A DNA stretch of 36,515 nt, from NCBI GenBank assembly GCA_018499985.2, contig JAHBAT020000019.1, positions 1-36,515 of the forward strand, in the 5' to 3' direction. The notes under the pieces are model-generated. The model saw nothing but the letters and a program-made list of their open reading frames with translations, ran no database searches and was not told the origin of the DNA. This stretch comes from Candidatus Moraniibacteriota bacterium (lineage in GTDB: Bacteria > Patescibacteriota > Minisyncoccia > Moranbacterales > UBA1568). How positions within the stretch are numbered: position 1 is the first letter of the stretch; every line of letters starts with the position of its first letter. The translations under genes and the position numbers were made by a program. This document shows, one piece after another, positions 1-36,515 of the stretch.

Positions 1-110
1 ACTTATACCGACTAAGAACTGACTTACGCAGAAGAGTATTTCTGTAGTGGTCCGCTTCAAGTCTGTATGAGTCCGTATGGTGACAGAATCCGGCTTATAG
101 ATCTGTTTTG
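1..110 (+). ncRNA. rnpB: RNase P RNA, 3' end (partial, cut by contig start)
   Basis: Positions 82-98 read GACAGAATCCGGCTTAT. This matches the strongly conserved 3' core of bacterial RNase P RNA (E. coli: GACAGAACCCGGCTTAT), which forms the 3' half of the P4 helix, followed by a short P1 3' strand. Upstream, 29-44 can form a small hairpin (CAGAA/TTCTG) in a place that suits P18, and the stretch around 61-75 (TGTATGAGTCC) resembles the joining segment before P4 in E. coli (TGAATGACTGTCC). The 5' half lies outside the window, so helix pairing cannot be confirmed. The 3' end near 110 is estimated. No T-tailed terminator hairpin is visible just after it. Confidence 0.82.
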
Positions 111-147
111 ATAAAGAAAAGTAACCAAGATAATACGGTATCAATCA

Positions 148-177
148 TTTATCCCGTTAGAGTATAATAGGGATAAA
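148..177 (+). promoter_or_regulatory. Probable promoter of the sugar transferase gene with an operator-like inverted repeat
   Basis: A consensus -10 hexamer TATAAT lies at 163-168 with no good -35 at the usual distance. It is bracketed by a perfect 8-bp inverted repeat, TTTATCCC (148-155) and GGGATAAA (170-177), with 14 bp between. The left arm is also part of a 17-bp motif (147-163, minus strand) that recurs at 26998-27014. The site lies between the end of rnpB and the sugar transferase, about 75 bases before its ATG. Transcription factor binding is inference. Confidence 0.5.
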
Positions 178-253
178 GGTTCAGGGTTACGGTATATTTA
201 GAGACTCATATACATTCTAGAGCATAGATAATAATTAGTTGTACTCTAACGGG

Positions 254-1678
254 ATGAAGCGATCAGAAGTTTATTTTAGTACAGTTCAGGTTCCTCTTGA
301 TTTTCTCATGATTCTTTTAGCGGCTACCTCCGCTTATTTTTTGCGTGATTTACCAATTTTTGAAGGGTATGTTTCCAAGGTATTCAATCTTAATTTTGTT
401 GACTATATTTGGTTTGTAGCATATTTAGCGCCGTTTTGTTTGTTGATTTTTGCACTCGAAGGATTGTATACGATGCGGGTCACTCGTCGTTTTTGGCCAG
501 AGTTTTATCGTGTTGGTAAGGCAACTGGTTTGGCCCTCATCATTTTGATTATTGTTATCTTTTTGAATCGAGAGTGGTTTTCTTCACGTTTTGTTATTTT
601 GTTTGGTTGGGGATTTAGTGTGCTGTACATCGCAGGTGCTCGCCTGATCGTGCAACGTGTTCAGAAGTGGCTTTTGACTACCAGAGAAATCGGTGTGCAC
701 CGAGTGCTTCTTATTGGGAATAACGAGAAGATTAATCGTATGAAGCGTCTCTTTGCTCGTAATAAGAGTCTTGGCTACAAAGTGGTAGATCAGATAGAAG
801 TAGCCAGTGTGAGCCTTATCAAAGATATTCGTTTGGAGAAGGGTGTGGATGAAATTATCGTAGGCGACACGAGTTTGACGGATGAAGAGCTAGAAAAACT
901 TTTTGACTATTGTCAGATCAACAACATTACTTATAAACACCTTCCTACAAGTATGCAGACTTCCCGGGTCAGCATGAGCGTGTTTTATGGTGAGCCCATG
1001 ATTGAGTATCAGCACACACCACTTGATGGTTGGGGAAAGGTTTTGAAGCGTATTTTTGATATTGTGGCCGGTAGCATTCTGACCTTGATTGCAAGTCCTA
1101 TCATGCTTATTGTAGCTATCCTTATCAAGATAGAAGATGGTAGCGGACCAATTATCTACAAGAATAAGCGCATTGGAGAAAATGGCGAAAAATTCTTTGT
1201 CTATAAGTTTCGTTATATGCAGTGGAAATACTGCATCACCAAAGAAAACCCAGATATGGAAGAGGCGATTCTCTTTGAGAAGAAGCTTATCGAGGAACGC
1301 AATGTCCGCAAAGGTGGCGTGCTCTATAAAATCAAAGACGATCCTCGTCGTATGAAAATAGGTGCTTTTATTGAGCGTTTCTCGCTTGATGAGTTGCCAC
1401 AGTTTTTTAATGTGCTTCGTGGTGATATGAGTCTTGTGGGTCCACGTCCACATCAAGAACGTGAAGTGGAGCAGTATGCTGAGTACCACCGTCGCCTCCT
1501 TACGATTAAGCCAGGAGTGACTGGTATGGCACAGGTTTCGGGACGCTCAGATTTGGCCTTTGAAGATGAGTATCGCTTAGATGTCTTTTATATTGAAAAT
1601 TGGAATCTTCTTTTGGATATCATCATTTGTCTCAAGACCGCTTCGGCCTTAGTGAAGCGTCGTAAAAACATGAAATAG
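254..1678 (+). CDS. Polyprenyl-phosphate sugar-1-phosphate transferase (initiating sugar transferase)
   Basis: This 474-residue membrane enzyme should transfer a sugar-1-phosphate from a UDP-sugar to undecaprenyl phosphate, the first step of glycan assembly at the inner face of the membrane. Several hydrophobic segments fill about residues 12-140. A Rossmann-like domain follows (about 148-235), then the catalytic PF02397 domain with KRIFD (265-269), the Asp-Glu dyad in SLDELPQ (377-383) and VGPRP (395-399). FRYM replaces the usual FRSM, and the catalytic domain carries an insertion around residues 322-370, so it is longer than in typical WbaP/EpsL proteins. The ATG at 254 is preferred over a TTG at 239 because family members begin with a similar Lys/Arg-Ser segment. 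No SD is present, and the ATG overlaps the repeated ACTCTAACGGGAT motif. The sugar substrate cannot be read from sequence. Confidence 0.92.
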   Translation: MKRSEVYFSTVQVPLDFLMILLAATSAYFLRDLPIFEGYVSKVFNLNFVDYIWFVAYLAPFCLLIFALEGLYTMRVTRRFWPEFYRVGKATGLALIILIIVIFLNREWFSSRFVILFGWGFSVLYIAGARLIVQRVQKWLLTTREIGVHRVLLIGNNEKINRMKRLFARNKSLGYKVVDQIEVASVSLIKDIRLEKGVDEIIVGDTSLTDEELEKLFDYCQINNITYKHLPTSMQTSRVSMSVFYGEPMIEYQHTPLDGWGKVLKRIFDIVAGSILTLIASPIMLIVAILIKIEDGSGPIIYKNKRIGENGEKFFVYKFRYMQWKYCITKENPDMEEAILFEKKLIEERNVRKGGVLYKIKDDPRRMKIGAFIERFSLDELPQFFNVLRGDMSLVGPRPHQEREVEQYAEYHRRLLTIKPGVTGMAQVSGRSDLAFEDEYRLDVFYIENWNLLLDIIICLKTASALVKRRKNMK

Positions 1679-1683
1679 CTTTT

Positions 1684-1715
1684 ACTCCCACGAACCCTCG
1701 TGGGAGTATTTGTTT
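1684..1715 (+). terminator. Rho-independent terminator after the sugar transferase gene
   Basis: A 10-bp perfect stem (1684-1693 with 1698-1707) with a 4-base ACCC loop starts five bases after the stop codon and is followed by a T-rich run (TATTTGTTT). This ends the sugar transferase transcript before the next gene. Confidence 0.88.
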
Positions 1716-1725
1716 GTGGTATACT
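1716..1725 (+). promoter_or_regulatory. Extended -10 promoter of the YvlD-like gene
   Basis: TATACT at 1720-1725 is preceded by TG in the extended -10 position (TGTGGTATACT). It lies directly after the upstream terminator and 23 bases before the next ATG, so the expected leader is short. No -35 box is obvious because the terminator stem occupies that place. Confidence 0.5.
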
Positions 1726-1748
1726 AAGAATACTTAATACATATACAT

Positions 1749-2102
1749 ATGTCTGTACTCGTACGTTGGATTTTGTCGGCACTTGCCTTTATTGCAGTAG
1801 CCAATCTGGTACCAGGTATTACGGTAGCCAGCTTTTGGACCGCTCTTGTTTTGGCGCTTCTTTGGGGACTTATTGGTGTCACTATCAAGCCAATTGTCCT
1901 TGTCCTAACTCTTCCAATTAATGTACTGACTCTCGGGATATTTACCTTTATCATCAATGGCTTTTTTCTCTCCCTTCTTGGAGGTATTGTAAAAGGCTTT
2001 GAAGTCAAGGGTTTCTGGGTAGCGGTTTTGGGCGCAATTGTTCTTTCAGTTATCAATATGCTTATCAATTGGGGCTTGGAAAGAACAAAGGCTTCAAGCT
2101 AA
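1749..2102 (+). CDS. YvlD-like four-TM membrane protein (PF04020, 'phage holin family IV')
   Basis: This 117-residue protein has four hydrophobic segments (roughly residues 5-22, 28-50, 57-80 and 87-108). It shows the family pattern of an N-terminal W/L-rich helix, a VPGI turn (residues 21-24), a PI-x-VLTLPIN segment (about 48-57) and a closing INW-containing helix. PF04020 proteins, such as B. subtilis YvlD, are small inner-membrane proteins. The holin label is historical, and a role in envelope stress has been suggested for relatives. The gene stands alone between two terminators with its own extended -10, so it is probably not part of the glycan operons. The ATG has no SD. The family call is solid; the function is not known. 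Confidence 0.82.
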   Translation: MSVLVRWILSALAFIAVANLVPGITVASFWTALVLALLWGLIGVTIKPIVLVLTLPINVLTLGIFTFIINGFFLSLLGGIVKGFEVKGFWVAVLGAIVLSVINMLINWGLERTKASS

Positions 2103-2115
2103 GAAACAAAATTGC

Positions 2116-2145
2116 AAAAAGCCCTCTAAGAGGGCTTTTTTGTTT
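2116..2145 (+). terminator. Rho-independent terminator after the YvlD-like gene
   Basis: An 11-bp stem made of an A-tract plus GCCCTC (2116-2126) pairs with GAGGGC plus a T-tract (2130-2140), with a 3-base loop. The flanking A and T runs make it work in either direction, and the gene's stop lies 13 bases upstream. Confidence 0.9.
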
Positions 2146-2172
2146 GACAAATACACGCTTGAGGAGTATTCA
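2144..2172 (+). promoter_or_regulatory. Sigma70-type promoter of the YdcF/DUF218-like gene
   Basis: A consensus -35 TTGACA (2144-2149) and TATTCA (2167-2172) are separated by exactly 17 bp. The -35 overlaps the tail of the preceding terminator, so this gene is transcribed independently. It is among the best promoter matches in the window. Confidence 0.65.
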
Positions 2173-2195
2173 GAAGGTAGTTCCAAAAGTCGACA

Positions 2196-2206
2196 AAGGA
2201 GAGGAA
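2196..2206 (+). promoter_or_regulatory. Strong Shine-Dalgarno sequence
   Basis: AAGGAGAGGAA ends one base before the ATG at 2208; its AAGGAG core sits at about standard spacing and its purine run fixes the start. Nearly every other gene in the window lacks an SD, which makes this site unusual here. Confidence 0.75.
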
Positions 2207-2207
2207 G

Positions 2208-2792
2208 ATGTCGGTAAGGGCCATTTTTTTGAATGCCTTTGTTGGCAAGACTGCCAATAACAGGGCGCGTATCATACAGGAGCGACTATCCGCTGCTCTG
2301 GGGCGGTTTCAAAACCGTTGCCTGTGTGACGAAGAAGACCAGATCAAGAAAATCGTGGTGGTCGGTGAAGATGGGTGCTTAGGCGGCTTCGCCACTGATA
2401 TCATGATGCGTCTGGGTTATGCTGGCGTACCGGAGGATGTCATCGTAGTCGCTGGCAACGCCAAGAATACCTTCGAAGCCATCGAGCTTTTTGTGACAAA
2501 AGTCACGGAGCTTTATCCTGGCCAACATGTCAGGGTACACGTGGCGACACACGAATGGCTTCTTCCGAGGACGCTTTTCTACATGGGTCACTGGAAGCCA
2601 AACAAATCGCTACCGCCTCCGGCTCTGAAGATGAAAAGCTGTTGCCCTTGTGTGGGCTATCAGCCGAATCTGCGGGAGCGTCTGCGAGAGTTCTTTCGCA
2701 GAGGTGATGCCGGTTACATCTTGGCCCAGCAGCGTGATCCGCTTTGGTGGCATAAGCAGCAGCAACTACTTGATCCCATCAGCACTTTCTGA
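2208..2792 (+). CDS. YdcF/DUF218-like protein, tentative
   Basis: This 194-residue protein is not confidently assigned. Its middle resembles the DUF218 (YdcF/SanA/ElyC) fold: a hydrophobic strand IVVVGEDG (49-56), then GVPEDVIV (73-80), NAKNTFEA (84-91, like the family's S-x-NT-x-EN), and HVATHEWLLPRTLFYMG (111-127, like the family's VTS-x-YH-x-xRA). The N-terminal part begins with another predicted strand (AIFLNAF, 5-11), and the C-terminal tail has a CCPC cluster (145-148) and many Arg/Gln residues. There is no signal peptide or TM helix, unlike SanA/ElyC, so it is probably cytoplasmic. Codon choice is visibly more GC-rich than in neighbours, and it has its own promoter, SD and terminator. 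It may be a transferred or highly expressed single gene unrelated to glycan synthesis. Confidence 0.6.
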   Translation: MSVRAIFLNAFVGKTANNRARIIQERLSAALGRFQNRCLCDEEDQIKKIVVVGEDGCLGGFATDIMMRLGYAGVPEDVIVVAGNAKNTFEAIELFVTKVTELYPGQHVRVHVATHEWLLPRTLFYMGHWKPNKSLPPPALKMKSCCPCVGYQPNLRERLREFFRRGDAGYILAQQRDPLWWHKQQQLLDPISTF

Positions 2793-2825
2793 AGGAGAAA
2801 GCTACAACTAACTTTCGCTTTGAAG

Positions 2826-2870
2826 GGACCGCAAGAGATATTATCTTCTGCGGTCTTCTTCTTTTTCAAA
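2826..2870 (+). terminator. Rho-independent terminator overlapping the end of the convergent gene
   Basis: GACCGCA (2827-2833) pairs with TGCGGTC (2849-2855), and inner pairs reach a 3-base loop at 2840-2842. A pyrimidine/T-rich tail (TTCTTCTTTTTC) follows. The right arm and tail also encode the last residues (acidic and RRR) of the minus-strand protein that stops at 2841, so terminator and coding sequence share the same bases. Confidence 0.75.
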
Positions 2871-3551
2871 AATAATCCAGAGACCGAGAGAAAACCCTCC
2901 CAGAATAGTAAAGCCAAAGAGAAGAAGGAGAGGAAGTCCTTTGATATATGTTGGTTTGTACTGGGACATGCGCTCTATGAGTCGCCAGGTATCAGCTGCA
3001 AATGAATCGGTACTATAGGCAGGACGAAGCTGGAGGGTTTCGTTTTCGTAAACTTTATTTTTAGATACAGCGGTGTAGCTCTTGCCAGCAAGCTCGTTTG
3101 TATTGATATACGGAGCATCATTGGTTTTTCGGTCATAGGGAGAAGTATAAGTAATATACGCGCAGTATTTCTTCTCCATCGACTCTGGTATGCGCTCAAA
3201 GGTGAAGCGGGTGTAGTTTAATGGTTTTGGCTTGAGAGGTGTCCAGCTGTCAGTGGCAAGTGTATGGGCACAAGATTCATCACGCAACTCAAACACAAGC
3301 GCCTCTCCTGGCCAGAGGTCTAGACCCCCGATATGCACCTTGACCTCCGAAAGACCATTTTCTTGAGCGACAAATACCTGAGAAAGAGGCTTGTCTATAG
3401 AAAGACGGGCACGATCTTTTTTGCCAAGAAAATTATAGTCAGAATCAGGAAAATGCAGCTTTGAGGTGAAGCCCAGTATGATAGAGCCAAAGCCAATAAT
3501 AAAGGCTCCTAGGAGGATTTTTTGAGCTGTAGCGGCATTCTGAAGGGGCAT
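2841..3551 (-). CDS. Two-TM membrane protein with an extracytoplasmic domain, unknown family
   Basis: I do not recognise this 236-residue protein. A hydrophobic helix near the N-terminus (about residues 11-29), a roughly 170-residue polar region rich in aromatic and beta-type segments, and a second helix near the C-terminus (about 206-230) before a charged tail (EKEEDRRR) suggest both ends are inside and the middle domain is outside. The domain contains isolated Cys residues that could pair. It starts 2 bases after the stop of the upstream DUF2142-like gene, so the two are surely co-transcribed, and it may be a partner of that predicted glycosyltransferase. An upstream in-frame ATG at 3602 would overlap that gene by 49 bases, so the ATG at 3551 is preferred. 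No SD. Confidence 0.7.
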   Translation of the reverse strand: MPLQNAATAQKILLGAFIIGFGSIILGFTSKLHFPDSDYNFLGKKDRARLSIDKPLSQVFVAQENGLSEVKVHIGGLDLWPGEALVFELRDESCAHTLATDSWTPLKPKPLNYTRFTFERIPESMEKKYCAYITYTSPYDRKTNDAPYINTNELAGKSYTAVSKNKVYENETLQLRPAYSTDSFAADTWRLIERMSQYKPTYIKGLPLLLLFGFTILGGFSLGLWIIFEKEEDRRR

Positions 3552-3553
3552 AT

Positions 3554-5005
3554 TTAGAGGTAGTAACGAGGAATTATGACATTGAAGATAGAGTAGAGGC
3601 AAAGAAGGAGCATACCAAGAGAGAGTGCCTTAAGAAGAGTCGTAAATTGCGCTTTATTCTTGGTAAAAAGAAAGCCTAAGCCAGTGACGATAATAAGAAA
3701 GTGGGGGACAATATTTGGCAAAAAATAGCGTCCAGGAGTGCCAATAAGAATTTCTTTGGTGATATCAAATGTTCGCCAGTCATAAAAGCGAATAGCAAAC
3801 TGAAGAGAAATAATCATACCAAGTGCTAAGCACAGGAACTTTTTAGAAGGGAGATAAGAAAAGGATTTTTTGGCAAAGAGAAAGAAAATAAATCCAAGAT
3901 AACCAAGGTATTCTAGGCACCAAATAAAAATAAGGACGGTATCAGATATCCGCGTATCGAGCCAGCCAAAGTTTCCCCAGTAAGACGTATGTGAATGAAA
4001 AAAATCATCTATAGAGAACGTCTTGTCAGTATAAGCAAGAAGTGAATTTGAAATAGAGGAAAACTGAGAGTCTGAGCCAAGTCGTAAAATAGATGAGGTA
4101 TAGGTACTAGGAATACAAATAAAGAAAATTGCAGCACTAAGAGAGATACTTATTAGCAGCACCAAGAAAGTCTTTTTGTATGACCAATGAAAGTGATCCT
4201 TAAGTAACCAAAGATAGAGTATTCCAATAGTAGGGAGAAGACAGATGGCGGGTCCTTTGGAGTAAAGTCCAAGAATAAAAGAGGTACCAAGGAGAAGGTG
4301 GTATCGATATGTAGAAGGATTTTGTAATAGGAGTATGCCAGCAAGGAAAAATAGGGTGAACGAAAAAATAAGAGCAATATCTATATTGACTATGGTGCCG
4401 GTAGCAATTAGCATGGGCTCCAGACCAATAAATAATGCAAAAAGGGTTATTTGTAACGGAGAGGTAAAAATTTTTCGAGCAATGGAATATGTAATAAGAA
4501 TAACTCCAAGGTAAACAAAAAGAGAAATGAGACGAGCAAGAAAAAAACGTTCACTAAAATTTGATAAGGAAGTGTATTTTTCGACAAAGCTAGTGAGTGT
4601 ATAGTAGAAGGATTTTGTTCCGGAGGTATTATTTGGATAAGTCTCGATAAAGCGCTTATGAGAGCGCTGATCAAAAATAGCCTCATTTGGATGTGTAGCG
4701 CTTAGCGAAAAATTCTGAGTATTCTCCTCTTGCCATTTGAGTTCATCAAATTGGTTGAGTACTCCTCCAAAGACGACTTCCTCAGAGAGATTGAATTCTC
4801 GGATATCCTGACCGTTGTGTATTATTTTTCTTTCATATAAAGGCCAATTTTTATCCTGGGGCTCAGTCTTGTATTGGATAGTTCCATAGTGAATAACCTC
4901 ATCCGGGCCTTGGTAAAGAGGGAGGGTAAATACGAAAAAAATGCCCAAAAAAGCCAGAAAAGATGTAGCGAAAAGGAAAAAGTATTTTGATTGGAAGTTT
5001 AGCAT
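3554..5005 (-). CDS. DUF2142-like polytopic membrane protein, predicted GT-C glycosyltransferase
   Basis: This 483-residue protein has about 10-12 hydrophobic segments. After the first helix it carries GPDE (33-36), in the place where DUF2142 (PF09913) proteins have P-PDE-x-x-H, and here H39 follows. Later come NFGWLD and GxxGRYFLP motifs, also typical of that family. A large extracytoplasmic loop lies between helices 1 and 2, as in GT-C enzymes that use a polyprenyl-phosphate sugar. The expected role is transfer of a sugar or assembly of glycan on the outer face; donor and acceptor are unknown. The start is ATG 5005, with TATACT hexamers immediately upstream (5007-5017 on the plus strand) that imply a leaderless or very short leader; a TTG at 5023 is the alternative. 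It is first in a two-gene minus operon. Confidence 0.78.
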   Translation of the reverse strand: MLNFQSKYFFLFATSFLAFLGIFFVFTLPLYQGPDEVIHYGTIQYKTEPQDKNWPLYERKIIHNGQDIREFNLSEEVVFGGVLNQFDELKWQEENTQNFSLSATHPNEAIFDQRSHKRFIETYPNNTSGTKSFYYTLTSFVEKYTSLSNFSERFFLARLISLFVYLGVILITYSIARKIFTSPLQITLFALFIGLEPMLIATGTIVNIDIALIFSFTLFFLAGILLLQNPSTYRYHLLLGTSFILGLYSKGPAICLLPTIGILYLWLLKDHFHWSYKKTFLVLLISISLSAAIFFICIPSTYTSSILRLGSDSQFSSISNSLLAYTDKTFSIDDFFHSHTSYWGNFGWLDTRISDTVLIFIWCLEYLGYLGFIFFLFAKKSFSYLPSKKFLCLALGMIISLQFAIRFYDWRTFDITKEILIGTPGRYFLPNIVPHFLIIVTGLGFLFTKNKAQFTTLLKALSLGMLLLCLYSIFNVIIPRYYL

Positions 5006-5040
5006 GAGTATAGTATAATACAATGGCTTAATAAAGCCAT
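4991..5040. promoter_or_regulatory. Divergent promoter region with palindrome ATGGCTT-AATA-AAGCCAT
   Basis: For the plus-strand epimerase operon, TTGGAA (4991-4996) and TATAAT (5014-5019) have a 17-bp spacer. The -35 lies inside the start of the minus gene. On the minus strand two TATACT hexamers (5012-5017 and 5007-5012) lie just before ATG 5005, giving a nearly leaderless transcript. A perfect 7-bp palindrome with a 4-base gap (5023-5040) sits over the expected plus-strand start site at about 5026 and could be an operator or a 5' hairpin. Confidence 0.55.
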
Positions 5041-5058
5041 ATAGTTTAGATTTTTTGT

Positions 5059-5943
5059 ATGTATAAATACAATCATATACTTTTAGGAGGAACTGGTTTT
5101 ATTGGAGCTGAGTTGGCACTAGCTCTTCAAGAGAGAGATGGTGGAGTGCTTGCTGTCGGTCGTCAGACTGAAGGTGTTTTGCCCCGAGGGGTTTTATTTA
5201 AAGAAGTAGAGTTAACAAATGAAGGAGGGGTAGAAAGCGTTATTTACCCTACAAAAAATATCTCCATCCTTTTGGGACAAAATTATCAAAATTTTGATAA
5301 AGCAAAAGAATTAGAGTTGCTTCATAGAATCGTAACCGTTCTCAATTCGCTGGACGTCCCTACACGGGTTTTCTATTTTTCTTCAGCACTAGTGTATGGT
5401 GATACATTTGAGCCTGCTTCTGAAGATGGAATTCCTCAGCCAGTCGATGTATATAGTCAATTTAAGTATGAGGCGGAGCAGCTGCTCCAGGAGGCATTGG
5501 CTAAAAAACATCAGCTTCGTATCTTACGATTAGCAAATGTCTACGGGTCTCCTAAGAATAAAGGTTTTATTGGACTATTGATGAAATCTGTTTCCTCTAA
5601 AATGCCTTTTACTCTTAATGGAGGAGGATTGCAAGAGCGTGATTATATGTATATTGATGATATAGTGGGAGCTATTTTGGCTATTTCTGAAAACCAAAAT
5701 GAATCCCAATGTGAGGTTATCAATATTGCTACTGGTGTTTCGAGTACCCTTAATCAGGTAGTGGCTACCATGCAAGAGCTCCTTGTTTCGCCAATTGAGT
5801 ATTTGATAAATGACATGGTACCTCAAGAAGTCAAAGTAAGCAGGATAGACAATAAAAAATTACGAGATACCTATCAGTACGCAGTGCAGTTTCCTCTTAA
5901 AGAAGGCCTGCAAAGAACATGGGAGAAATATCAGTTACATTAG
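5059..5943 (+). CDS. NAD-dependent sugar epimerase/dehydratase (extended SDR)
   Basis: This 294-residue soluble enzyme should modify a nucleotide sugar, for example as a 4-epimerase, reductase or dehydratase. It has the N-terminal Rossmann glycine motif GGTGFIG (10-16), an SSA segment (108-110) supplying the catalytic Ser, and the YSQFK form of the YxxxK motif (132-136). GGLQERDYMYIDDIV matches the substrate-domain signature of the extended SDR family. It is somewhat shorter than GalE (about 330-340), with an abbreviated region after the cofactor fold. It is the first gene of a plus-strand operon, five bases before a UDP-GlcNAc 4,6-dehydratase-like gene. It could therefore act on the 4-keto-6-deoxy product of that enzyme, much as reductases in fucosamine or QuiNAc pathways do. 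The exact substrate is inference. Confidence 0.83.
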   Translation: MYKYNHILLGGTGFIGAELALALQERDGGVLAVGRQTEGVLPRGVLFKEVELTNEGGVESVIYPTKNISILLGQNYQNFDKAKELELLHRIVTVLNSLDVPTRVFYFSSALVYGDTFEPASEDGIPQPVDVYSQFKYEAEQLLQEALAKKHQLRILRLANVYGSPKNKGFIGLLMKSVSSKMPFTLNGGGLQERDYMYIDDIVGAILAISENQNESQCEVINIATGVSSTLNQVVATMQELLVSPIEYLINDMVPQEVKVSRIDNKKLRDTYQYAVQFPLKEGLQRTWEKYQLH

Positions 5944-5948
5944 GCATT

Positions 5949-7352
5949 ATGTATACATCAAAAAATATTCTTATTATCGGAGCTGGCAAGGCCGGACAAC
6001 TACTGCGAAAAGATATTTTAGCAAATTACCCCAATTATCAGGTGATTGGTTTTGTAGATGATAAAATCAAAGAAACAAAGGGTTTGCTGAAAGGAAAGAT
6101 AGCCGACATAGAAAAACTTGTCCGCCTTTACGCAGTCGATGAAATGGTGATAGCTATCCCCTCTGCTGACGGTCCTTTGGTACGAAGGATTTTGTTACAG
6201 AATCGAGATAATACTATCCCTATACGAATAGTACCAAGGGATCAAAGGGTTATAGGTAAAAGTGAAGTACTTTATGCCGAAGTCAAGAAGCTTGATTCCG
6301 AGGATTTTTTAGGGCGGCCATTTGTCCGTAAAAATGTTGATCGCCTAAAAAAGTTTTATCAAGATAAAGTGGTATTTGTAACCGGTGGAGCTGGATCAAT
6401 TGGTTCTGAAATCGTGCGGCAACTCATTGATCTTGATGTGAAAAAGGTGGTTGTGTACGATAATTCGGAATACCTAGTGTTTCTTTTAGAGCAGAGCCTA
6501 AAAGAACGAGGTGTTCGTGATCGCTGTGAATTAATAGTAGGAAATATCCTCTATAATAATAAGCTAAAGAATGTTTTGGCTAAAATAAAACCAGATATCG
6601 TATTTCATGCAGCTGCCTATAAGCACGTACATTTGATGCATGATAATGTAGATCAGGCTATCTATAATAACGTAATTGGTACCAAACGCTTAATAGACGC
6701 TGCCTTAGAGTCAGGGGTAAAAATTTTTACGTTTATTTCAACAGATAAAGTAGTAAATCCATCAAGTGTTATGGGAGCTACGAAAAAGCTTTGTGAGTTT
6801 TATATTCAATCACTAAAATCAAAGAAAACGCATTTTAATATTGTGCGGTTTGGTAATGTAATTAATTCAAATGGTTCAGCGCTTCCTTTGTTTGAGAGGC
6901 AGATAGAATTACATCGTTATGTAACAGTCACTCATGAAAAAATGGAGCGATTCTTTATGTCTATCAGAGAAGCCGCCCAGCTTGTCATTGAAAGTACGGC
7001 CACTGGAAAATCAAATGCTATTCATGTTTTGGACATGGGTGAATTAATTCGAATTTATGATGTGGCGTTATCCCTTATTCGCTCGAAGGACTTACGACCA
7101 AACGTTGATGTTGAGGTGAGGGTAACAGGGTTACGAAAAGGTGAAAAAATGATTGAAGAGCTCTATACAGAAGATGAAAAACGAGAGCTGAAGAAAACAA
7201 AAGATAGTCGTATGTTTCTTCTGAAGAATACAGATATATGCAAAGAAAATATCGTAGAGGTTTTTGAAAATTTACGTCAGATGGCCATTTCAGGAGATGA
7301 TGAAAAATCATTTAAATATCTCAAAAAACTTTTTCCTTCATTAAAGAATTAA
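5949..7352 (+). CDS. CapD/FlaA1-type nucleotide-sugar 4,6-dehydratase lacking the TM domain
   Basis: This 467-residue protein is probably a UDP-GlcNAc 4,6-dehydratase or close relative that makes a 4-keto-6-deoxy sugar. Residues 1-125 form the Rossmann-like domain (ILIIGAGKAG, 7-16) that in long WbpM/PglF/CapD proteins follows four TM helices; here the helices are absent. The catalytic domain has TGGAGSIG (145-152), STDK (264-267) and MGATKK (275-280), where Met replaces the usual Tyr of YxxxK, a hallmark of this subfamily. Long-form members have about 600 residues, short forms about 330, so this intermediate architecture is notable. ATG 5949 lies five bases after the upstream stop; an earlier in-frame ATG at 5919 overlaps that gene and adds no homologous residues. 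No SD. Confidence 0.88.
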   Translation: MYTSKNILIIGAGKAGQLLRKDILANYPNYQVIGFVDDKIKETKGLLKGKIADIEKLVRLYAVDEMVIAIPSADGPLVRRILLQNRDNTIPIRIVPRDQRVIGKSEVLYAEVKKLDSEDFLGRPFVRKNVDRLKKFYQDKVVFVTGGAGSIGSEIVRQLIDLDVKKVVVYDNSEYLVFLLEQSLKERGVRDRCELIVGNILYNNKLKNVLAKIKPDIVFHAAAYKHVHLMHDNVDQAIYNNVIGTKRLIDAALESGVKIFTFISTDKVVNPSSVMGATKKLCEFYIQSLKSKKTHFNIVRFGNVINSNGSALPLFERQIELHRYVTVTHEKMERFFMSIREAAQLVIESTATGKSNAIHVLDMGELIRIYDVALSLIRSKDLRPNVDVEVRVTGLRKGEKMIEELYTEDEKRELKKTKDSRMFLLKNTDICKENIVEVFENLRQMAISGDDEKSFKYLKKLFPSLKN

Positions 7353-7361
7353 TGTTTCGTT

Positions 7362-8624
7362 ATGAGGGTGTCTTACTTAAAAAATGTACTCTTTTTTGTT
7401 TGGAGCAAAGAAACTATTAAAAATAGTGTATGGGTTTCTTTGCGGTATGGTATTGTGTCTGCCATAGGGCTCCTGCTTTCCGTTGCCTTTGCTCGCCTTG
7501 CAACCAAGGAAGTATTGGGGCAGTATCAGGTCATTCTTTCGATTATAGCCTTTTTTTCCATAGCTTCGCTTCCAGGATTAAATACATCGGCTTTACGTTC
7601 AGTAGCGAGGAATGAGTCCGGTACAGTGAAGCAAGCAGTAAGATTAAGTTTCATATCAAGTATTCTGGCTATTCCTGTGCTCGTGGGTTATGGGATATAC
7701 CTACTTCAGATGAGTGGTGGTCAGTCTACTGATGTAGGAGTAGCTTGCATTGTTCTGGGGGCTCTACTTCCATTCCTCTACGCATCCAATACTTGGTATG
7801 TTTTCTATGAGGGGAAGTTGCTTTTCCGTTCAGTTTCTATAAAGATTATTTTTTCGACAGCCGTTATTGCTCTTTGTATGTATGCAGCCCTTTGGTATAG
7901 ACTGAGCGCCTTTTGGCTTGCCTTAATCTGGTTTTCCTTAAATGCTCTTTTTTCATGGTTGTACTATTGGCAGGTTTCGATACAAGAAGACCAAGAAAGT
8001 GATACGCGAGGTAAGATTGATATTCGTTATGGATTAGGCTTGTCAGCTCAGAAGTTTGTAGTTAATCTTACTGATAACTTCCCAGTGATGGCGATTGCCT
8101 TTTTTATTGGGTATGAGGCGGTAGCAACGTACCAAGTGGCTTCTGGATTTGTGGTGGCTCTCACGGGGCTATTAGCAGCCCTTACTGCTATGTCGTTGCC
8201 ACTTATTTTTTCTCAGACAAAAGAAGACTTTAAGAGTATTTTTATTCAAAATGTCTTGATGGGACTCCTAGGATCTTTGGGGTACTTTGTTGTAGTGAAG
8301 CTCTTTTTTATTCTCTTATATGGGGATGGATTTAGCGAGAGTTACGCTATCGCAAAGCAGCTCTGGCTCTTACCATTTTTTATATCTATACGCCTATTCC
8401 TAGTAAATATATTTACTGCGCGTCAAAAAAATAAATTAATTGTAGGAAGCTATCTTTTAGTGAGTATCTCTTCGTTGTTCTTGCTTTTTTATATTGTTCA
8501 AAGAGCTAGTTTTACAGCGAGTATTGCGTACTATCTGTATTTTATCAACGGAGCTCTGATAGCCATTTTTTCATTAGCGTATTATTTTTCTAAAGCCTCT
8601 AAAAAAACAGACTCAATTTGCTGA
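7362..8624 (+). CDS. Wzx-like oligosaccharide flippase (MOP superfamily)
   Basis: This 420-residue polytopic protein has about 12 hydrophobic segments. Its N-terminus has the pattern of polysaccharide transporters: a helix after a K/S-rich start, then R-L-A-T-x-E-x-L-G-Q-Y near residue 45-56, common to PST-type flippases. It should flip the undecaprenyl-diphosphate-linked oligosaccharide to the outside. It is the only MOP-type flippase in the window, so it probably serves the whole locus. It begins 9 bases after the dehydratase stop, third in the plus operon. Its 3' end overlaps the convergent GT4 gene by 43 bases, with no terminator between. Confidence 0.85.
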   Translation: MRVSYLKNVLFFVWSKETIKNSVWVSLRYGIVSAIGLLLSVAFARLATKEVLGQYQVILSIIAFFSIASLPGLNTSALRSVARNESGTVKQAVRLSFISSILAIPVLVGYGIYLLQMSGGQSTDVGVACIVLGALLPFLYASNTWYVFYEGKLLFRSVSIKIIFSTAVIALCMYAALWYRLSAFWLALIWFSLNALFSWLYYWQVSIQEDQESDTRGKIDIRYGLGLSAQKFVVNLTDNFPVMAIAFFIGYEAVATYQVASGFVVALTGLLAALTAMSLPLIFSQTKEDFKSIFIQNVLMGLLGSLGYFVVVKLFFILLYGDGFSESYAIAKQLWLLPFFISIRLFLVNIFTARQKNKLIVGSYLLVSISSLFLLFYIVQRASFTASIAYYLYFINGALIAIFSLAYYFSKASKKTDSIC

Positions 8625-9802
8625 GATATTTTTTGGCTAGAAAACTTCTCTTCGTAAAGAGCAAGGGAGTTACGAGAAAACTCTTCTAGAAGTGCTGGAT
8701 TACCGAGGAGCCTTTTCATTGATTGATAGAGAAATTCCTCAACGTACTCTAAATGACCAGCTTTCTGTAGTTTAAAGAGTTGATTGAAAAAATCAGCTGG
8801 CTCAGATAACTTGCCTATGATTTCAAAGGTATCAGTTTTATAGTCTTGGAGAGGATGTTTTTCGAGTATATAACCATTAAATCCATCTATGAGCATTTCA
8901 CTTGTTGCATATTGATTTGTTCCAATAATAGGTAGTCCGGCAGAAAGAGCCTCTATGAGAACAAGACCAAAACTGTCCCTGTATGTTGGATAAAGAAATA
9001 CATGGTGTGTATTATAGAATTTTTCATAGAGATCCTTTTCGCTAAATGCGGCATCAAAAATATTGACATTAGGTGTAGACTGAATTGCTAGTAGGTCTTT
9101 TGGCCATATAGATTCAATACCAGTTACGATGCTAAGTTCTGTATTGGGGAATTCCCTGGAAATTCTTTTAAATGAGTTTAGTATCTCAAGACCGCCTTTT
9201 ATATAAAAAGTTCCCGTAAATAAAAATTTTACAGTAGAGTCCGCTTTAAGTTTTCTTTGCGGATCAATATTTGAAGATGGATTTAAAATTAGCGGATAGC
9301 AAACTGAAAATTTTTTAGACAGTAAAAGAAGTTCTTTTTCAGAAAACTGCATAGTTGAAAGAAAACCAGTCTTAGCTGCTTCGCTCATGAAAATAATTTT
9401 TCGACACGAGGATCTTCTCAAAAGAAACTTAACCAAATGTTGAGCTAACGGATGTTTAGCAATTTCTGTATTGTAATTAAAAATAGCAATAGCATTTTCT
9501 ATGTACACACAGTATGGTTTGTTGGTGAAAAGAAGACAACCGTAAGTGAAGATAATATCTTCTTTTGTAAATTTAATTTGAAGATTAGGAATACCAAGCA
9601 GTTGTCGCATCTGAGTAATAAAGCTCTTTTTTCTTATCTGAAAAATCTTCTCGACGGGCATTTCTTTGAGGTTTCTTTGACGAGAGATTTTTTTTTGAGG
9701 GTCATGAATAAAGATAAATGATTTTAACTCAATTCCAAAATTGAGAATATGTTTTCGTAGATAACCCTGAAAAAGAAGAATGGTTTTTTTATGTATTGGC
9801 AT
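8582..9802 (-). CDS. Glycosyltransferase family 4 (GT4)
   Basis: This 406-residue GT-B fold enzyme has a C-terminal half with the GT4 nucleotide-sugar site: FTGTFYIKGG resembles the start of the second Rossmann domain, and DSFGLVLIEALSAGLPII carries the family's Glu-rich E-x7-E motif region. A YPTYRDSFG stretch precedes it. It should transfer a sugar with retention at the inner membrane surface. The N-terminal acceptor half is divergent. It is last of the ten-gene minus operon headed by the asparagine synthase-like gene, 14 bases downstream of the methyltransferase gene at 9817. Its stop lies inside the end of the convergent flippase gene. Confidence 0.85.
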   Translation of the reverse strand: MPIHKKTILLFQGYLRKHILNFGIELKSFIFIHDPQKKISRQRNLKEMPVEKIFQIRKKSFITQMRQLLGIPNLQIKFTKEDIIFTYGCLLFTNKPYCVYIENAIAIFNYNTEIAKHPLAQHLVKFLLRRSSCRKIIFMSEAAKTGFLSTMQFSEKELLLLSKKFSVCYPLILNPSSNIDPQRKLKADSTVKFLFTGTFYIKGGLEILNSFKRISREFPNTELSIVTGIESIWPKDLLAIQSTPNVNIFDAAFSEKDLYEKFYNTHHVFLYPTYRDSFGLVLIEALSAGLPIIGTNQYATSEMLIDGFNGYILEKHPLQDYKTDTFEIIGKLSEPADFFNQLFKLQKAGHLEYVEEFLYQSMKRLLGNPALLEEFSRNSLALYEEKFSSQKISQQIESVFLEALEK

Positions 9803-9816
9803 AATTCGAATGCTGA

Positions 9817-10569
9817 TTAGGGAATATTTTTTCGAAGAATTACTGATATTTGGAGTGGATAAAGAAGAAATGTGTTTTTGTAGAGTTCAGTAAACTTCGG
9901 TGAAAATACACCGAGGGTTTTGAAAAGTAAAAAAACCGACTTAGAAAGGATGAACGCAAGTATATTTAGCACAAAAAAAATAGGATATAAAAATCTTATG
10001 ACAGGGAAAACTTCAAAAAAATGACTAATTTGATAGAAAATAAATAGGATAAAGTCATTGAGTTCAAAATTGATACGTTTTATTTTAAATCCATGGAAAA
10101 TTCTATCAAGAGTAAAAAAGTTTTTTGTATATCGAGCATAGTCATCACTACCATGAAAGTTGTACATAAAGGGGGCGACAATAAGAAGGTATCCGCCAGG
10201 CTTTAAAACCCGATAGGCTTCTTTGATATAAGCCTCAATATTCGGCAGGTGTTCTATGACCTCAATTGAGATTATATTGCTTACAGTGTCGTTATCAACT
10301 CCAATTATTTGATTACTTTCGGTATTTATAAGATAGTCAGGTTCCTTATCTTTAGTATCTATATCAGCGCCGGCATAAGACTTAAAGATTTCTCTAAATG
10401 GAGATTTACCGCTTCCAAAATCAAGAACAGCCCCATCAGTTTCTTTATTGATAAGCTTTGCAAACATTAAGAGTTCCTTGTGGATTATATTATGAATAAT
10501 AAAACCCGGTTGCCATATACGAGGAGATTGTCTTATGAGTTGCTCATACTTGTAAGAAAAGCTGTTCAT
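9817..10569 (-). CDS. Class I SAM-dependent methyltransferase with hydrophobic C-terminus
   Basis: This 250-residue protein has a Methyltransf_11 core: motif I VLDFGSGKSPF (48-58), then a GADID acidic strand end, IEVIEHLPN (motif II/III region) and VLKPGGYLLI. After it, about residues 180-225 are strongly hydrophobic and may hold one or two membrane-associated helices, which would bring it to a lipid-linked glycan. The start is taken at ATG 10569, giving a 26-base overlap with the upstream GT4 gene. A start at 10677 would overlap by 134 bases and adds a basic segment without family resemblance. It lies in an AT-rich part of the locus. The substrate, presumably a sugar hydroxyl, is inference. 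Confidence 0.82.
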   Translation of the reverse strand: MNSFSYKYEQLIRQSPRIWQPGFIIHNIIHKELLMFAKLINKETDGAVLDFGSGKSPFREIFKSYAGADIDTKDKEPDYLINTESNQIIGVDNDTVSNIISIEVIEHLPNIEAYIKEAYRVLKPGGYLLIVAPFMYNFHGSDDYARYTKNFFTLDRIFHGFKIKRINFELNDFILFIFYQISHFFEVFPVIRFLYPIFFVLNILAFILSKSVFLLFKTLGVFSPKFTELYKNTFLLYPLQISVILRKNIP

Positions 10570-11641
10570 ATGCGTGTATTCCTTTAATGATGTCAAAATT
10601 ATTCTTTGAAAATTTGTAACAATTATTTGAATATTCCCTCCATTCACTATTTTCAATGGAGGTAATTTTTTTAGCAAGATTTTTTATATCTGTACCTCCA
10701 ATAATTCCACAATTTTGTTTTGTAATTATGTTATCAAAATCAAGTCGTGTTGAAATTATAGGGGTACCATGTTTCATAGCTTCTAGAATAACATTTGGGA
10801 AACCTTCTCCAATAGAGGTGTTGATAAGATATTTAGCTTGTATAAAATAAGGCATTATTTCACTCCATTTTACACCCGGGATAAATCTAAGATTAGATAA
10901 ATTCTGAGTCTGTTCTTTAATATTATTAAAAACATCAGTATTGGTCTTCGGCATAATCATAACAAATTGATTATTTGGAAGCTCTTTTGCTAAATCGATA
11001 AATGCTTGAGGATCTTTTATTTTTTCTGATCTTCCAACCCAGAGATGGTGCAGTCGTTTTTCTAATGAAAGAGGCTCGTTCGGCGGAATATTTTGAAGAT
11101 TTCGGATAACAGACACATTCTTTATATACTTAAATTTTGATTTTAATATCTCAATATCTTGTTCATTTTGTAAAATGATATGATTTACATTTGGTAAAAG
11201 CTTTCGATAAAGAAGTCCATACGATCGAGAGTCTGTAAAGCCATTGATATTGTTTTCGTGAGCACTCCTAAAAATAAGCTTTTTTCTGAGAACTATTTTT
11301 ATGATAATAAGCTCAACAGTAAGCCAGCCAGCTGCTTCTGTAAAAATAACTTCAGGATCTACTTTTCTTACTAATTGAAAAAGCCTGAAAAAATTTAGCA
11401 AACCAGTTGCTGTATTGGAGTTAGATATTTTTTGTCCGCGATGAATAAATACCCCAGAGCGTTTTTCTTCAACTTTTTGACCATAGTCTCCAACTAAAAA
11501 ATGAACTTCAAATTTTGATGAATTGAGATGTCTAGCCACTGTGTAGAGATCGAGTTCAGCTCCTCCATGAACCGCCCTTATTGTTTTATTAAAGAGGGGG
11601 TAAGCAGCTAGTGAGACAAAGAGTAGTTTCTTTCTTTGCAT
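10544..11641 (-). CDS. Glycosyltransferase family 4 (GT4)
   Basis: This 365-residue GT-B enzyme has an N-terminal strand KLLFVSLAAYP followed by a HGGAE loop (acceptor/phosphate region), a second-domain opening LHHLWVGRSEKIKDP with the typical GR-x-x-x-x-K site, and the donor-site motif EGFPNVILEAMKHGTPII near the C-terminus. This is a standard retaining GT4 layout and length. It lies 7 bases after the methyltransferase gene at 11649 and overlaps the next gene by 26 bases, so it is translationally close to that methyltransferase. No SD. Acceptor and donor sugars are unknown. Confidence 0.88.
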   Translation of the reverse strand: MQRKKLLFVSLAAYPLFNKTIRAVHGGAELDLYTVARHLNSSKFEVHFLVGDYGQKVEEKRSGVFIHRGQKISNSNTATGLLNFFRLFQLVRKVDPEVIFTEAAGWLTVELIIIKIVLRKKLIFRSAHENNINGFTDSRSYGLLYRKLLPNVNHIILQNEQDIEILKSKFKYIKNVSVIRNLQNIPPNEPLSLEKRLHHLWVGRSEKIKDPQAFIDLAKELPNNQFVMIMPKTNTDVFNNIKEQTQNLSNLRFIPGVKWSEIMPYFIQAKYLINTSIGEGFPNVILEAMKHGTPIISTRLDFDNIITKQNCGIIGGTDIKNLAKKITSIENSEWREYSNNCYKFSKNNFDIIKGIHAYEQLFLQV

Positions 11642-11648
11642 GCTCTTT

Positions 11649-12317
11649 TTATTTTGCCTGAAGCAGAATGTAATAACCTTTGTATTTTTTAAAGACTCTT
11701 CTCATTAAGAGATCAGCATAGCCAAAGATATTTAAATTAAGTCCCATTGGAAAGAGTTTCTGAACTTTTACAATAGTAAAATGCTTTGAGAATTTTGTTT
11801 CTAGATTGCTGTCGTTAAAAGATTGTTGATGTCCCCATAAATGGAACTTGCATTCACAATTTGGACAACAAACTGTCTTTTTTGAAAGATTTTCATTATA
11901 AGGAACAGTAACGATAAGAAGACCATTTTTTCTTAGGACCCGATGAATTTCTGTTAAGCCTTTTTCGAGGTCGTCTTCGGTTAAGTGTTCAAACATTTCA
12001 GTCGCAATTGCAAGATCAAATAAGTTTTCATTAAAAGGAATATCAGTTACAGAGCCGAACTTGAGGTTGTCTGTAAGTCCAGTGGATTCTTTTGTTAAGG
12101 AAATATTTTCTTCAACAAAATCTATGCCGTATACGGAATAGTTTTTCTTTGCAAGTTCTTTAAGCAAAAAACCATCACCAAATCCAAGGTCAATAACATC
12201 TTTTATATTAGTAAGTCTAGCGATTTTTTTAAGAACAAATGAGAGTCTTTTTTGTGCATCAATAAGATGTCCACGATTGTCTGTTTGATGATAGAGCCAT
12301 GTTTTAGAATAATCCAT
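11649..12317 (-). CDS. Class I SAM-dependent methyltransferase with Cys/His cluster
   Basis: This 222-residue protein has motif I VIDLGFGDGF (41-50), YGIDFVEENI (motif II), EMFEHLTEDDLE and VLRKNGLLIVTVPYNENL in normal order. An unusual feature follows motif VI: C150, C151, C154, C156, H159 and H163 lie within 14 residues, which looks like a small zinc-binding site inserted into or next to the substrate region. In other methyltransferases of glycan loci the zinc site is at the N-terminus. It lies in the minus operon between the TylF-like gene (20-base gap) and a GT4 gene (7-base gap). Sugar or glycan methylation is the likely role. Confidence 0.82.
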   Translation of the reverse strand: MDYSKTWLYHQTDNRGHLIDAQKRLSFVLKKIARLTNIKDVIDLGFGDGFLLKELAKKNYSVYGIDFVEENISLTKESTGLTDNLKFGSVTDIPFNENLFDLAIATEMFEHLTEDDLEKGLTEIHRVLRKNGLLIVTVPYNENLSKKTVCCPNCECKFHLWGHQQSFNDSNLETKFSKHFTIVKVQKLFPMGLNLNIFGYADLLMRRVFKKYKGYYILLQAK

Positions 12318-12337
12318 AAGTGTTGCTATTTGTAAAT

Positions 12338-13090
12338 TTAATTTTTAATACCTATTCTACCAGTATAATCTATTCTGCTAAGAAAAACCGGGAGTTTATT
12401 TTCAGAAAAGTATTTATCGACAGCCTCTTTGGCTCCTTGCCAGCACCCGTAGTCGTCAATAATGAGAAAGCCTGCATTTGAGATGAGTGGGTAGAGATGT
12501 TGTAATTCATGGTATGTTGATTCATACCAATCTGTATCAAGTCGAAGAAGGGCAATTTTTTTGGGCACTATTTTTGGTATAGTTTCTTCAACCTTTCCTT
12601 TAATAAAGTGAAGTTTTTCTTCTGGGTAGCCTGTAGCTAGAAGATTATTACGGACTTCATCCACGGGAGAGTAGCACCAATCATTATGATTAACTTGAGC
12701 TGATTCCTCCCAATCATTTTTTGCTACCGAGCCAGTGAAATGAATATCTTTCTCAGTTGGCTCGCTCATGCCTTCATAAGTATCGTAGAGGTATATTTCC
12801 CTATCAGTTTTACCTAGCTGTAGGAGCGTGAGGGCAATGACCATGGCGCTACCTCCCTTCCAAACGCCGCACTCAACAATATCACCAGAGAGGTTATTTT
12901 TTTCAATGTGCTGTACTGACTTATAAAGAGCATACATGCGCTCTAAAGATGTCATGGTAAACGGTTTTGCTGCGTAGTAAATTTTTTTGAAGTCTTCTTC
13001 CATATCCGGTCCAAAGGGATCAGATTTATGAACAGATATAATTTTCAGCCCTCGCTTTTTTAAAAGCTTTTCAATATTTTTTTTAATCAT
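12338..13090 (-). CDS. TylF/MycF-family O-methyltransferase
   Basis: This 250-residue protein belongs clearly to PF05711, whose studied members methylate sugar hydroxyls in macrolides (macrocin O-methyltransferase, TylF) and need a metal ion. Visible motifs are GDIVECGVWKGGS (69-81, SAM motif I), LYDTYEGM (101-108), LRLDTDWYEST (182-192, with metal-binding Asp residues) and IIDDYGCWQGA (210-220). The N-terminus is short and basic. In this locus a sugar O-methylation on a glycan precursor is the natural inference. It begins 8 bases downstream of a GT4 gene in the minus operon. Confidence 0.92.
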   Translation of the reverse strand: MIKKNIEKLLKKRGLKIISVHKSDPFGPDMEEDFKKIYYAAKPFTMTSLERMYALYKSVQHIEKNNLSGDIVECGVWKGGSAMVIALTLLQLGKTDREIYLYDTYEGMSEPTEKDIHFTGSVAKNDWEESAQVNHNDWCYSPVDEVRNNLLATGYPEEKLHFIKGKVEETIPKIVPKKIALLRLDTDWYESTYHELQHLYPLISNAGFLIIDDYGCWQGAKEAVDKYFSENKLPVFLSRIDYTGRIGIKN

Positions 13091-13098
13091 TTCTAAAA

Positions 13099-14088
13099 TT
13101 ATAAATGCTTATTTGATGAAAAAATTGCAAGATATTTTCCTATCATCTTTAGAATGCTATACTTTCTCTCTATCTCAAGACGAGCCCTAGAGCCCATTTG
13201 ATTACAAGATCCTCTGATCTCTTTGAGCTTTTCACTAAAAACGAAGTAGTCTTTTTTGGTAAAAGGGTAACTTGTTTTAAAAGAATCAGGCTTTTCTAAA
13301 AATATAACTTCTCCATTATACCCTGATTTGATGAGCTCTGGAATACTGCCGCGATTATAAGCCACCACAGGGAGGCCAGAGGCCAGGGCCTCCAAAACAC
13401 TGTTAGGACAAGCGGATTGGTCGGAAAAGAGGAAAATATGAGCATTTTTGATAACTTTGGGTAACTCTTGATGAGGAATTTTTCCGTGGAGTTTTATATG
13501 AGATGGAAGGGGCTTGATGCACTCAAGAAGTTTAGGCGTGAGGGATCCATAGACGTCAAAACAAAAGTCTTGAGGATTCAGGAGTTTCACTGCTTCGATA
13601 AGTGGTAAAATCTGATCTTTGCGACGAAATTTAGCGTAGGTAATCAAGCGAATAGGGGTATCGAATGATTTGTGCTGGTCTGGAATAAAGAGCTTTTCGT
13701 CAACACCGTTATAGATAATGGTGGTGTGAGCCTGGGTATTTCCTAAAAAGAGTTCGCAGGATTCCTTGCTAAATTGACTCTGGTAAATAACAGTGTCTGC
13801 AAAGTAACGATGAGTAATCTTCATTTTGAGATTATAGAGCCAGTACTTTTTTCCGGCTACTGCTGGATGGTAGATTCCATCAAGACGTTGAACAACTTTT
13901 TTGCCAAGAATTTTAGCCAATAACAGGTATTGTAGGGGGCAGTCAGCTATAACAAAAAGTACATCGAAGTTCCAAGAGAAGGCGGAAGTCACTATGAAGC
14001 CCCTTTCTTGAAGAGTACGAGAAAATTGATAGGCAAAGGTAGAGGTACCACCGATATCTTTAATTGCAAAGGGAAGAAAAATTTTCAT
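13099..14088 (-). CDS. Glycosyltransferase family 4 (GT4)
   Basis: This 329-residue GT-B enzyme is shorter than the other GT4 proteins here because the N-terminal domain is reduced. It shows IGGTSTFAYQFSRTL (acceptor loop), IYNGVDEKLF before the domain boundary, YAKFRRKD as the start of the second Rossmann fold, and CPNSVLEALASGLPVV as the donor-site motif with its Glu residues. Its ATG overlaps the TGA of the upstream GT2 gene (ATGA), so translation is coupled. Sugar specificity is unknown. Confidence 0.87.
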   Translation of the reverse strand: MKIFLPFAIKDIGGTSTFAYQFSRTLQERGFIVTSAFSWNFDVLFVIADCPLQYLLLAKILGKKVVQRLDGIYHPAVAGKKYWLYNLKMKITHRYFADTVIYQSQFSKESCELFLGNTQAHTTIIYNGVDEKLFIPDQHKSFDTPIRLITYAKFRRKDQILPLIEAVKLLNPQDFCFDVYGSLTPKLLECIKPLPSHIKLHGKIPHQELPKVIKNAHIFLFSDQSACPNSVLEALASGLPVVAYNRGSIPELIKSGYNGEVIFLEKPDSFKTSYPFTKKDYFVFSEKLKEIRGSCNQMGSRARLEIERKYSILKMIGKYLAIFSSNKHL

Positions 14089-14873
14089 AGTGAGAGCTTT
14101 CTTTTGAGGCTTCTTAGCCAGTCTGGAGTAAGGGCTACAAGTAGGGGCTCTAGAATGAAGCGGTATATAGAGAGAGGTTTTTGGTAGAGTTTAAGGTATT
14201 TGAGTTGTGTTTTGACACATTGAAGCATCTGTTCTCGTTGTTTGGTGGATGAGATAGTGTTTAGGGTATGGCGATGACAGAGAGGGGTTGGGATATTGGC
14301 AAAGCAGGTCATGGGCAGGAGACGTAGCCAAAGATCGTAATCTTGACCATAGCGGACGGTCGGGTCGTAGCCACCGAGTCTCTGGACGAGCTCAGTGTTG
14401 AAAATGACAGTACTGTGAGCAAACGGGTTTCTTTTGAAAATAGTGGCTTTGATATCTGCATCAGATACAGGCGGCTTAACGGTTACTTTTTTCTTTTCAA
14501 AATGATTTATATAGCTTGTGCCTACTATGCCGTGGTCAGGATGCTCTTCGAGGAAGTGAATTTGTTCTGAGAGTTTTGAAGGTTCCCACCAGTCGTCGCT
14601 ATCAATTCGAGCCGTATAAGGTGTGTGTATTTTTGCAAGACCAAGGTTTAGCGATTTGGTAAGACCGAGATTATAAGGATTATCGATAAGAATAAAACGG
14701 GTAAGGCCAAATTTTTCTTGCCATACGCGGAGTTTTTCGGGAGTGCCATCAGTAGAAGCATCATTAATAGCAACAATTTGAAAGTCTTGTGTTGTTTGCT
14801 TGAGAAGACTCTCGAAAGTTTGGTCGAGAGTAGTTTCGGCATTGTAGAGGGCAATCAGAATACTTGTTTTCAT
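14085..14873 (-). CDS. Glycosyltransferase family 2 (GT2)
   Basis: This 262-residue GT-A enzyme begins TSILIALYNAE (3-13), has NDASTDGT (37-44) and the metal-binding DSDD (91-94), and a later YGQDYDLWLRL that matches the conserved ED-Y-DLW region of GT2 enzymes that use a catalytic acidic residue. It should be a cytoplasmic inverting glycosyltransferase. The start is ATG 14873, whose ATGA overlaps the stop of the upstream GT4 gene; an ATG at 14903 would lengthen the overlap without adding family sequence. Both its ends use ATGA junctions, so three consecutive transferases are translationally coupled. Confidence 0.9.
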   Translation of the reverse strand: MKTSILIALYNAETTLDQTFESLLKQTTQDFQIVAINDASTDGTPEKLRVWQEKFGLTRFILIDNPYNLGLTKSLNLGLAKIHTPYTARIDSDDWWEPSKLSEQIHFLEEHPDHGIVGTSYINHFEKKKVTVKPPVSDADIKATIFKRNPFAHSTVIFNTELVQRLGGYDPTVRYGQDYDLWLRLLPMTCFANIPTPLCHRHTLNTISSTKQREQMLQCVKTQLKYLKLYQKPLSIYRFILEPLLVALTPDWLRSLKRKLSL

Positions 14874-15985
14874 AGGGTTTGCTCTATTGCTTTTACAAAG
14901 CATTTTTTGGCTGTTTCTAGGGAGTAGAATTCAACAATCGTCTTTCGTGCTTCTGCCGCTATTTTTTGAGCAAAGCCGGGATTGTCTAGGATGTTTCTGA
15001 TGGCTTTTTCAAGGGACTCACTTGAGCGAGGAGGGATGAGAATACCATTGAAGGTATCCTGGATGAGAATTCTATTTTCAGGGATGTTGGTTGCGATAAT
15101 GGGTAAGCTCATAGACATAGCCTCTTGAAGAGCATTGCTGAGGCCTTCAAAAAAAGTAGGAAAGACAAAGAGGTGACTTATAGCAAGAATTTCTTTTATG
15201 TCACTTCGTTTTCCAAGAAAAATAATCCGAGAAGCAGAGGAAAAACTTGCTACCTGATGCTCTAGATTTTTTCGCTCCTCGCCATCACCGACAAGAAGTA
15301 GGATACACTGAGGGTACTTTTGAGCAATCTTTTCGAATGCCTCTAGAAGATAGAAGTGGCCCTTGTTAGTGTGGAGATTGGCAACACAGGTAATGATAAA
15401 GGCTTCATCGGGTAGGGAGAGTTCTTTTTGAAGAGAAACCGTATCAACAATATCCTTTTCATAAATAGTTGTATCGATACCATTAGGAATAACGATGATT
15501 CTTTCGGGGCATACATTTAGATTTTTTGTATAGAATGTTTTTACAGCTTCACTATTTGCAAAGTATTTTTTAACAAAAAAACGAGTGTATTTTTCAAAAA
15601 AACGAGCAACCCAGTAGCGCTTATCATTATATGTCGTACGCAAAAATGGAATAATAGGTGTATTTTTTTCCCTGAAGAGGGGAAGTAAAAGTCTTCCTAT
15701 GACATCAGCATGAAAAAGATAAGTAATGATGAGATCGGGCTTCTCCCGTCTTATTATTTTGATAAGACGAATAAGACCGGGTATATCAAAAAAATTTCGG
15801 TAGTAAGAGCAGGTAATGGGGATGGAAATTTCTCTAAATCGAGGAGCTAAAGATCCTTCAGATCGTAGACAAACAAGGGTGTGGTCAAAGTCGACAAGAG
15901 TGGGAATGGTCCGAAGAAGTACGTTTTCACAACCCCCATTATCGAGGGATTGGATAATATGAATGATTTTTTTCTTAGGACTCAT
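14870..15985 (-). CDS. Glycosyltransferase family 4 (GT4)
   Basis: This 371-residue enzyme starts KKKIIHIIQSLDNGGCENVLL, the common opening of GT4 enzymes of the WaaG/PimA-like group with a GG-x-E acceptor loop. It has PNGIDT before the second domain, then CVANLHTNKG and EGLSNALQEAMSMSLPII at the donor site. ATG 15985 is chosen: it overlaps the methyltransferase gene upstream by 11 bases, and an ATG 72 bases earlier would add a Ser/Lys-rich segment that is not family-like. It is coupled to the GT2 gene by an ATGA overlap. Confidence 0.88.
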   Translation of the reverse strand: MSPKKKIIHIIQSLDNGGCENVLLRTIPTLVDFDHTLVCLRSEGSLAPRFREISIPITCSYYRNFFDIPGLIRLIKIIRREKPDLIITYLFHADVIGRLLLPLFREKNTPIIPFLRTTYNDKRYWVARFFEKYTRFFVKKYFANSEAVKTFYTKNLNVCPERIIVIPNGIDTTIYEKDIVDTVSLQKELSLPDEAFIITCVANLHTNKGHFYLLEAFEKIAQKYPQCILLLVGDGEERKNLEHQVASFSSASRIIFLGKRSDIKEILAISHLFVFPTFFEGLSNALQEAMSMSLPIIATNIPENRILIQDTFNGILIPPRSSESLEKAIRNILDNPGFAQKIAAEARKTIVEFYSLETAKKCFVKAIEQTL

Positions 15986-17069
15986 AGATGCCAGTACAGG
16001 TGATACCTGCTTCAGGGTGTTCGAAGGCTTTGATGTCTTTGAGTTTGGCAGTTTCAAACCAGTCTCTGATTTGCTCTACGTAGTAGTAGTTGCTCTTAGG
16101 GGTAGCTAGGACATCAAAAGCATCGTTAAGCTTCATATTGAATGGGAAGTTGGCATAGTAAGAAAAAGGCACTTTTTTGGCGAGTTTTTTGAAGCCGTAC
16201 CAGTTAAGGATATGCGTTACGACATTGATAAGGTGAACTGCTAATCCTGGGATATAGCAGAGCTTATAGAGAAGCGGCTTAGGTAGATGCTTTAAGACAT
16301 CTCGCAGGGGTTCGTAGAAATAGATAGCACGAGCGTTGTTACGGCGATTGTATACCCAGATAAGCATGCGTCCACCTTGCTTGAGTACAGGCGGTAGTGC
16401 TACAAAACCATCTTTTGGCTGTGGGAGATGATGGAGAACACCAATAGAATAGGCAATATCAAAAATACCCTTAAAAGGCATGGCATAAATATCTGCCTGT
16501 ACAATACAGACGTTCGGAAAGTCTTTGGTCATGGCATAGGCTACCTCAACGCTTTCGCCGAGATCTGTACCAAAAGAAATTTCTGTCCCACAAAGAGCAG
16601 CCCATTTCGTAAAGCGACCAGAGCCGCAGCCGATATCGAGGGTGAGCTTACCTTTGAGGTCTTCTTCTTTGAGATAGGGGGTGAGAAAGTGAAGGAAATT
16701 TTGTTTTTCGTAGTTGTTTTCCTTGTAGATGTACTTCCATTCGTAAGCAAAGCTCTCAGCGGTTTTTTTCTGATGAGTGATAAAGCTATCGAAGTCTTTG
16801 ATGCGATCAATGCTCGCTTGCCATTCTTCTTGAATATCCTTGGGTAGGGTATTTTTGTATGTCTGAAAGAACTCGTAACGGGTCTGAAGAAGATTCTCAC
16901 GGAGTTCATTGATCATGATACGTGGGATACCTCCAATGATTGGATACCAAGTGGTTTCATTTTTGAGGATACCTGCCTCAACGTGATTCCCGTCTTCTTT
17001 GAGAATTTGAAGTTCAAATGATTGGCCAGAAAGCGGATCTGAAATATACGGAAGATGTTGTTTGAGCAT
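15975..17069 (-). CDS. SAM-dependent methyltransferase with N-terminal Trm112-like segment
   Basis: This 364-residue protein starts with a segment of about 55 residues carrying the pattern L-x-CP...YPIIGGIPRI (42-51), as in Trm112p-like domains, but the zinc-binding cysteines are replaced (SDPLSG in place of C-P-x-C). A class I methyltransferase core follows with LDIGCGSGRF (144-153), IAYSIGVLHHLPQP and LKQGGRMLIWVY. About residues 255-300 are partly hydrophobic. It lies 12 bases after the asparagine synthase-like gene, second in the ten-gene minus operon. Glycan or lipid carrier methylation is inferred. Confidence 0.85.
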   Translation of the reverse strand: MLKQHLPYISDPLSGQSFELQILKEDGNHVEAGILKNETTWYPIIGGIPRIMINELRENLLQTRYEFFQTYKNTLPKDIQEEWQASIDRIKDFDSFITHQKKTAESFAYEWKYIYKENNYEKQNFLHFLTPYLKEEDLKGKLTLDIGCGSGRFTKWAALCGTEISFGTDLGESVEVAYAMTKDFPNVCIVQADIYAMPFKGIFDIAYSIGVLHHLPQPKDGFVALPPVLKQGGRMLIWVYNRRNNARAIYFYEPLRDVLKHLPKPLLYKLCYIPGLAVHLINVVTHILNWYGFKKLAKKVPFSYYANFPFNMKLNDAFDVLATPKSNYYYVEQIRDWFETAKLKDIKAFEHPEAGITCTGIYES

Positions 17070-17081
17070 AGATAGGGATAG

Positions 17082-18986
17082 TTATATTGTTTTATTATAA
17101 GCGGAATCAAAGTATTCTTCAAACCAGAGCTCCAAAGTAAGGAGCGCCCAAATACGCGGAGCATGATTGATTCCGGTTTGGACATGCTCATCCAGAAATG
17201 AGCGAATGGCACTTTCTTTGAAGAGTCCTCGAGAAAGAGCCTTTTGTCCAAGAAGTTTCTCGTAGACAAAGTCTTTGAGTTCTCCTCGAAACCACTCATC
17301 AATAGGAATACCAAAGCCCATCTTTGGACGAAACATAACTTCGTCAGGAACAATACCACGGAGCGCTTCTTTGAGAATATACTTCTTGTTATCGAGACCT
17401 TTGAGTTTGAGTGAAAAGGGAATCTTAGACGTGAGTTCCAGGAATTCATGGTCAAGGAAGGGAGAGCGACCCTCTAGTGAAACTGCCATACTAGCCATGT
17501 CTACTTTTACAAGCAGGTCATCTGGGAGGTACGTCATAAAGTCAGCATAAACTGCTTGCTCGGTACGATTTCTTGAGCCACTTTTTCGAAAGAAGTGAGA
17601 AATCAGAATATTGGTATCGCCGAAAGCCTTTTCTTTAAATGTATCTGTGTAGAGGTTATTTTTTTGAGGAGTAGTAAAATAGGCCGTATACATCATATAT
17701 CGACGACTGTAGTTTTGGTTGAGGGTTTTTATAAAACGATGAAGTCGTTCAAAAAAATTGGTCTTAAATATTTTTGAAGCACCATAGGCTATTGGCATAA
17801 GAAGAAGTGTGAAATAGCCGATATATTCAGTAAGGAGAGAAATCCGAAATGCACTGTAACGGCTGTAGCCAGCAAAGTTTTCATCACCGCCATCGCCATT
17901 AAGTGCTACGCTCACGTGTTCATGAGTGAGTTTGCTTACCATGTAGGTAGGTAGAGCACTAGAGTCAGCAAAAGGCTCTTCGTACTGACGCACGAGCATT
18001 GGGAGAAGCTCCATGGCATGAGGTTCCACGATAAATTCTGTATGATCGGTATGAAACTTGTCCGCTACCATACGAGCGTATGGCAGCTCATTGTATTTTT
18101 CGGCTACGAACCCAATAGAAAAGGTTTTGATAGGTGTCTTACTGTGTCTACTCATAAGGGCCACAATAGCACTTGAGTCGATACCACCAGAAAGAAAGGC
18201 TCCAAGAGGAACGTCAGAAATCATGCGTAGACGCACTGATTCATCGAGTTTTTCTATAATTTGTTTCTTCCATTCAGTTTCGCTCAGCTTCCATTTGGTA
18301 GCATAGCTGAGCTTCCAATAGCACTTTTCTTCTACTTTCCCACTCTTGAGATTGACAGTAAGAGTATGAGCAGGCTTGAGCTTGCGAATACCCTTAAATC
18401 CAGTAAGTGGCGCGGGTACATACTGAAGAGTTAGATAGTGATGTATGGCTTCGTAGTCTGGCTCACGTGTGTATTCTGGTTGAGTCAGGATAGCCTTGAG
18501 TTCTGAGGCAAAGATAAAGGTCTTATCATCGAGATAGTATTTGAAGGGTTTTTTGCCTACACGGTCTCGAGCGCAGAAGAGGGTGTGATTTTGTTCATCA
18601 TAGATAACAAAAGCAAACATGCCACGAAGATGGTCGAGGCATTTCTCGCCGTACTCAGCATAGAGAGCGAGGATTACTTCGGTATCAGAATGCGACTTAA
18701 AAGAATAACCTTTTTGGATAAGTTCTTCGCGTTTTTCTTGAAAATTATAAATTTCTCCATTGAAAACAATCTCATAGCGATCAAGATAGCGCATAGGCTG
18801 GTGACCAAGAGGGGAGAGATCGATAATAGAGAGACGCTGGTGACCAAGGCCTACACAAGTATCTGGAGAAATATAAACACCACTATCATCTGGACCACGA
18901 TGAGTAATAGTGTTATTCATAGCTGAAATTACTTCAGGAGTAACACTTTTTTGATTGAAAGTAGCCTTACCGACAATACCGCACAT
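17082..18986 (-). CDS. asnB: Glutamine-hydrolysing asparagine synthase-like amidotransferase
   Basis: This 634-residue two-domain enzyme has the nucleophile Cys2 after Met, R50 in HQRLSI, NGE (76-78) and D101 of a class II glutaminase, and then the synthetase domain with the PP-loop SGGIDSS (266-272) and LNGDGGDENFAGY. Classical function is ATP-dependent transfer of glutamine ammonia to aspartate. Homologues in O-antigen and capsule loci are thought to amidate uronic acids or other sugar carboxylates. A UDP-glucose dehydrogenase gene in this window (27015) would supply a uronic acid, so a glycan-tailoring role is plausible but unproven. It heads the minus operon, with its own promoter (TTGCCA-N17-TATGAT). 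Confidence 0.93.
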   Translation of the reverse strand: MCGIVGKATFNQKSVTPEVISAMNNTITHRGPDDSGVYISPDTCVGLGHQRLSIIDLSPLGHQPMRYLDRYEIVFNGEIYNFQEKREELIQKGYSFKSHSDTEVILALYAEYGEKCLDHLRGMFAFVIYDEQNHTLFCARDRVGKKPFKYYLDDKTFIFASELKAILTQPEYTREPDYEAIHHYLTLQYVPAPLTGFKGIRKLKPAHTLTVNLKSGKVEEKCYWKLSYATKWKLSETEWKKQIIEKLDESVRLRMISDVPLGAFLSGGIDSSAIVALMSRHSKTPIKTFSIGFVAEKYNELPYARMVADKFHTDHTEFIVEPHAMELLPMLVRQYEEPFADSSALPTYMVSKLTHEHVSVALNGDGGDENFAGYSRYSAFRISLLTEYIGYFTLLLMPIAYGASKIFKTNFFERLHRFIKTLNQNYSRRYMMYTAYFTTPQKNNLYTDTFKEKAFGDTNILISHFFRKSGSRNRTEQAVYADFMTYLPDDLLVKVDMASMAVSLEGRSPFLDHEFLELTSKIPFSLKLKGLDNKKYILKEALRGIVPDEVMFRPKMGFGIPIDEWFRGELKDFVYEKLLGQKALSRGLFKESAIRSFLDEHVQTGINHAPRIWALLTLELWFEEYFDSAYNKTI

Positions 18987-19020
18987 AAAAGGAAAAATCG
19001 CCCAATAAAGGCTTAATTAC

Positions 19021-19050
19021 TTGTCTATCATACCGTAAATAGGCTATACT
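19021..19050 (+). promoter_or_regulatory. Promoter of the methyltransferase gene at 19075
   Basis: TTGTCT (19021-19026) and TATACT (19045-19050) are separated by 18 bp, with the ATG 24 bases after the -10. It is interlaced with the divergent asnB promoter, so the two cannot be bound by polymerase at once. Confidence 0.6.
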
Positions 19051-19055
19051 GGCAA
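19027..19055 (-). promoter_or_regulatory. Promoter of the asnB-led minus operon
   Basis: On the minus strand TTGCCA (plus-strand 19050-19055) and TATGAT (19027-19032) are separated by exactly 17 bp. The start site would fall near 19020, about 34 bases before the asnB ATG. It overlaps the plus-strand promoter almost completely. Confidence 0.65.
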
Positions 19056-19074
19056 AAATTACTGTAATACAACT

Positions 19075-20022
19075 ATGGAAATCATATCTTGCAAGGCTTG
19101 TGGGGGAGATAATTGGCAGAGTGTCCTTGAAACAAAAGATTATTTACACAATATCCCAGGACTTTTTACGATTGCTCGATGTACTGACTGTGGCTTTATG
19201 GCCACTAATCCAAGGCCAGATGAGAAGGAAATCATGGCCTATTATCCGGAAGAATATGGCCCCTATCAACTCAATACCGCACGAGTAGAAAAAGTGGTAG
19301 CCCATCAGAAGAAGTACCCCTTTCTTTTTAGCTTGGTAGATCCGCAAATTTTTAGGATTGGACGAGAGAAGTGCGCTAATTGTGAGCTTAGGGTGCTCGA
19401 AATTGGGTGCGGAGCAGGGAATTTTCTTTACGAGTTGAGACTCCGTTTTCCAAAGTGGAAGCTCGTAGGAACTGATTTCAGTGTGCGCTCTATTGAGAAA
19501 TTGCAAGAAAAAGGAATTGAAGCCTATGTTTCAGATCTCAAAGTATTGCCACACAATGACAAATCACAAGACATTGTCTACGGTTTCATGATTGTCGAAC
19601 ATTTGCACAAACTTGAACAGACTCTCGGTGAAGTGAAGCGTGTACTCAAAGATGATGGCAAGCTTGTCATTGCGGTACCAAATATCAAGAGTTGGCAATT
19701 TCGGGTTTTTGGTAAGTATGCCTACATTCTCCATATACCGGCGCACCTCTATCACTTTGATGAAAAAACTTTGACTACCGTAATGAAGAAAAATGGTTTT
19801 GAGGTAGAAAGCATGACGTATCACCGCACTCTTCAGGATAGCTCTTTTAGTCTCTGTAATGCGATAAGAGAAAGTCAGTTACCTGAGAGTCTCAAGAGTA
19901 TACTCTTAAAAATATTTCGTTGGCGCACAGCGTATCACTTTCTGACATTACCTTTGGCCTATATCCAAGCTTGGACAAAGCAGTCGCCTGGCATGACGGC
20001 AGTATTGCGAAAATCTTCTTAA
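19075..20022 (+). CDS. SAM-dependent methyltransferase with N-terminal zinc ribbon
   Basis: This 315-residue protein has an N-terminal four-Cys ribbon (C6, C9, C36, C39) with ARCTDCGFMATNPRPDE, the usual start of the C-methyltransferase-like proteins in polysaccharide loci. Motif I VLEIGCGAGNF lies at 107-117, followed by VGTDFS, YGFMIVEHLH and VLKDDGKLVIAVPN. The C-terminal part is basic and hydrophobic. It stands alone between divergent and convergent genes; its stop is directly adjacent to the stop of the GT4 gene at 20023, with no intervening base. Substrate unknown, glycan methylation inferred. Confidence 0.88.
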   Translation: MEIISCKACGGDNWQSVLETKDYLHNIPGLFTIARCTDCGFMATNPRPDEKEIMAYYPEEYGPYQLNTARVEKVVAHQKKYPFLFSLVDPQIFRIGREKCANCELRVLEIGCGAGNFLYELRLRFPKWKLVGTDFSVRSIEKLQEKGIEAYVSDLKVLPHNDKSQDIVYGFMIVEHLHKLEQTLGEVKRVLKDDGKLVIAVPNIKSWQFRVFGKYAYILHIPAHLYHFDEKTLTTVMKKNGFEVESMTYHRTLQDSSFSLCNAIRESQLPESLKSILLKIFRWRTAYHFLTLPLAYIQAWTKQSPGMTAVLRKSS

Positions 20023-21174
20023 TTAGGAAAGAATTTTTGTAAAAAGAGCCTGATATTTTTCTATAGCCTTGTTCCAGATAAAAAGAGAAGAGACCCTTTT
20101 TTCTGCCTCTAAGCCATACTCTTGTATGAGTTCAGGGTTAAGAGAAAGGGAGAGAAGATTTTTTTTGAGAGCTTCTATGTCTCTTGCTTCTATCAGGATG
20201 CCGTCTTTGTGGCCAGAAATAATTTCATTGGTACCGCCGACATCAGTAGCAATAATAGCTTTTTTGAGAAGAGCTGCCTCTATTACGGAGGTTGGTATAC
20301 CTTCGGTATAGCTAGGATTTACAAAAATATCAAACACTTTGAGGTAGCCCATAGCAACAGGAAGGGGTTGTGCTCCCAAAAAAAGCACGCGTGATTCAAT
20401 GGTAAGTTTCCGAGAGAGTTCCTCGAGACGAGCTTTTTCTGGTCCATCTCCAATTATGACAAGAAGAGCTTTTGGTATTTCTGCCTCAGCAAAAGCTTGA
20501 ATAAGATCATGCACTCCTTTGCCTTCAATAAGTCTACCAATGTAGCCAATAAGAGTTGTGTTTGGGTGAACTTCTTTGAGCTCTTTGATTGGTGAAGCAG
20601 AAAGAATAAGATCTTTTTCAACACCACGGTACACTACTTCGCAGTCAGTGCGGCCAGAGAGTTTGATGACAAATTTTCTGGATGCTTCTGAATTAGCAAT
20701 GACGAGTTTGGCATGTTTGAGTATGAGTCGTCCGAGCGTGTAGTCGTATATTTTACCGAGAAGATTTTTGGAGGCATTTTCAAATTGAGCGAAATCAGAT
20801 CCATGCTCTATATGAACCCAATGGATATGTTTTTTCCAAGCAAAATAGCCTGCCATAAGAGAAGGAAAGAAAAAGCGAGTGCGAGAAATTACAAGAGAGT
20901 AATTTCCTAGAGAAAGATTTTTCCAGAGCTTCCAGAAGTCTTTTTTCCAAAAAAGAGGAATTGGATAATTATGAATAATTTCTACCGCTGGGTAACGAAT
21001 GACCCGAACACGCGTATGCATGACTTCAGAGGAGGGTGCAGTGAGAGGAAGGCGAGGTGTAAACACGGTAATAGAGGCACCTTTTTCGGAAAAGTGCTTA
21101 TTGAATTCATCGCTGTGACTTTCGAGTCCACCACGATGAGGTGGATAGTAAGGTGAAAAAATAAGAAGCTTCAT
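20023..21174 (-). CDS. Glycosyltransferase family 4 (GT4)
   Basis: This 383-residue GT-B enzyme starts KLLIFSPYYPPHRGGLESH, the classical opening of GT4 mannosyl/hexosyltransferases with a GG acceptor loop. It has EHGSDF, IANSEASRKFV and YRGVEKDL before the hinge, then YIGRLIEGKGVHDLI, IGDGPEKARLEEL and EGIPTSVIEAALLKKAII at the donor site. It is the last gene of the five-gene minus operon, 3 bases after the GT-C-like gene. No SD. Specificity is unknown. Confidence 0.9.
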   Translation of the reverse strand: MKLLIFSPYYPPHRGGLESHSDEFNKHFSEKGASITVFTPRLPLTAPSSEVMHTRVRVIRYPAVEIIHNYPIPLFWKKDFWKLWKNLSLGNYSLVISRTRFFFPSLMAGYFAWKKHIHWVHIEHGSDFAQFENASKNLLGKIYDYTLGRLILKHAKLVIANSEASRKFVIKLSGRTDCEVVYRGVEKDLILSASPIKELKEVHPNTTLIGYIGRLIEGKGVHDLIQAFAEAEIPKALLVIIGDGPEKARLEELSRKLTIESRVLFLGAQPLPVAMGYLKVFDIFVNPSYTEGIPTSVIEAALLKKAIIATDVGGTNEIISGHKDGILIEARDIEALKKNLLSLSLNPELIQEYGLEAEKRVSSLFIWNKAIEKYQALFTKILS

Positions 21175-21177
21175 ATG

Positions 21178-23313
21178 TTAAGGAATGTACTGCCAAATGA
21201 TAATCTCTTCGTTGGGATACGTGTACACTCTTTGGAAGTGTTCAGGGACTTGATCGTAAATAAAAGCTGGCTCCTTAGTTATTTGAGAATTTTGACTGTA
21301 CGGTCTTCTCGCATAAGGGTTACGAGCATCTGGTTTCGCATAATAGACGTATATATTATGAAGAGAATGCTCAGGATTTTTTTGGGAGGAGAGAGGGACT
21401 TCTTTTTGAAAGTCTTGAGAAATTTTTTCTAGACGAGCAGCCTCCCTTAAAAGGTCATCTTTTTTTGCTGTCAGTGTAAAGCTGTTGATATTTTGAAGAG
21501 CAAGGGTGACTTGTTGTTGGAAATTTTTGTAGTAGAAATCTAGTTCTGGACTATTAGCTGAGTAATCGTCTAAGAGCTTAAAAAAGATTCTTTGATCAAA
21601 ATAGAAAAGAGGGTCATTGGTAGAGATAGTTTTTATTTGAGCGTGTGTGCGGAGTAGATTTTCGTTGCCACTGGTGAATACGATGGCGTTAGAGGGTAAT
21701 GAGGTTTTTATCCAATCGGCGGAATAAAGTTGAGGAGGTGTAATGAGAAACTGCTTTAGCTGATTGATATACAAAGCCCCAATGATATTGATGAAAAGAA
21801 GACAGATTACAAGATAGGGTGTCCATAGCCAGCGTCGGGAAAGATAATTGAGAGCTGGTATAAATAGTGCAAAAGCAAAAAGCACAGTAATGCCCCATGC
21901 GCGTTCTGGCAAGAGTGCAATATTAAAAAAACGAGGAAGTAACTCAGAGATACTAAAAAATACAAAGGCACTTAAGCTGAGGACAAAGATTTCGGGAGAA
22001 GTACTGAGGGTACGATAAAAAGGATATTTTTTCCAAAAAAAATAAAAGAAGTAACCAAAGAGAATGAAAAAAAGTGGCCCAGCATAGAAAGCGTAGTAAC
22101 GAAGAACTCCCATAGGCGAATTCCAGCCAACGGACATGCCGTCAATATTGATATACGTTGCTGGGTATGCAAAATTGAAAGTGCTTTTTTGAAAGAGAAC
22201 AAAAAGATTTTGAATCCAAAGAAAGATAAATTGGAATACTGATGAAAAAAGAGAAAGAAGATGGAGAATAATGAAGACGCTTAAAAGAGCAATAAGAAAA
22301 GGATTTTTTTGATAGAGCGATTTTAGTGAATTTTTGTAAAAAAGAAGAGTAGAAAAAATCCAAAGTAATAAGATAATACCAGCAGCTTCATGATAAAATG
22401 CTGTACCTGCAAGGATAAAGCCACCCCAAAAAAAGAAAAAACGATTCTTTGAAAAATAGCTTATAAGCAGTGAAAGACAGAAGAGTATGAGGCCAAAATT
22501 GAGGATGGCCTGAGGAATGGGAGTGTGACTGTAGAGTACAAATGATCCCGTCACAAAGGGGAAAAGATAGACAATAACTTTTTCTTTTTTTGAAGTAAAG
22601 AAAGAGGCGATAAGGGTAAGTGGTAAGACAAGTAGGAGAGAAAAGAAAGGAAGGACGTACTTGAAATAAGCGTAGCTGTCTATTTGGGCGCTTTTGATAA
22701 AGATATAAGCCAGGGAAGAAAAAAGTGGTCGATAGAGATGTAGCGCAGTGACGATACCATTGGTAAAATCTTTTTGATACAGGGAAAGCCAGTAATAGGG
22801 ATCAAGATCAGGAAGAGCATAAAAAGCCCGGACAATTATGGTTGTGAAGGTGGCAAAAAAGAGAGTTGTGAAGAGAAGGTGAACTTGATTTTTTTTGAGT
22901 GAATGCCAGAGGGATTCCTCTGGAAACTCTAGAAATTGAGGGTTGAGTAGCCAGGCGAAGATAAATGTAATAAAGGAAAAAAAGACGGGTGTAAGTGGAT
23001 GTGTAATGAGTAGGAAGCTAAAAAGAAGGGTAATGAAAAGAGGTGGAATAATAAAGCTTAAGGTAGTTGCTAGGAAAAGTTTTTCTAGCCAGTTAAATTT
23101 TTTTTGAAAAAGTTTTTCTGTAATACTGGCTAGATTGATGCCAGCAAGCGGTAAGCAGATACTAAGAACAAGAAGAGAAAAGCTGATTTTCAGGAGAGGC
23201 TCATCACTAGAGGGTGCAACAGCGCTTATAGCAAACAACAAAAAAAGACCAAAATTAAGGAGAAAAAGGTTTCTGGTAAAATCTTTAGAAGAAAGATGAG
23301 GGAGCAACCGCAT
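21178..23313 (-). CDS. Large polytopic membrane protein, GT-C-like
   Basis: This 711-residue protein has roughly 12-14 hydrophobic segments over the first 530 residues and then a soluble C-terminal region of about 180 residues that should face outside. DLDPYYW (169-175) in the first large outer loop resembles the acidic loop of GT-C glycosyltransferases and STT3-like proteins. HEAAG and LLPRFFNIALLPERAW further on resemble membrane-embedded polymerase or mannosyltransferase segments, but I recognise no named family. Its operon contains a GT2 of the polyprenyl-phosphate-sugar synthase type, which could make its donor. A Wzy-like polymerase is an alternative. It lies 5 bases after the DUF2304 gene. 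Confidence 0.7.
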   Translation of the reverse strand: MRLLPHLSSKDFTRNLFLLNFGLFLLFAISAVAPSSDEPLLKISFSLLVLSICLPLAGINLASITEKLFQKKFNWLEKLFLATTLSFIIPPLFITLLFSFLLITHPLTPVFFSFITFIFAWLLNPQFLEFPEESLWHSLKKNQVHLLFTTLFFATFTTIIVRAFYALPDLDPYYWLSLYQKDFTNGIVTALHLYRPLFSSLAYIFIKSAQIDSYAYFKYVLPFFSLLLVLPLTLIASFFTSKKEKVIVYLFPFVTGSFVLYSHTPIPQAILNFGLILFCLSLLISYFSKNRFFFFWGGFILAGTAFYHEAAGIILLLWIFSTLLFYKNSLKSLYQKNPFLIALLSVFIILHLLSLFSSVFQFIFLWIQNLFVLFQKSTFNFAYPATYINIDGMSVGWNSPMGVLRYYAFYAGPLFFILFGYFFYFFWKKYPFYRTLSTSPEIFVLSLSAFVFFSISELLPRFFNIALLPERAWGITVLFAFALFIPALNYLSRRWLWTPYLVICLLFINIIGALYINQLKQFLITPPQLYSADWIKTSLPSNAIVFTSGNENLLRTHAQIKTISTNDPLFYFDQRIFFKLLDDYSANSPELDFYYKNFQQQVTLALQNINSFTLTAKKDDLLREAARLEKISQDFQKEVPLSSQKNPEHSLHNIYVYYAKPDARNPYARRPYSQNSQITKEPAFIYDQVPEHFQRVYTYPNEEIIIWQYIP

Positions 23314-23318
23314 GGTAT

Positions 23319-23660
23319 TTATTTTTCAAGATCCTGAAGGCTTTCTTGGCGTGTCAGGGTAGTGATTTGTTGTTCAAGTTTTTCAATGGCTGAAAGGAGC
23401 TTAAAGAGCATAAGAAAGACCAGGAGAAAACCAGCAAGGATAACAGCGTTGATGTTACCTTCAATACCGATAAGTTTGGCTACTGTATTGCTCACGTGTG
23501 GAAAGGTGACCACGGTAGCCATGCCTCCCCAGACAATGATGCGGGTAAGGAGCTTGAGAAATGTCTGATTTCCCTTGCCTCCAAAATAGTTCTTCAGTCC
23601 TTGAAAAATCATAATGGCCGCAAAAGCAACAATAATAATTTGGTAGAGTGCAAAGTGCAT
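23319..23660 (-). CDS. DUF2304 family membrane protein
   Basis: This 113-residue protein has three hydrophobic segments (about 1-22, 35-55 and 60-85) and a C-terminal coiled-coil-like tail (LLSAIEKLEQQITTL). This fits PF10066/DUF2304, which is regularly encoded beside GT2 enzymes of the dolichol-phosphate-mannose synthase type, as here. A partner or membrane anchor for the GT2 at 23678 is the usual guess. ATG 23660 is chosen because relatives begin with the first helix; an ATG at 23696 would overlap the GT2 gene by 19 bases. TATAAT lies ten bases before ATG 23660. Confidence 0.82.
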   Translation of the reverse strand: MHFALYQIIIVAFAAIMIFQGLKNYFGGKGNQTFLKLLTRIIVWGGMATVVTFPHVSNTVAKLIGIEGNINAVILAGFLLVFLMLFKLLSAIEKLEQQITTLTRQESLQDLEK

Positions 23661-23669
23661 AGTGTTCGT

Positions 23670-23675
23670 ATTATA
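23670..23675 (-). promoter_or_regulatory. Possible internal -10 box before the DUF2304 gene
   Basis: A perfect TATAAT on the minus strand lies ten bases before the ATG at 23660, in the 17-base gap after the GT2 gene. A start about seven bases later would leave a leader of only two or three bases. The -35 region is poor, so it may be chance. Confidence 0.3.
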
Positions 23676-23677
23676 AG

Positions 23678-24349
23678 TTATGAAATCATATGCCAAATAA
23701 TTTTGTAGAGGGTTTTGAGTCCATTGACAAAGCCTTGTTTTTGGATTTTCCCCATACTGTATTCAGTATAGCGCACTTCGATAGGGACTTCGGAGTAGCG
23801 GAGTTTATGAAGATAAATTTCTCGAATGACCTCACTATCGTACTCATAGCGGTCTGTTTTGGTATTGATTATTTCTACTGCATGACGTGAGTAGGCACGA
23901 AAGCCAGACTGACTATCTGAAACCCAAAGACCGTAGATGTACCAAGTAACAGCGTTGCCGATATGATTAGCAAGGATTTTATACCAAGGCATCCCCTTGG
24001 GGTTTTTGAGTCGAGTCCCAAGAGCTACGTCGCACTTGCCATTGAGGATAGGCTGGATAAGTCGCGCTATATCCTCTGGGTTATGCTGACCATCACTATC
24101 GAGAGTTACGACTAGCTCGCAGCCAAGTTTTTTGGAGGCTTCGATACCGGTTTTCGTTGCGGCACCTTTGCCGCGATTGATTTTGTGGCGAAGTGCGATG
24201 ATGCCCGGTAGAGACCGAGCTACGGCATAGGTATCATCGGTACTCCCATCGTCGACGAGGATAATTTTTTGGTAGCCAGCATCCTGGATCTCTTTGATGA
24301 CATCTTTGATGATTTTGGATTCATTGTAGGCAGGAAGGACTATCCACAT
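23678..24349 (-). CDS. GT2 of the polyprenyl-phosphate hexose synthase type (DPM1-like)
   Basis: This 223-residue GT-A enzyme has VLPAYNE (4-10), LVDDGSTDDT (31-40) and the metal-binding DSDGQHNPED (84-93), then SQSGFRAYSR, a typical DPM1/DPG-synthase sequence. It lacks C-terminal TM helices, so it may rely on the adjacent DUF2304 protein for the membrane. It should load a hexose from GDP- or UDP-sugar onto undecaprenyl phosphate for use outside by GT-C enzymes such as that encoded at 21178. It begins 3 bases after the epimerase gene. Confidence 0.9.
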   Translation of the reverse strand: MWIVLPAYNESKIIKDVIKEIQDAGYQKIILVDDGSTDDTYAVARSLPGIIALRHKINRGKGAATKTGIEASKKLGCELVVTLDSDGQHNPEDIARLIQPILNGKCDVALGTRLKNPKGMPWYKILANHIGNAVTWYIYGLWVSDSQSGFRAYSRHAVEIINTKTDRYEYDSEVIREIYLHKLRYSEVPIEVRYTEYSMGKIQKQGFVNGLKTLYKIIWHMIS

Positions 24350-24352
24350 ATG

Positions 24353-25273
24353 TTATTTCTTAAACCATTCAAAAGTTTGCTTGAGGCCGTCTCTGAGTGA
24401 TACTGTTGGTTGCCAGGTAAGTTCGTCTTGGGCGCGGGCGCTATCAAGAGAGCTCATTTTTTGTTCGCCAGGAATAGAAGGGGCGTGAATTTCTTGAAAA
24501 GAATTATCAAAGAAATCATTGAGGAGAGAAAAGATCTCATTAACAGTTGTTTCTTTGCCGGTGCCTATATTGTAGATACCAGAAGCAGACTCAGTCTCGA
24601 GGGCGGCAATGTTGGCTCGGACGACATCGCCCACGAATATATAATCTCGGCTTTGCATGCCATCGCCATTGATGGTGGGCTGTTCTTCCCCAAGCATCTT
24701 ATTGAGAAAAATAGCGACTACACCAGCTTCCCCATGAGGGTTCTGGCGTGGACCGTAGACATTGCCATAGCGAAGCGAAATGGTTTTCAGAGGAGTGGCT
24801 TCTCTATAAAAAGCCAGGTACTTGTCGATGGTAAGCTTAGCAATACCGTAGGGAGAGAGAGGATTTTCATTGTGTGTCTCAGGAGTTGGTCGAATACTGG
24901 TATCTCCATACATGACCCCACCAGTAGAAGAAAAAATAATTTTTTGAACTCCTTTTTTGGAGGCCATATTTATTAAGTTTAGAGAGGCGAGTATATTTGT
25001 ATGGGCATCAAAGAGAGGGTCTTCTGTAGATTTGCGTACATTAATTTGGGCAGCTAAGTGAAAAACGGCGTCAAAAGTGTAATCGGTAAAAAGTTTATGA
25101 AGAACTTCCTCGTGAGTGATATCTCCCTCTATAAACGTAGCTTGGGGATTGATATTGGTGGTCTTGCCGCTACTTAAGTTATCGTAGACAAATACAGAGT
25201 GTCCACGTTCAATAAGGGCATCGACTAGATGCGACCCGATAAAGCCTGCTCCGCCAGTGACAAGGATATTCAT
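24353..25273 (-). CDS. NAD-dependent UDP-sugar epimerase (GalE-like)
   Basis: This 306-residue extended SDR has TGGAGFIGSH (6-15), VFHLAAQINVRKS, SSTGGVMYGD and the catalytic YGIAK (142-146), with RYGNVYGPRQNP and GDGMQSRDYIFVGDVV in the substrate half. This pattern is that of GalE/WbpP-type UDP-hexose 4-epimerases. It probably interconverts UDP-glucose/galactose or the GlcNAc/GalNAc pair; the substrate-size residue cannot be judged reliably. It heads the five-gene minus operon and is divergent from the GT2 gene at 25388. Confidence 0.88.
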   Translation of the reverse strand: MNILVTGGAGFIGSHLVDALIERGHSVFVYDNLSSGKTTNINPQATFIEGDITHEEVLHKLFTDYTFDAVFHLAAQINVRKSTEDPLFDAHTNILASLNLINMASKKGVQKIIFSSTGGVMYGDTSIRPTPETHNENPLSPYGIAKLTIDKYLAFYREATPLKTISLRYGNVYGPRQNPHGEAGVVAIFLNKMLGEEQPTINGDGMQSRDYIFVGDVVRANIAALETESASGIYNIGTGKETTVNEIFSLLNDFFDNSFQEIHAPSIPGEQKMSSLDSARAQDELTWQPTVSLRDGLKQTFEWFKK

Positions 25274-25294
25274 AAAGTAATCTTAAATATAGCC

Positions 25295-25303
25295 ATTTTA
25301 ACA
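25295..25303 (-). promoter_or_regulatory. Extended -10 of the epimerase-led minus operon
   Basis: TGTTAAAAT on the minus strand is an extended -10, about 21 bases before the ATG at 25273. No strong -35 is visible. It is separated from the divergent plus-strand promoter by about 45 bases. Confidence 0.4.
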
Positions 25304-25347
25304 GGATTTGATGCCAAAGAAAAGCCTTGTAGTGAGAGGTAGATATT

Positions 25348-25376
25348 TGCCTCAAAGGGTGATTTTTTGTACAATT
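25348..25376 (+). promoter_or_regulatory. Sigma70-type promoter of the plus operon beginning at 25388
   Basis: TTGCCT (25348-25353) and TACAAT (25371-25376) are separated by exactly 17 bp. The leader to the ATG at 25388 would be only about five bases, consistent with the lack of an SD there. Confidence 0.65.
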
Positions 25377-25387
25377 GAAAAACTATT

Positions 25388-26332
25388 ATGGAAAATCAAA
25401 CAAACAAGTATCTCTCGGTAGTAGTCCCTTTGTATAACGAAGAGGGCAACGTAGTAGAGCTACACCGTCGTATTCATGAGGCGGTAGAAAAAATCGGTAA
25501 ACCCTTCGAAATCATCTTTATTGATGATGGCTCTAAAGATAAGACGGTTGGACTGGCTCGTACCTTACATCCAGTCAAGCTTATCGAGTTTCGTAAAAAC
25601 TTTGGTCAGACAGCCGCTTTTGATGCTGGTATTAAGGCTGCTTCGGGAGAAATTATCATTACGCTTGATGGAGACCTCCAAAACGATCCGGCCGATATCC
25701 CACTTTTGCTCGAAAAAATGAATGAAGGGTACGACGTAGTCTCTGGCTGGCGTCATAAACGTAATGACCCGTGGAGCAAGAAAATCCCTTCACGTATCGC
25801 CAACCTTCTTCGAGGCATCCTGATCCAAGATCGTATCCATGATTCTGGTTGTAGTCTGAAGGCATACAAGAGAGAATGTTTTGAAAGCGTGGATCTTTTT
25901 GGTGAAATGCATCGTTTTATGCCAGCTCTTCTGATGCTAGATGGTTTCCGTGTTTCTGAAGTAAAGGTATCTCATCACCCACGTATTCATGGTGTTACGA
26001 AATACAATTGGAAGCGTGGCGTGAAAGGCTTTGTGGATATGATTGCTATCTGGTTTTGGCGCAAGTACTCTTATCGTCCGATTCATCTTTTTGGTGGCTC
26101 TGGTATCGTCCTTTCCTTTACGGGTACAGTCATTCTTCTTTGGATGATAGTCGAAAAGGTGCTTTTTCAGCAGGCTATTGGTGATCGTCTCTGGCCAATT
26201 GTGGGCATATTCTTTGTTCTTATGGGTGTGCAGCTTTTTGTAGCGGGACTCCTGGCCGATATGCTTGTACGTAACTATTATCAGGGTCGCCATCGTATGA
26301 ACTATTCTATTCGTGAAATTCGAGAGCAATAG
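25388..26332 (+). CDS. GT2 polyprenyl-phosphate sugar synthase with two C-terminal TM helices (ArnC/GtrB-like)
   Basis: This 314-residue enzyme has VVVPLYNEEG (11-20), IDDGSKDKT (45-53), EFRKNFGQTAA and the metal-binding DGDLQNDP (94-101), SGWRHKR, and SGCSLKAY. Two hydrophobic helices (about 235-258 and 272-295) close the protein. This is the architecture of ArnC/GtrB/DpmA enzymes, which load a sugar on undecaprenyl phosphate. It can supply the GT-C proteins in the window. It heads a four-gene plus operon and is followed after 2 bases by a methyltransferase gene. Confidence 0.92.
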   Translation: MENQTNKYLSVVVPLYNEEGNVVELHRRIHEAVEKIGKPFEIIFIDDGSKDKTVGLARTLHPVKLIEFRKNFGQTAAFDAGIKAASGEIIITLDGDLQNDPADIPLLLEKMNEGYDVVSGWRHKRNDPWSKKIPSRIANLLRGILIQDRIHDSGCSLKAYKRECFESVDLFGEMHRFMPALLMLDGFRVSEVKVSHHPRIHGVTKYNWKRGVKGFVDMIAIWFWRKYSYRPIHLFGGSGIVLSFTGTVILLWMIVEKVLFQQAIGDRLWPIVGIFFVLMGVQLFVAGLLADMLVRNYYQGRHRMNYSIREIREQ

Positions 26333-26334
26333 TC

Positions 26335-26997
26335 ATGGATATGAAACTGCACCGAGGGAATTTTGAAAGCAACCTTCTTTTTTTGAAGAAAAGTGGTTTA
26401 CTTGATACTCCAAAGCGTATCTTGGAGATTGGTTCTGGTCGCGGAGCTTTGGTCAGCAAGCTAAGAGAAATGGGTCATGACGCGGTAGGTACCGAAGTCA
26501 ATCCTGAATACATGGCTTACGCCAAGGATGAGTATGGAGTAGACTTGGTAACTATCAGTACCGCTACGACAGCACTTCCTTTTGAGGACAGGGAATTTGA
26601 TCTTGTGGTCAGCTTCGATGTCTTTGAGCATATCCCAAAAACCAAAGAACATGTAGCGGAGGTAAAGCGTGTCCTGAGAGAAAAGGGGAGTTACTTAGTG
26701 TGTACACCAAACAAGTGGACCAATATTCCCTTTGAGATACTTAAGGAAAAAAGCCTGACTAAATACAAAGAGTATCACTGCGCACTCCATAACTATTGGC
26801 AAATTCAAGAGCGTTTTCATAAGGCTGGATTTAGCACGCGTTTTGTAGAAGTACCTTTGGTGACACCGTACTTTGTGGAGAAGATACGTAAGTACCTGGG
26901 TGCGCCGGGAGTACTTTTGGTAAAAATTCTTCGTCCAGATAGCTGGCCACAATGGATAAAGACGAACTTTTATTTGGTAGCAACAAAGAAAGACTAA
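26335..26997 (+). CDS. SAM-dependent methyltransferase (Methyltransf_11 type)
   Basis: This 220-residue protein has motif I ILEIGSGRGAL (29-39), VGTEVNPEYM, LPFEDREFDLVVSFDVFEHI and VLREKGSYLVCTPNKW in order, with a short basic C-terminal part. It begins 2 bases after the GT2 gene; an ATG at 26341 is an equally possible start. The stop at 26997 is followed directly by the repeated 17-bp motif and the Ugd start. Probably methylates a glycan or precursor; substrate unknown. Confidence 0.87.
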   Translation: MDMKLHRGNFESNLLFLKKSGLLDTPKRILEIGSGRGALVSKLREMGHDAVGTEVNPEYMAYAKDEYGVDLVTISTATTALPFEDREFDLVVSFDVFEHIPKTKEHVAEVKRVLREKGSYLVCTPNKWTNIPFEILKEKSLTKYKEYHCALHNYWQIQERFHKAGFSTRFVEVPLVTPYFVEKIRKYLGAPGVLLVKILRPDSWPQWIKTNFYLVATKKD

Positions 26998-27014
26998 ACT
27001 CTAACGGGATAAAT
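26998..27014 (+). repeat. Repeated 17-bp motif ACTCTAACGGGATAAAT filling the gap before ugd
   Basis: This intergenic gap consists of exactly this motif, from the base after the methyltransferase stop to the base before the ATG. The same 17 bases occur on the minus strand at 147-163, and the first 13 occur at 243-255 overlapping the start of the sugar transferase gene. All three copies are at gene starts or promoters. The role is unknown. Confidence 0.7.
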
Positions 27015-28322
27015 ATGAAGCTGACTTTTATTGGAACTGGATACGTAGGATTGGTGACGGGGGCTTGTATGGCAGAGCTTGGACATACGGTTATCTGCGC
27101 TGATATTGATGCCAAAAAAATCAATGGTCTTAAAAGGGGTGTCATGCCTATCTACGAACTTGGTCTTGATGAATTAGTAGAGAAAAATGTCAAAAAAGGA
27201 AGACTTTCTTTTACGACCAATATCGGTAAGGCCATCAAAGAAGCGGAAGTGGTATTTAGTGCGGTAGGTACTCCAGAGGACAAGAAGACTGGGAAGGCAA
27301 ATCTAGAGTATGTATATGCGGTAGCAGAGGCCTTTGCTAAGAATCTCAATGGCTACAAAATCCTGGTCAACAAATCCACGGTGCCTGTAGGTACCGCTGA
27401 TCAGTGTCGTGCCAAAATTATCACTACCTGTAAGCCAGGTGCCCTCTTTGATGTTGTCTCCAATCCAGAGTTTTTGCGTGAAGGGGCAGCTATCAAGGAT
27501 TTCTTGAATCCCGATCGTGTCGTCGTAGGGACAGCTACCGAACAAGCAAGAGAGGTGATGGAAAAAATCTATCGTCCGATTGCTCGAGCGGGTCGCCCGG
27601 TAATCATGACGGATATCCGTAGCGCAGAGCTTATTAAGTATGCCTCAAACGCCTTCTTGGCTACGAAGATTTCTTTTATCAATGAGATAGCCAACTTTTG
27701 CGAGCTGATTGGCGCTAATGTCAAAGAAGTGGCTCGTGGCATGGGCTCGGATGCTCGTATTGGTTCACGCTTTCTCTATGCAGGGAGTGGCTATGGAGGC
27801 TCTTGTTTCCCGAAAGACGTACAGGCACTGATAGAAACAGGTAAAGAATATGATTTTGATTTTCAGATTGTGCAAGCGGTAGATGAGGTCAATGATGCTC
27901 AGAAGATGCGTCCGTATCAAATACTCAAACGCGAGCTCAAATCTCTCAAGGGTAAGCGGGTGGCGGTGTGGGGACTTTCTTTTAAGCCGCGTACAGATGA
28001 TGTCCGTGAGGCCCCAGCTTTGTATGTCATCCAAGCACTTCTCAAAGCAGGTGCCACGGTGGTAGCCTATGATCCTGTGGCCAGTGAAGCATTTGCACGC
28101 TCACTCGATGATAAGAAAGTGCACTACGGTACAGATGCCTACGAAATTCTTGAGGATGCAGACGCTCTTGTGATTATGACTGAATGGGATGAGTTTCGTA
28201 CAGCAGACTATGCCATTATCAGTAAAGCTATGAAGGGAAATCTTATTGTGGATGGTCGCAATATTTTTGAGCGAAGTGAGGCGGAGGAAGCTGGCTTTCA
28301 CTATTTCGGCATTGGGGTTTAG
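27015..28322 (+). CDS. ugd: UDP-glucose 6-dehydrogenase (UDP-glucose/GDP-mannose dehydrogenase family)
   Basis: This 435-residue enzyme converts UDP-glucose to UDP-glucuronate with two NAD+. It has the glycine motif GTGYVG (7-12), KSTVPVGT (120-127), NPEFLREG (150-157), KYASNAFLATKISFINE (208-224) and the catalytic Cys in GGSCFPKD (261-268, C264). The C-terminal domain has WGLSFKPRTDDVREAP. Length is normal. ATG 27015 begins the canonical KLTFIGTGYVG; an upstream ATG at 26952 overlaps the methyltransferase gene. A GDP-mannose dehydrogenase is less likely, since KLTFIGTGYVGLV is typical of Ugd. The product could be the uronic acid modified by the AsnB-like enzyme. Confidence 0.93.
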   Translation: MKLTFIGTGYVGLVTGACMAELGHTVICADIDAKKINGLKRGVMPIYELGLDELVEKNVKKGRLSFTTNIGKAIKEAEVVFSAVGTPEDKKTGKANLEYVYAVAEAFAKNLNGYKILVNKSTVPVGTADQCRAKIITTCKPGALFDVVSNPEFLREGAAIKDFLNPDRVVVGTATEQAREVMEKIYRPIARAGRPVIMTDIRSAELIKYASNAFLATKISFINEIANFCELIGANVKEVARGMGSDARIGSRFLYAGSGYGGSCFPKDVQALIETGKEYDFDFQIVQAVDEVNDAQKMRPYQILKRELKSLKGKRVAVWGLSFKPRTDDVREAPALYVIQALLKAGATVVAYDPVASEAFARSLDDKKVHYGTDAYEILEDADALVIMTEWDEFRTADYAIISKAMKGNLIVDGRNIFERSEAEEAGFHYFGIGV

Positions 28323-28342
28323 TTGGTATACATATAAACAAA

Positions 28343-30184
28343 ATGATAGAGGGTAAACACTTCCCAAAGATCGGTTTGGTGCTCGTGATAGGACTCTATC
28401 TTTTTTTTGGCTTGAGTCACTTGGGTCAATTTGTAACCGCTGATGAAAATAAGTGGTTGTATGAACGTATCCCAAATTATTGGGAAGCTATTCATGATCA
28501 CAAATGGAAAAAAACCTTTATCAACGATAAACCAGGGGTCAGTATTGCTCTTATGGGCTTGCCAGCAATTAAGCTGTATCCAGACTCGAGAGAGTTTTGT
28601 AAGGAGGGAGAAGATAGAATCATTCAGTGTGATACCGCGAATGCGGAGCACTTTCTTATCGCTTTTCGGCTACCACTTATTTTGATCAACGGAGCGCTAC
28701 TTATCCTACTCTTTTTTGTCCTTGGTAGATTGATAAATCCTTGGGTAGCCCTTTGGAGTGCGGCGCTTATTGGTCTTTCGCCGCCACTCATGGGTATTTC
28801 TCAGATAGTTAATCCAGATGCTTTCTTGTGGTCTTTTGGGAGTGTGGCAACCTTTGCTTTTTTCTTGACCCTCCAAACGGGGGAGAAAAAATGGTCTGTC
28901 TTGAGTGGGCTTCTCTTGGGCATGGCTTTGCTTTCTAAATACACAGCGCTCATTCTCTACCCTTTCTTTTTCGGTGTTTTGGTTCTTGGATTTCTCTTAT
29001 CAGAAAATAAAGAATCTTCTCGGCTCGACTTTATCCGAAACTTGAAACTCTGGTGTTTGCTTGGAGTAGTAGCGCTTGTGACGACGTGTCTTTTCTTGCC
29101 AGCCTTCCTTGTAAGTCCAGGATATTTTATCGGTAAGTATTTGTTTAGTATAGGGCAGAAAGGGTTACTTATGACCCTTGGATTATTACCCCTTATTATT
29201 GTACTTGGAGATACTTTTCTTTTTCGGTCTCGAGGCATGCTCTTTTTCAAGCAAAAACAAGTGTATTTGAGAGATACAATGACCAGTGTAGTATTTGTTT
29301 TTGGATTGATGCTCGTGACGACTCTTTTTGTGCGGAGAATTTTTTCAGAATGGGAAATATTTAGAGTGCTTCCATTTGATACCAAAGAACTTTCTTCAGC
29401 TATAAAGTACGGAGTAGAGCTAAACTTTTTTGAAGCATGGCTTCTAGAGTGGAGCCCACTCGCGTTTTCTTTGACTCCGGCAGTTCTTCTTGGGGTGGCG
29501 TTTCTTTGTGTCTTCGCATGGAAGCATCGGCAGGAAAAATTAGCTTTAGGGGTAGTTACTTCAGCTATTTTTGTATTCCTATATCTAGGAATATTAGTGG
29601 TGACCGATGTCTTTACGACTATTCGCTACTCCATCATCCTCTACCCGTTTGTAGGATTTTTAGCGGCTATGGGATTTTGGTATTTGAGTGAGAGGATAAA
29701 TTTTAAGGGGAAGTATTTTTGGATAACGGGTCTTATCCTGAGTACTTCATGTGCGAGTTTATTTTTGATCAAACCTTTCTATCTCAACTATACGAGTGAC
29801 CTTCTGCCCAAAAAAGATATCTTAAGCGATGCTTGGGGGTACGGAGGCTATGAGGCTGCAATGTATCTCAATAGCTTGCCAGACGCAAAGAATCTCACTG
29901 TTTGGGCGGACTACTATGGAGTGTGTGAATTTTTTGTAGGCAAGTGTCTGACAGCTTATACCTACGATGGTACGAATATCAAGCTCGACTATTACGTATT
30001 TACAAGAAGAGGACGTATCCGCTATTGGTCTCGGTATACTAACTGGGAACGTACATCAGGCCTGACAGCCTATAAGTACTACGATGACAAGAATCCAGCA
30101 TGGGAACTCTCGATAGATAATCGGCCACTCAATCAGGTCCGAGTGGTGAAGAATTCTGAAGAAGGGGGCTCTTTACAAAAATAA
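28343..30184 (+). CDS. GT-C glycosyltransferase of the GT39/ArnT-like group
   Basis: This 613-residue protein has about 11-12 hydrophobic segments. TADENKW (32-38) in the first outer loop holds the Asp-Glu expected of GT-C catalysis, followed by INDKPGVSIALMG, which resembles the KP motif of ArnT/PMT proteins. NPDAFLW and LSKYTALILYP match the same group. A soluble C-terminal region after the last helix carries GVCEFFVGKC (526-535) and NPAWELSIDNRP. The protein at 33153 is a clear paralogue with the same C-terminal pattern. It begins 20 bases after ugd, last in the plus operon. Likely transfers a sugar from a polyprenyl-phosphate donor outside the membrane. Confidence 0.87.
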   Translation: MIEGKHFPKIGLVLVIGLYLFFGLSHLGQFVTADENKWLYERIPNYWEAIHDHKWKKTFINDKPGVSIALMGLPAIKLYPDSREFCKEGEDRIIQCDTANAEHFLIAFRLPLILINGALLILLFFVLGRLINPWVALWSAALIGLSPPLMGISQIVNPDAFLWSFGSVATFAFFLTLQTGEKKWSVLSGLLLGMALLSKYTALILYPFFFGVLVLGFLLSENKESSRLDFIRNLKLWCLLGVVALVTTCLFLPAFLVSPGYFIGKYLFSIGQKGLLMTLGLLPLIIVLGDTFLFRSRGMLFFKQKQVYLRDTMTSVVFVFGLMLVTTLFVRRIFSEWEIFRVLPFDTKELSSAIKYGVELNFFEAWLLEWSPLAFSLTPAVLLGVAFLCVFAWKHRQEKLALGVVTSAIFVFLYLGILVVTDVFTTIRYSIILYPFVGFLAAMGFWYLSERINFKGKYFWITGLILSTSCASLFLIKPFYLNYTSDLLPKKDILSDAWGYGGYEAAMYLNSLPDAKNLTVWADYYGVCEFFVGKCLTAYTYDGTNIKLDYYVFTRRGRIRYWSRYTNWERTSGLTAYKYYDDKNPAWELSIDNRPLNQVRVVKNSEEGGSLQK

Positions 30185-30200
30185 CAATTTAGGGTATACT
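30172..30200 (+). promoter_or_regulatory. Sigma70-type promoter of the NADAR gene
   Basis: TTTACA (30172-30177) and TATACT (30195-30200) have a 17-bp spacer. The -35 lies in the last codons of the upstream GT-C gene. The leader of about 43 bases ends with GGAAGGAA (30236-30243), a usable SD before ATG 30250. Confidence 0.65.
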
Positions 30201-30249
30201 CCCACTTCAGTTCTTTGGGTATTTTTTAGCGTACGGAAGGAATTAAAGC

Positions 30250-30843
30250 ATGGCTCAGGATCGCTTGTTTGTCGAAGATAGTCCGCGCCTGGAAGGAGCG
30301 GTTGCTAGCGGTGAAGCACCGAATAACCGCGTGGTGAGAAAGGTGCTCGCCAAACAGGGACGAAAGAAGGGAGGGAGAGGCCGAAATCGAGGCTCTTCGG
30401 GCGAACCAGTCTATTTCTATGAACGGGAAGGTTTCCGTCTTTCCAATTTCTCGGCCCATGCTATCGAGCTTGAAGTGGCCGGCAAGATGCACATTTTCAT
30501 GACCTGTGAGCATGCGTATCAGGCTTCCAAATTTACCGATCAGACTATCATCAATAAGATTGGTCTGGCCTGGTCGGCGGAAGAAGCCAAGGCTATCGCG
30601 CATGCGCATCGGGATCTGTACCGTCCGGACTGGACGGAGCAGACGAAGCTTCGCGTGATGGAACGGATTTTCCGAGCCAAGGCGAAGCAGCACAAGAGTG
30701 TGCGAGAGTATCTCGCGAGTACGCGTCATCGCAAGTTGGTGGAAAATTCCCCGATAGATGATTTTTGGGGCATTGGTTCTGACAAGACTGGCCGCAACCA
30801 CGCCGGTAGGCTCTGGATGAAGATTCGTCCTGACTACCAATAA
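30250..30843 (+). CDS. NADAR family protein (YbiA-like) with a basic RG-rich N-terminal tail
   Basis: This 197-residue protein has the NADAR (PF08719) signature: LSNFSAH (64-70), TCEHAYQASKF (85-95), a DW pair (127-128), LVENSPIDDFWG (163-174) and GRNHAGRLWM (181-190). Family members act on N-glycosidic bonds; some degrade riboflavin intermediates (YbiA) and others remove ADP-ribose from guanine in DNA as antidotes of DarT2 toxins. No DarT-like gene is visible here. Residues 1-52 precede the domain and include a Lys/Arg/Gly-rich stretch (about 27-48) that could bind nucleic acid. Codon choice is GC-richer than in the glycan genes, and it has its own promoter, SD and terminator. Domain call is firm; substrate is open. 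Confidence 0.9.
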   Translation: MAQDRLFVEDSPRLEGAVASGEAPNNRVVRKVLAKQGRKKGGRGRNRGSSGEPVYFYEREGFRLSNFSAHAIELEVAGKMHIFMTCEHAYQASKFTDQTIINKIGLAWSAEEAKAIAHAHRDLYRPDWTEQTKLRVMERIFRAKAKQHKSVREYLASTRHRKLVENSPIDDFWGIGSDKTGRNHAGRLWMKIRPDYQ

Positions 30844-30864
30844 GAAATCAAGGAGTGACTTGAA

Positions 30865-30916
30865 CAAAAAAGACCCCGGAAGCCACATGTGGCGTCCGGG
30901 GACTTTTCTTTTTTGA
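30865..30916 (+). terminator. Strong Rho-independent terminator after the NADAR gene
   Basis: A long stem pairs about 30872-30887 with 30888-30903 around a CACATGTG centre, with two internal mismatches and a GC-rich CCCCGG/CCGGGG core. It is preceded by an A-run and followed by TTTTCTTTTTT, so it can work in both directions. Confidence 0.9.
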
Positions 30917-30925
30917 GTACTCTTT

Positions 30926-30934
30926 TGCTATAAT
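30926..30934 (+). promoter_or_regulatory. Extended -10 promoter of the GT4 gene at 31009
   Basis: TGCTATAAT places a consensus -10 (30929-30934) behind a TG dinucleotide. The leader would be about 70 bases, longer than most here. A second weaker site with TTATAC is seen around 30978-30983, closer to the start. Confidence 0.5.
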
Positions 30935-31008
30935 AAAAGGGTATTTTTGGGAAATCTCTCTTTGAGACACAATTACTATTATACACTTAAATATTACTTT
31001 TGTCAATA

Positions 31009-32148
31009 ATGCGAGTCCTCTTTCTCAACTATGAATATCCGCCTCTTGGAGGAGGAGCAGCCAATGCTACGGCATACCTACTTTCTGAGTACAGCAAGGC
31101 AGGAAATATAGTCGTAGACTTGGTCACTTCGTCACCGGATGAACAGCAGGTCATCGAAGTGCTTGGAGAAGATGTACAGATTCATAAACTCAATATTGGG
31201 AAAAAAGGCAATCTCCATCATCAGTCTCAGTTGGATTTGCTTCGCTATAGCTACAAGGCGTATGCTTATGCGGATGGATTGCTCCAGGCCAATGACTATG
31301 ATGTTGTCCATGCTTTTTTTGGAGTACCTTGTGGAGCTTTGGCTATGCGACTTAGTAAAAAATACCGTATCCCGTATATCGTATCTTTGCGGGGGTCAGA
31401 TGTACCTGGATACAGTGAACGCTTTGCGTTTCTCTATAATTTCCTGAGGCCACTTATTGTTCGGGTCTGGAAAAGGGCTTTTCAGGTTATTTCAAATAGT
31501 CAGGGACTCAAAGATCTTGCGCTTTTGTCGGCACCTGAGCAAGCTATTGGTATTATCCCAAACGGTGTAGATACCGAGCGTTTTCGGCCAGGTCAGGCAG
31601 GAGAGGAATGGATTATTACCGCAGGAGCAACTCGTCTGACGCAACGCAAGGGCTTGCACCTTATTATCGAAGCGCTGCCCAAGCTTTTGACATATAACCC
31701 AAAAGTAGTGTTTGAAATCATGGGGGATGGTGCTTCGGAAGAAATGCTTCGTGCAAAAGCTTTGGCGCTAGGTGTAGCAGAGAGTGTGCGTTTCTTGGGG
31801 AGAATTCCTGCCAGTGAGACAGTGGGATTTTATCAGCGAGCCAAGGTTTTTGTTTTGCCATCTGCCAATGAAGGTATGAGTAATGCATTGCTTGAGGCTT
31901 TGGCTTGTGGACTACCTGCAGTAGTGACTGATACAGGCGGATCAAGTGAGCTTGTGAGAGAGAAGGTCAATGGTCTCGTGATAGAGCGCACAGTAGGCGC
32001 TATCGAAGAATCCCTTATGTATCTTCTGGCACACGAAGAAGAGCGAGCTCGGATGGGAAGAGAAAGTCGTGTCTGCGCAGAGGCTAAGAGCTGGACGGCT
32101 GTAGCAGAGGCATATCAGGAAGTGTACCAAGAGGCTACTCGTCGATAA
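31009..32148 (+). CDS. Glycosyltransferase family 4 (GT4)
   Basis: This 379-residue GT-B enzyme starts RVLFLNYEYPPLGGGAANA, with the GGG acceptor loop, and continues with SLRGSDVPGY, IPNGVDTERF, AGATRLTQRKGLHLI (second Rossmann domain with R and K phosphate contacts), IMGDGASEEML and EGMSNALLEALACGLPAV. This is a full-length typical GT4 of the mannosyl/glucosyl group. ATG 31009 begins the family sequence; a TTG nine bases upstream is the alternative. It leads a plus pair, 9 bases before the flippase-like gene. Confidence 0.9.
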   Translation: MRVLFLNYEYPPLGGGAANATAYLLSEYSKAGNIVVDLVTSSPDEQQVIEVLGEDVQIHKLNIGKKGNLHHQSQLDLLRYSYKAYAYADGLLQANDYDVVHAFFGVPCGALAMRLSKKYRIPYIVSLRGSDVPGYSERFAFLYNFLRPLIVRVWKRAFQVISNSQGLKDLALLSAPEQAIGIIPNGVDTERFRPGQAGEEWIITAGATRLTQRKGLHLIIEALPKLLTYNPKVVFEIMGDGASEEMLRAKALALGVAESVRFLGRIPASETVGFYQRAKVFVLPSANEGMSNALLEALACGLPAVVTDTGGSSELVREKVNGLVIERTVGAIEESLMYLLAHEEERARMGRESRVCAEAKSWTAVAEAYQEVYQEATRR

Positions 32149-32157
32149 ATATTCTTT

Positions 32158-33114
32158 ATGAAAAAAAAGCTTTTAAATATTTTTAAGATTTTGGTAGCCC
32201 TCTCATTAGTAGGGTGGCTTATCCAAAAACTTGATTGGCAATTGGTACTTAAGGAGCTTCATGATATTTCCTATGGATATATCTTTTTGTTTATTTTGCT
32301 TCAGCTTTCTGCTATGGCACTTTCTGCTAAGAAGTGGCAGGCTATTGCCCTGTATCAAGATATTCACTTCACTGTGTGGGAAGGTTTTAAGACCTATCTG
32401 ACAGGTACTTTTATCAATAACTTCTTGCCATCTACGATTGGTGGTGATATCTATCGGAGCCTTTGGCTTGCGGATAGGGGTGCGCGTAAAGGAAAGGCTT
32501 TTTCGACAGTAATCTTTGATCGTTTTCTGGGACTGATTATGACATCGGTTTTGACGCTCTTGGGTGGATTTTTTGTTTGGCAGCATCTTGATTTACCAGC
32601 TTTTCTTAGCTTCTCGTATATTGGAGTAGGAGGACTCTTGTTCTTTTTTGCTTTGTGGATTGCTTTTGAAAAGACCGTATTTGTGCAGTCTCTTGTCAGT
32701 CGAATACCTTGGGCCAAACTACGAAATCTTTTTGCTGAAAGTCTACGCTACAATGACTTTGCTATTTGGAGGGTGGCTGGTCTTTGGACAGTCCTTTTTA
32801 TGTTTGTAGGCTTAGGTCTTTCTAACTACGTGCTTTTTTTGGCGCTTGGCTATACGCTGCCATTTTTCCCTTTCCTTGGGCTCGTGTTTTTGATGGCACT
32901 GTATGTGAGTTTACCTATTTCAATAAGTAATATCGGAGTAAAGGAATGGGCATATGGAGTACTTTTTGTGCTTTTAGGGGTGAGCTTTGAAGCTGCTGTT
33001 ACCGTGGCGCTTCTTTCTCGTATCTTACAGACGGGGATTTCTCTTTGTGCTTTACCTATTTATCTCAAGGAAACCTCGGAAAAAATCCTTGTGGAAGAAA
33101 AAAATATTGCATAA
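32158..33114 (+). CDS. Lysylphosphatidylglycerol synthase TM-like protein (UPF0104/PF03706)
   Basis: This 318-residue protein has about 8 hydrophobic segments. The motif FINNFLPSTIGGDIYRSLWL (85-104) is the PF03706 signature (N-x-x-LPS-x-GGD-x-x-R). GLVFLMALYVSLPISISNIGVKEWAYG in the second half is also conserved. The family covers the flippase-like part of MprF and many stand-alone proteins beside glycosyltransferases; lipid or glycolipid translocation is the usual inference. The gene starts with an A8 run in codons 2-4, possibly slippery. It ends just before a bidirectional terminator shared with the convergent GT-C gene. Confidence 0.85.
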   Translation: MKKKLLNIFKILVALSLVGWLIQKLDWQLVLKELHDISYGYIFLFILLQLSAMALSAKKWQAIALYQDIHFTVWEGFKTYLTGTFINNFLPSTIGGDIYRSLWLADRGARKGKAFSTVIFDRFLGLIMTSVLTLLGGFFVWQHLDLPAFLSFSYIGVGGLLFFFALWIAFEKTVFVQSLVSRIPWAKLRNLFAESLRYNDFAIWRVAGLWTVLFMFVGLGLSNYVLFLALGYTLPFFPFLGLVFLMALYVSLPISISNIGVKEWAYGVLFVLLGVSFEAAVTVALLSRILQTGISLCALPIYLKETSEKILVEEKNIA

Positions 33115-33147
33115 CAAAAAATCCCTTAGTGTATAAGGGATTTTTTT
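33115..33147. terminator. Bidirectional Rho-independent terminator
   Basis: An A-tract plus TCCCTTA pairs with TAAGGGA plus a seven-T run (about 33116-33128 with 33134-33146), with a GTGTA loop. It lies between two convergent stops (33114 plus, 33153 minus) and can end both transcripts. Confidence 0.92.
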
Positions 33148-33152
33148 GAGAG

Positions 33153-35468
33153 TTATTCTTGCTCGCTCGGAGCGTTTGCTTTGTCGTATTTGAAGGCTCT
33201 GACGTAGTGAGAAGGTCGGTTATTGATCTTGACCTCAAAAGCGGGATTGTTTTCTTCGTAGAAGAGGTGGATGGGTACTACAGCTTCAGGATTACGACTA
33301 TAACTCGAACGTATCATATGACCAGTGCGTACCTCACGAGCCGAGGAGATAACGACGTAATCAATGGTTTGATCAGTGATAACTTCTTTATTGTTACCAC
33401 GCTTGCAGCGTCCGACAAAGAATTGGCAGACACCATCTTTATCGGTCCAGATAAGGATGTTTTGGGCATCAGGGAGTGCATTGAGTTTTTGGGCGATCTC
33501 GTAGCTTCCTGGACCCATGTCCTTGAGGTCAATGTAGTATTCCTTAGGGAGAAGTTCTGAGGCGTAGGAGAGAGGGAAGTAGGTACGAGCAAGCGTACCT
33601 GTGCCTACCAAGATAAGAGCATAGGACATAAAGAAAACAAAAGTATTTTTCTTATAATGGAGCTTCGTCTCTAGTACTCGAGCAAGGGAGAGGAGTCCAA
33701 TACCTGAAATAAGGGCCACGAGAGGGAAAATAATAATCTGATAACGGATGATAGAGGCAACGCCGTTTACCGTGGCACCAAGGTAGTAAACAAGGACAAA
33801 GATACTAGCATAGAAAGCAAAACGGAGACCTGAATTTTTGAGGGCATCTTTTTTGGCAATAAAATATGCTACTAGAAGAACACCCAGAAGAGCTACAGGA
33901 GTGAGTCCAAAGACCATGGGATAGAAATTGGTCAGGAAAACTCCAAGGAGATCACTTTTGTCGCTAATAGTTTTTGGTGATGCAATCAGTTCCATAAAGG
34001 GATAGACGGACATTTTGGTCCAGGTGTTGTAGAGGGTGAAGATGATGCCACCAAAGAAAAGGGCACTGACGAGAAGGGTGAGGGAGTGTTTGATTTTAGC
34101 AATTTTCTCGAGACAAAAAAGGGTGATCCTGGCGCGATTGAAGAATTGATCAAGAAGAATGAAAGTAATAAGAAAGACAAAAAGCGGAGCTACTTTGACG
34201 AAGGCTTGGCTAAGGAGAGTGCTTTGTACCAATTCTTTTGGATCAAGCCAGTTGGCTGGGAGAATAAGGTAAAATGTAGCGAGTGAAACAAAGATAACAA
34301 AAGCTATCTGGAGAAGGGATTTTCTTAGATAGTCTGTAAATATGAGGGCGTTTTTCTTTGGGTGGTACAGGTACTCCAAGAAGAGAAGGGCCAAAAGATA
34401 GATGTAGACGATATTGGCTATGTACTTGGTAAGAAGAGCAAGGCCAAGAAAAAATCCTGAGAGAAAAAGATACCGATACCAGGCTCGTTTTTGAAAGACG
34501 AGAAAAGACAGAAGTGAAAGTGTGGTAAAGAGCCAGAGAAGAGCATCGGGATTGATAATCTTGGTCACGCCAATAAGAATAGGAGAAGTGGTAAGGATGG
34601 TATAGGAAAGGATGGCGCCTCCGCGACCAATAAGTCTTTCAAGAAGAAAATAAACCAGAGGAAGAAGAAGGGTGACAAAGATAAGAAGAGGAAGCCTGAA
34701 GGCTTTGAAAAAAGCTTCCATATCGAGGCTTTTATTTACAAACACTTCACCACCACTACGAGTATCATCGTATACTTCTGGATCGTACTGCCAAAGGCCA
34801 GCTCCTGAGAGAATAGCGACAGTAATACCGGGCTTGTCACTGACATCCGTCTTTTGCCATTCTTGTTCTGATACATTATTCCAGAATTTTGTGATACGAC
34901 CATATAGCCAAAGTGGTTCATCGACAGCGGCGTATTGGCCAAGACGCATATAGCCAAAGGAGAAAAAGATGCCCGTAAGGATGAGTACAAGGAAGAGTAC
35001 ATGAGCTCCTTGGCGCTTGAACCAGACACGCAAGGTATCTCCATGAGGTGAAGAAGTGTCTTGAGAGAAGGCCACACGGAAAAGTACAGATATTGCAAAA
35101 ATAAGCGCAAGACCACTACCAAGCTGAAAGACAAAGTGAAAGTTTTTTGAAAGAGAAATACTGACCTGGATAAGCAGAATAGATGGAAGAAGGGCAAGAC
35201 TCATACTCTTCAAGCGTACAAGAAGGGGACGCTGAGAAAAAGTAGGATGAATGAAGAAGTGGAGAGTGAGTAAGGTGCCAAGAAGAAGGAAGAGGAAATA
35301 AATGAGAGTATTGCTACTCCCTGTGTGTAGTCCAAGAAAGCGCAGCTCGGGGACTTGTTTGGCAACAAATATAAAGCTATTAATGAAAAAGAGGCCTCCT
35401 AATACCTGTAAAATACGACGCTCAGACAAGCCGAAAATTCTTTGAAGAAAGTTTTGGTGGGTATTCAT
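33153..35468 (-). CDS. GT-C glycosyltransferase of the GT39/ArnT-like group, long paralogue
   Basis: This 771-residue protein is a paralogue of that at 28343. The shared part starts near LGQYAAVDEPLW (176-187, catalytic Asp-Glu candidate D183-E184), continues with SDKPGITVAILSG, INPDALLW and LTKYIANIVYIY, and ends with GVCQFFVGRC (679-688) and NPAFEVKINNRP. In front it has an extra 149 residues with about five hydrophobic segments that the paralogue lacks. The C-terminal outer domain holds two conserved Cys seven residues apart. It is monocistronic on the minus strand, transcribed toward the shared terminator. The role should be sugar transfer at the outer face from a lipid-linked donor. Confidence 0.87.
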   Translation of the reverse strand: MNTHQNFLQRIFGLSERRILQVLGGLFFINSFIFVAKQVPELRFLGLHTGSSNTLIYFLFLLLGTLLTLHFFIHPTFSQRPLLVRLKSMSLALLPSILLIQVSISLSKNFHFVFQLGSGLALIFAISVLFRVAFSQDTSSPHGDTLRVWFKRQGAHVLFLVLILTGIFFSFGYMRLGQYAAVDEPLWLYGRITKFWNNVSEQEWQKTDVSDKPGITVAILSGAGLWQYDPEVYDDTRSGGEVFVNKSLDMEAFFKAFRLPLLIFVTLLLPLVYFLLERLIGRGGAILSYTILTTSPILIGVTKIINPDALLWLFTTLSLLSFLVFQKRAWYRYLFLSGFFLGLALLTKYIANIVYIYLLALLFLEYLYHPKKNALIFTDYLRKSLLQIAFVIFVSLATFYLILPANWLDPKELVQSTLLSQAFVKVAPLFVFLITFILLDQFFNRARITLFCLEKIAKIKHSLTLLVSALFFGGIIFTLYNTWTKMSVYPFMELIASPKTISDKSDLLGVFLTNFYPMVFGLTPVALLGVLLVAYFIAKKDALKNSGLRFAFYASIFVLVYYLGATVNGVASIIRYQIIIFPLVALISGIGLLSLARVLETKLHYKKNTFVFFMSYALILVGTGTLARTYFPLSYASELLPKEYYIDLKDMGPGSYEIAQKLNALPDAQNILIWTDKDGVCQFFVGRCKRGNNKEVITDQTIDYVVISSAREVRTGHMIRSSYSRNPEAVVPIHLFYEENNPAFEVKINNRPSHYVRAFKYDKANAPSEQE

Positions 35469-35676
35469 AAAAATGCTATAATAAGCGTTATAATAAGAGT
35501 TATTTAGATTTATCTTATCCTAAAATAAGCCAAAAAGAAAGTTTACCCAGTTTGACAATTTTGAGGAAGAATTGAGAAATTTGATTTAGTGGCCAGGTTC
35601 ACAGTGGTATGCTAAATAAAAGTATAAATAAGAGAAGAATTTTATTAAACAGCTTAAAATAGTTAAACTTGGGCCT
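35469..35676. promoter_or_regulatory. Divergent intergenic region between two GT-C genes, with TATAATAAG direct repeat
   Basis: This AT-rich 208-base gap separates two divergent GT-C genes. TATAATAAG occurs twice, 12 bases apart (35477-35485 and 35489-35497). On the minus strand TATTAT near 35478-35483 could be the -10 of the 771-residue protein's gene. On the plus strand TGGTATGCT (35605-35613) is an extended -10-like site about 64 bases before the next ATG. A TTGACA at 35553-35558 has no matching -10. No RNA gene or ORF is evident. Confidence 0.35.
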
Positions 35677-36496
35677 ATGCCGTCTATTTCTAAAAAGTAT
35701 CTATGGGTATTGCTCCTAGTTGTAGCGGTTGGAATTTTTGTGCGCGCGTATCAGTTTGGTACCTGGATTCATTTTGAGCTAGATCAGGCACGTGATGCCA
35801 AGGTTATTGATCTGGCCTTTGAGGGTAGTTTTTGGGATCTACCTCTGCTTGGACCTAAGGCAGGCGGCACTTTTCTTCGTTTGGCGCCAGGATTTTATTA
35901 TTTGCAGTATATAAGCGGGGTGATTTTTGGACAGAGTATCGCTGGTATCTCGTCCTTAGTAGCTGTTTTTTCGATTCTTACTCTCCCAGTGCTTTTTCTT
36001 TTCTTACGAAGAGGTTTCCGTGAAGAAATCAGCCTTGGACTCACGGCCCTGGCTTCGGTGTGTGTCTATCTTGTGCTTTTTGGACGTTTTGGCTGGAATC
36101 CAAATTTGCTGCCATTTTTCTTGACCCTTGGATTCTATGCCTTGTTACGTGCAGTTGATCGAGATACAGAGAAAAAGACGAGATGGTTTTTATTGGCTAC
36201 TTTTGCCCTTACTTTTGCTACACATTTTCATTTTCTGGCCTTCCTTGCGGTACCGGTTATTGTCATAGCTTTCTTGATACTAAAAAGAGCACATTTCTCT
36301 TGGGCAGCCTGGGGAGGGGCAGTGCTGATAGTTTTGTTTCTCTATTTGCCAATGGGAGTCAATGAAGTCAAAACGGGAGGAAGTAACACAAGTGAGTTTT
36401 TTGGCGCTATCACGGAAAAATCTACCAAAGAAGAACGGACACTCATAGAAAAGAGTATTCGTAATGTTTCTGAATTTGGGCAAGCAAGTGTAGTAG
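35677..36496 (+). CDS. GT39-like GT-C glycosyltransferase, 3' end missing
   Basis: The frame is open from ATG 35677 to the contig edge, giving 273 genuine residues before the adapter. The first helix (about 8-24) is followed by ELDQARDA (34-41), the acidic first-loop motif of many PMT/ArnT-like proteins, then KAGGTFLRLAPGFYYLQY and at least six further hydrophobic segments. It resembles bacterial GT39-like glycosyltransferases that carry D-Q-A-R-D, a subgroup different from the 28343/33153 pair. No SD precedes the ATG. The last residues that could be read (SYTH) come from the adapter and must not be included. Confidence 0.82.
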
Positions 36497-36515
36497 CTGT
36501 CTCTTATACACATCT
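36497..36515 (+). other. Nextera/Tn5 mosaic-end adapter (artefact)
   Basis: The final 19 bases, CTGTCTCTTATACACATCT, are the reverse complement of the Tn5 mosaic end used in Nextera libraries, complete and without mismatch. It stands exactly at the contig edge inside an open reading frame. This is library adapter read-through, not genome sequence. Confidence 0.97.

Follow-up and report, generated by a model that had tools for sequence, protein, structure and literature searches.

A motif of 13-17 bp that recurs at gene starts in a 36,515-nucleotide stretch of DNA from a Candidatus Moraniibacteriota bacterium (the window) is, judged from sequence comparison, neither an operator nor a substitute for a Shine-Dalgarno sequence but the end of a family of MITE-like elements with 13-bp terminal inverted repeats (TIRs). 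Our preferred reading, to which we give a probability of about 0.8, is that the window holds one old full copy of such an element and a lone right arm (Table 1), and that elements of this kind are mobilised by a small GIY-YIG nuclease. The first-pass annotation of the window had placed the exact 17-mer at 147-163 (minus strand) and 26998-27014 (plus strand) and its first 13 bases at 243-255 (plus strand), which is right, and the last of these copies grows to a 17-mer with 2 mismatches. Its estimate that such a recurrence is hardly random is borne out, as up to 3 mismatches yield 3 matches in the window versus 0.10 expected and none of 100 shuffles of the window reached 3. A search of the whole genome, suggested there as a check, found the 13-mer exactly 4 times in 891,858 bp; neither the 13-mer with 1 mismatch nor its reversed control gave any match in the whole 891,858-bp genome. 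The gene contexts are also correct as described, one copy adjoining a TATAAT box, another overlapping the ATG at 254-256 and the third filling the gap before ugd.

The first two copies are not, however, the separate occurrences for which they had been taken, but the two inverted arms of one element, and the guess of a dispersed short repeat came close in kind, the motif being most simply read as the TIR of a mobile element. The length of the element at the sugar transferase start falls within the family mode of 98-104 bp. Its flanks are unequal, which is a point against the preferred reading. The fourth genomic 13-mer (C11:19505) lies upstream of a gene whose name, thyA, rests on a reading of the gene start and not on a family search; it is one arm, the left, of an element of 108 bp that sits at this gene start, is flanked by TGAA on both sides and has an interior weakly similar to that of the window's element (z 3.2). 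The same variant end, seen there at the left, and TGAA on both sides are also found in two nuclease-coding copies, L369 and L371. The sugar transferase gene lies after the RNase P RNA (Rfam match in L262; conserved 3' end upstream in orthologs), and its start is occupied by an element in three of ten genus members (the window's genome G000, G009 and G007) and free of it in seven relatives. The 13 base pairs are preserved in all three elements, one of which includes a G-T pair and a compensated pair, and since their interiors are without significant similarity, one old insertion and repeated ones at this start are both possible. The motif copy before ugd was not found in eight genus relatives.

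Table 1. Features of the window that belong to or adjoin the putative element copies.
Feature	Position	Strand	Basis or remark
Left flanking tetranucleotide TTTA	148..151	.	possible decayed target repeat; differs from right flank; TNNA flanks typical of family
MITE-like element, 103 bp, both arms and interior	152..254	+	arms pair over exactly 13 bp; ends in sugar transferase start codon
Left terminal inverted repeat TCCCGTTAGAGTA (motif copy 1, minus strand)	152..164	.	sequence, arm pairing
Interior, 77 bp, no long ORF, holds TATAAT (162-170 region)	165..241	.	sequence
Right terminal inverted repeat TACTCTAACGGGA (motif copy 2)	242..254	.	sequence, arm pairing
Sugar transferase ATG	254..256	+	last A of repeat plus TG of target; orthologs align from here
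Right flanking tetranucleotide TGAA	255..258	.	probable target site from original ATGAA start
Sugar transferase gene (Bac_transf, CoA_binding_3)	254..1678	+	domain matches
Lone right terminal repeat ACTCTAACGGGA (motif copy 3)	26998..27009	+	directly 3' of methyltransferase stop codon
Flanking tetranucleotide TAAA	27010..27013	.	one base ahead of ugd start; commonest right flank of nuclease-coding copies
ugd, UDP-glucose 6-dehydrogenase family	27015..28322	+	family matches

How far does this family extend? Relaxed searches of the window's own genome showed that most occurrences of the motif form inverted pairs, CCCGTTAGA preceding TCTAACGGG by tens of bases, and gave about 10 arm pairs in this genome. 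The family form is CCCCGTTAGAANN, about 75 nt and NNTTCTAACGGGG, that is, a 13-bp inverted repeat and no transposase gene, and elements in the set searched are about 85-115 bp long. Among relatives TTCTAACGGGG is over-represented in a patchy manner, with 27 matches in G029, 22 in G041, 16 in G009, 13 in G075, 11 in G093 and 10 in G038, while its reversed control has no matches in these six genomes. A scan of public genomes for CCCCGTTAGAA-N62-92-TTCTAACGGGG yielded at least 115 loci, mainly in Patescibacteria; the listed loci include records named Deltaproteobacteria/Syntrophaceae, Planctomycetota, Nitrospirae, Omnitrophota, Elusimicrobia, Cloacimonadota and Clostridia, a spread across phyla that errors in MAG binning may have enlarged. 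Of 132 distinct copies, 70 lie between identical direct repeats of 4 bp, at offset 0 only, compared with a shuffled mean of 10.5 and a maximum of 21; the repeat usually has the form TNNA (typical targets are TTTA, TTCA, TAAA, TCAA, TTGA and TGAA). In addition, some copies sit within others, and these direct repeats and the nesting are marks of a mobile element. Family interiors are unrelated, and the neighbour genes differ among genomes. The family thus displays the features of MITEs: TIRs, 4-bp direct repeats, short non-coding dispersed copies and a coding relative with the same ends.

These coding relatives are longer members of 275-295 bp, in which the same or sister TIRs enclose a single ORF of about 86 codons for a GIY-YIG nuclease. 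One ORF each was found in two longer arm pairs, of 278 bp in G029 and of 291 bp in G093, and both ORFs match Pfam GIY-YIG (PF01541), with E-values of 3.3e-13 and 6.6e-17. The C-terminus of the nuclease (..LTG) usually falls within the right repeat; the L273 product, for instance, ends in ..FLTG before the stop, its last codons consisting of the right TIR and a TAA from the flank. Nucleases were searched for in 95 relatives and 40 other genomes and their flanks then tested for TIRs, and 25 nuclease copies carry ends of type A (CCCCGTTAGA) or of type B (CCCTGTTAAA). Among them are L363, from a Planctomycetota record and with 1 mismatch in its left arm, and L365, from a Syntrophaceae record. In other GIY-YIG clades the TIRs differ from these types, and the flanks are equal in some cases (TATG in L348 and L387, TTGA in L379). 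The protein alignment groups with TIR type, as read by eye and without a tree, automatic labels putting some type-B copies under A, and the catalytic positions are kept (Y-Y, YxG, R, E). The match between TIR type and nuclease clade is our chief ground for proposing that the nuclease acts on its own ends, and from the different TIRs of sister clades we infer that it is the mobiliser. In G001 a coding copy lies upstream of a cupin-like gene, between a TATAAT box and the gene's ATG, and is absent in G005 (90% identical protein), G011 and G008; the spacers of G001 and its relatives are too diverged for a base-exact empty site. In the window's own genome, whose completeness is 98.6%, three GIY-YIG matches were found; the best hit to the family nuclease there reached an E-value of 1.1e-7, and L403 resembles the UPF0213 type. 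As no close relative of the family nuclease or of the coding element was found in this genome, the window's copies are most likely fossils, the nuclease having apparently been lost.

Several further observations count against the preferred reading. Most coding copies (13 of 25) are flanked by TTCA|TAAA, a pattern not accounted for by plain duplication of 4 bp. The flank test found no TIRs around some GIY-YIG ORFs, and in the high-copy genomes G041 and G075 GIY-YIG genes are scarce, with no type-A gene among those inspected. It could be imagined that the MITE is moved by an unrelated transposase and that the GIY-YIG gene came to lie between the TIRs as cargo, which would fit the scarcity of GIY-YIG genes in these high-copy genomes and the clean 4-bp repeats of the approximately 100-bp MITEs that coding copies mostly lack. 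We consider this possible but rather unlikely, since each of several nuclease clades comes with a TIR of its own and takes up the entire element, and since counts of Y1_Tnp and DDE_Tnp_1 genes do not track element counts. Y1 and DDE_Tnp_1 enzymes were rejected as mobilisers on these grounds and because no arms were found beside genes of these two Pfam families; moreover, a first pass gave no convincing longer element with another transposase or gene between the arms.

Positions 12 and 13 of the two arms lie beyond the 11 bases that the search prescribed for each arm and can therefore serve to test the stem. They are paired in 92% and 83% of copies versus 57% and 43% with the arms shuffled, and pairing drops further in. 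The pairing excess stays when arms are shuffled within genomes (64 of 70 versus 48.5, sd 3.2, maximum 61 in 2000 shuffles), and subfamilies inside a genome could account for part of this co-variation. As the paired bases vary, a physical hairpin or arm-to-arm copying seems to matter and not just a fixed binding site. An exact 13-bp stem with co-varying end pairs also favours a functional RNA structure, such as a leader hairpin or processing stem, that recurs without being a mobile element, as do the few cases in which arms enclose tRNAs and the finding that three of ten genus members carry an element where the same gene begins. The 4-bp target repeats, the nesting, the unrelated interiors, the nuclease-coding members and the variation of adjoining genes from genome to genome make such a structure a distinctly improbable sole explanation, and Rfam gave no family match in the window and only tRNAs among 14 related loci. 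Both readings could be true if some copies were adopted. A tRNA processing stem was considered, the arms holding a tRNA in L011 and L014 of the window's own genome and in L196 and L288, and rejected; aragorn with default settings found one tRNA in 131 elements, so that tRNAs are not the usual content. Since the copies are spread across phyla and a tRNA can lie within an arm pair, other cargo does occur, which speaks against the preferred reading.

Why are mobile elements found at start codons? The gene-start preference seen in the first pass is real for the family, which occupies start codons in many groundwater bacteria. It is better accounted for if elements insert within or next to start sites such as ATGAA, the junction restoring the start codon, than by the regulatory or Shine-Dalgarno-replacing function proposed there. 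The right end GGG(A/G) followed by TGAA rebuilds ATG or GTG; at the sugar transferase and thyA, the last A of the TCCC..GGGA variant rebuilds ATG. When start codons with at least 80 open codons are counted, 13 of the 25 nuclease copies have a host start no more than 30 bp from the right end, as opposed to 1 at the left end and about 20% of random points. By similarly simple open-frame rules, 43 of 247 MITE ends have a start within 20 bp (17% versus 10% in the control), and 20 of these 43 starts are a GTG at the exact junction, made of the last G of the TIR and the TG of TGAA. This pattern may be due to survival after insertion as well as to target choice, which the data do not separate. Right arms at the start codons in the window and at thyA are what favoured an operator or a translation-start element replacing the Shine-Dalgarno sequence, a reading that is now very improbable because copies 1 and 2 are arms of one element, the genome holds only four exact 13-mers and most orthologs of the same genes are without the motif; nothing that points to an operator was found. 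An invertible promoter segment, switched by site-specific inversion between the arms, is just as hard to credit: the inverted arms lie about 80 bp apart beside genes and enclose promoter-like sequence, but the flanking direct repeats and nuclease-coding members fit insertion and the interiors differ in sequence and not merely in orientation.

Several known systems resemble the present family in part. REP/REPIN sequences are short dispersed palindromic pairs with a GTAG-tagged hairpin and a RAYT (Y1) transposase; their overall size is similar, but the present family has no GTAG tag and does have target repeats, and no arms were found in Y1 loci. As to IS families, no DDE or HUH/Y1 transposase, as represented by two Pfam families, was found between or beside the TIRs. 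Integron attC sites were dropped because their arms are oriented oppositely, and a viral vector was rejected, viral contigs being without elements and without confirmed GIY-YIG relatives. Correia/NEMIS and other prokaryotic MITEs are short, non-coding and TIR-bounded with many dispersed copies, often just upstream of genes, and Correia arms in mRNA are cut by RNase III (PMC10969869). The present family is likewise short, TIR-bounded, dispersed and often near gene starts, but differs from them in TIR sequence, in its TIR length of 13 bp, in its TNNA 4-bp repeat, by a coding partner that is a GIY-YIG nuclease and not a known transposase and by the rebuilt start codon. With free-standing GIY-YIG homing endonuclease genes it shares a small nuclease that would spread its own gene. 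Homing enzymes, however, recognise the uninterrupted allele and not their own mobile DNA (PMC1564403), whereas the present family has many dispersed sites, TIRs and non-coding derivatives; a homing endonuclease gene was rejected on account of many unrelated sites per genome in place of one specific allele. Insertions in rRNA genes of CPR bacteria have CPR hosts and GIY-YIG ORFs in common with the family; they are neither group I nor group II introns and unlike homing, and short ORF-less insertions of less than 200 bp also occur (PMC11270868). No inverted repeats are reported for them (PMC11270868), in contrast to the TIRs of the present family.

How could such an element move? The nuclease would recognise its own TIR and cut the element, the TNNA target or both, and repair would complete the insertion. 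Copies of about 100 bp would be deletion derivatives moved in trans, and insertions at start codons would persist as they are nearly harmless, the start codon being rebuilt. The stop codon of the nuclease in coding copies meets the start codon of the host gene in the form ATGA or TAAATG, so that translation coupling would be possible. Once transcribed, the stem would hold the start region of the host gene in a paired state, with a possible effect on how that gene is expressed.

In open-access PMC no paper was found on the motif in a relevant context, nor any description of prokaryotic GIY-YIG elements with TIRs. We see an even chance that the family constitutes a new DNA transposon class whose whole machinery would be one GIY-YIG nuclease of about 86 residues, with 13-bp ends, TNNA-like targets, survivors concentrated at start codons, a C-terminus written in the TIR and hairpin derivatives of about 100 bp that rebuild host starts and are seeded across many phyla. 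If this is true, elements of about 280 bp would rank with the smallest mobile elements that are self-contained and would lower the size limit for self-contained transposons; we know of no smaller autonomous transposon. To our knowledge this nuclease fold serves nowhere as a stand-alone DNA transposase, a role that would be added if the nuclease is the mobiliser. In that case such elements could also account for many unexplained small GIY-YIG genes in groundwater bacteria. Small GIY-YIG genes are reported to have been transferred out of Patescibacteria (PMC12455944), for which a mobilising nuclease, if true, could account, and it could likewise explain the GIY-YIG insertions in CPR rRNA genes that are unlike homing introns (PMC11270868). 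The family suggests that a mobile element can insert at a start codon and yet spare the gene, and whoever annotates such genomes would need to spot the rebuilt starts.

Thirteen of the 25 nuclease-coding copies, the longer members in which a single small GIY-YIG gene lies between the terminal repeats, carry TTCA on the left flank and TAAA on the right flank, without a direct repeat. Other pairs of inverted arms enclose a tRNA gene (table), and a tRNA is therefore a possible interior of the element.

tRNA genes enclosed by two inverted arms (G000, the genome to which the window belongs)
Locus	Genome	Contig	Positions
L011	G000	C15	5025-5139
L014	G000	C2	8121-8278
L196			
L288			

Immediately upstream of the window copy of the element, at about 83-113, lies the 3' portion of RNase P RNA (GACAGAATCCGGCTTATAGATCTG), which was not scored by Rfam in the window because the contig begins within that gene. 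At the thyA locus of the same genome (L001, 1492-1620), the left target copy leaves an upstream ATG (ATGAATCCC..) in the leader, opening a short frame ahead of the rebuilt thyA start. Among the relatives, two copies at L275 of genome G041 have the right arm TTTCTAAGCGGGG, with an identical one-base insertion in both. In the f11-family relatives (G043, G055, G060, G072 and G078) the arms are more closely spaced, and several Y1-transposase-like proteins are found per genome.

Unrelated terminal repeats flank other small GIY-YIG genes (L348, L387, L379, L323, L327, L350 and L358), at some of which the 4-bp flanks are equal (TATG in L348 and L387, TTGA in L379). These genes with their own terminal repeats are additional families that share the element design.

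Follow-up and report, generated by a model that had tools for sequence, protein, structure and literature searches.

A conserved gene set around an unclassified membrane protein suggests a lipid-phosphate-sugar glycosylation module in a Moraniibacteriota bacterium and its relatives

A compact run of genes in the genome of a Candidatus Moraniibacteriota bacterium raises the question of what a large membrane protein of 711 residues, for which a preliminary description of the locus could name no family, does beside a glycosyltransferase and a small membrane protein resembling known makers of lipid-linked sugars. The host genome comprises 892 kb and is rated 98.6% complete (GenBank assembly GCA_018499985.2), and the window, meaning the whole stretch of DNA that was analysed, covers the 36,515 nucleotides of contig C14 (JAHBAT020000019.1). 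The unit consists of five open reading frames, all on the minus strand, which are separated by 3, 17, 5 and 3 bases when the ATG at 23660 is taken as the start of the DUF2304 gene. These genes, and two others of the window that bear on the argument, are the following:

24353..25273, minus strand: epimerase gene, 306 aa, encoding a GalE-like NAD-dependent sugar epimerase/dehydratase (Pfam Epimerase, 8.7e-64; NCBIfam GalE, 209.4 bits, below the cut-off of 262.3)
23678..24349, minus strand: GT2 gene, 223 aa, of the dolichyl/polyprenyl-phosphate-sugar synthase type, GacI/PpgS-like (Pfam Glycos_transf_2, 1.1e-26)
23319..23660, minus strand: DUF2304 gene, 113 aa from the ATG, encoding a small GacJ/Rv3632-like membrane protein
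21178..23313, minus strand: gene of the 711-residue protein, a membrane protein with a predicted GT-C fold and of an unnamed sequence family
20023..21174, minus strand: GT4 gene (GT4a), 383 aa (Pfam Glycos_transf_1, 4.8e-33), adjoining the gene of the 711-residue protein
17082..18986, minus strand: AsnB-type glutamine amidotransferase gene (Pfam Asn_synthase, 3.8e-100), outside the coordinates of the five-gene unit
7362..8624, plus strand: Wzx-type flippase gene (Pfam Polysacc_synt, 5.5e-13)

The five genes with their positions and spacing were confirmed from the open reading frames, and the identities that the preliminary description had given to the epimerase, GT2, DUF2304 and GT4 proteins were confirmed by Pfam. 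The best NCBIfam match of the GT2 protein was PpgS (6.6e-44; 150 bits, below the cut-off of 370), and in the PDB it matched the dolichol monophosphate mannose synthase 5mlz (1.2e-11). The DUF2304 protein scored 61.1 bits against a Pfam cut-off of 25.5 (1.4e-16), and an alternative TTG start at 23696 is possible for its gene (23319-23696, 125 aa). The AsnB-type protein reached 620.5 bits with the XrtA-system amidotransferase model TIGR03108, below its cut-off of 816.9, and 511.9 bits with the asparagine synthase model TIGR01536, above its cut-off of 267.1, so that any role of this protein in a glycan is a guess.

The combination of a GT2 enzyme with a small membrane protein is described for characterised relatives. 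GlcNAc-P-C55 is made by GacI with GacJ and likewise by WpsA with WpsB, and in these pairs the small protein makes the GT2 enzyme more active (PMC10821137); DUF2304 is given as the typical domain of GacJ-like proteins (PMC8327497). PpgS together with Rv3632 leads to polyprenyl-P-GalNAc; a UDP-sugar epimerase acts earlier in this pathway, and the last transfer is that of Rv3779 (PMC9671496). Analogy with these systems supports the assignment of the GT2 and DUF2304 proteins of the window as a putative lipid-phosphate-sugar synthase pair (PMC10821137, PMC8327497, PMC9671496).

The 711-residue protein was found to have no recognisable family, as had been stated before: its sole Pfam match was a chance one (E 0.8), there was no NCBIfam match, and sequence searches of the PDB returned chance matches only. 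When 23 members of the family were scanned, none had an over-cut-off match to PMT, PMT_2, STT3, DUF2142 or the other named Pfam GT-C families, while DUF6798 gave weak scores below its cut-off (best E 0.0021). Profile comparison with hhalign showed no homology of the 711 family to the PMT-type proteins of the window, to a DUF2142 protein, to the alternative slot family A3 or to a 773-residue neighbour in locus L078 (probability at most 6.3 in each case). No known non-transferase family matched the protein either. According to one overview, the GT-C enzymes of lipid-phosphate-sugar glycosylation systems can have little sequence in common (PMC8035078).

The open reading frame is more than a chance one, since near full-length homologous frames of 665-731 aa were found in 14 relatives of the order (29-35% identity in eight and 16-21% in six more), with the same neighbours in 13 of the 14. 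A contig search with the single 711-residue sequence returned no relative, and the same search with the family alignment returned eight named records that encode relatives, comprising six Moranbacteria or Moraniibacteriota MAGs, one Patescibacteria MAG and "Bacterium BMS3Abin15". Single-sequence searching found the family in 10 of 54 genomes, that of the window included, and profile searching of 128 genomes from the order found it in 15. In a sample of the class it occurred in 10 of 383 genomes, all ten within the same order, and a confinement of the family to the order, which this result suggested, was overturned by a sample of the phylum, in which 23 of 379 genomes were positive and 21 of these lay outside the class (among these 21, the matches of G631 and G819 are weak and partial). 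The 711 family is patchy in its distribution and spread across the phylum.

The structural comparison with STT3, GT-C and Wzy folds that had been proposed for this protein gave STT3/GT-C-type matches as the best. The AlphaFold model, built from 10 sequences, had a mean pLDDT of 77.5 and a pTM of 0.74. In the Foldseek search all five matches with E ≤0.001 were oligosaccharyltransferase chains, the top matches having TM-scores of merely 0.33-0.38 and an rmsd of 18-20. With VIA-align the best match was yeast STT3 (Z 18.6, rmsd 9.5, 411 residues), followed by PglB (Z 15.8), AglB (Z 15.6), ALG12 (Z 15.4), Pmt4 (Z 15.1), AftA (Z 14.8, rmsd 4.9, 322 residues) and ArnT (Z 14.6), and the first clearly unrelated row stood at Z 7.7. 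Helical models without a clear match typically reach a best Z of 14 by their arrangement alone, so that the values for STT3 and PglB stand above the chance line and that for ArnT barely does. The superposition was loose, with an rmsd of 4.6-10.6 across the STT3, PglB, ALG12 and ArnT rows. All good fold matches were of the STT3/PMT/ArnT kind, and the model thus supports the 711-residue protein as a predicted GT-C-type transferase by a fold similarity that is good, though not tight.

The proposal that the large membrane protein may be a new transferase was supported by the predicted GT-C fold, whereas the other half of that proposal, that it may be the missing polymerase, was not supported in view of the type of fold and the lack of Wzy_C. 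A new Wzy-type polymerase or O-antigen ligase would agree with a large multi-helix protein within a polysaccharide locus and with a contig on which Wzy_C has no match. Against this, Wzy_C was listed for none of the 23 members scanned and the good fold matches are of another type. The Foldseek and VIA-align matches listed included no recognised Wzy or WaaL structure, a negative that does not weigh against such a fold. Moreover, the genome has six Wzy_C matches, four of them over the cut-off, all on other contigs, and nothing requires the 711-residue protein to supply a missing polymerase; this reading is very unlikely.

Three parts of the protein are considered in more detail:

22789..22812, minus strand: PDLDPYYW, residues 168-175, containing a [D/E]-x-D motif that falls within the first outer loop as predicted
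22912..23313, minus strand: residues 1-134, about four extra N-terminal helices ahead of the GT-C core
21181..21753, minus strand: residues 521-711, C-terminal domain, placed outside the cell by the model

In the alignment of 15 members, position 169 of the motif was D or E and position 171 was D in all 15, and R195, H308, E309, R461, R471 and K520 were also invariant. The [D/E]-x-D motif is likely a catalytic or metal site, and the model has a pLDDT below 50 at residues 168-171, within the motif. An outer loop of the GT-C enzymes of lipid-phosphate-sugar systems usually bears a motif of the DxD or modified DxD type (PMC8035078). Averaged over the 15 sequences, loops 33-38 and 102-107 contained few K and R residues and loops 69-74, 124-134 and 237-266 contained more, and the first core loop (167-212) had means of 3.0 for K+R and 4.5 for D+E over its 46 positions. 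These mean loop charges fit a predicted topology with the N-terminus inside and the first core loop outside; contrary to the inner placement, loop 124-134 of the window protein itself contains no K or R. Residues 289-356 have charges without simple alternation, and some helices in this part may consequently be kinked single passes.

The N-terminal helices of the model span residues 9-32, 39-68, 75-101 and 108-123. Alignments with oligosaccharyltransferases begin at model residue 129-147, which places approximately the first 134 residues ahead of the GT-C core. In the distant member of locus L062, residues 41-132 scored 30.6 or 31.8 bits against DUF1616, for which the cut-off is 31.6, and the family member on contig C35 of genome G793 scored 26.8 bits, below the cut-off. 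Neither the window protein nor anything else in its genome (G000) matched DUF1616. Matches were present in 10 of the 27 genomes searched, and the remaining ones lie outside 711-type genes, for the most part in frames that are 640-738 residues long. Judged from such sequence scores, the extra N-terminal helices may be a DUF1616-like module common to other large membrane proteins.

STT3 oligosaccharyltransferases carry a WWDxG motif, and the WWD motif was absent from all 15 sequences checked. This bears on the possibility that the 711-residue protein acts on proteins, as an oligosaccharyl- or monosaccharyltransferase, a reading in line with STT3, PglB, AglB and Pmt4 among the top fold matches and with the alignment of its C-terminal domain to the globular domain at the C-terminus of archaeal AglB (3vu0_A, Z 9.6, rmsd 3.8, 115 residues). 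Besides the missing motif, it is opposed by the many neighbouring polysaccharide genes and by the Pfam STT3 search, which gave no match in the genome of the window and matches in 3 of 54 relatives, and a protein acceptor is considered unlikely.

Analysis of the neighbourhood in the order revealed that the locus of the 711-type gene also contains GT2, DUF2304 and GT4a in 14 of 15 genomes and an AsnB-type gene in 13 of 15; the one order miss is L062, a contig of 3.9 kb without partners that was counted as a miss, and AsnB is also missing in L017. Among the 14 other order loci, a relative of GT4a (37-54% identity) stood beside the 711-type gene in 13 and an AsnB-type relative occurred in 12. In nine sequences (the window, L011-L017 and L064) the 711-type gene comes before GT4a and the second D of the motif is followed by P, and in five (L018, L019, L065, L066 and L067) GT4a comes first and the second D is followed by G. 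The GT2-DUF2304 pair is inverted in L018 and L019 and separated by two genes in L067, and even in these three loci GT4a directly adjoins the 711-type gene. The gene set is kept together through rearrangement, which argues for a joint function. A search for the same gene order in relatives had been proposed as a check; the set was kept, and its order varies, with two layouts and inversions.

Among the 14 other order loci, L017 alone has a close relative of the epimerase (57% identity), and L012 and L015 have distant ones (29-31%). Of the five-gene set as first delimited, GT2, DUF2304 and GT4 are retained and the epimerase is not constant. The epimerase is an optional member, and GT4 and the AsnB-type gene are commoner companions. 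Both its inconstancy and the frequent AsnB-type neighbour had been missed in the preliminary description. All ten genomes that were positive for the 711 family in the set of 54 fall within the 25 with a DUF2304 match (hypergeometric P 1.4e-4, the relatedness of the genomes being ignored). In L069 a DUF2142 protein, belonging to the GT-C clan, lies 2.4 kb from the GT2-DUF2304 pair, with no 711-type gene there. The alternative slot protein of L068, L070 and L072 gave an AlphaFold model too poor to use (mean pLDDT 41.6).

Across the phylum, 20 loci from 18 of the 21 new genomes were examined (G718, G631 and G819 were left out). Seven of the 20 end less than 1.3 kb upstream (L103, L110, L111, L112, L117, L122 and L124), and the GT2-DUF2304 pair was seen in none of these. 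Among the 13 loci with an uncut upstream flank, GT2 and DUF2304 were present in 12, DUF2304 being over the Pfam cut-off in L106 (1.9e-25), L115, L116, L118, L119, L120 and L123 and scoring 154-162 bits with a custom profile in the other five. The thirteenth, L113, had neither GT2 nor DUF2304 in the sequence examined. Two tandem 711-type genes follow one GT2-DUF2304 pair in L114 and L118. An AsnB gene was found in 7 of the 20 loci and a GT4 scoring at least 250 bits against GT4a in 8 of 20; in many cases the GT4 nearby has a low score with GT4a, and in the uncut locus L123 no GT4 adjoins the 711-type gene. A close relative of the epimerase occurs in L116 (375 bits), and more distant epimerases lie beside some other loci. 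No flippase was noticed as a kept neighbour when the neighbours were viewed without a systematic flippase scan.

Genes are freely shuffled in such loci, the epimerase is present in some and absent from others, and L113 has a 711-type gene without the GT2-DUF2304 pair in the stretch examined, as would be expected of mere neighbours in a variable polysaccharide locus that do no joint work. The retention of GT2, DUF2304 and GT4a in 14 of 15 order loci and of GT2 with DUF2304 in 12 of the 13 uncut loci from the phylum, with the genes arranged in different orders, speaks against this explanation and leaves it highly improbable.

Taken together, the unit is quite probably a multi-component transmembrane glycosylation module similar to GacI-GacJ-GacL and PpgS-Rv3632-Rv3779, with a new sequence family of GT-C enzymes, in which the reaction, sugar, acceptor and flippase are inferred. 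The epimerase, judged from its family, may adjust the nucleotide sugar. The GT2 enzyme would transfer one sugar from the nucleotide donor to undecaprenyl phosphate at the inner face, and the DUF2304 protein, like its characterised relatives, would hold the GT2 enzyme at the membrane and activate it. A flippase would then turn the lipid-sugar over, perhaps the Wzx-type protein (7362-8624) or the product of the single GtrA match in the genome, on contig C11, neither of whose genes adjoins the five-gene unit. Outside the cell, the 711-residue protein would take the sugar from the lipid phosphate and pass it to a surface glycan, which the GT4 and AsnB-type proteins probably build or amidate in the cytoplasm. 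Parallels with the GacI-GacJ, WpsA-WpsB and PpgS-Rv3632 systems make the use of a lipid-phosphate sugar outside the most likely role of the 711-residue protein. The characterised relatives, the predicted GT-C fold and the conserved set support the idea of the preliminary description that a lipid-linked sugar is formed inside the cell and consumed outside it.

The main rival is a Wps-like variant in which the lipid-phosphate sugar is a primer that GT4, and others, lengthen inside before the GT-C enzyme transfers a di- or oligosaccharide outside. It is a possible but less likely reading, and because it differs from the module described above in one step alone, the probabilities given to the two overlap and do not sum to one. 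The constant adjacency of GT4a and the 711-type gene, even with the pair inverted (L018, L019) or apart (L067), and the oligosaccharyltransferases as best fold matches agree with such lengthening, and in Lactococcus the GlcNAc-P-C55 product of WpsA-WpsB is extended by a cytoplasmic transferase and then presumably used by a GT-C enzyme (PMC10821137). On the other side stand the low scores of the GT4 of many phylum loci against GT4a and locus L123. GT4 enzymes of such loci usually assemble the main chain, using a pyrophosphate lipid as carrier, which also speaks against the variant. In a stronger form of this idea the 711 family is oligosaccharyltransferase-like, and a di- or oligosaccharide that is linked through a monophosphate, begun by GT2-DUF2304 and extended by the adjacent GT4, is moved by it to a surface polymer or to proteins; this form appears rather unlikely. 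Most of the small-genome hosts concerned in that form show no STT3 or PglB.

With the lipid-phosphate-sugar module as the preferred reading, large membrane proteins left blank by the curated libraries searched gain a likely fold and a reaction that can be tested. Little is known of the surfaces of bacteria from the candidate phyla radiation, and such bacteria keep a pair of the GacI-GacJ type together with the 711 family. A working rule is suggested, namely that a large membrane protein beside a GT2-DUF2304 pair can be a GT-C enzyme without a profile match. A literature search, from whose coverage subscription journals were mostly absent, returned no description of this gene set.

Among known systems, the GacI-GacJ-GacK-GacL system of Streptococcus pyogenes, which adds the GlcNAc side chain of the group A carbohydrate, is alike in its GT2 enzyme and small membrane protein, both components having counterparts in the window as the synthase-type GT2 gene and the DUF2304 helper gene. 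Its GT-C enzyme, GacL, uses the lipid-phosphate sugar outside (PMC8035078, PMC10821137), as proposed here for the 711-residue protein. GacL is listed with a PMT-2 domain (PMC8035078), whereas the 711-residue protein has no Pfam match, and in contrast to the Gac system the set described here is accompanied by GT4 and AsnB-type genes. The PpgS-Rv3632-Rv3779 system of mycobacteria and corynebacteria, with the epimerase Rv3634c, has like parts in an epimerase, a synthase, a helper and a separate transferase (PMC9671496); the GT2 protein of the window scores far below the PpgS cut-off, so that the sugar cannot be named, and Rv3779 is likened to the 711-residue protein by its described role. WpsA-WpsB with WpsJ of Lactococcus has the same GT2 and helper and an outer GT-C enzyme, and lengthens the lipid sugar in the cytoplasm first (PMC10821137), a step that is one possibility for the set of the window. 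The closest solved folds are those of STT3, PglB and AglB, which have in common with the 711-residue protein an acidic motif in the first outer loop and a C-terminal outer domain, and from which it differs in having no STT3 Pfam match, no WWD and about four extra N-terminal helices. Systems of this type are already known, and it is the family of the membrane enzyme that was previously unclassified.

Two 711-type genes, relatives of the gene for the window's 711-residue membrane protein, were found in tandem downstream of only one GT2-DUF2304 pair (putative lipid-phosphate-sugar synthase genes) in two of the loci from relatives:

L114, 6196-10380: tandem 711-type genes
L118, 7188-11298: tandem 711-type genes

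Since each tandem follows a single pair, this arrangement suggests that one lipid sugar may supply two GT-C enzymes. Distant members of the 711 family showed DUF1616-like N-terminal helices, scoring at the borderline of the Pfam cut-off in L062 and below it in G793, and further large membrane proteins in these genomes also carry DUF1616:

L062, 891-2888: DUF1616-like N-terminal helices
G793, contig C35, 2761-3042: DUF1616-like N-terminal helices

In three other loci, the order GT2-DUF2304-GT4-GT4 is followed by a separate membrane protein family of 750-783 residues:

L068, 3496-5778
L070, 3179-5431
L072, 10278-12629

These proteins had no Pfam match (searched to E 1 in L068 and L072, and to E 0.01 in L070), and the predicted model of the family, with a pLDDT of only 41.6, was unusable.

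The window also contains the following features:

19075-20022, strand opposite to GT4 and AsnB: methyltransferase gene between these two
28343-30184, 33153-35468 and 35677-36513: three further PMT/PMT_2-type proteins, the last frame extending to the contig end
30250-30843: NADAR-domain protein (Pfam, 1.9e-26), lying within a polysaccharide locus
3554-5023: protein of 489 residues containing some nine hydrophobic segments, without Pfam match to E 0.05

In all seven relatives with the order GT4a (relatives of the window GT4) then AsnB-type amidotransferase gene (L011-L016 and L064), no gene separates the two.

Flippase candidates were located near GT2-DUF2304 genes:

L075, 9092-9469: EamA-like protein of 125 residues and four helices (E 2.2e-6)
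L071, 490-2377: Wzx-type flippase gene immediately after DUF2304

The former, a short distance downstream of the pair, is possibly a small flippase. The latter arrangement resembles the GacJ-GacK gene order.
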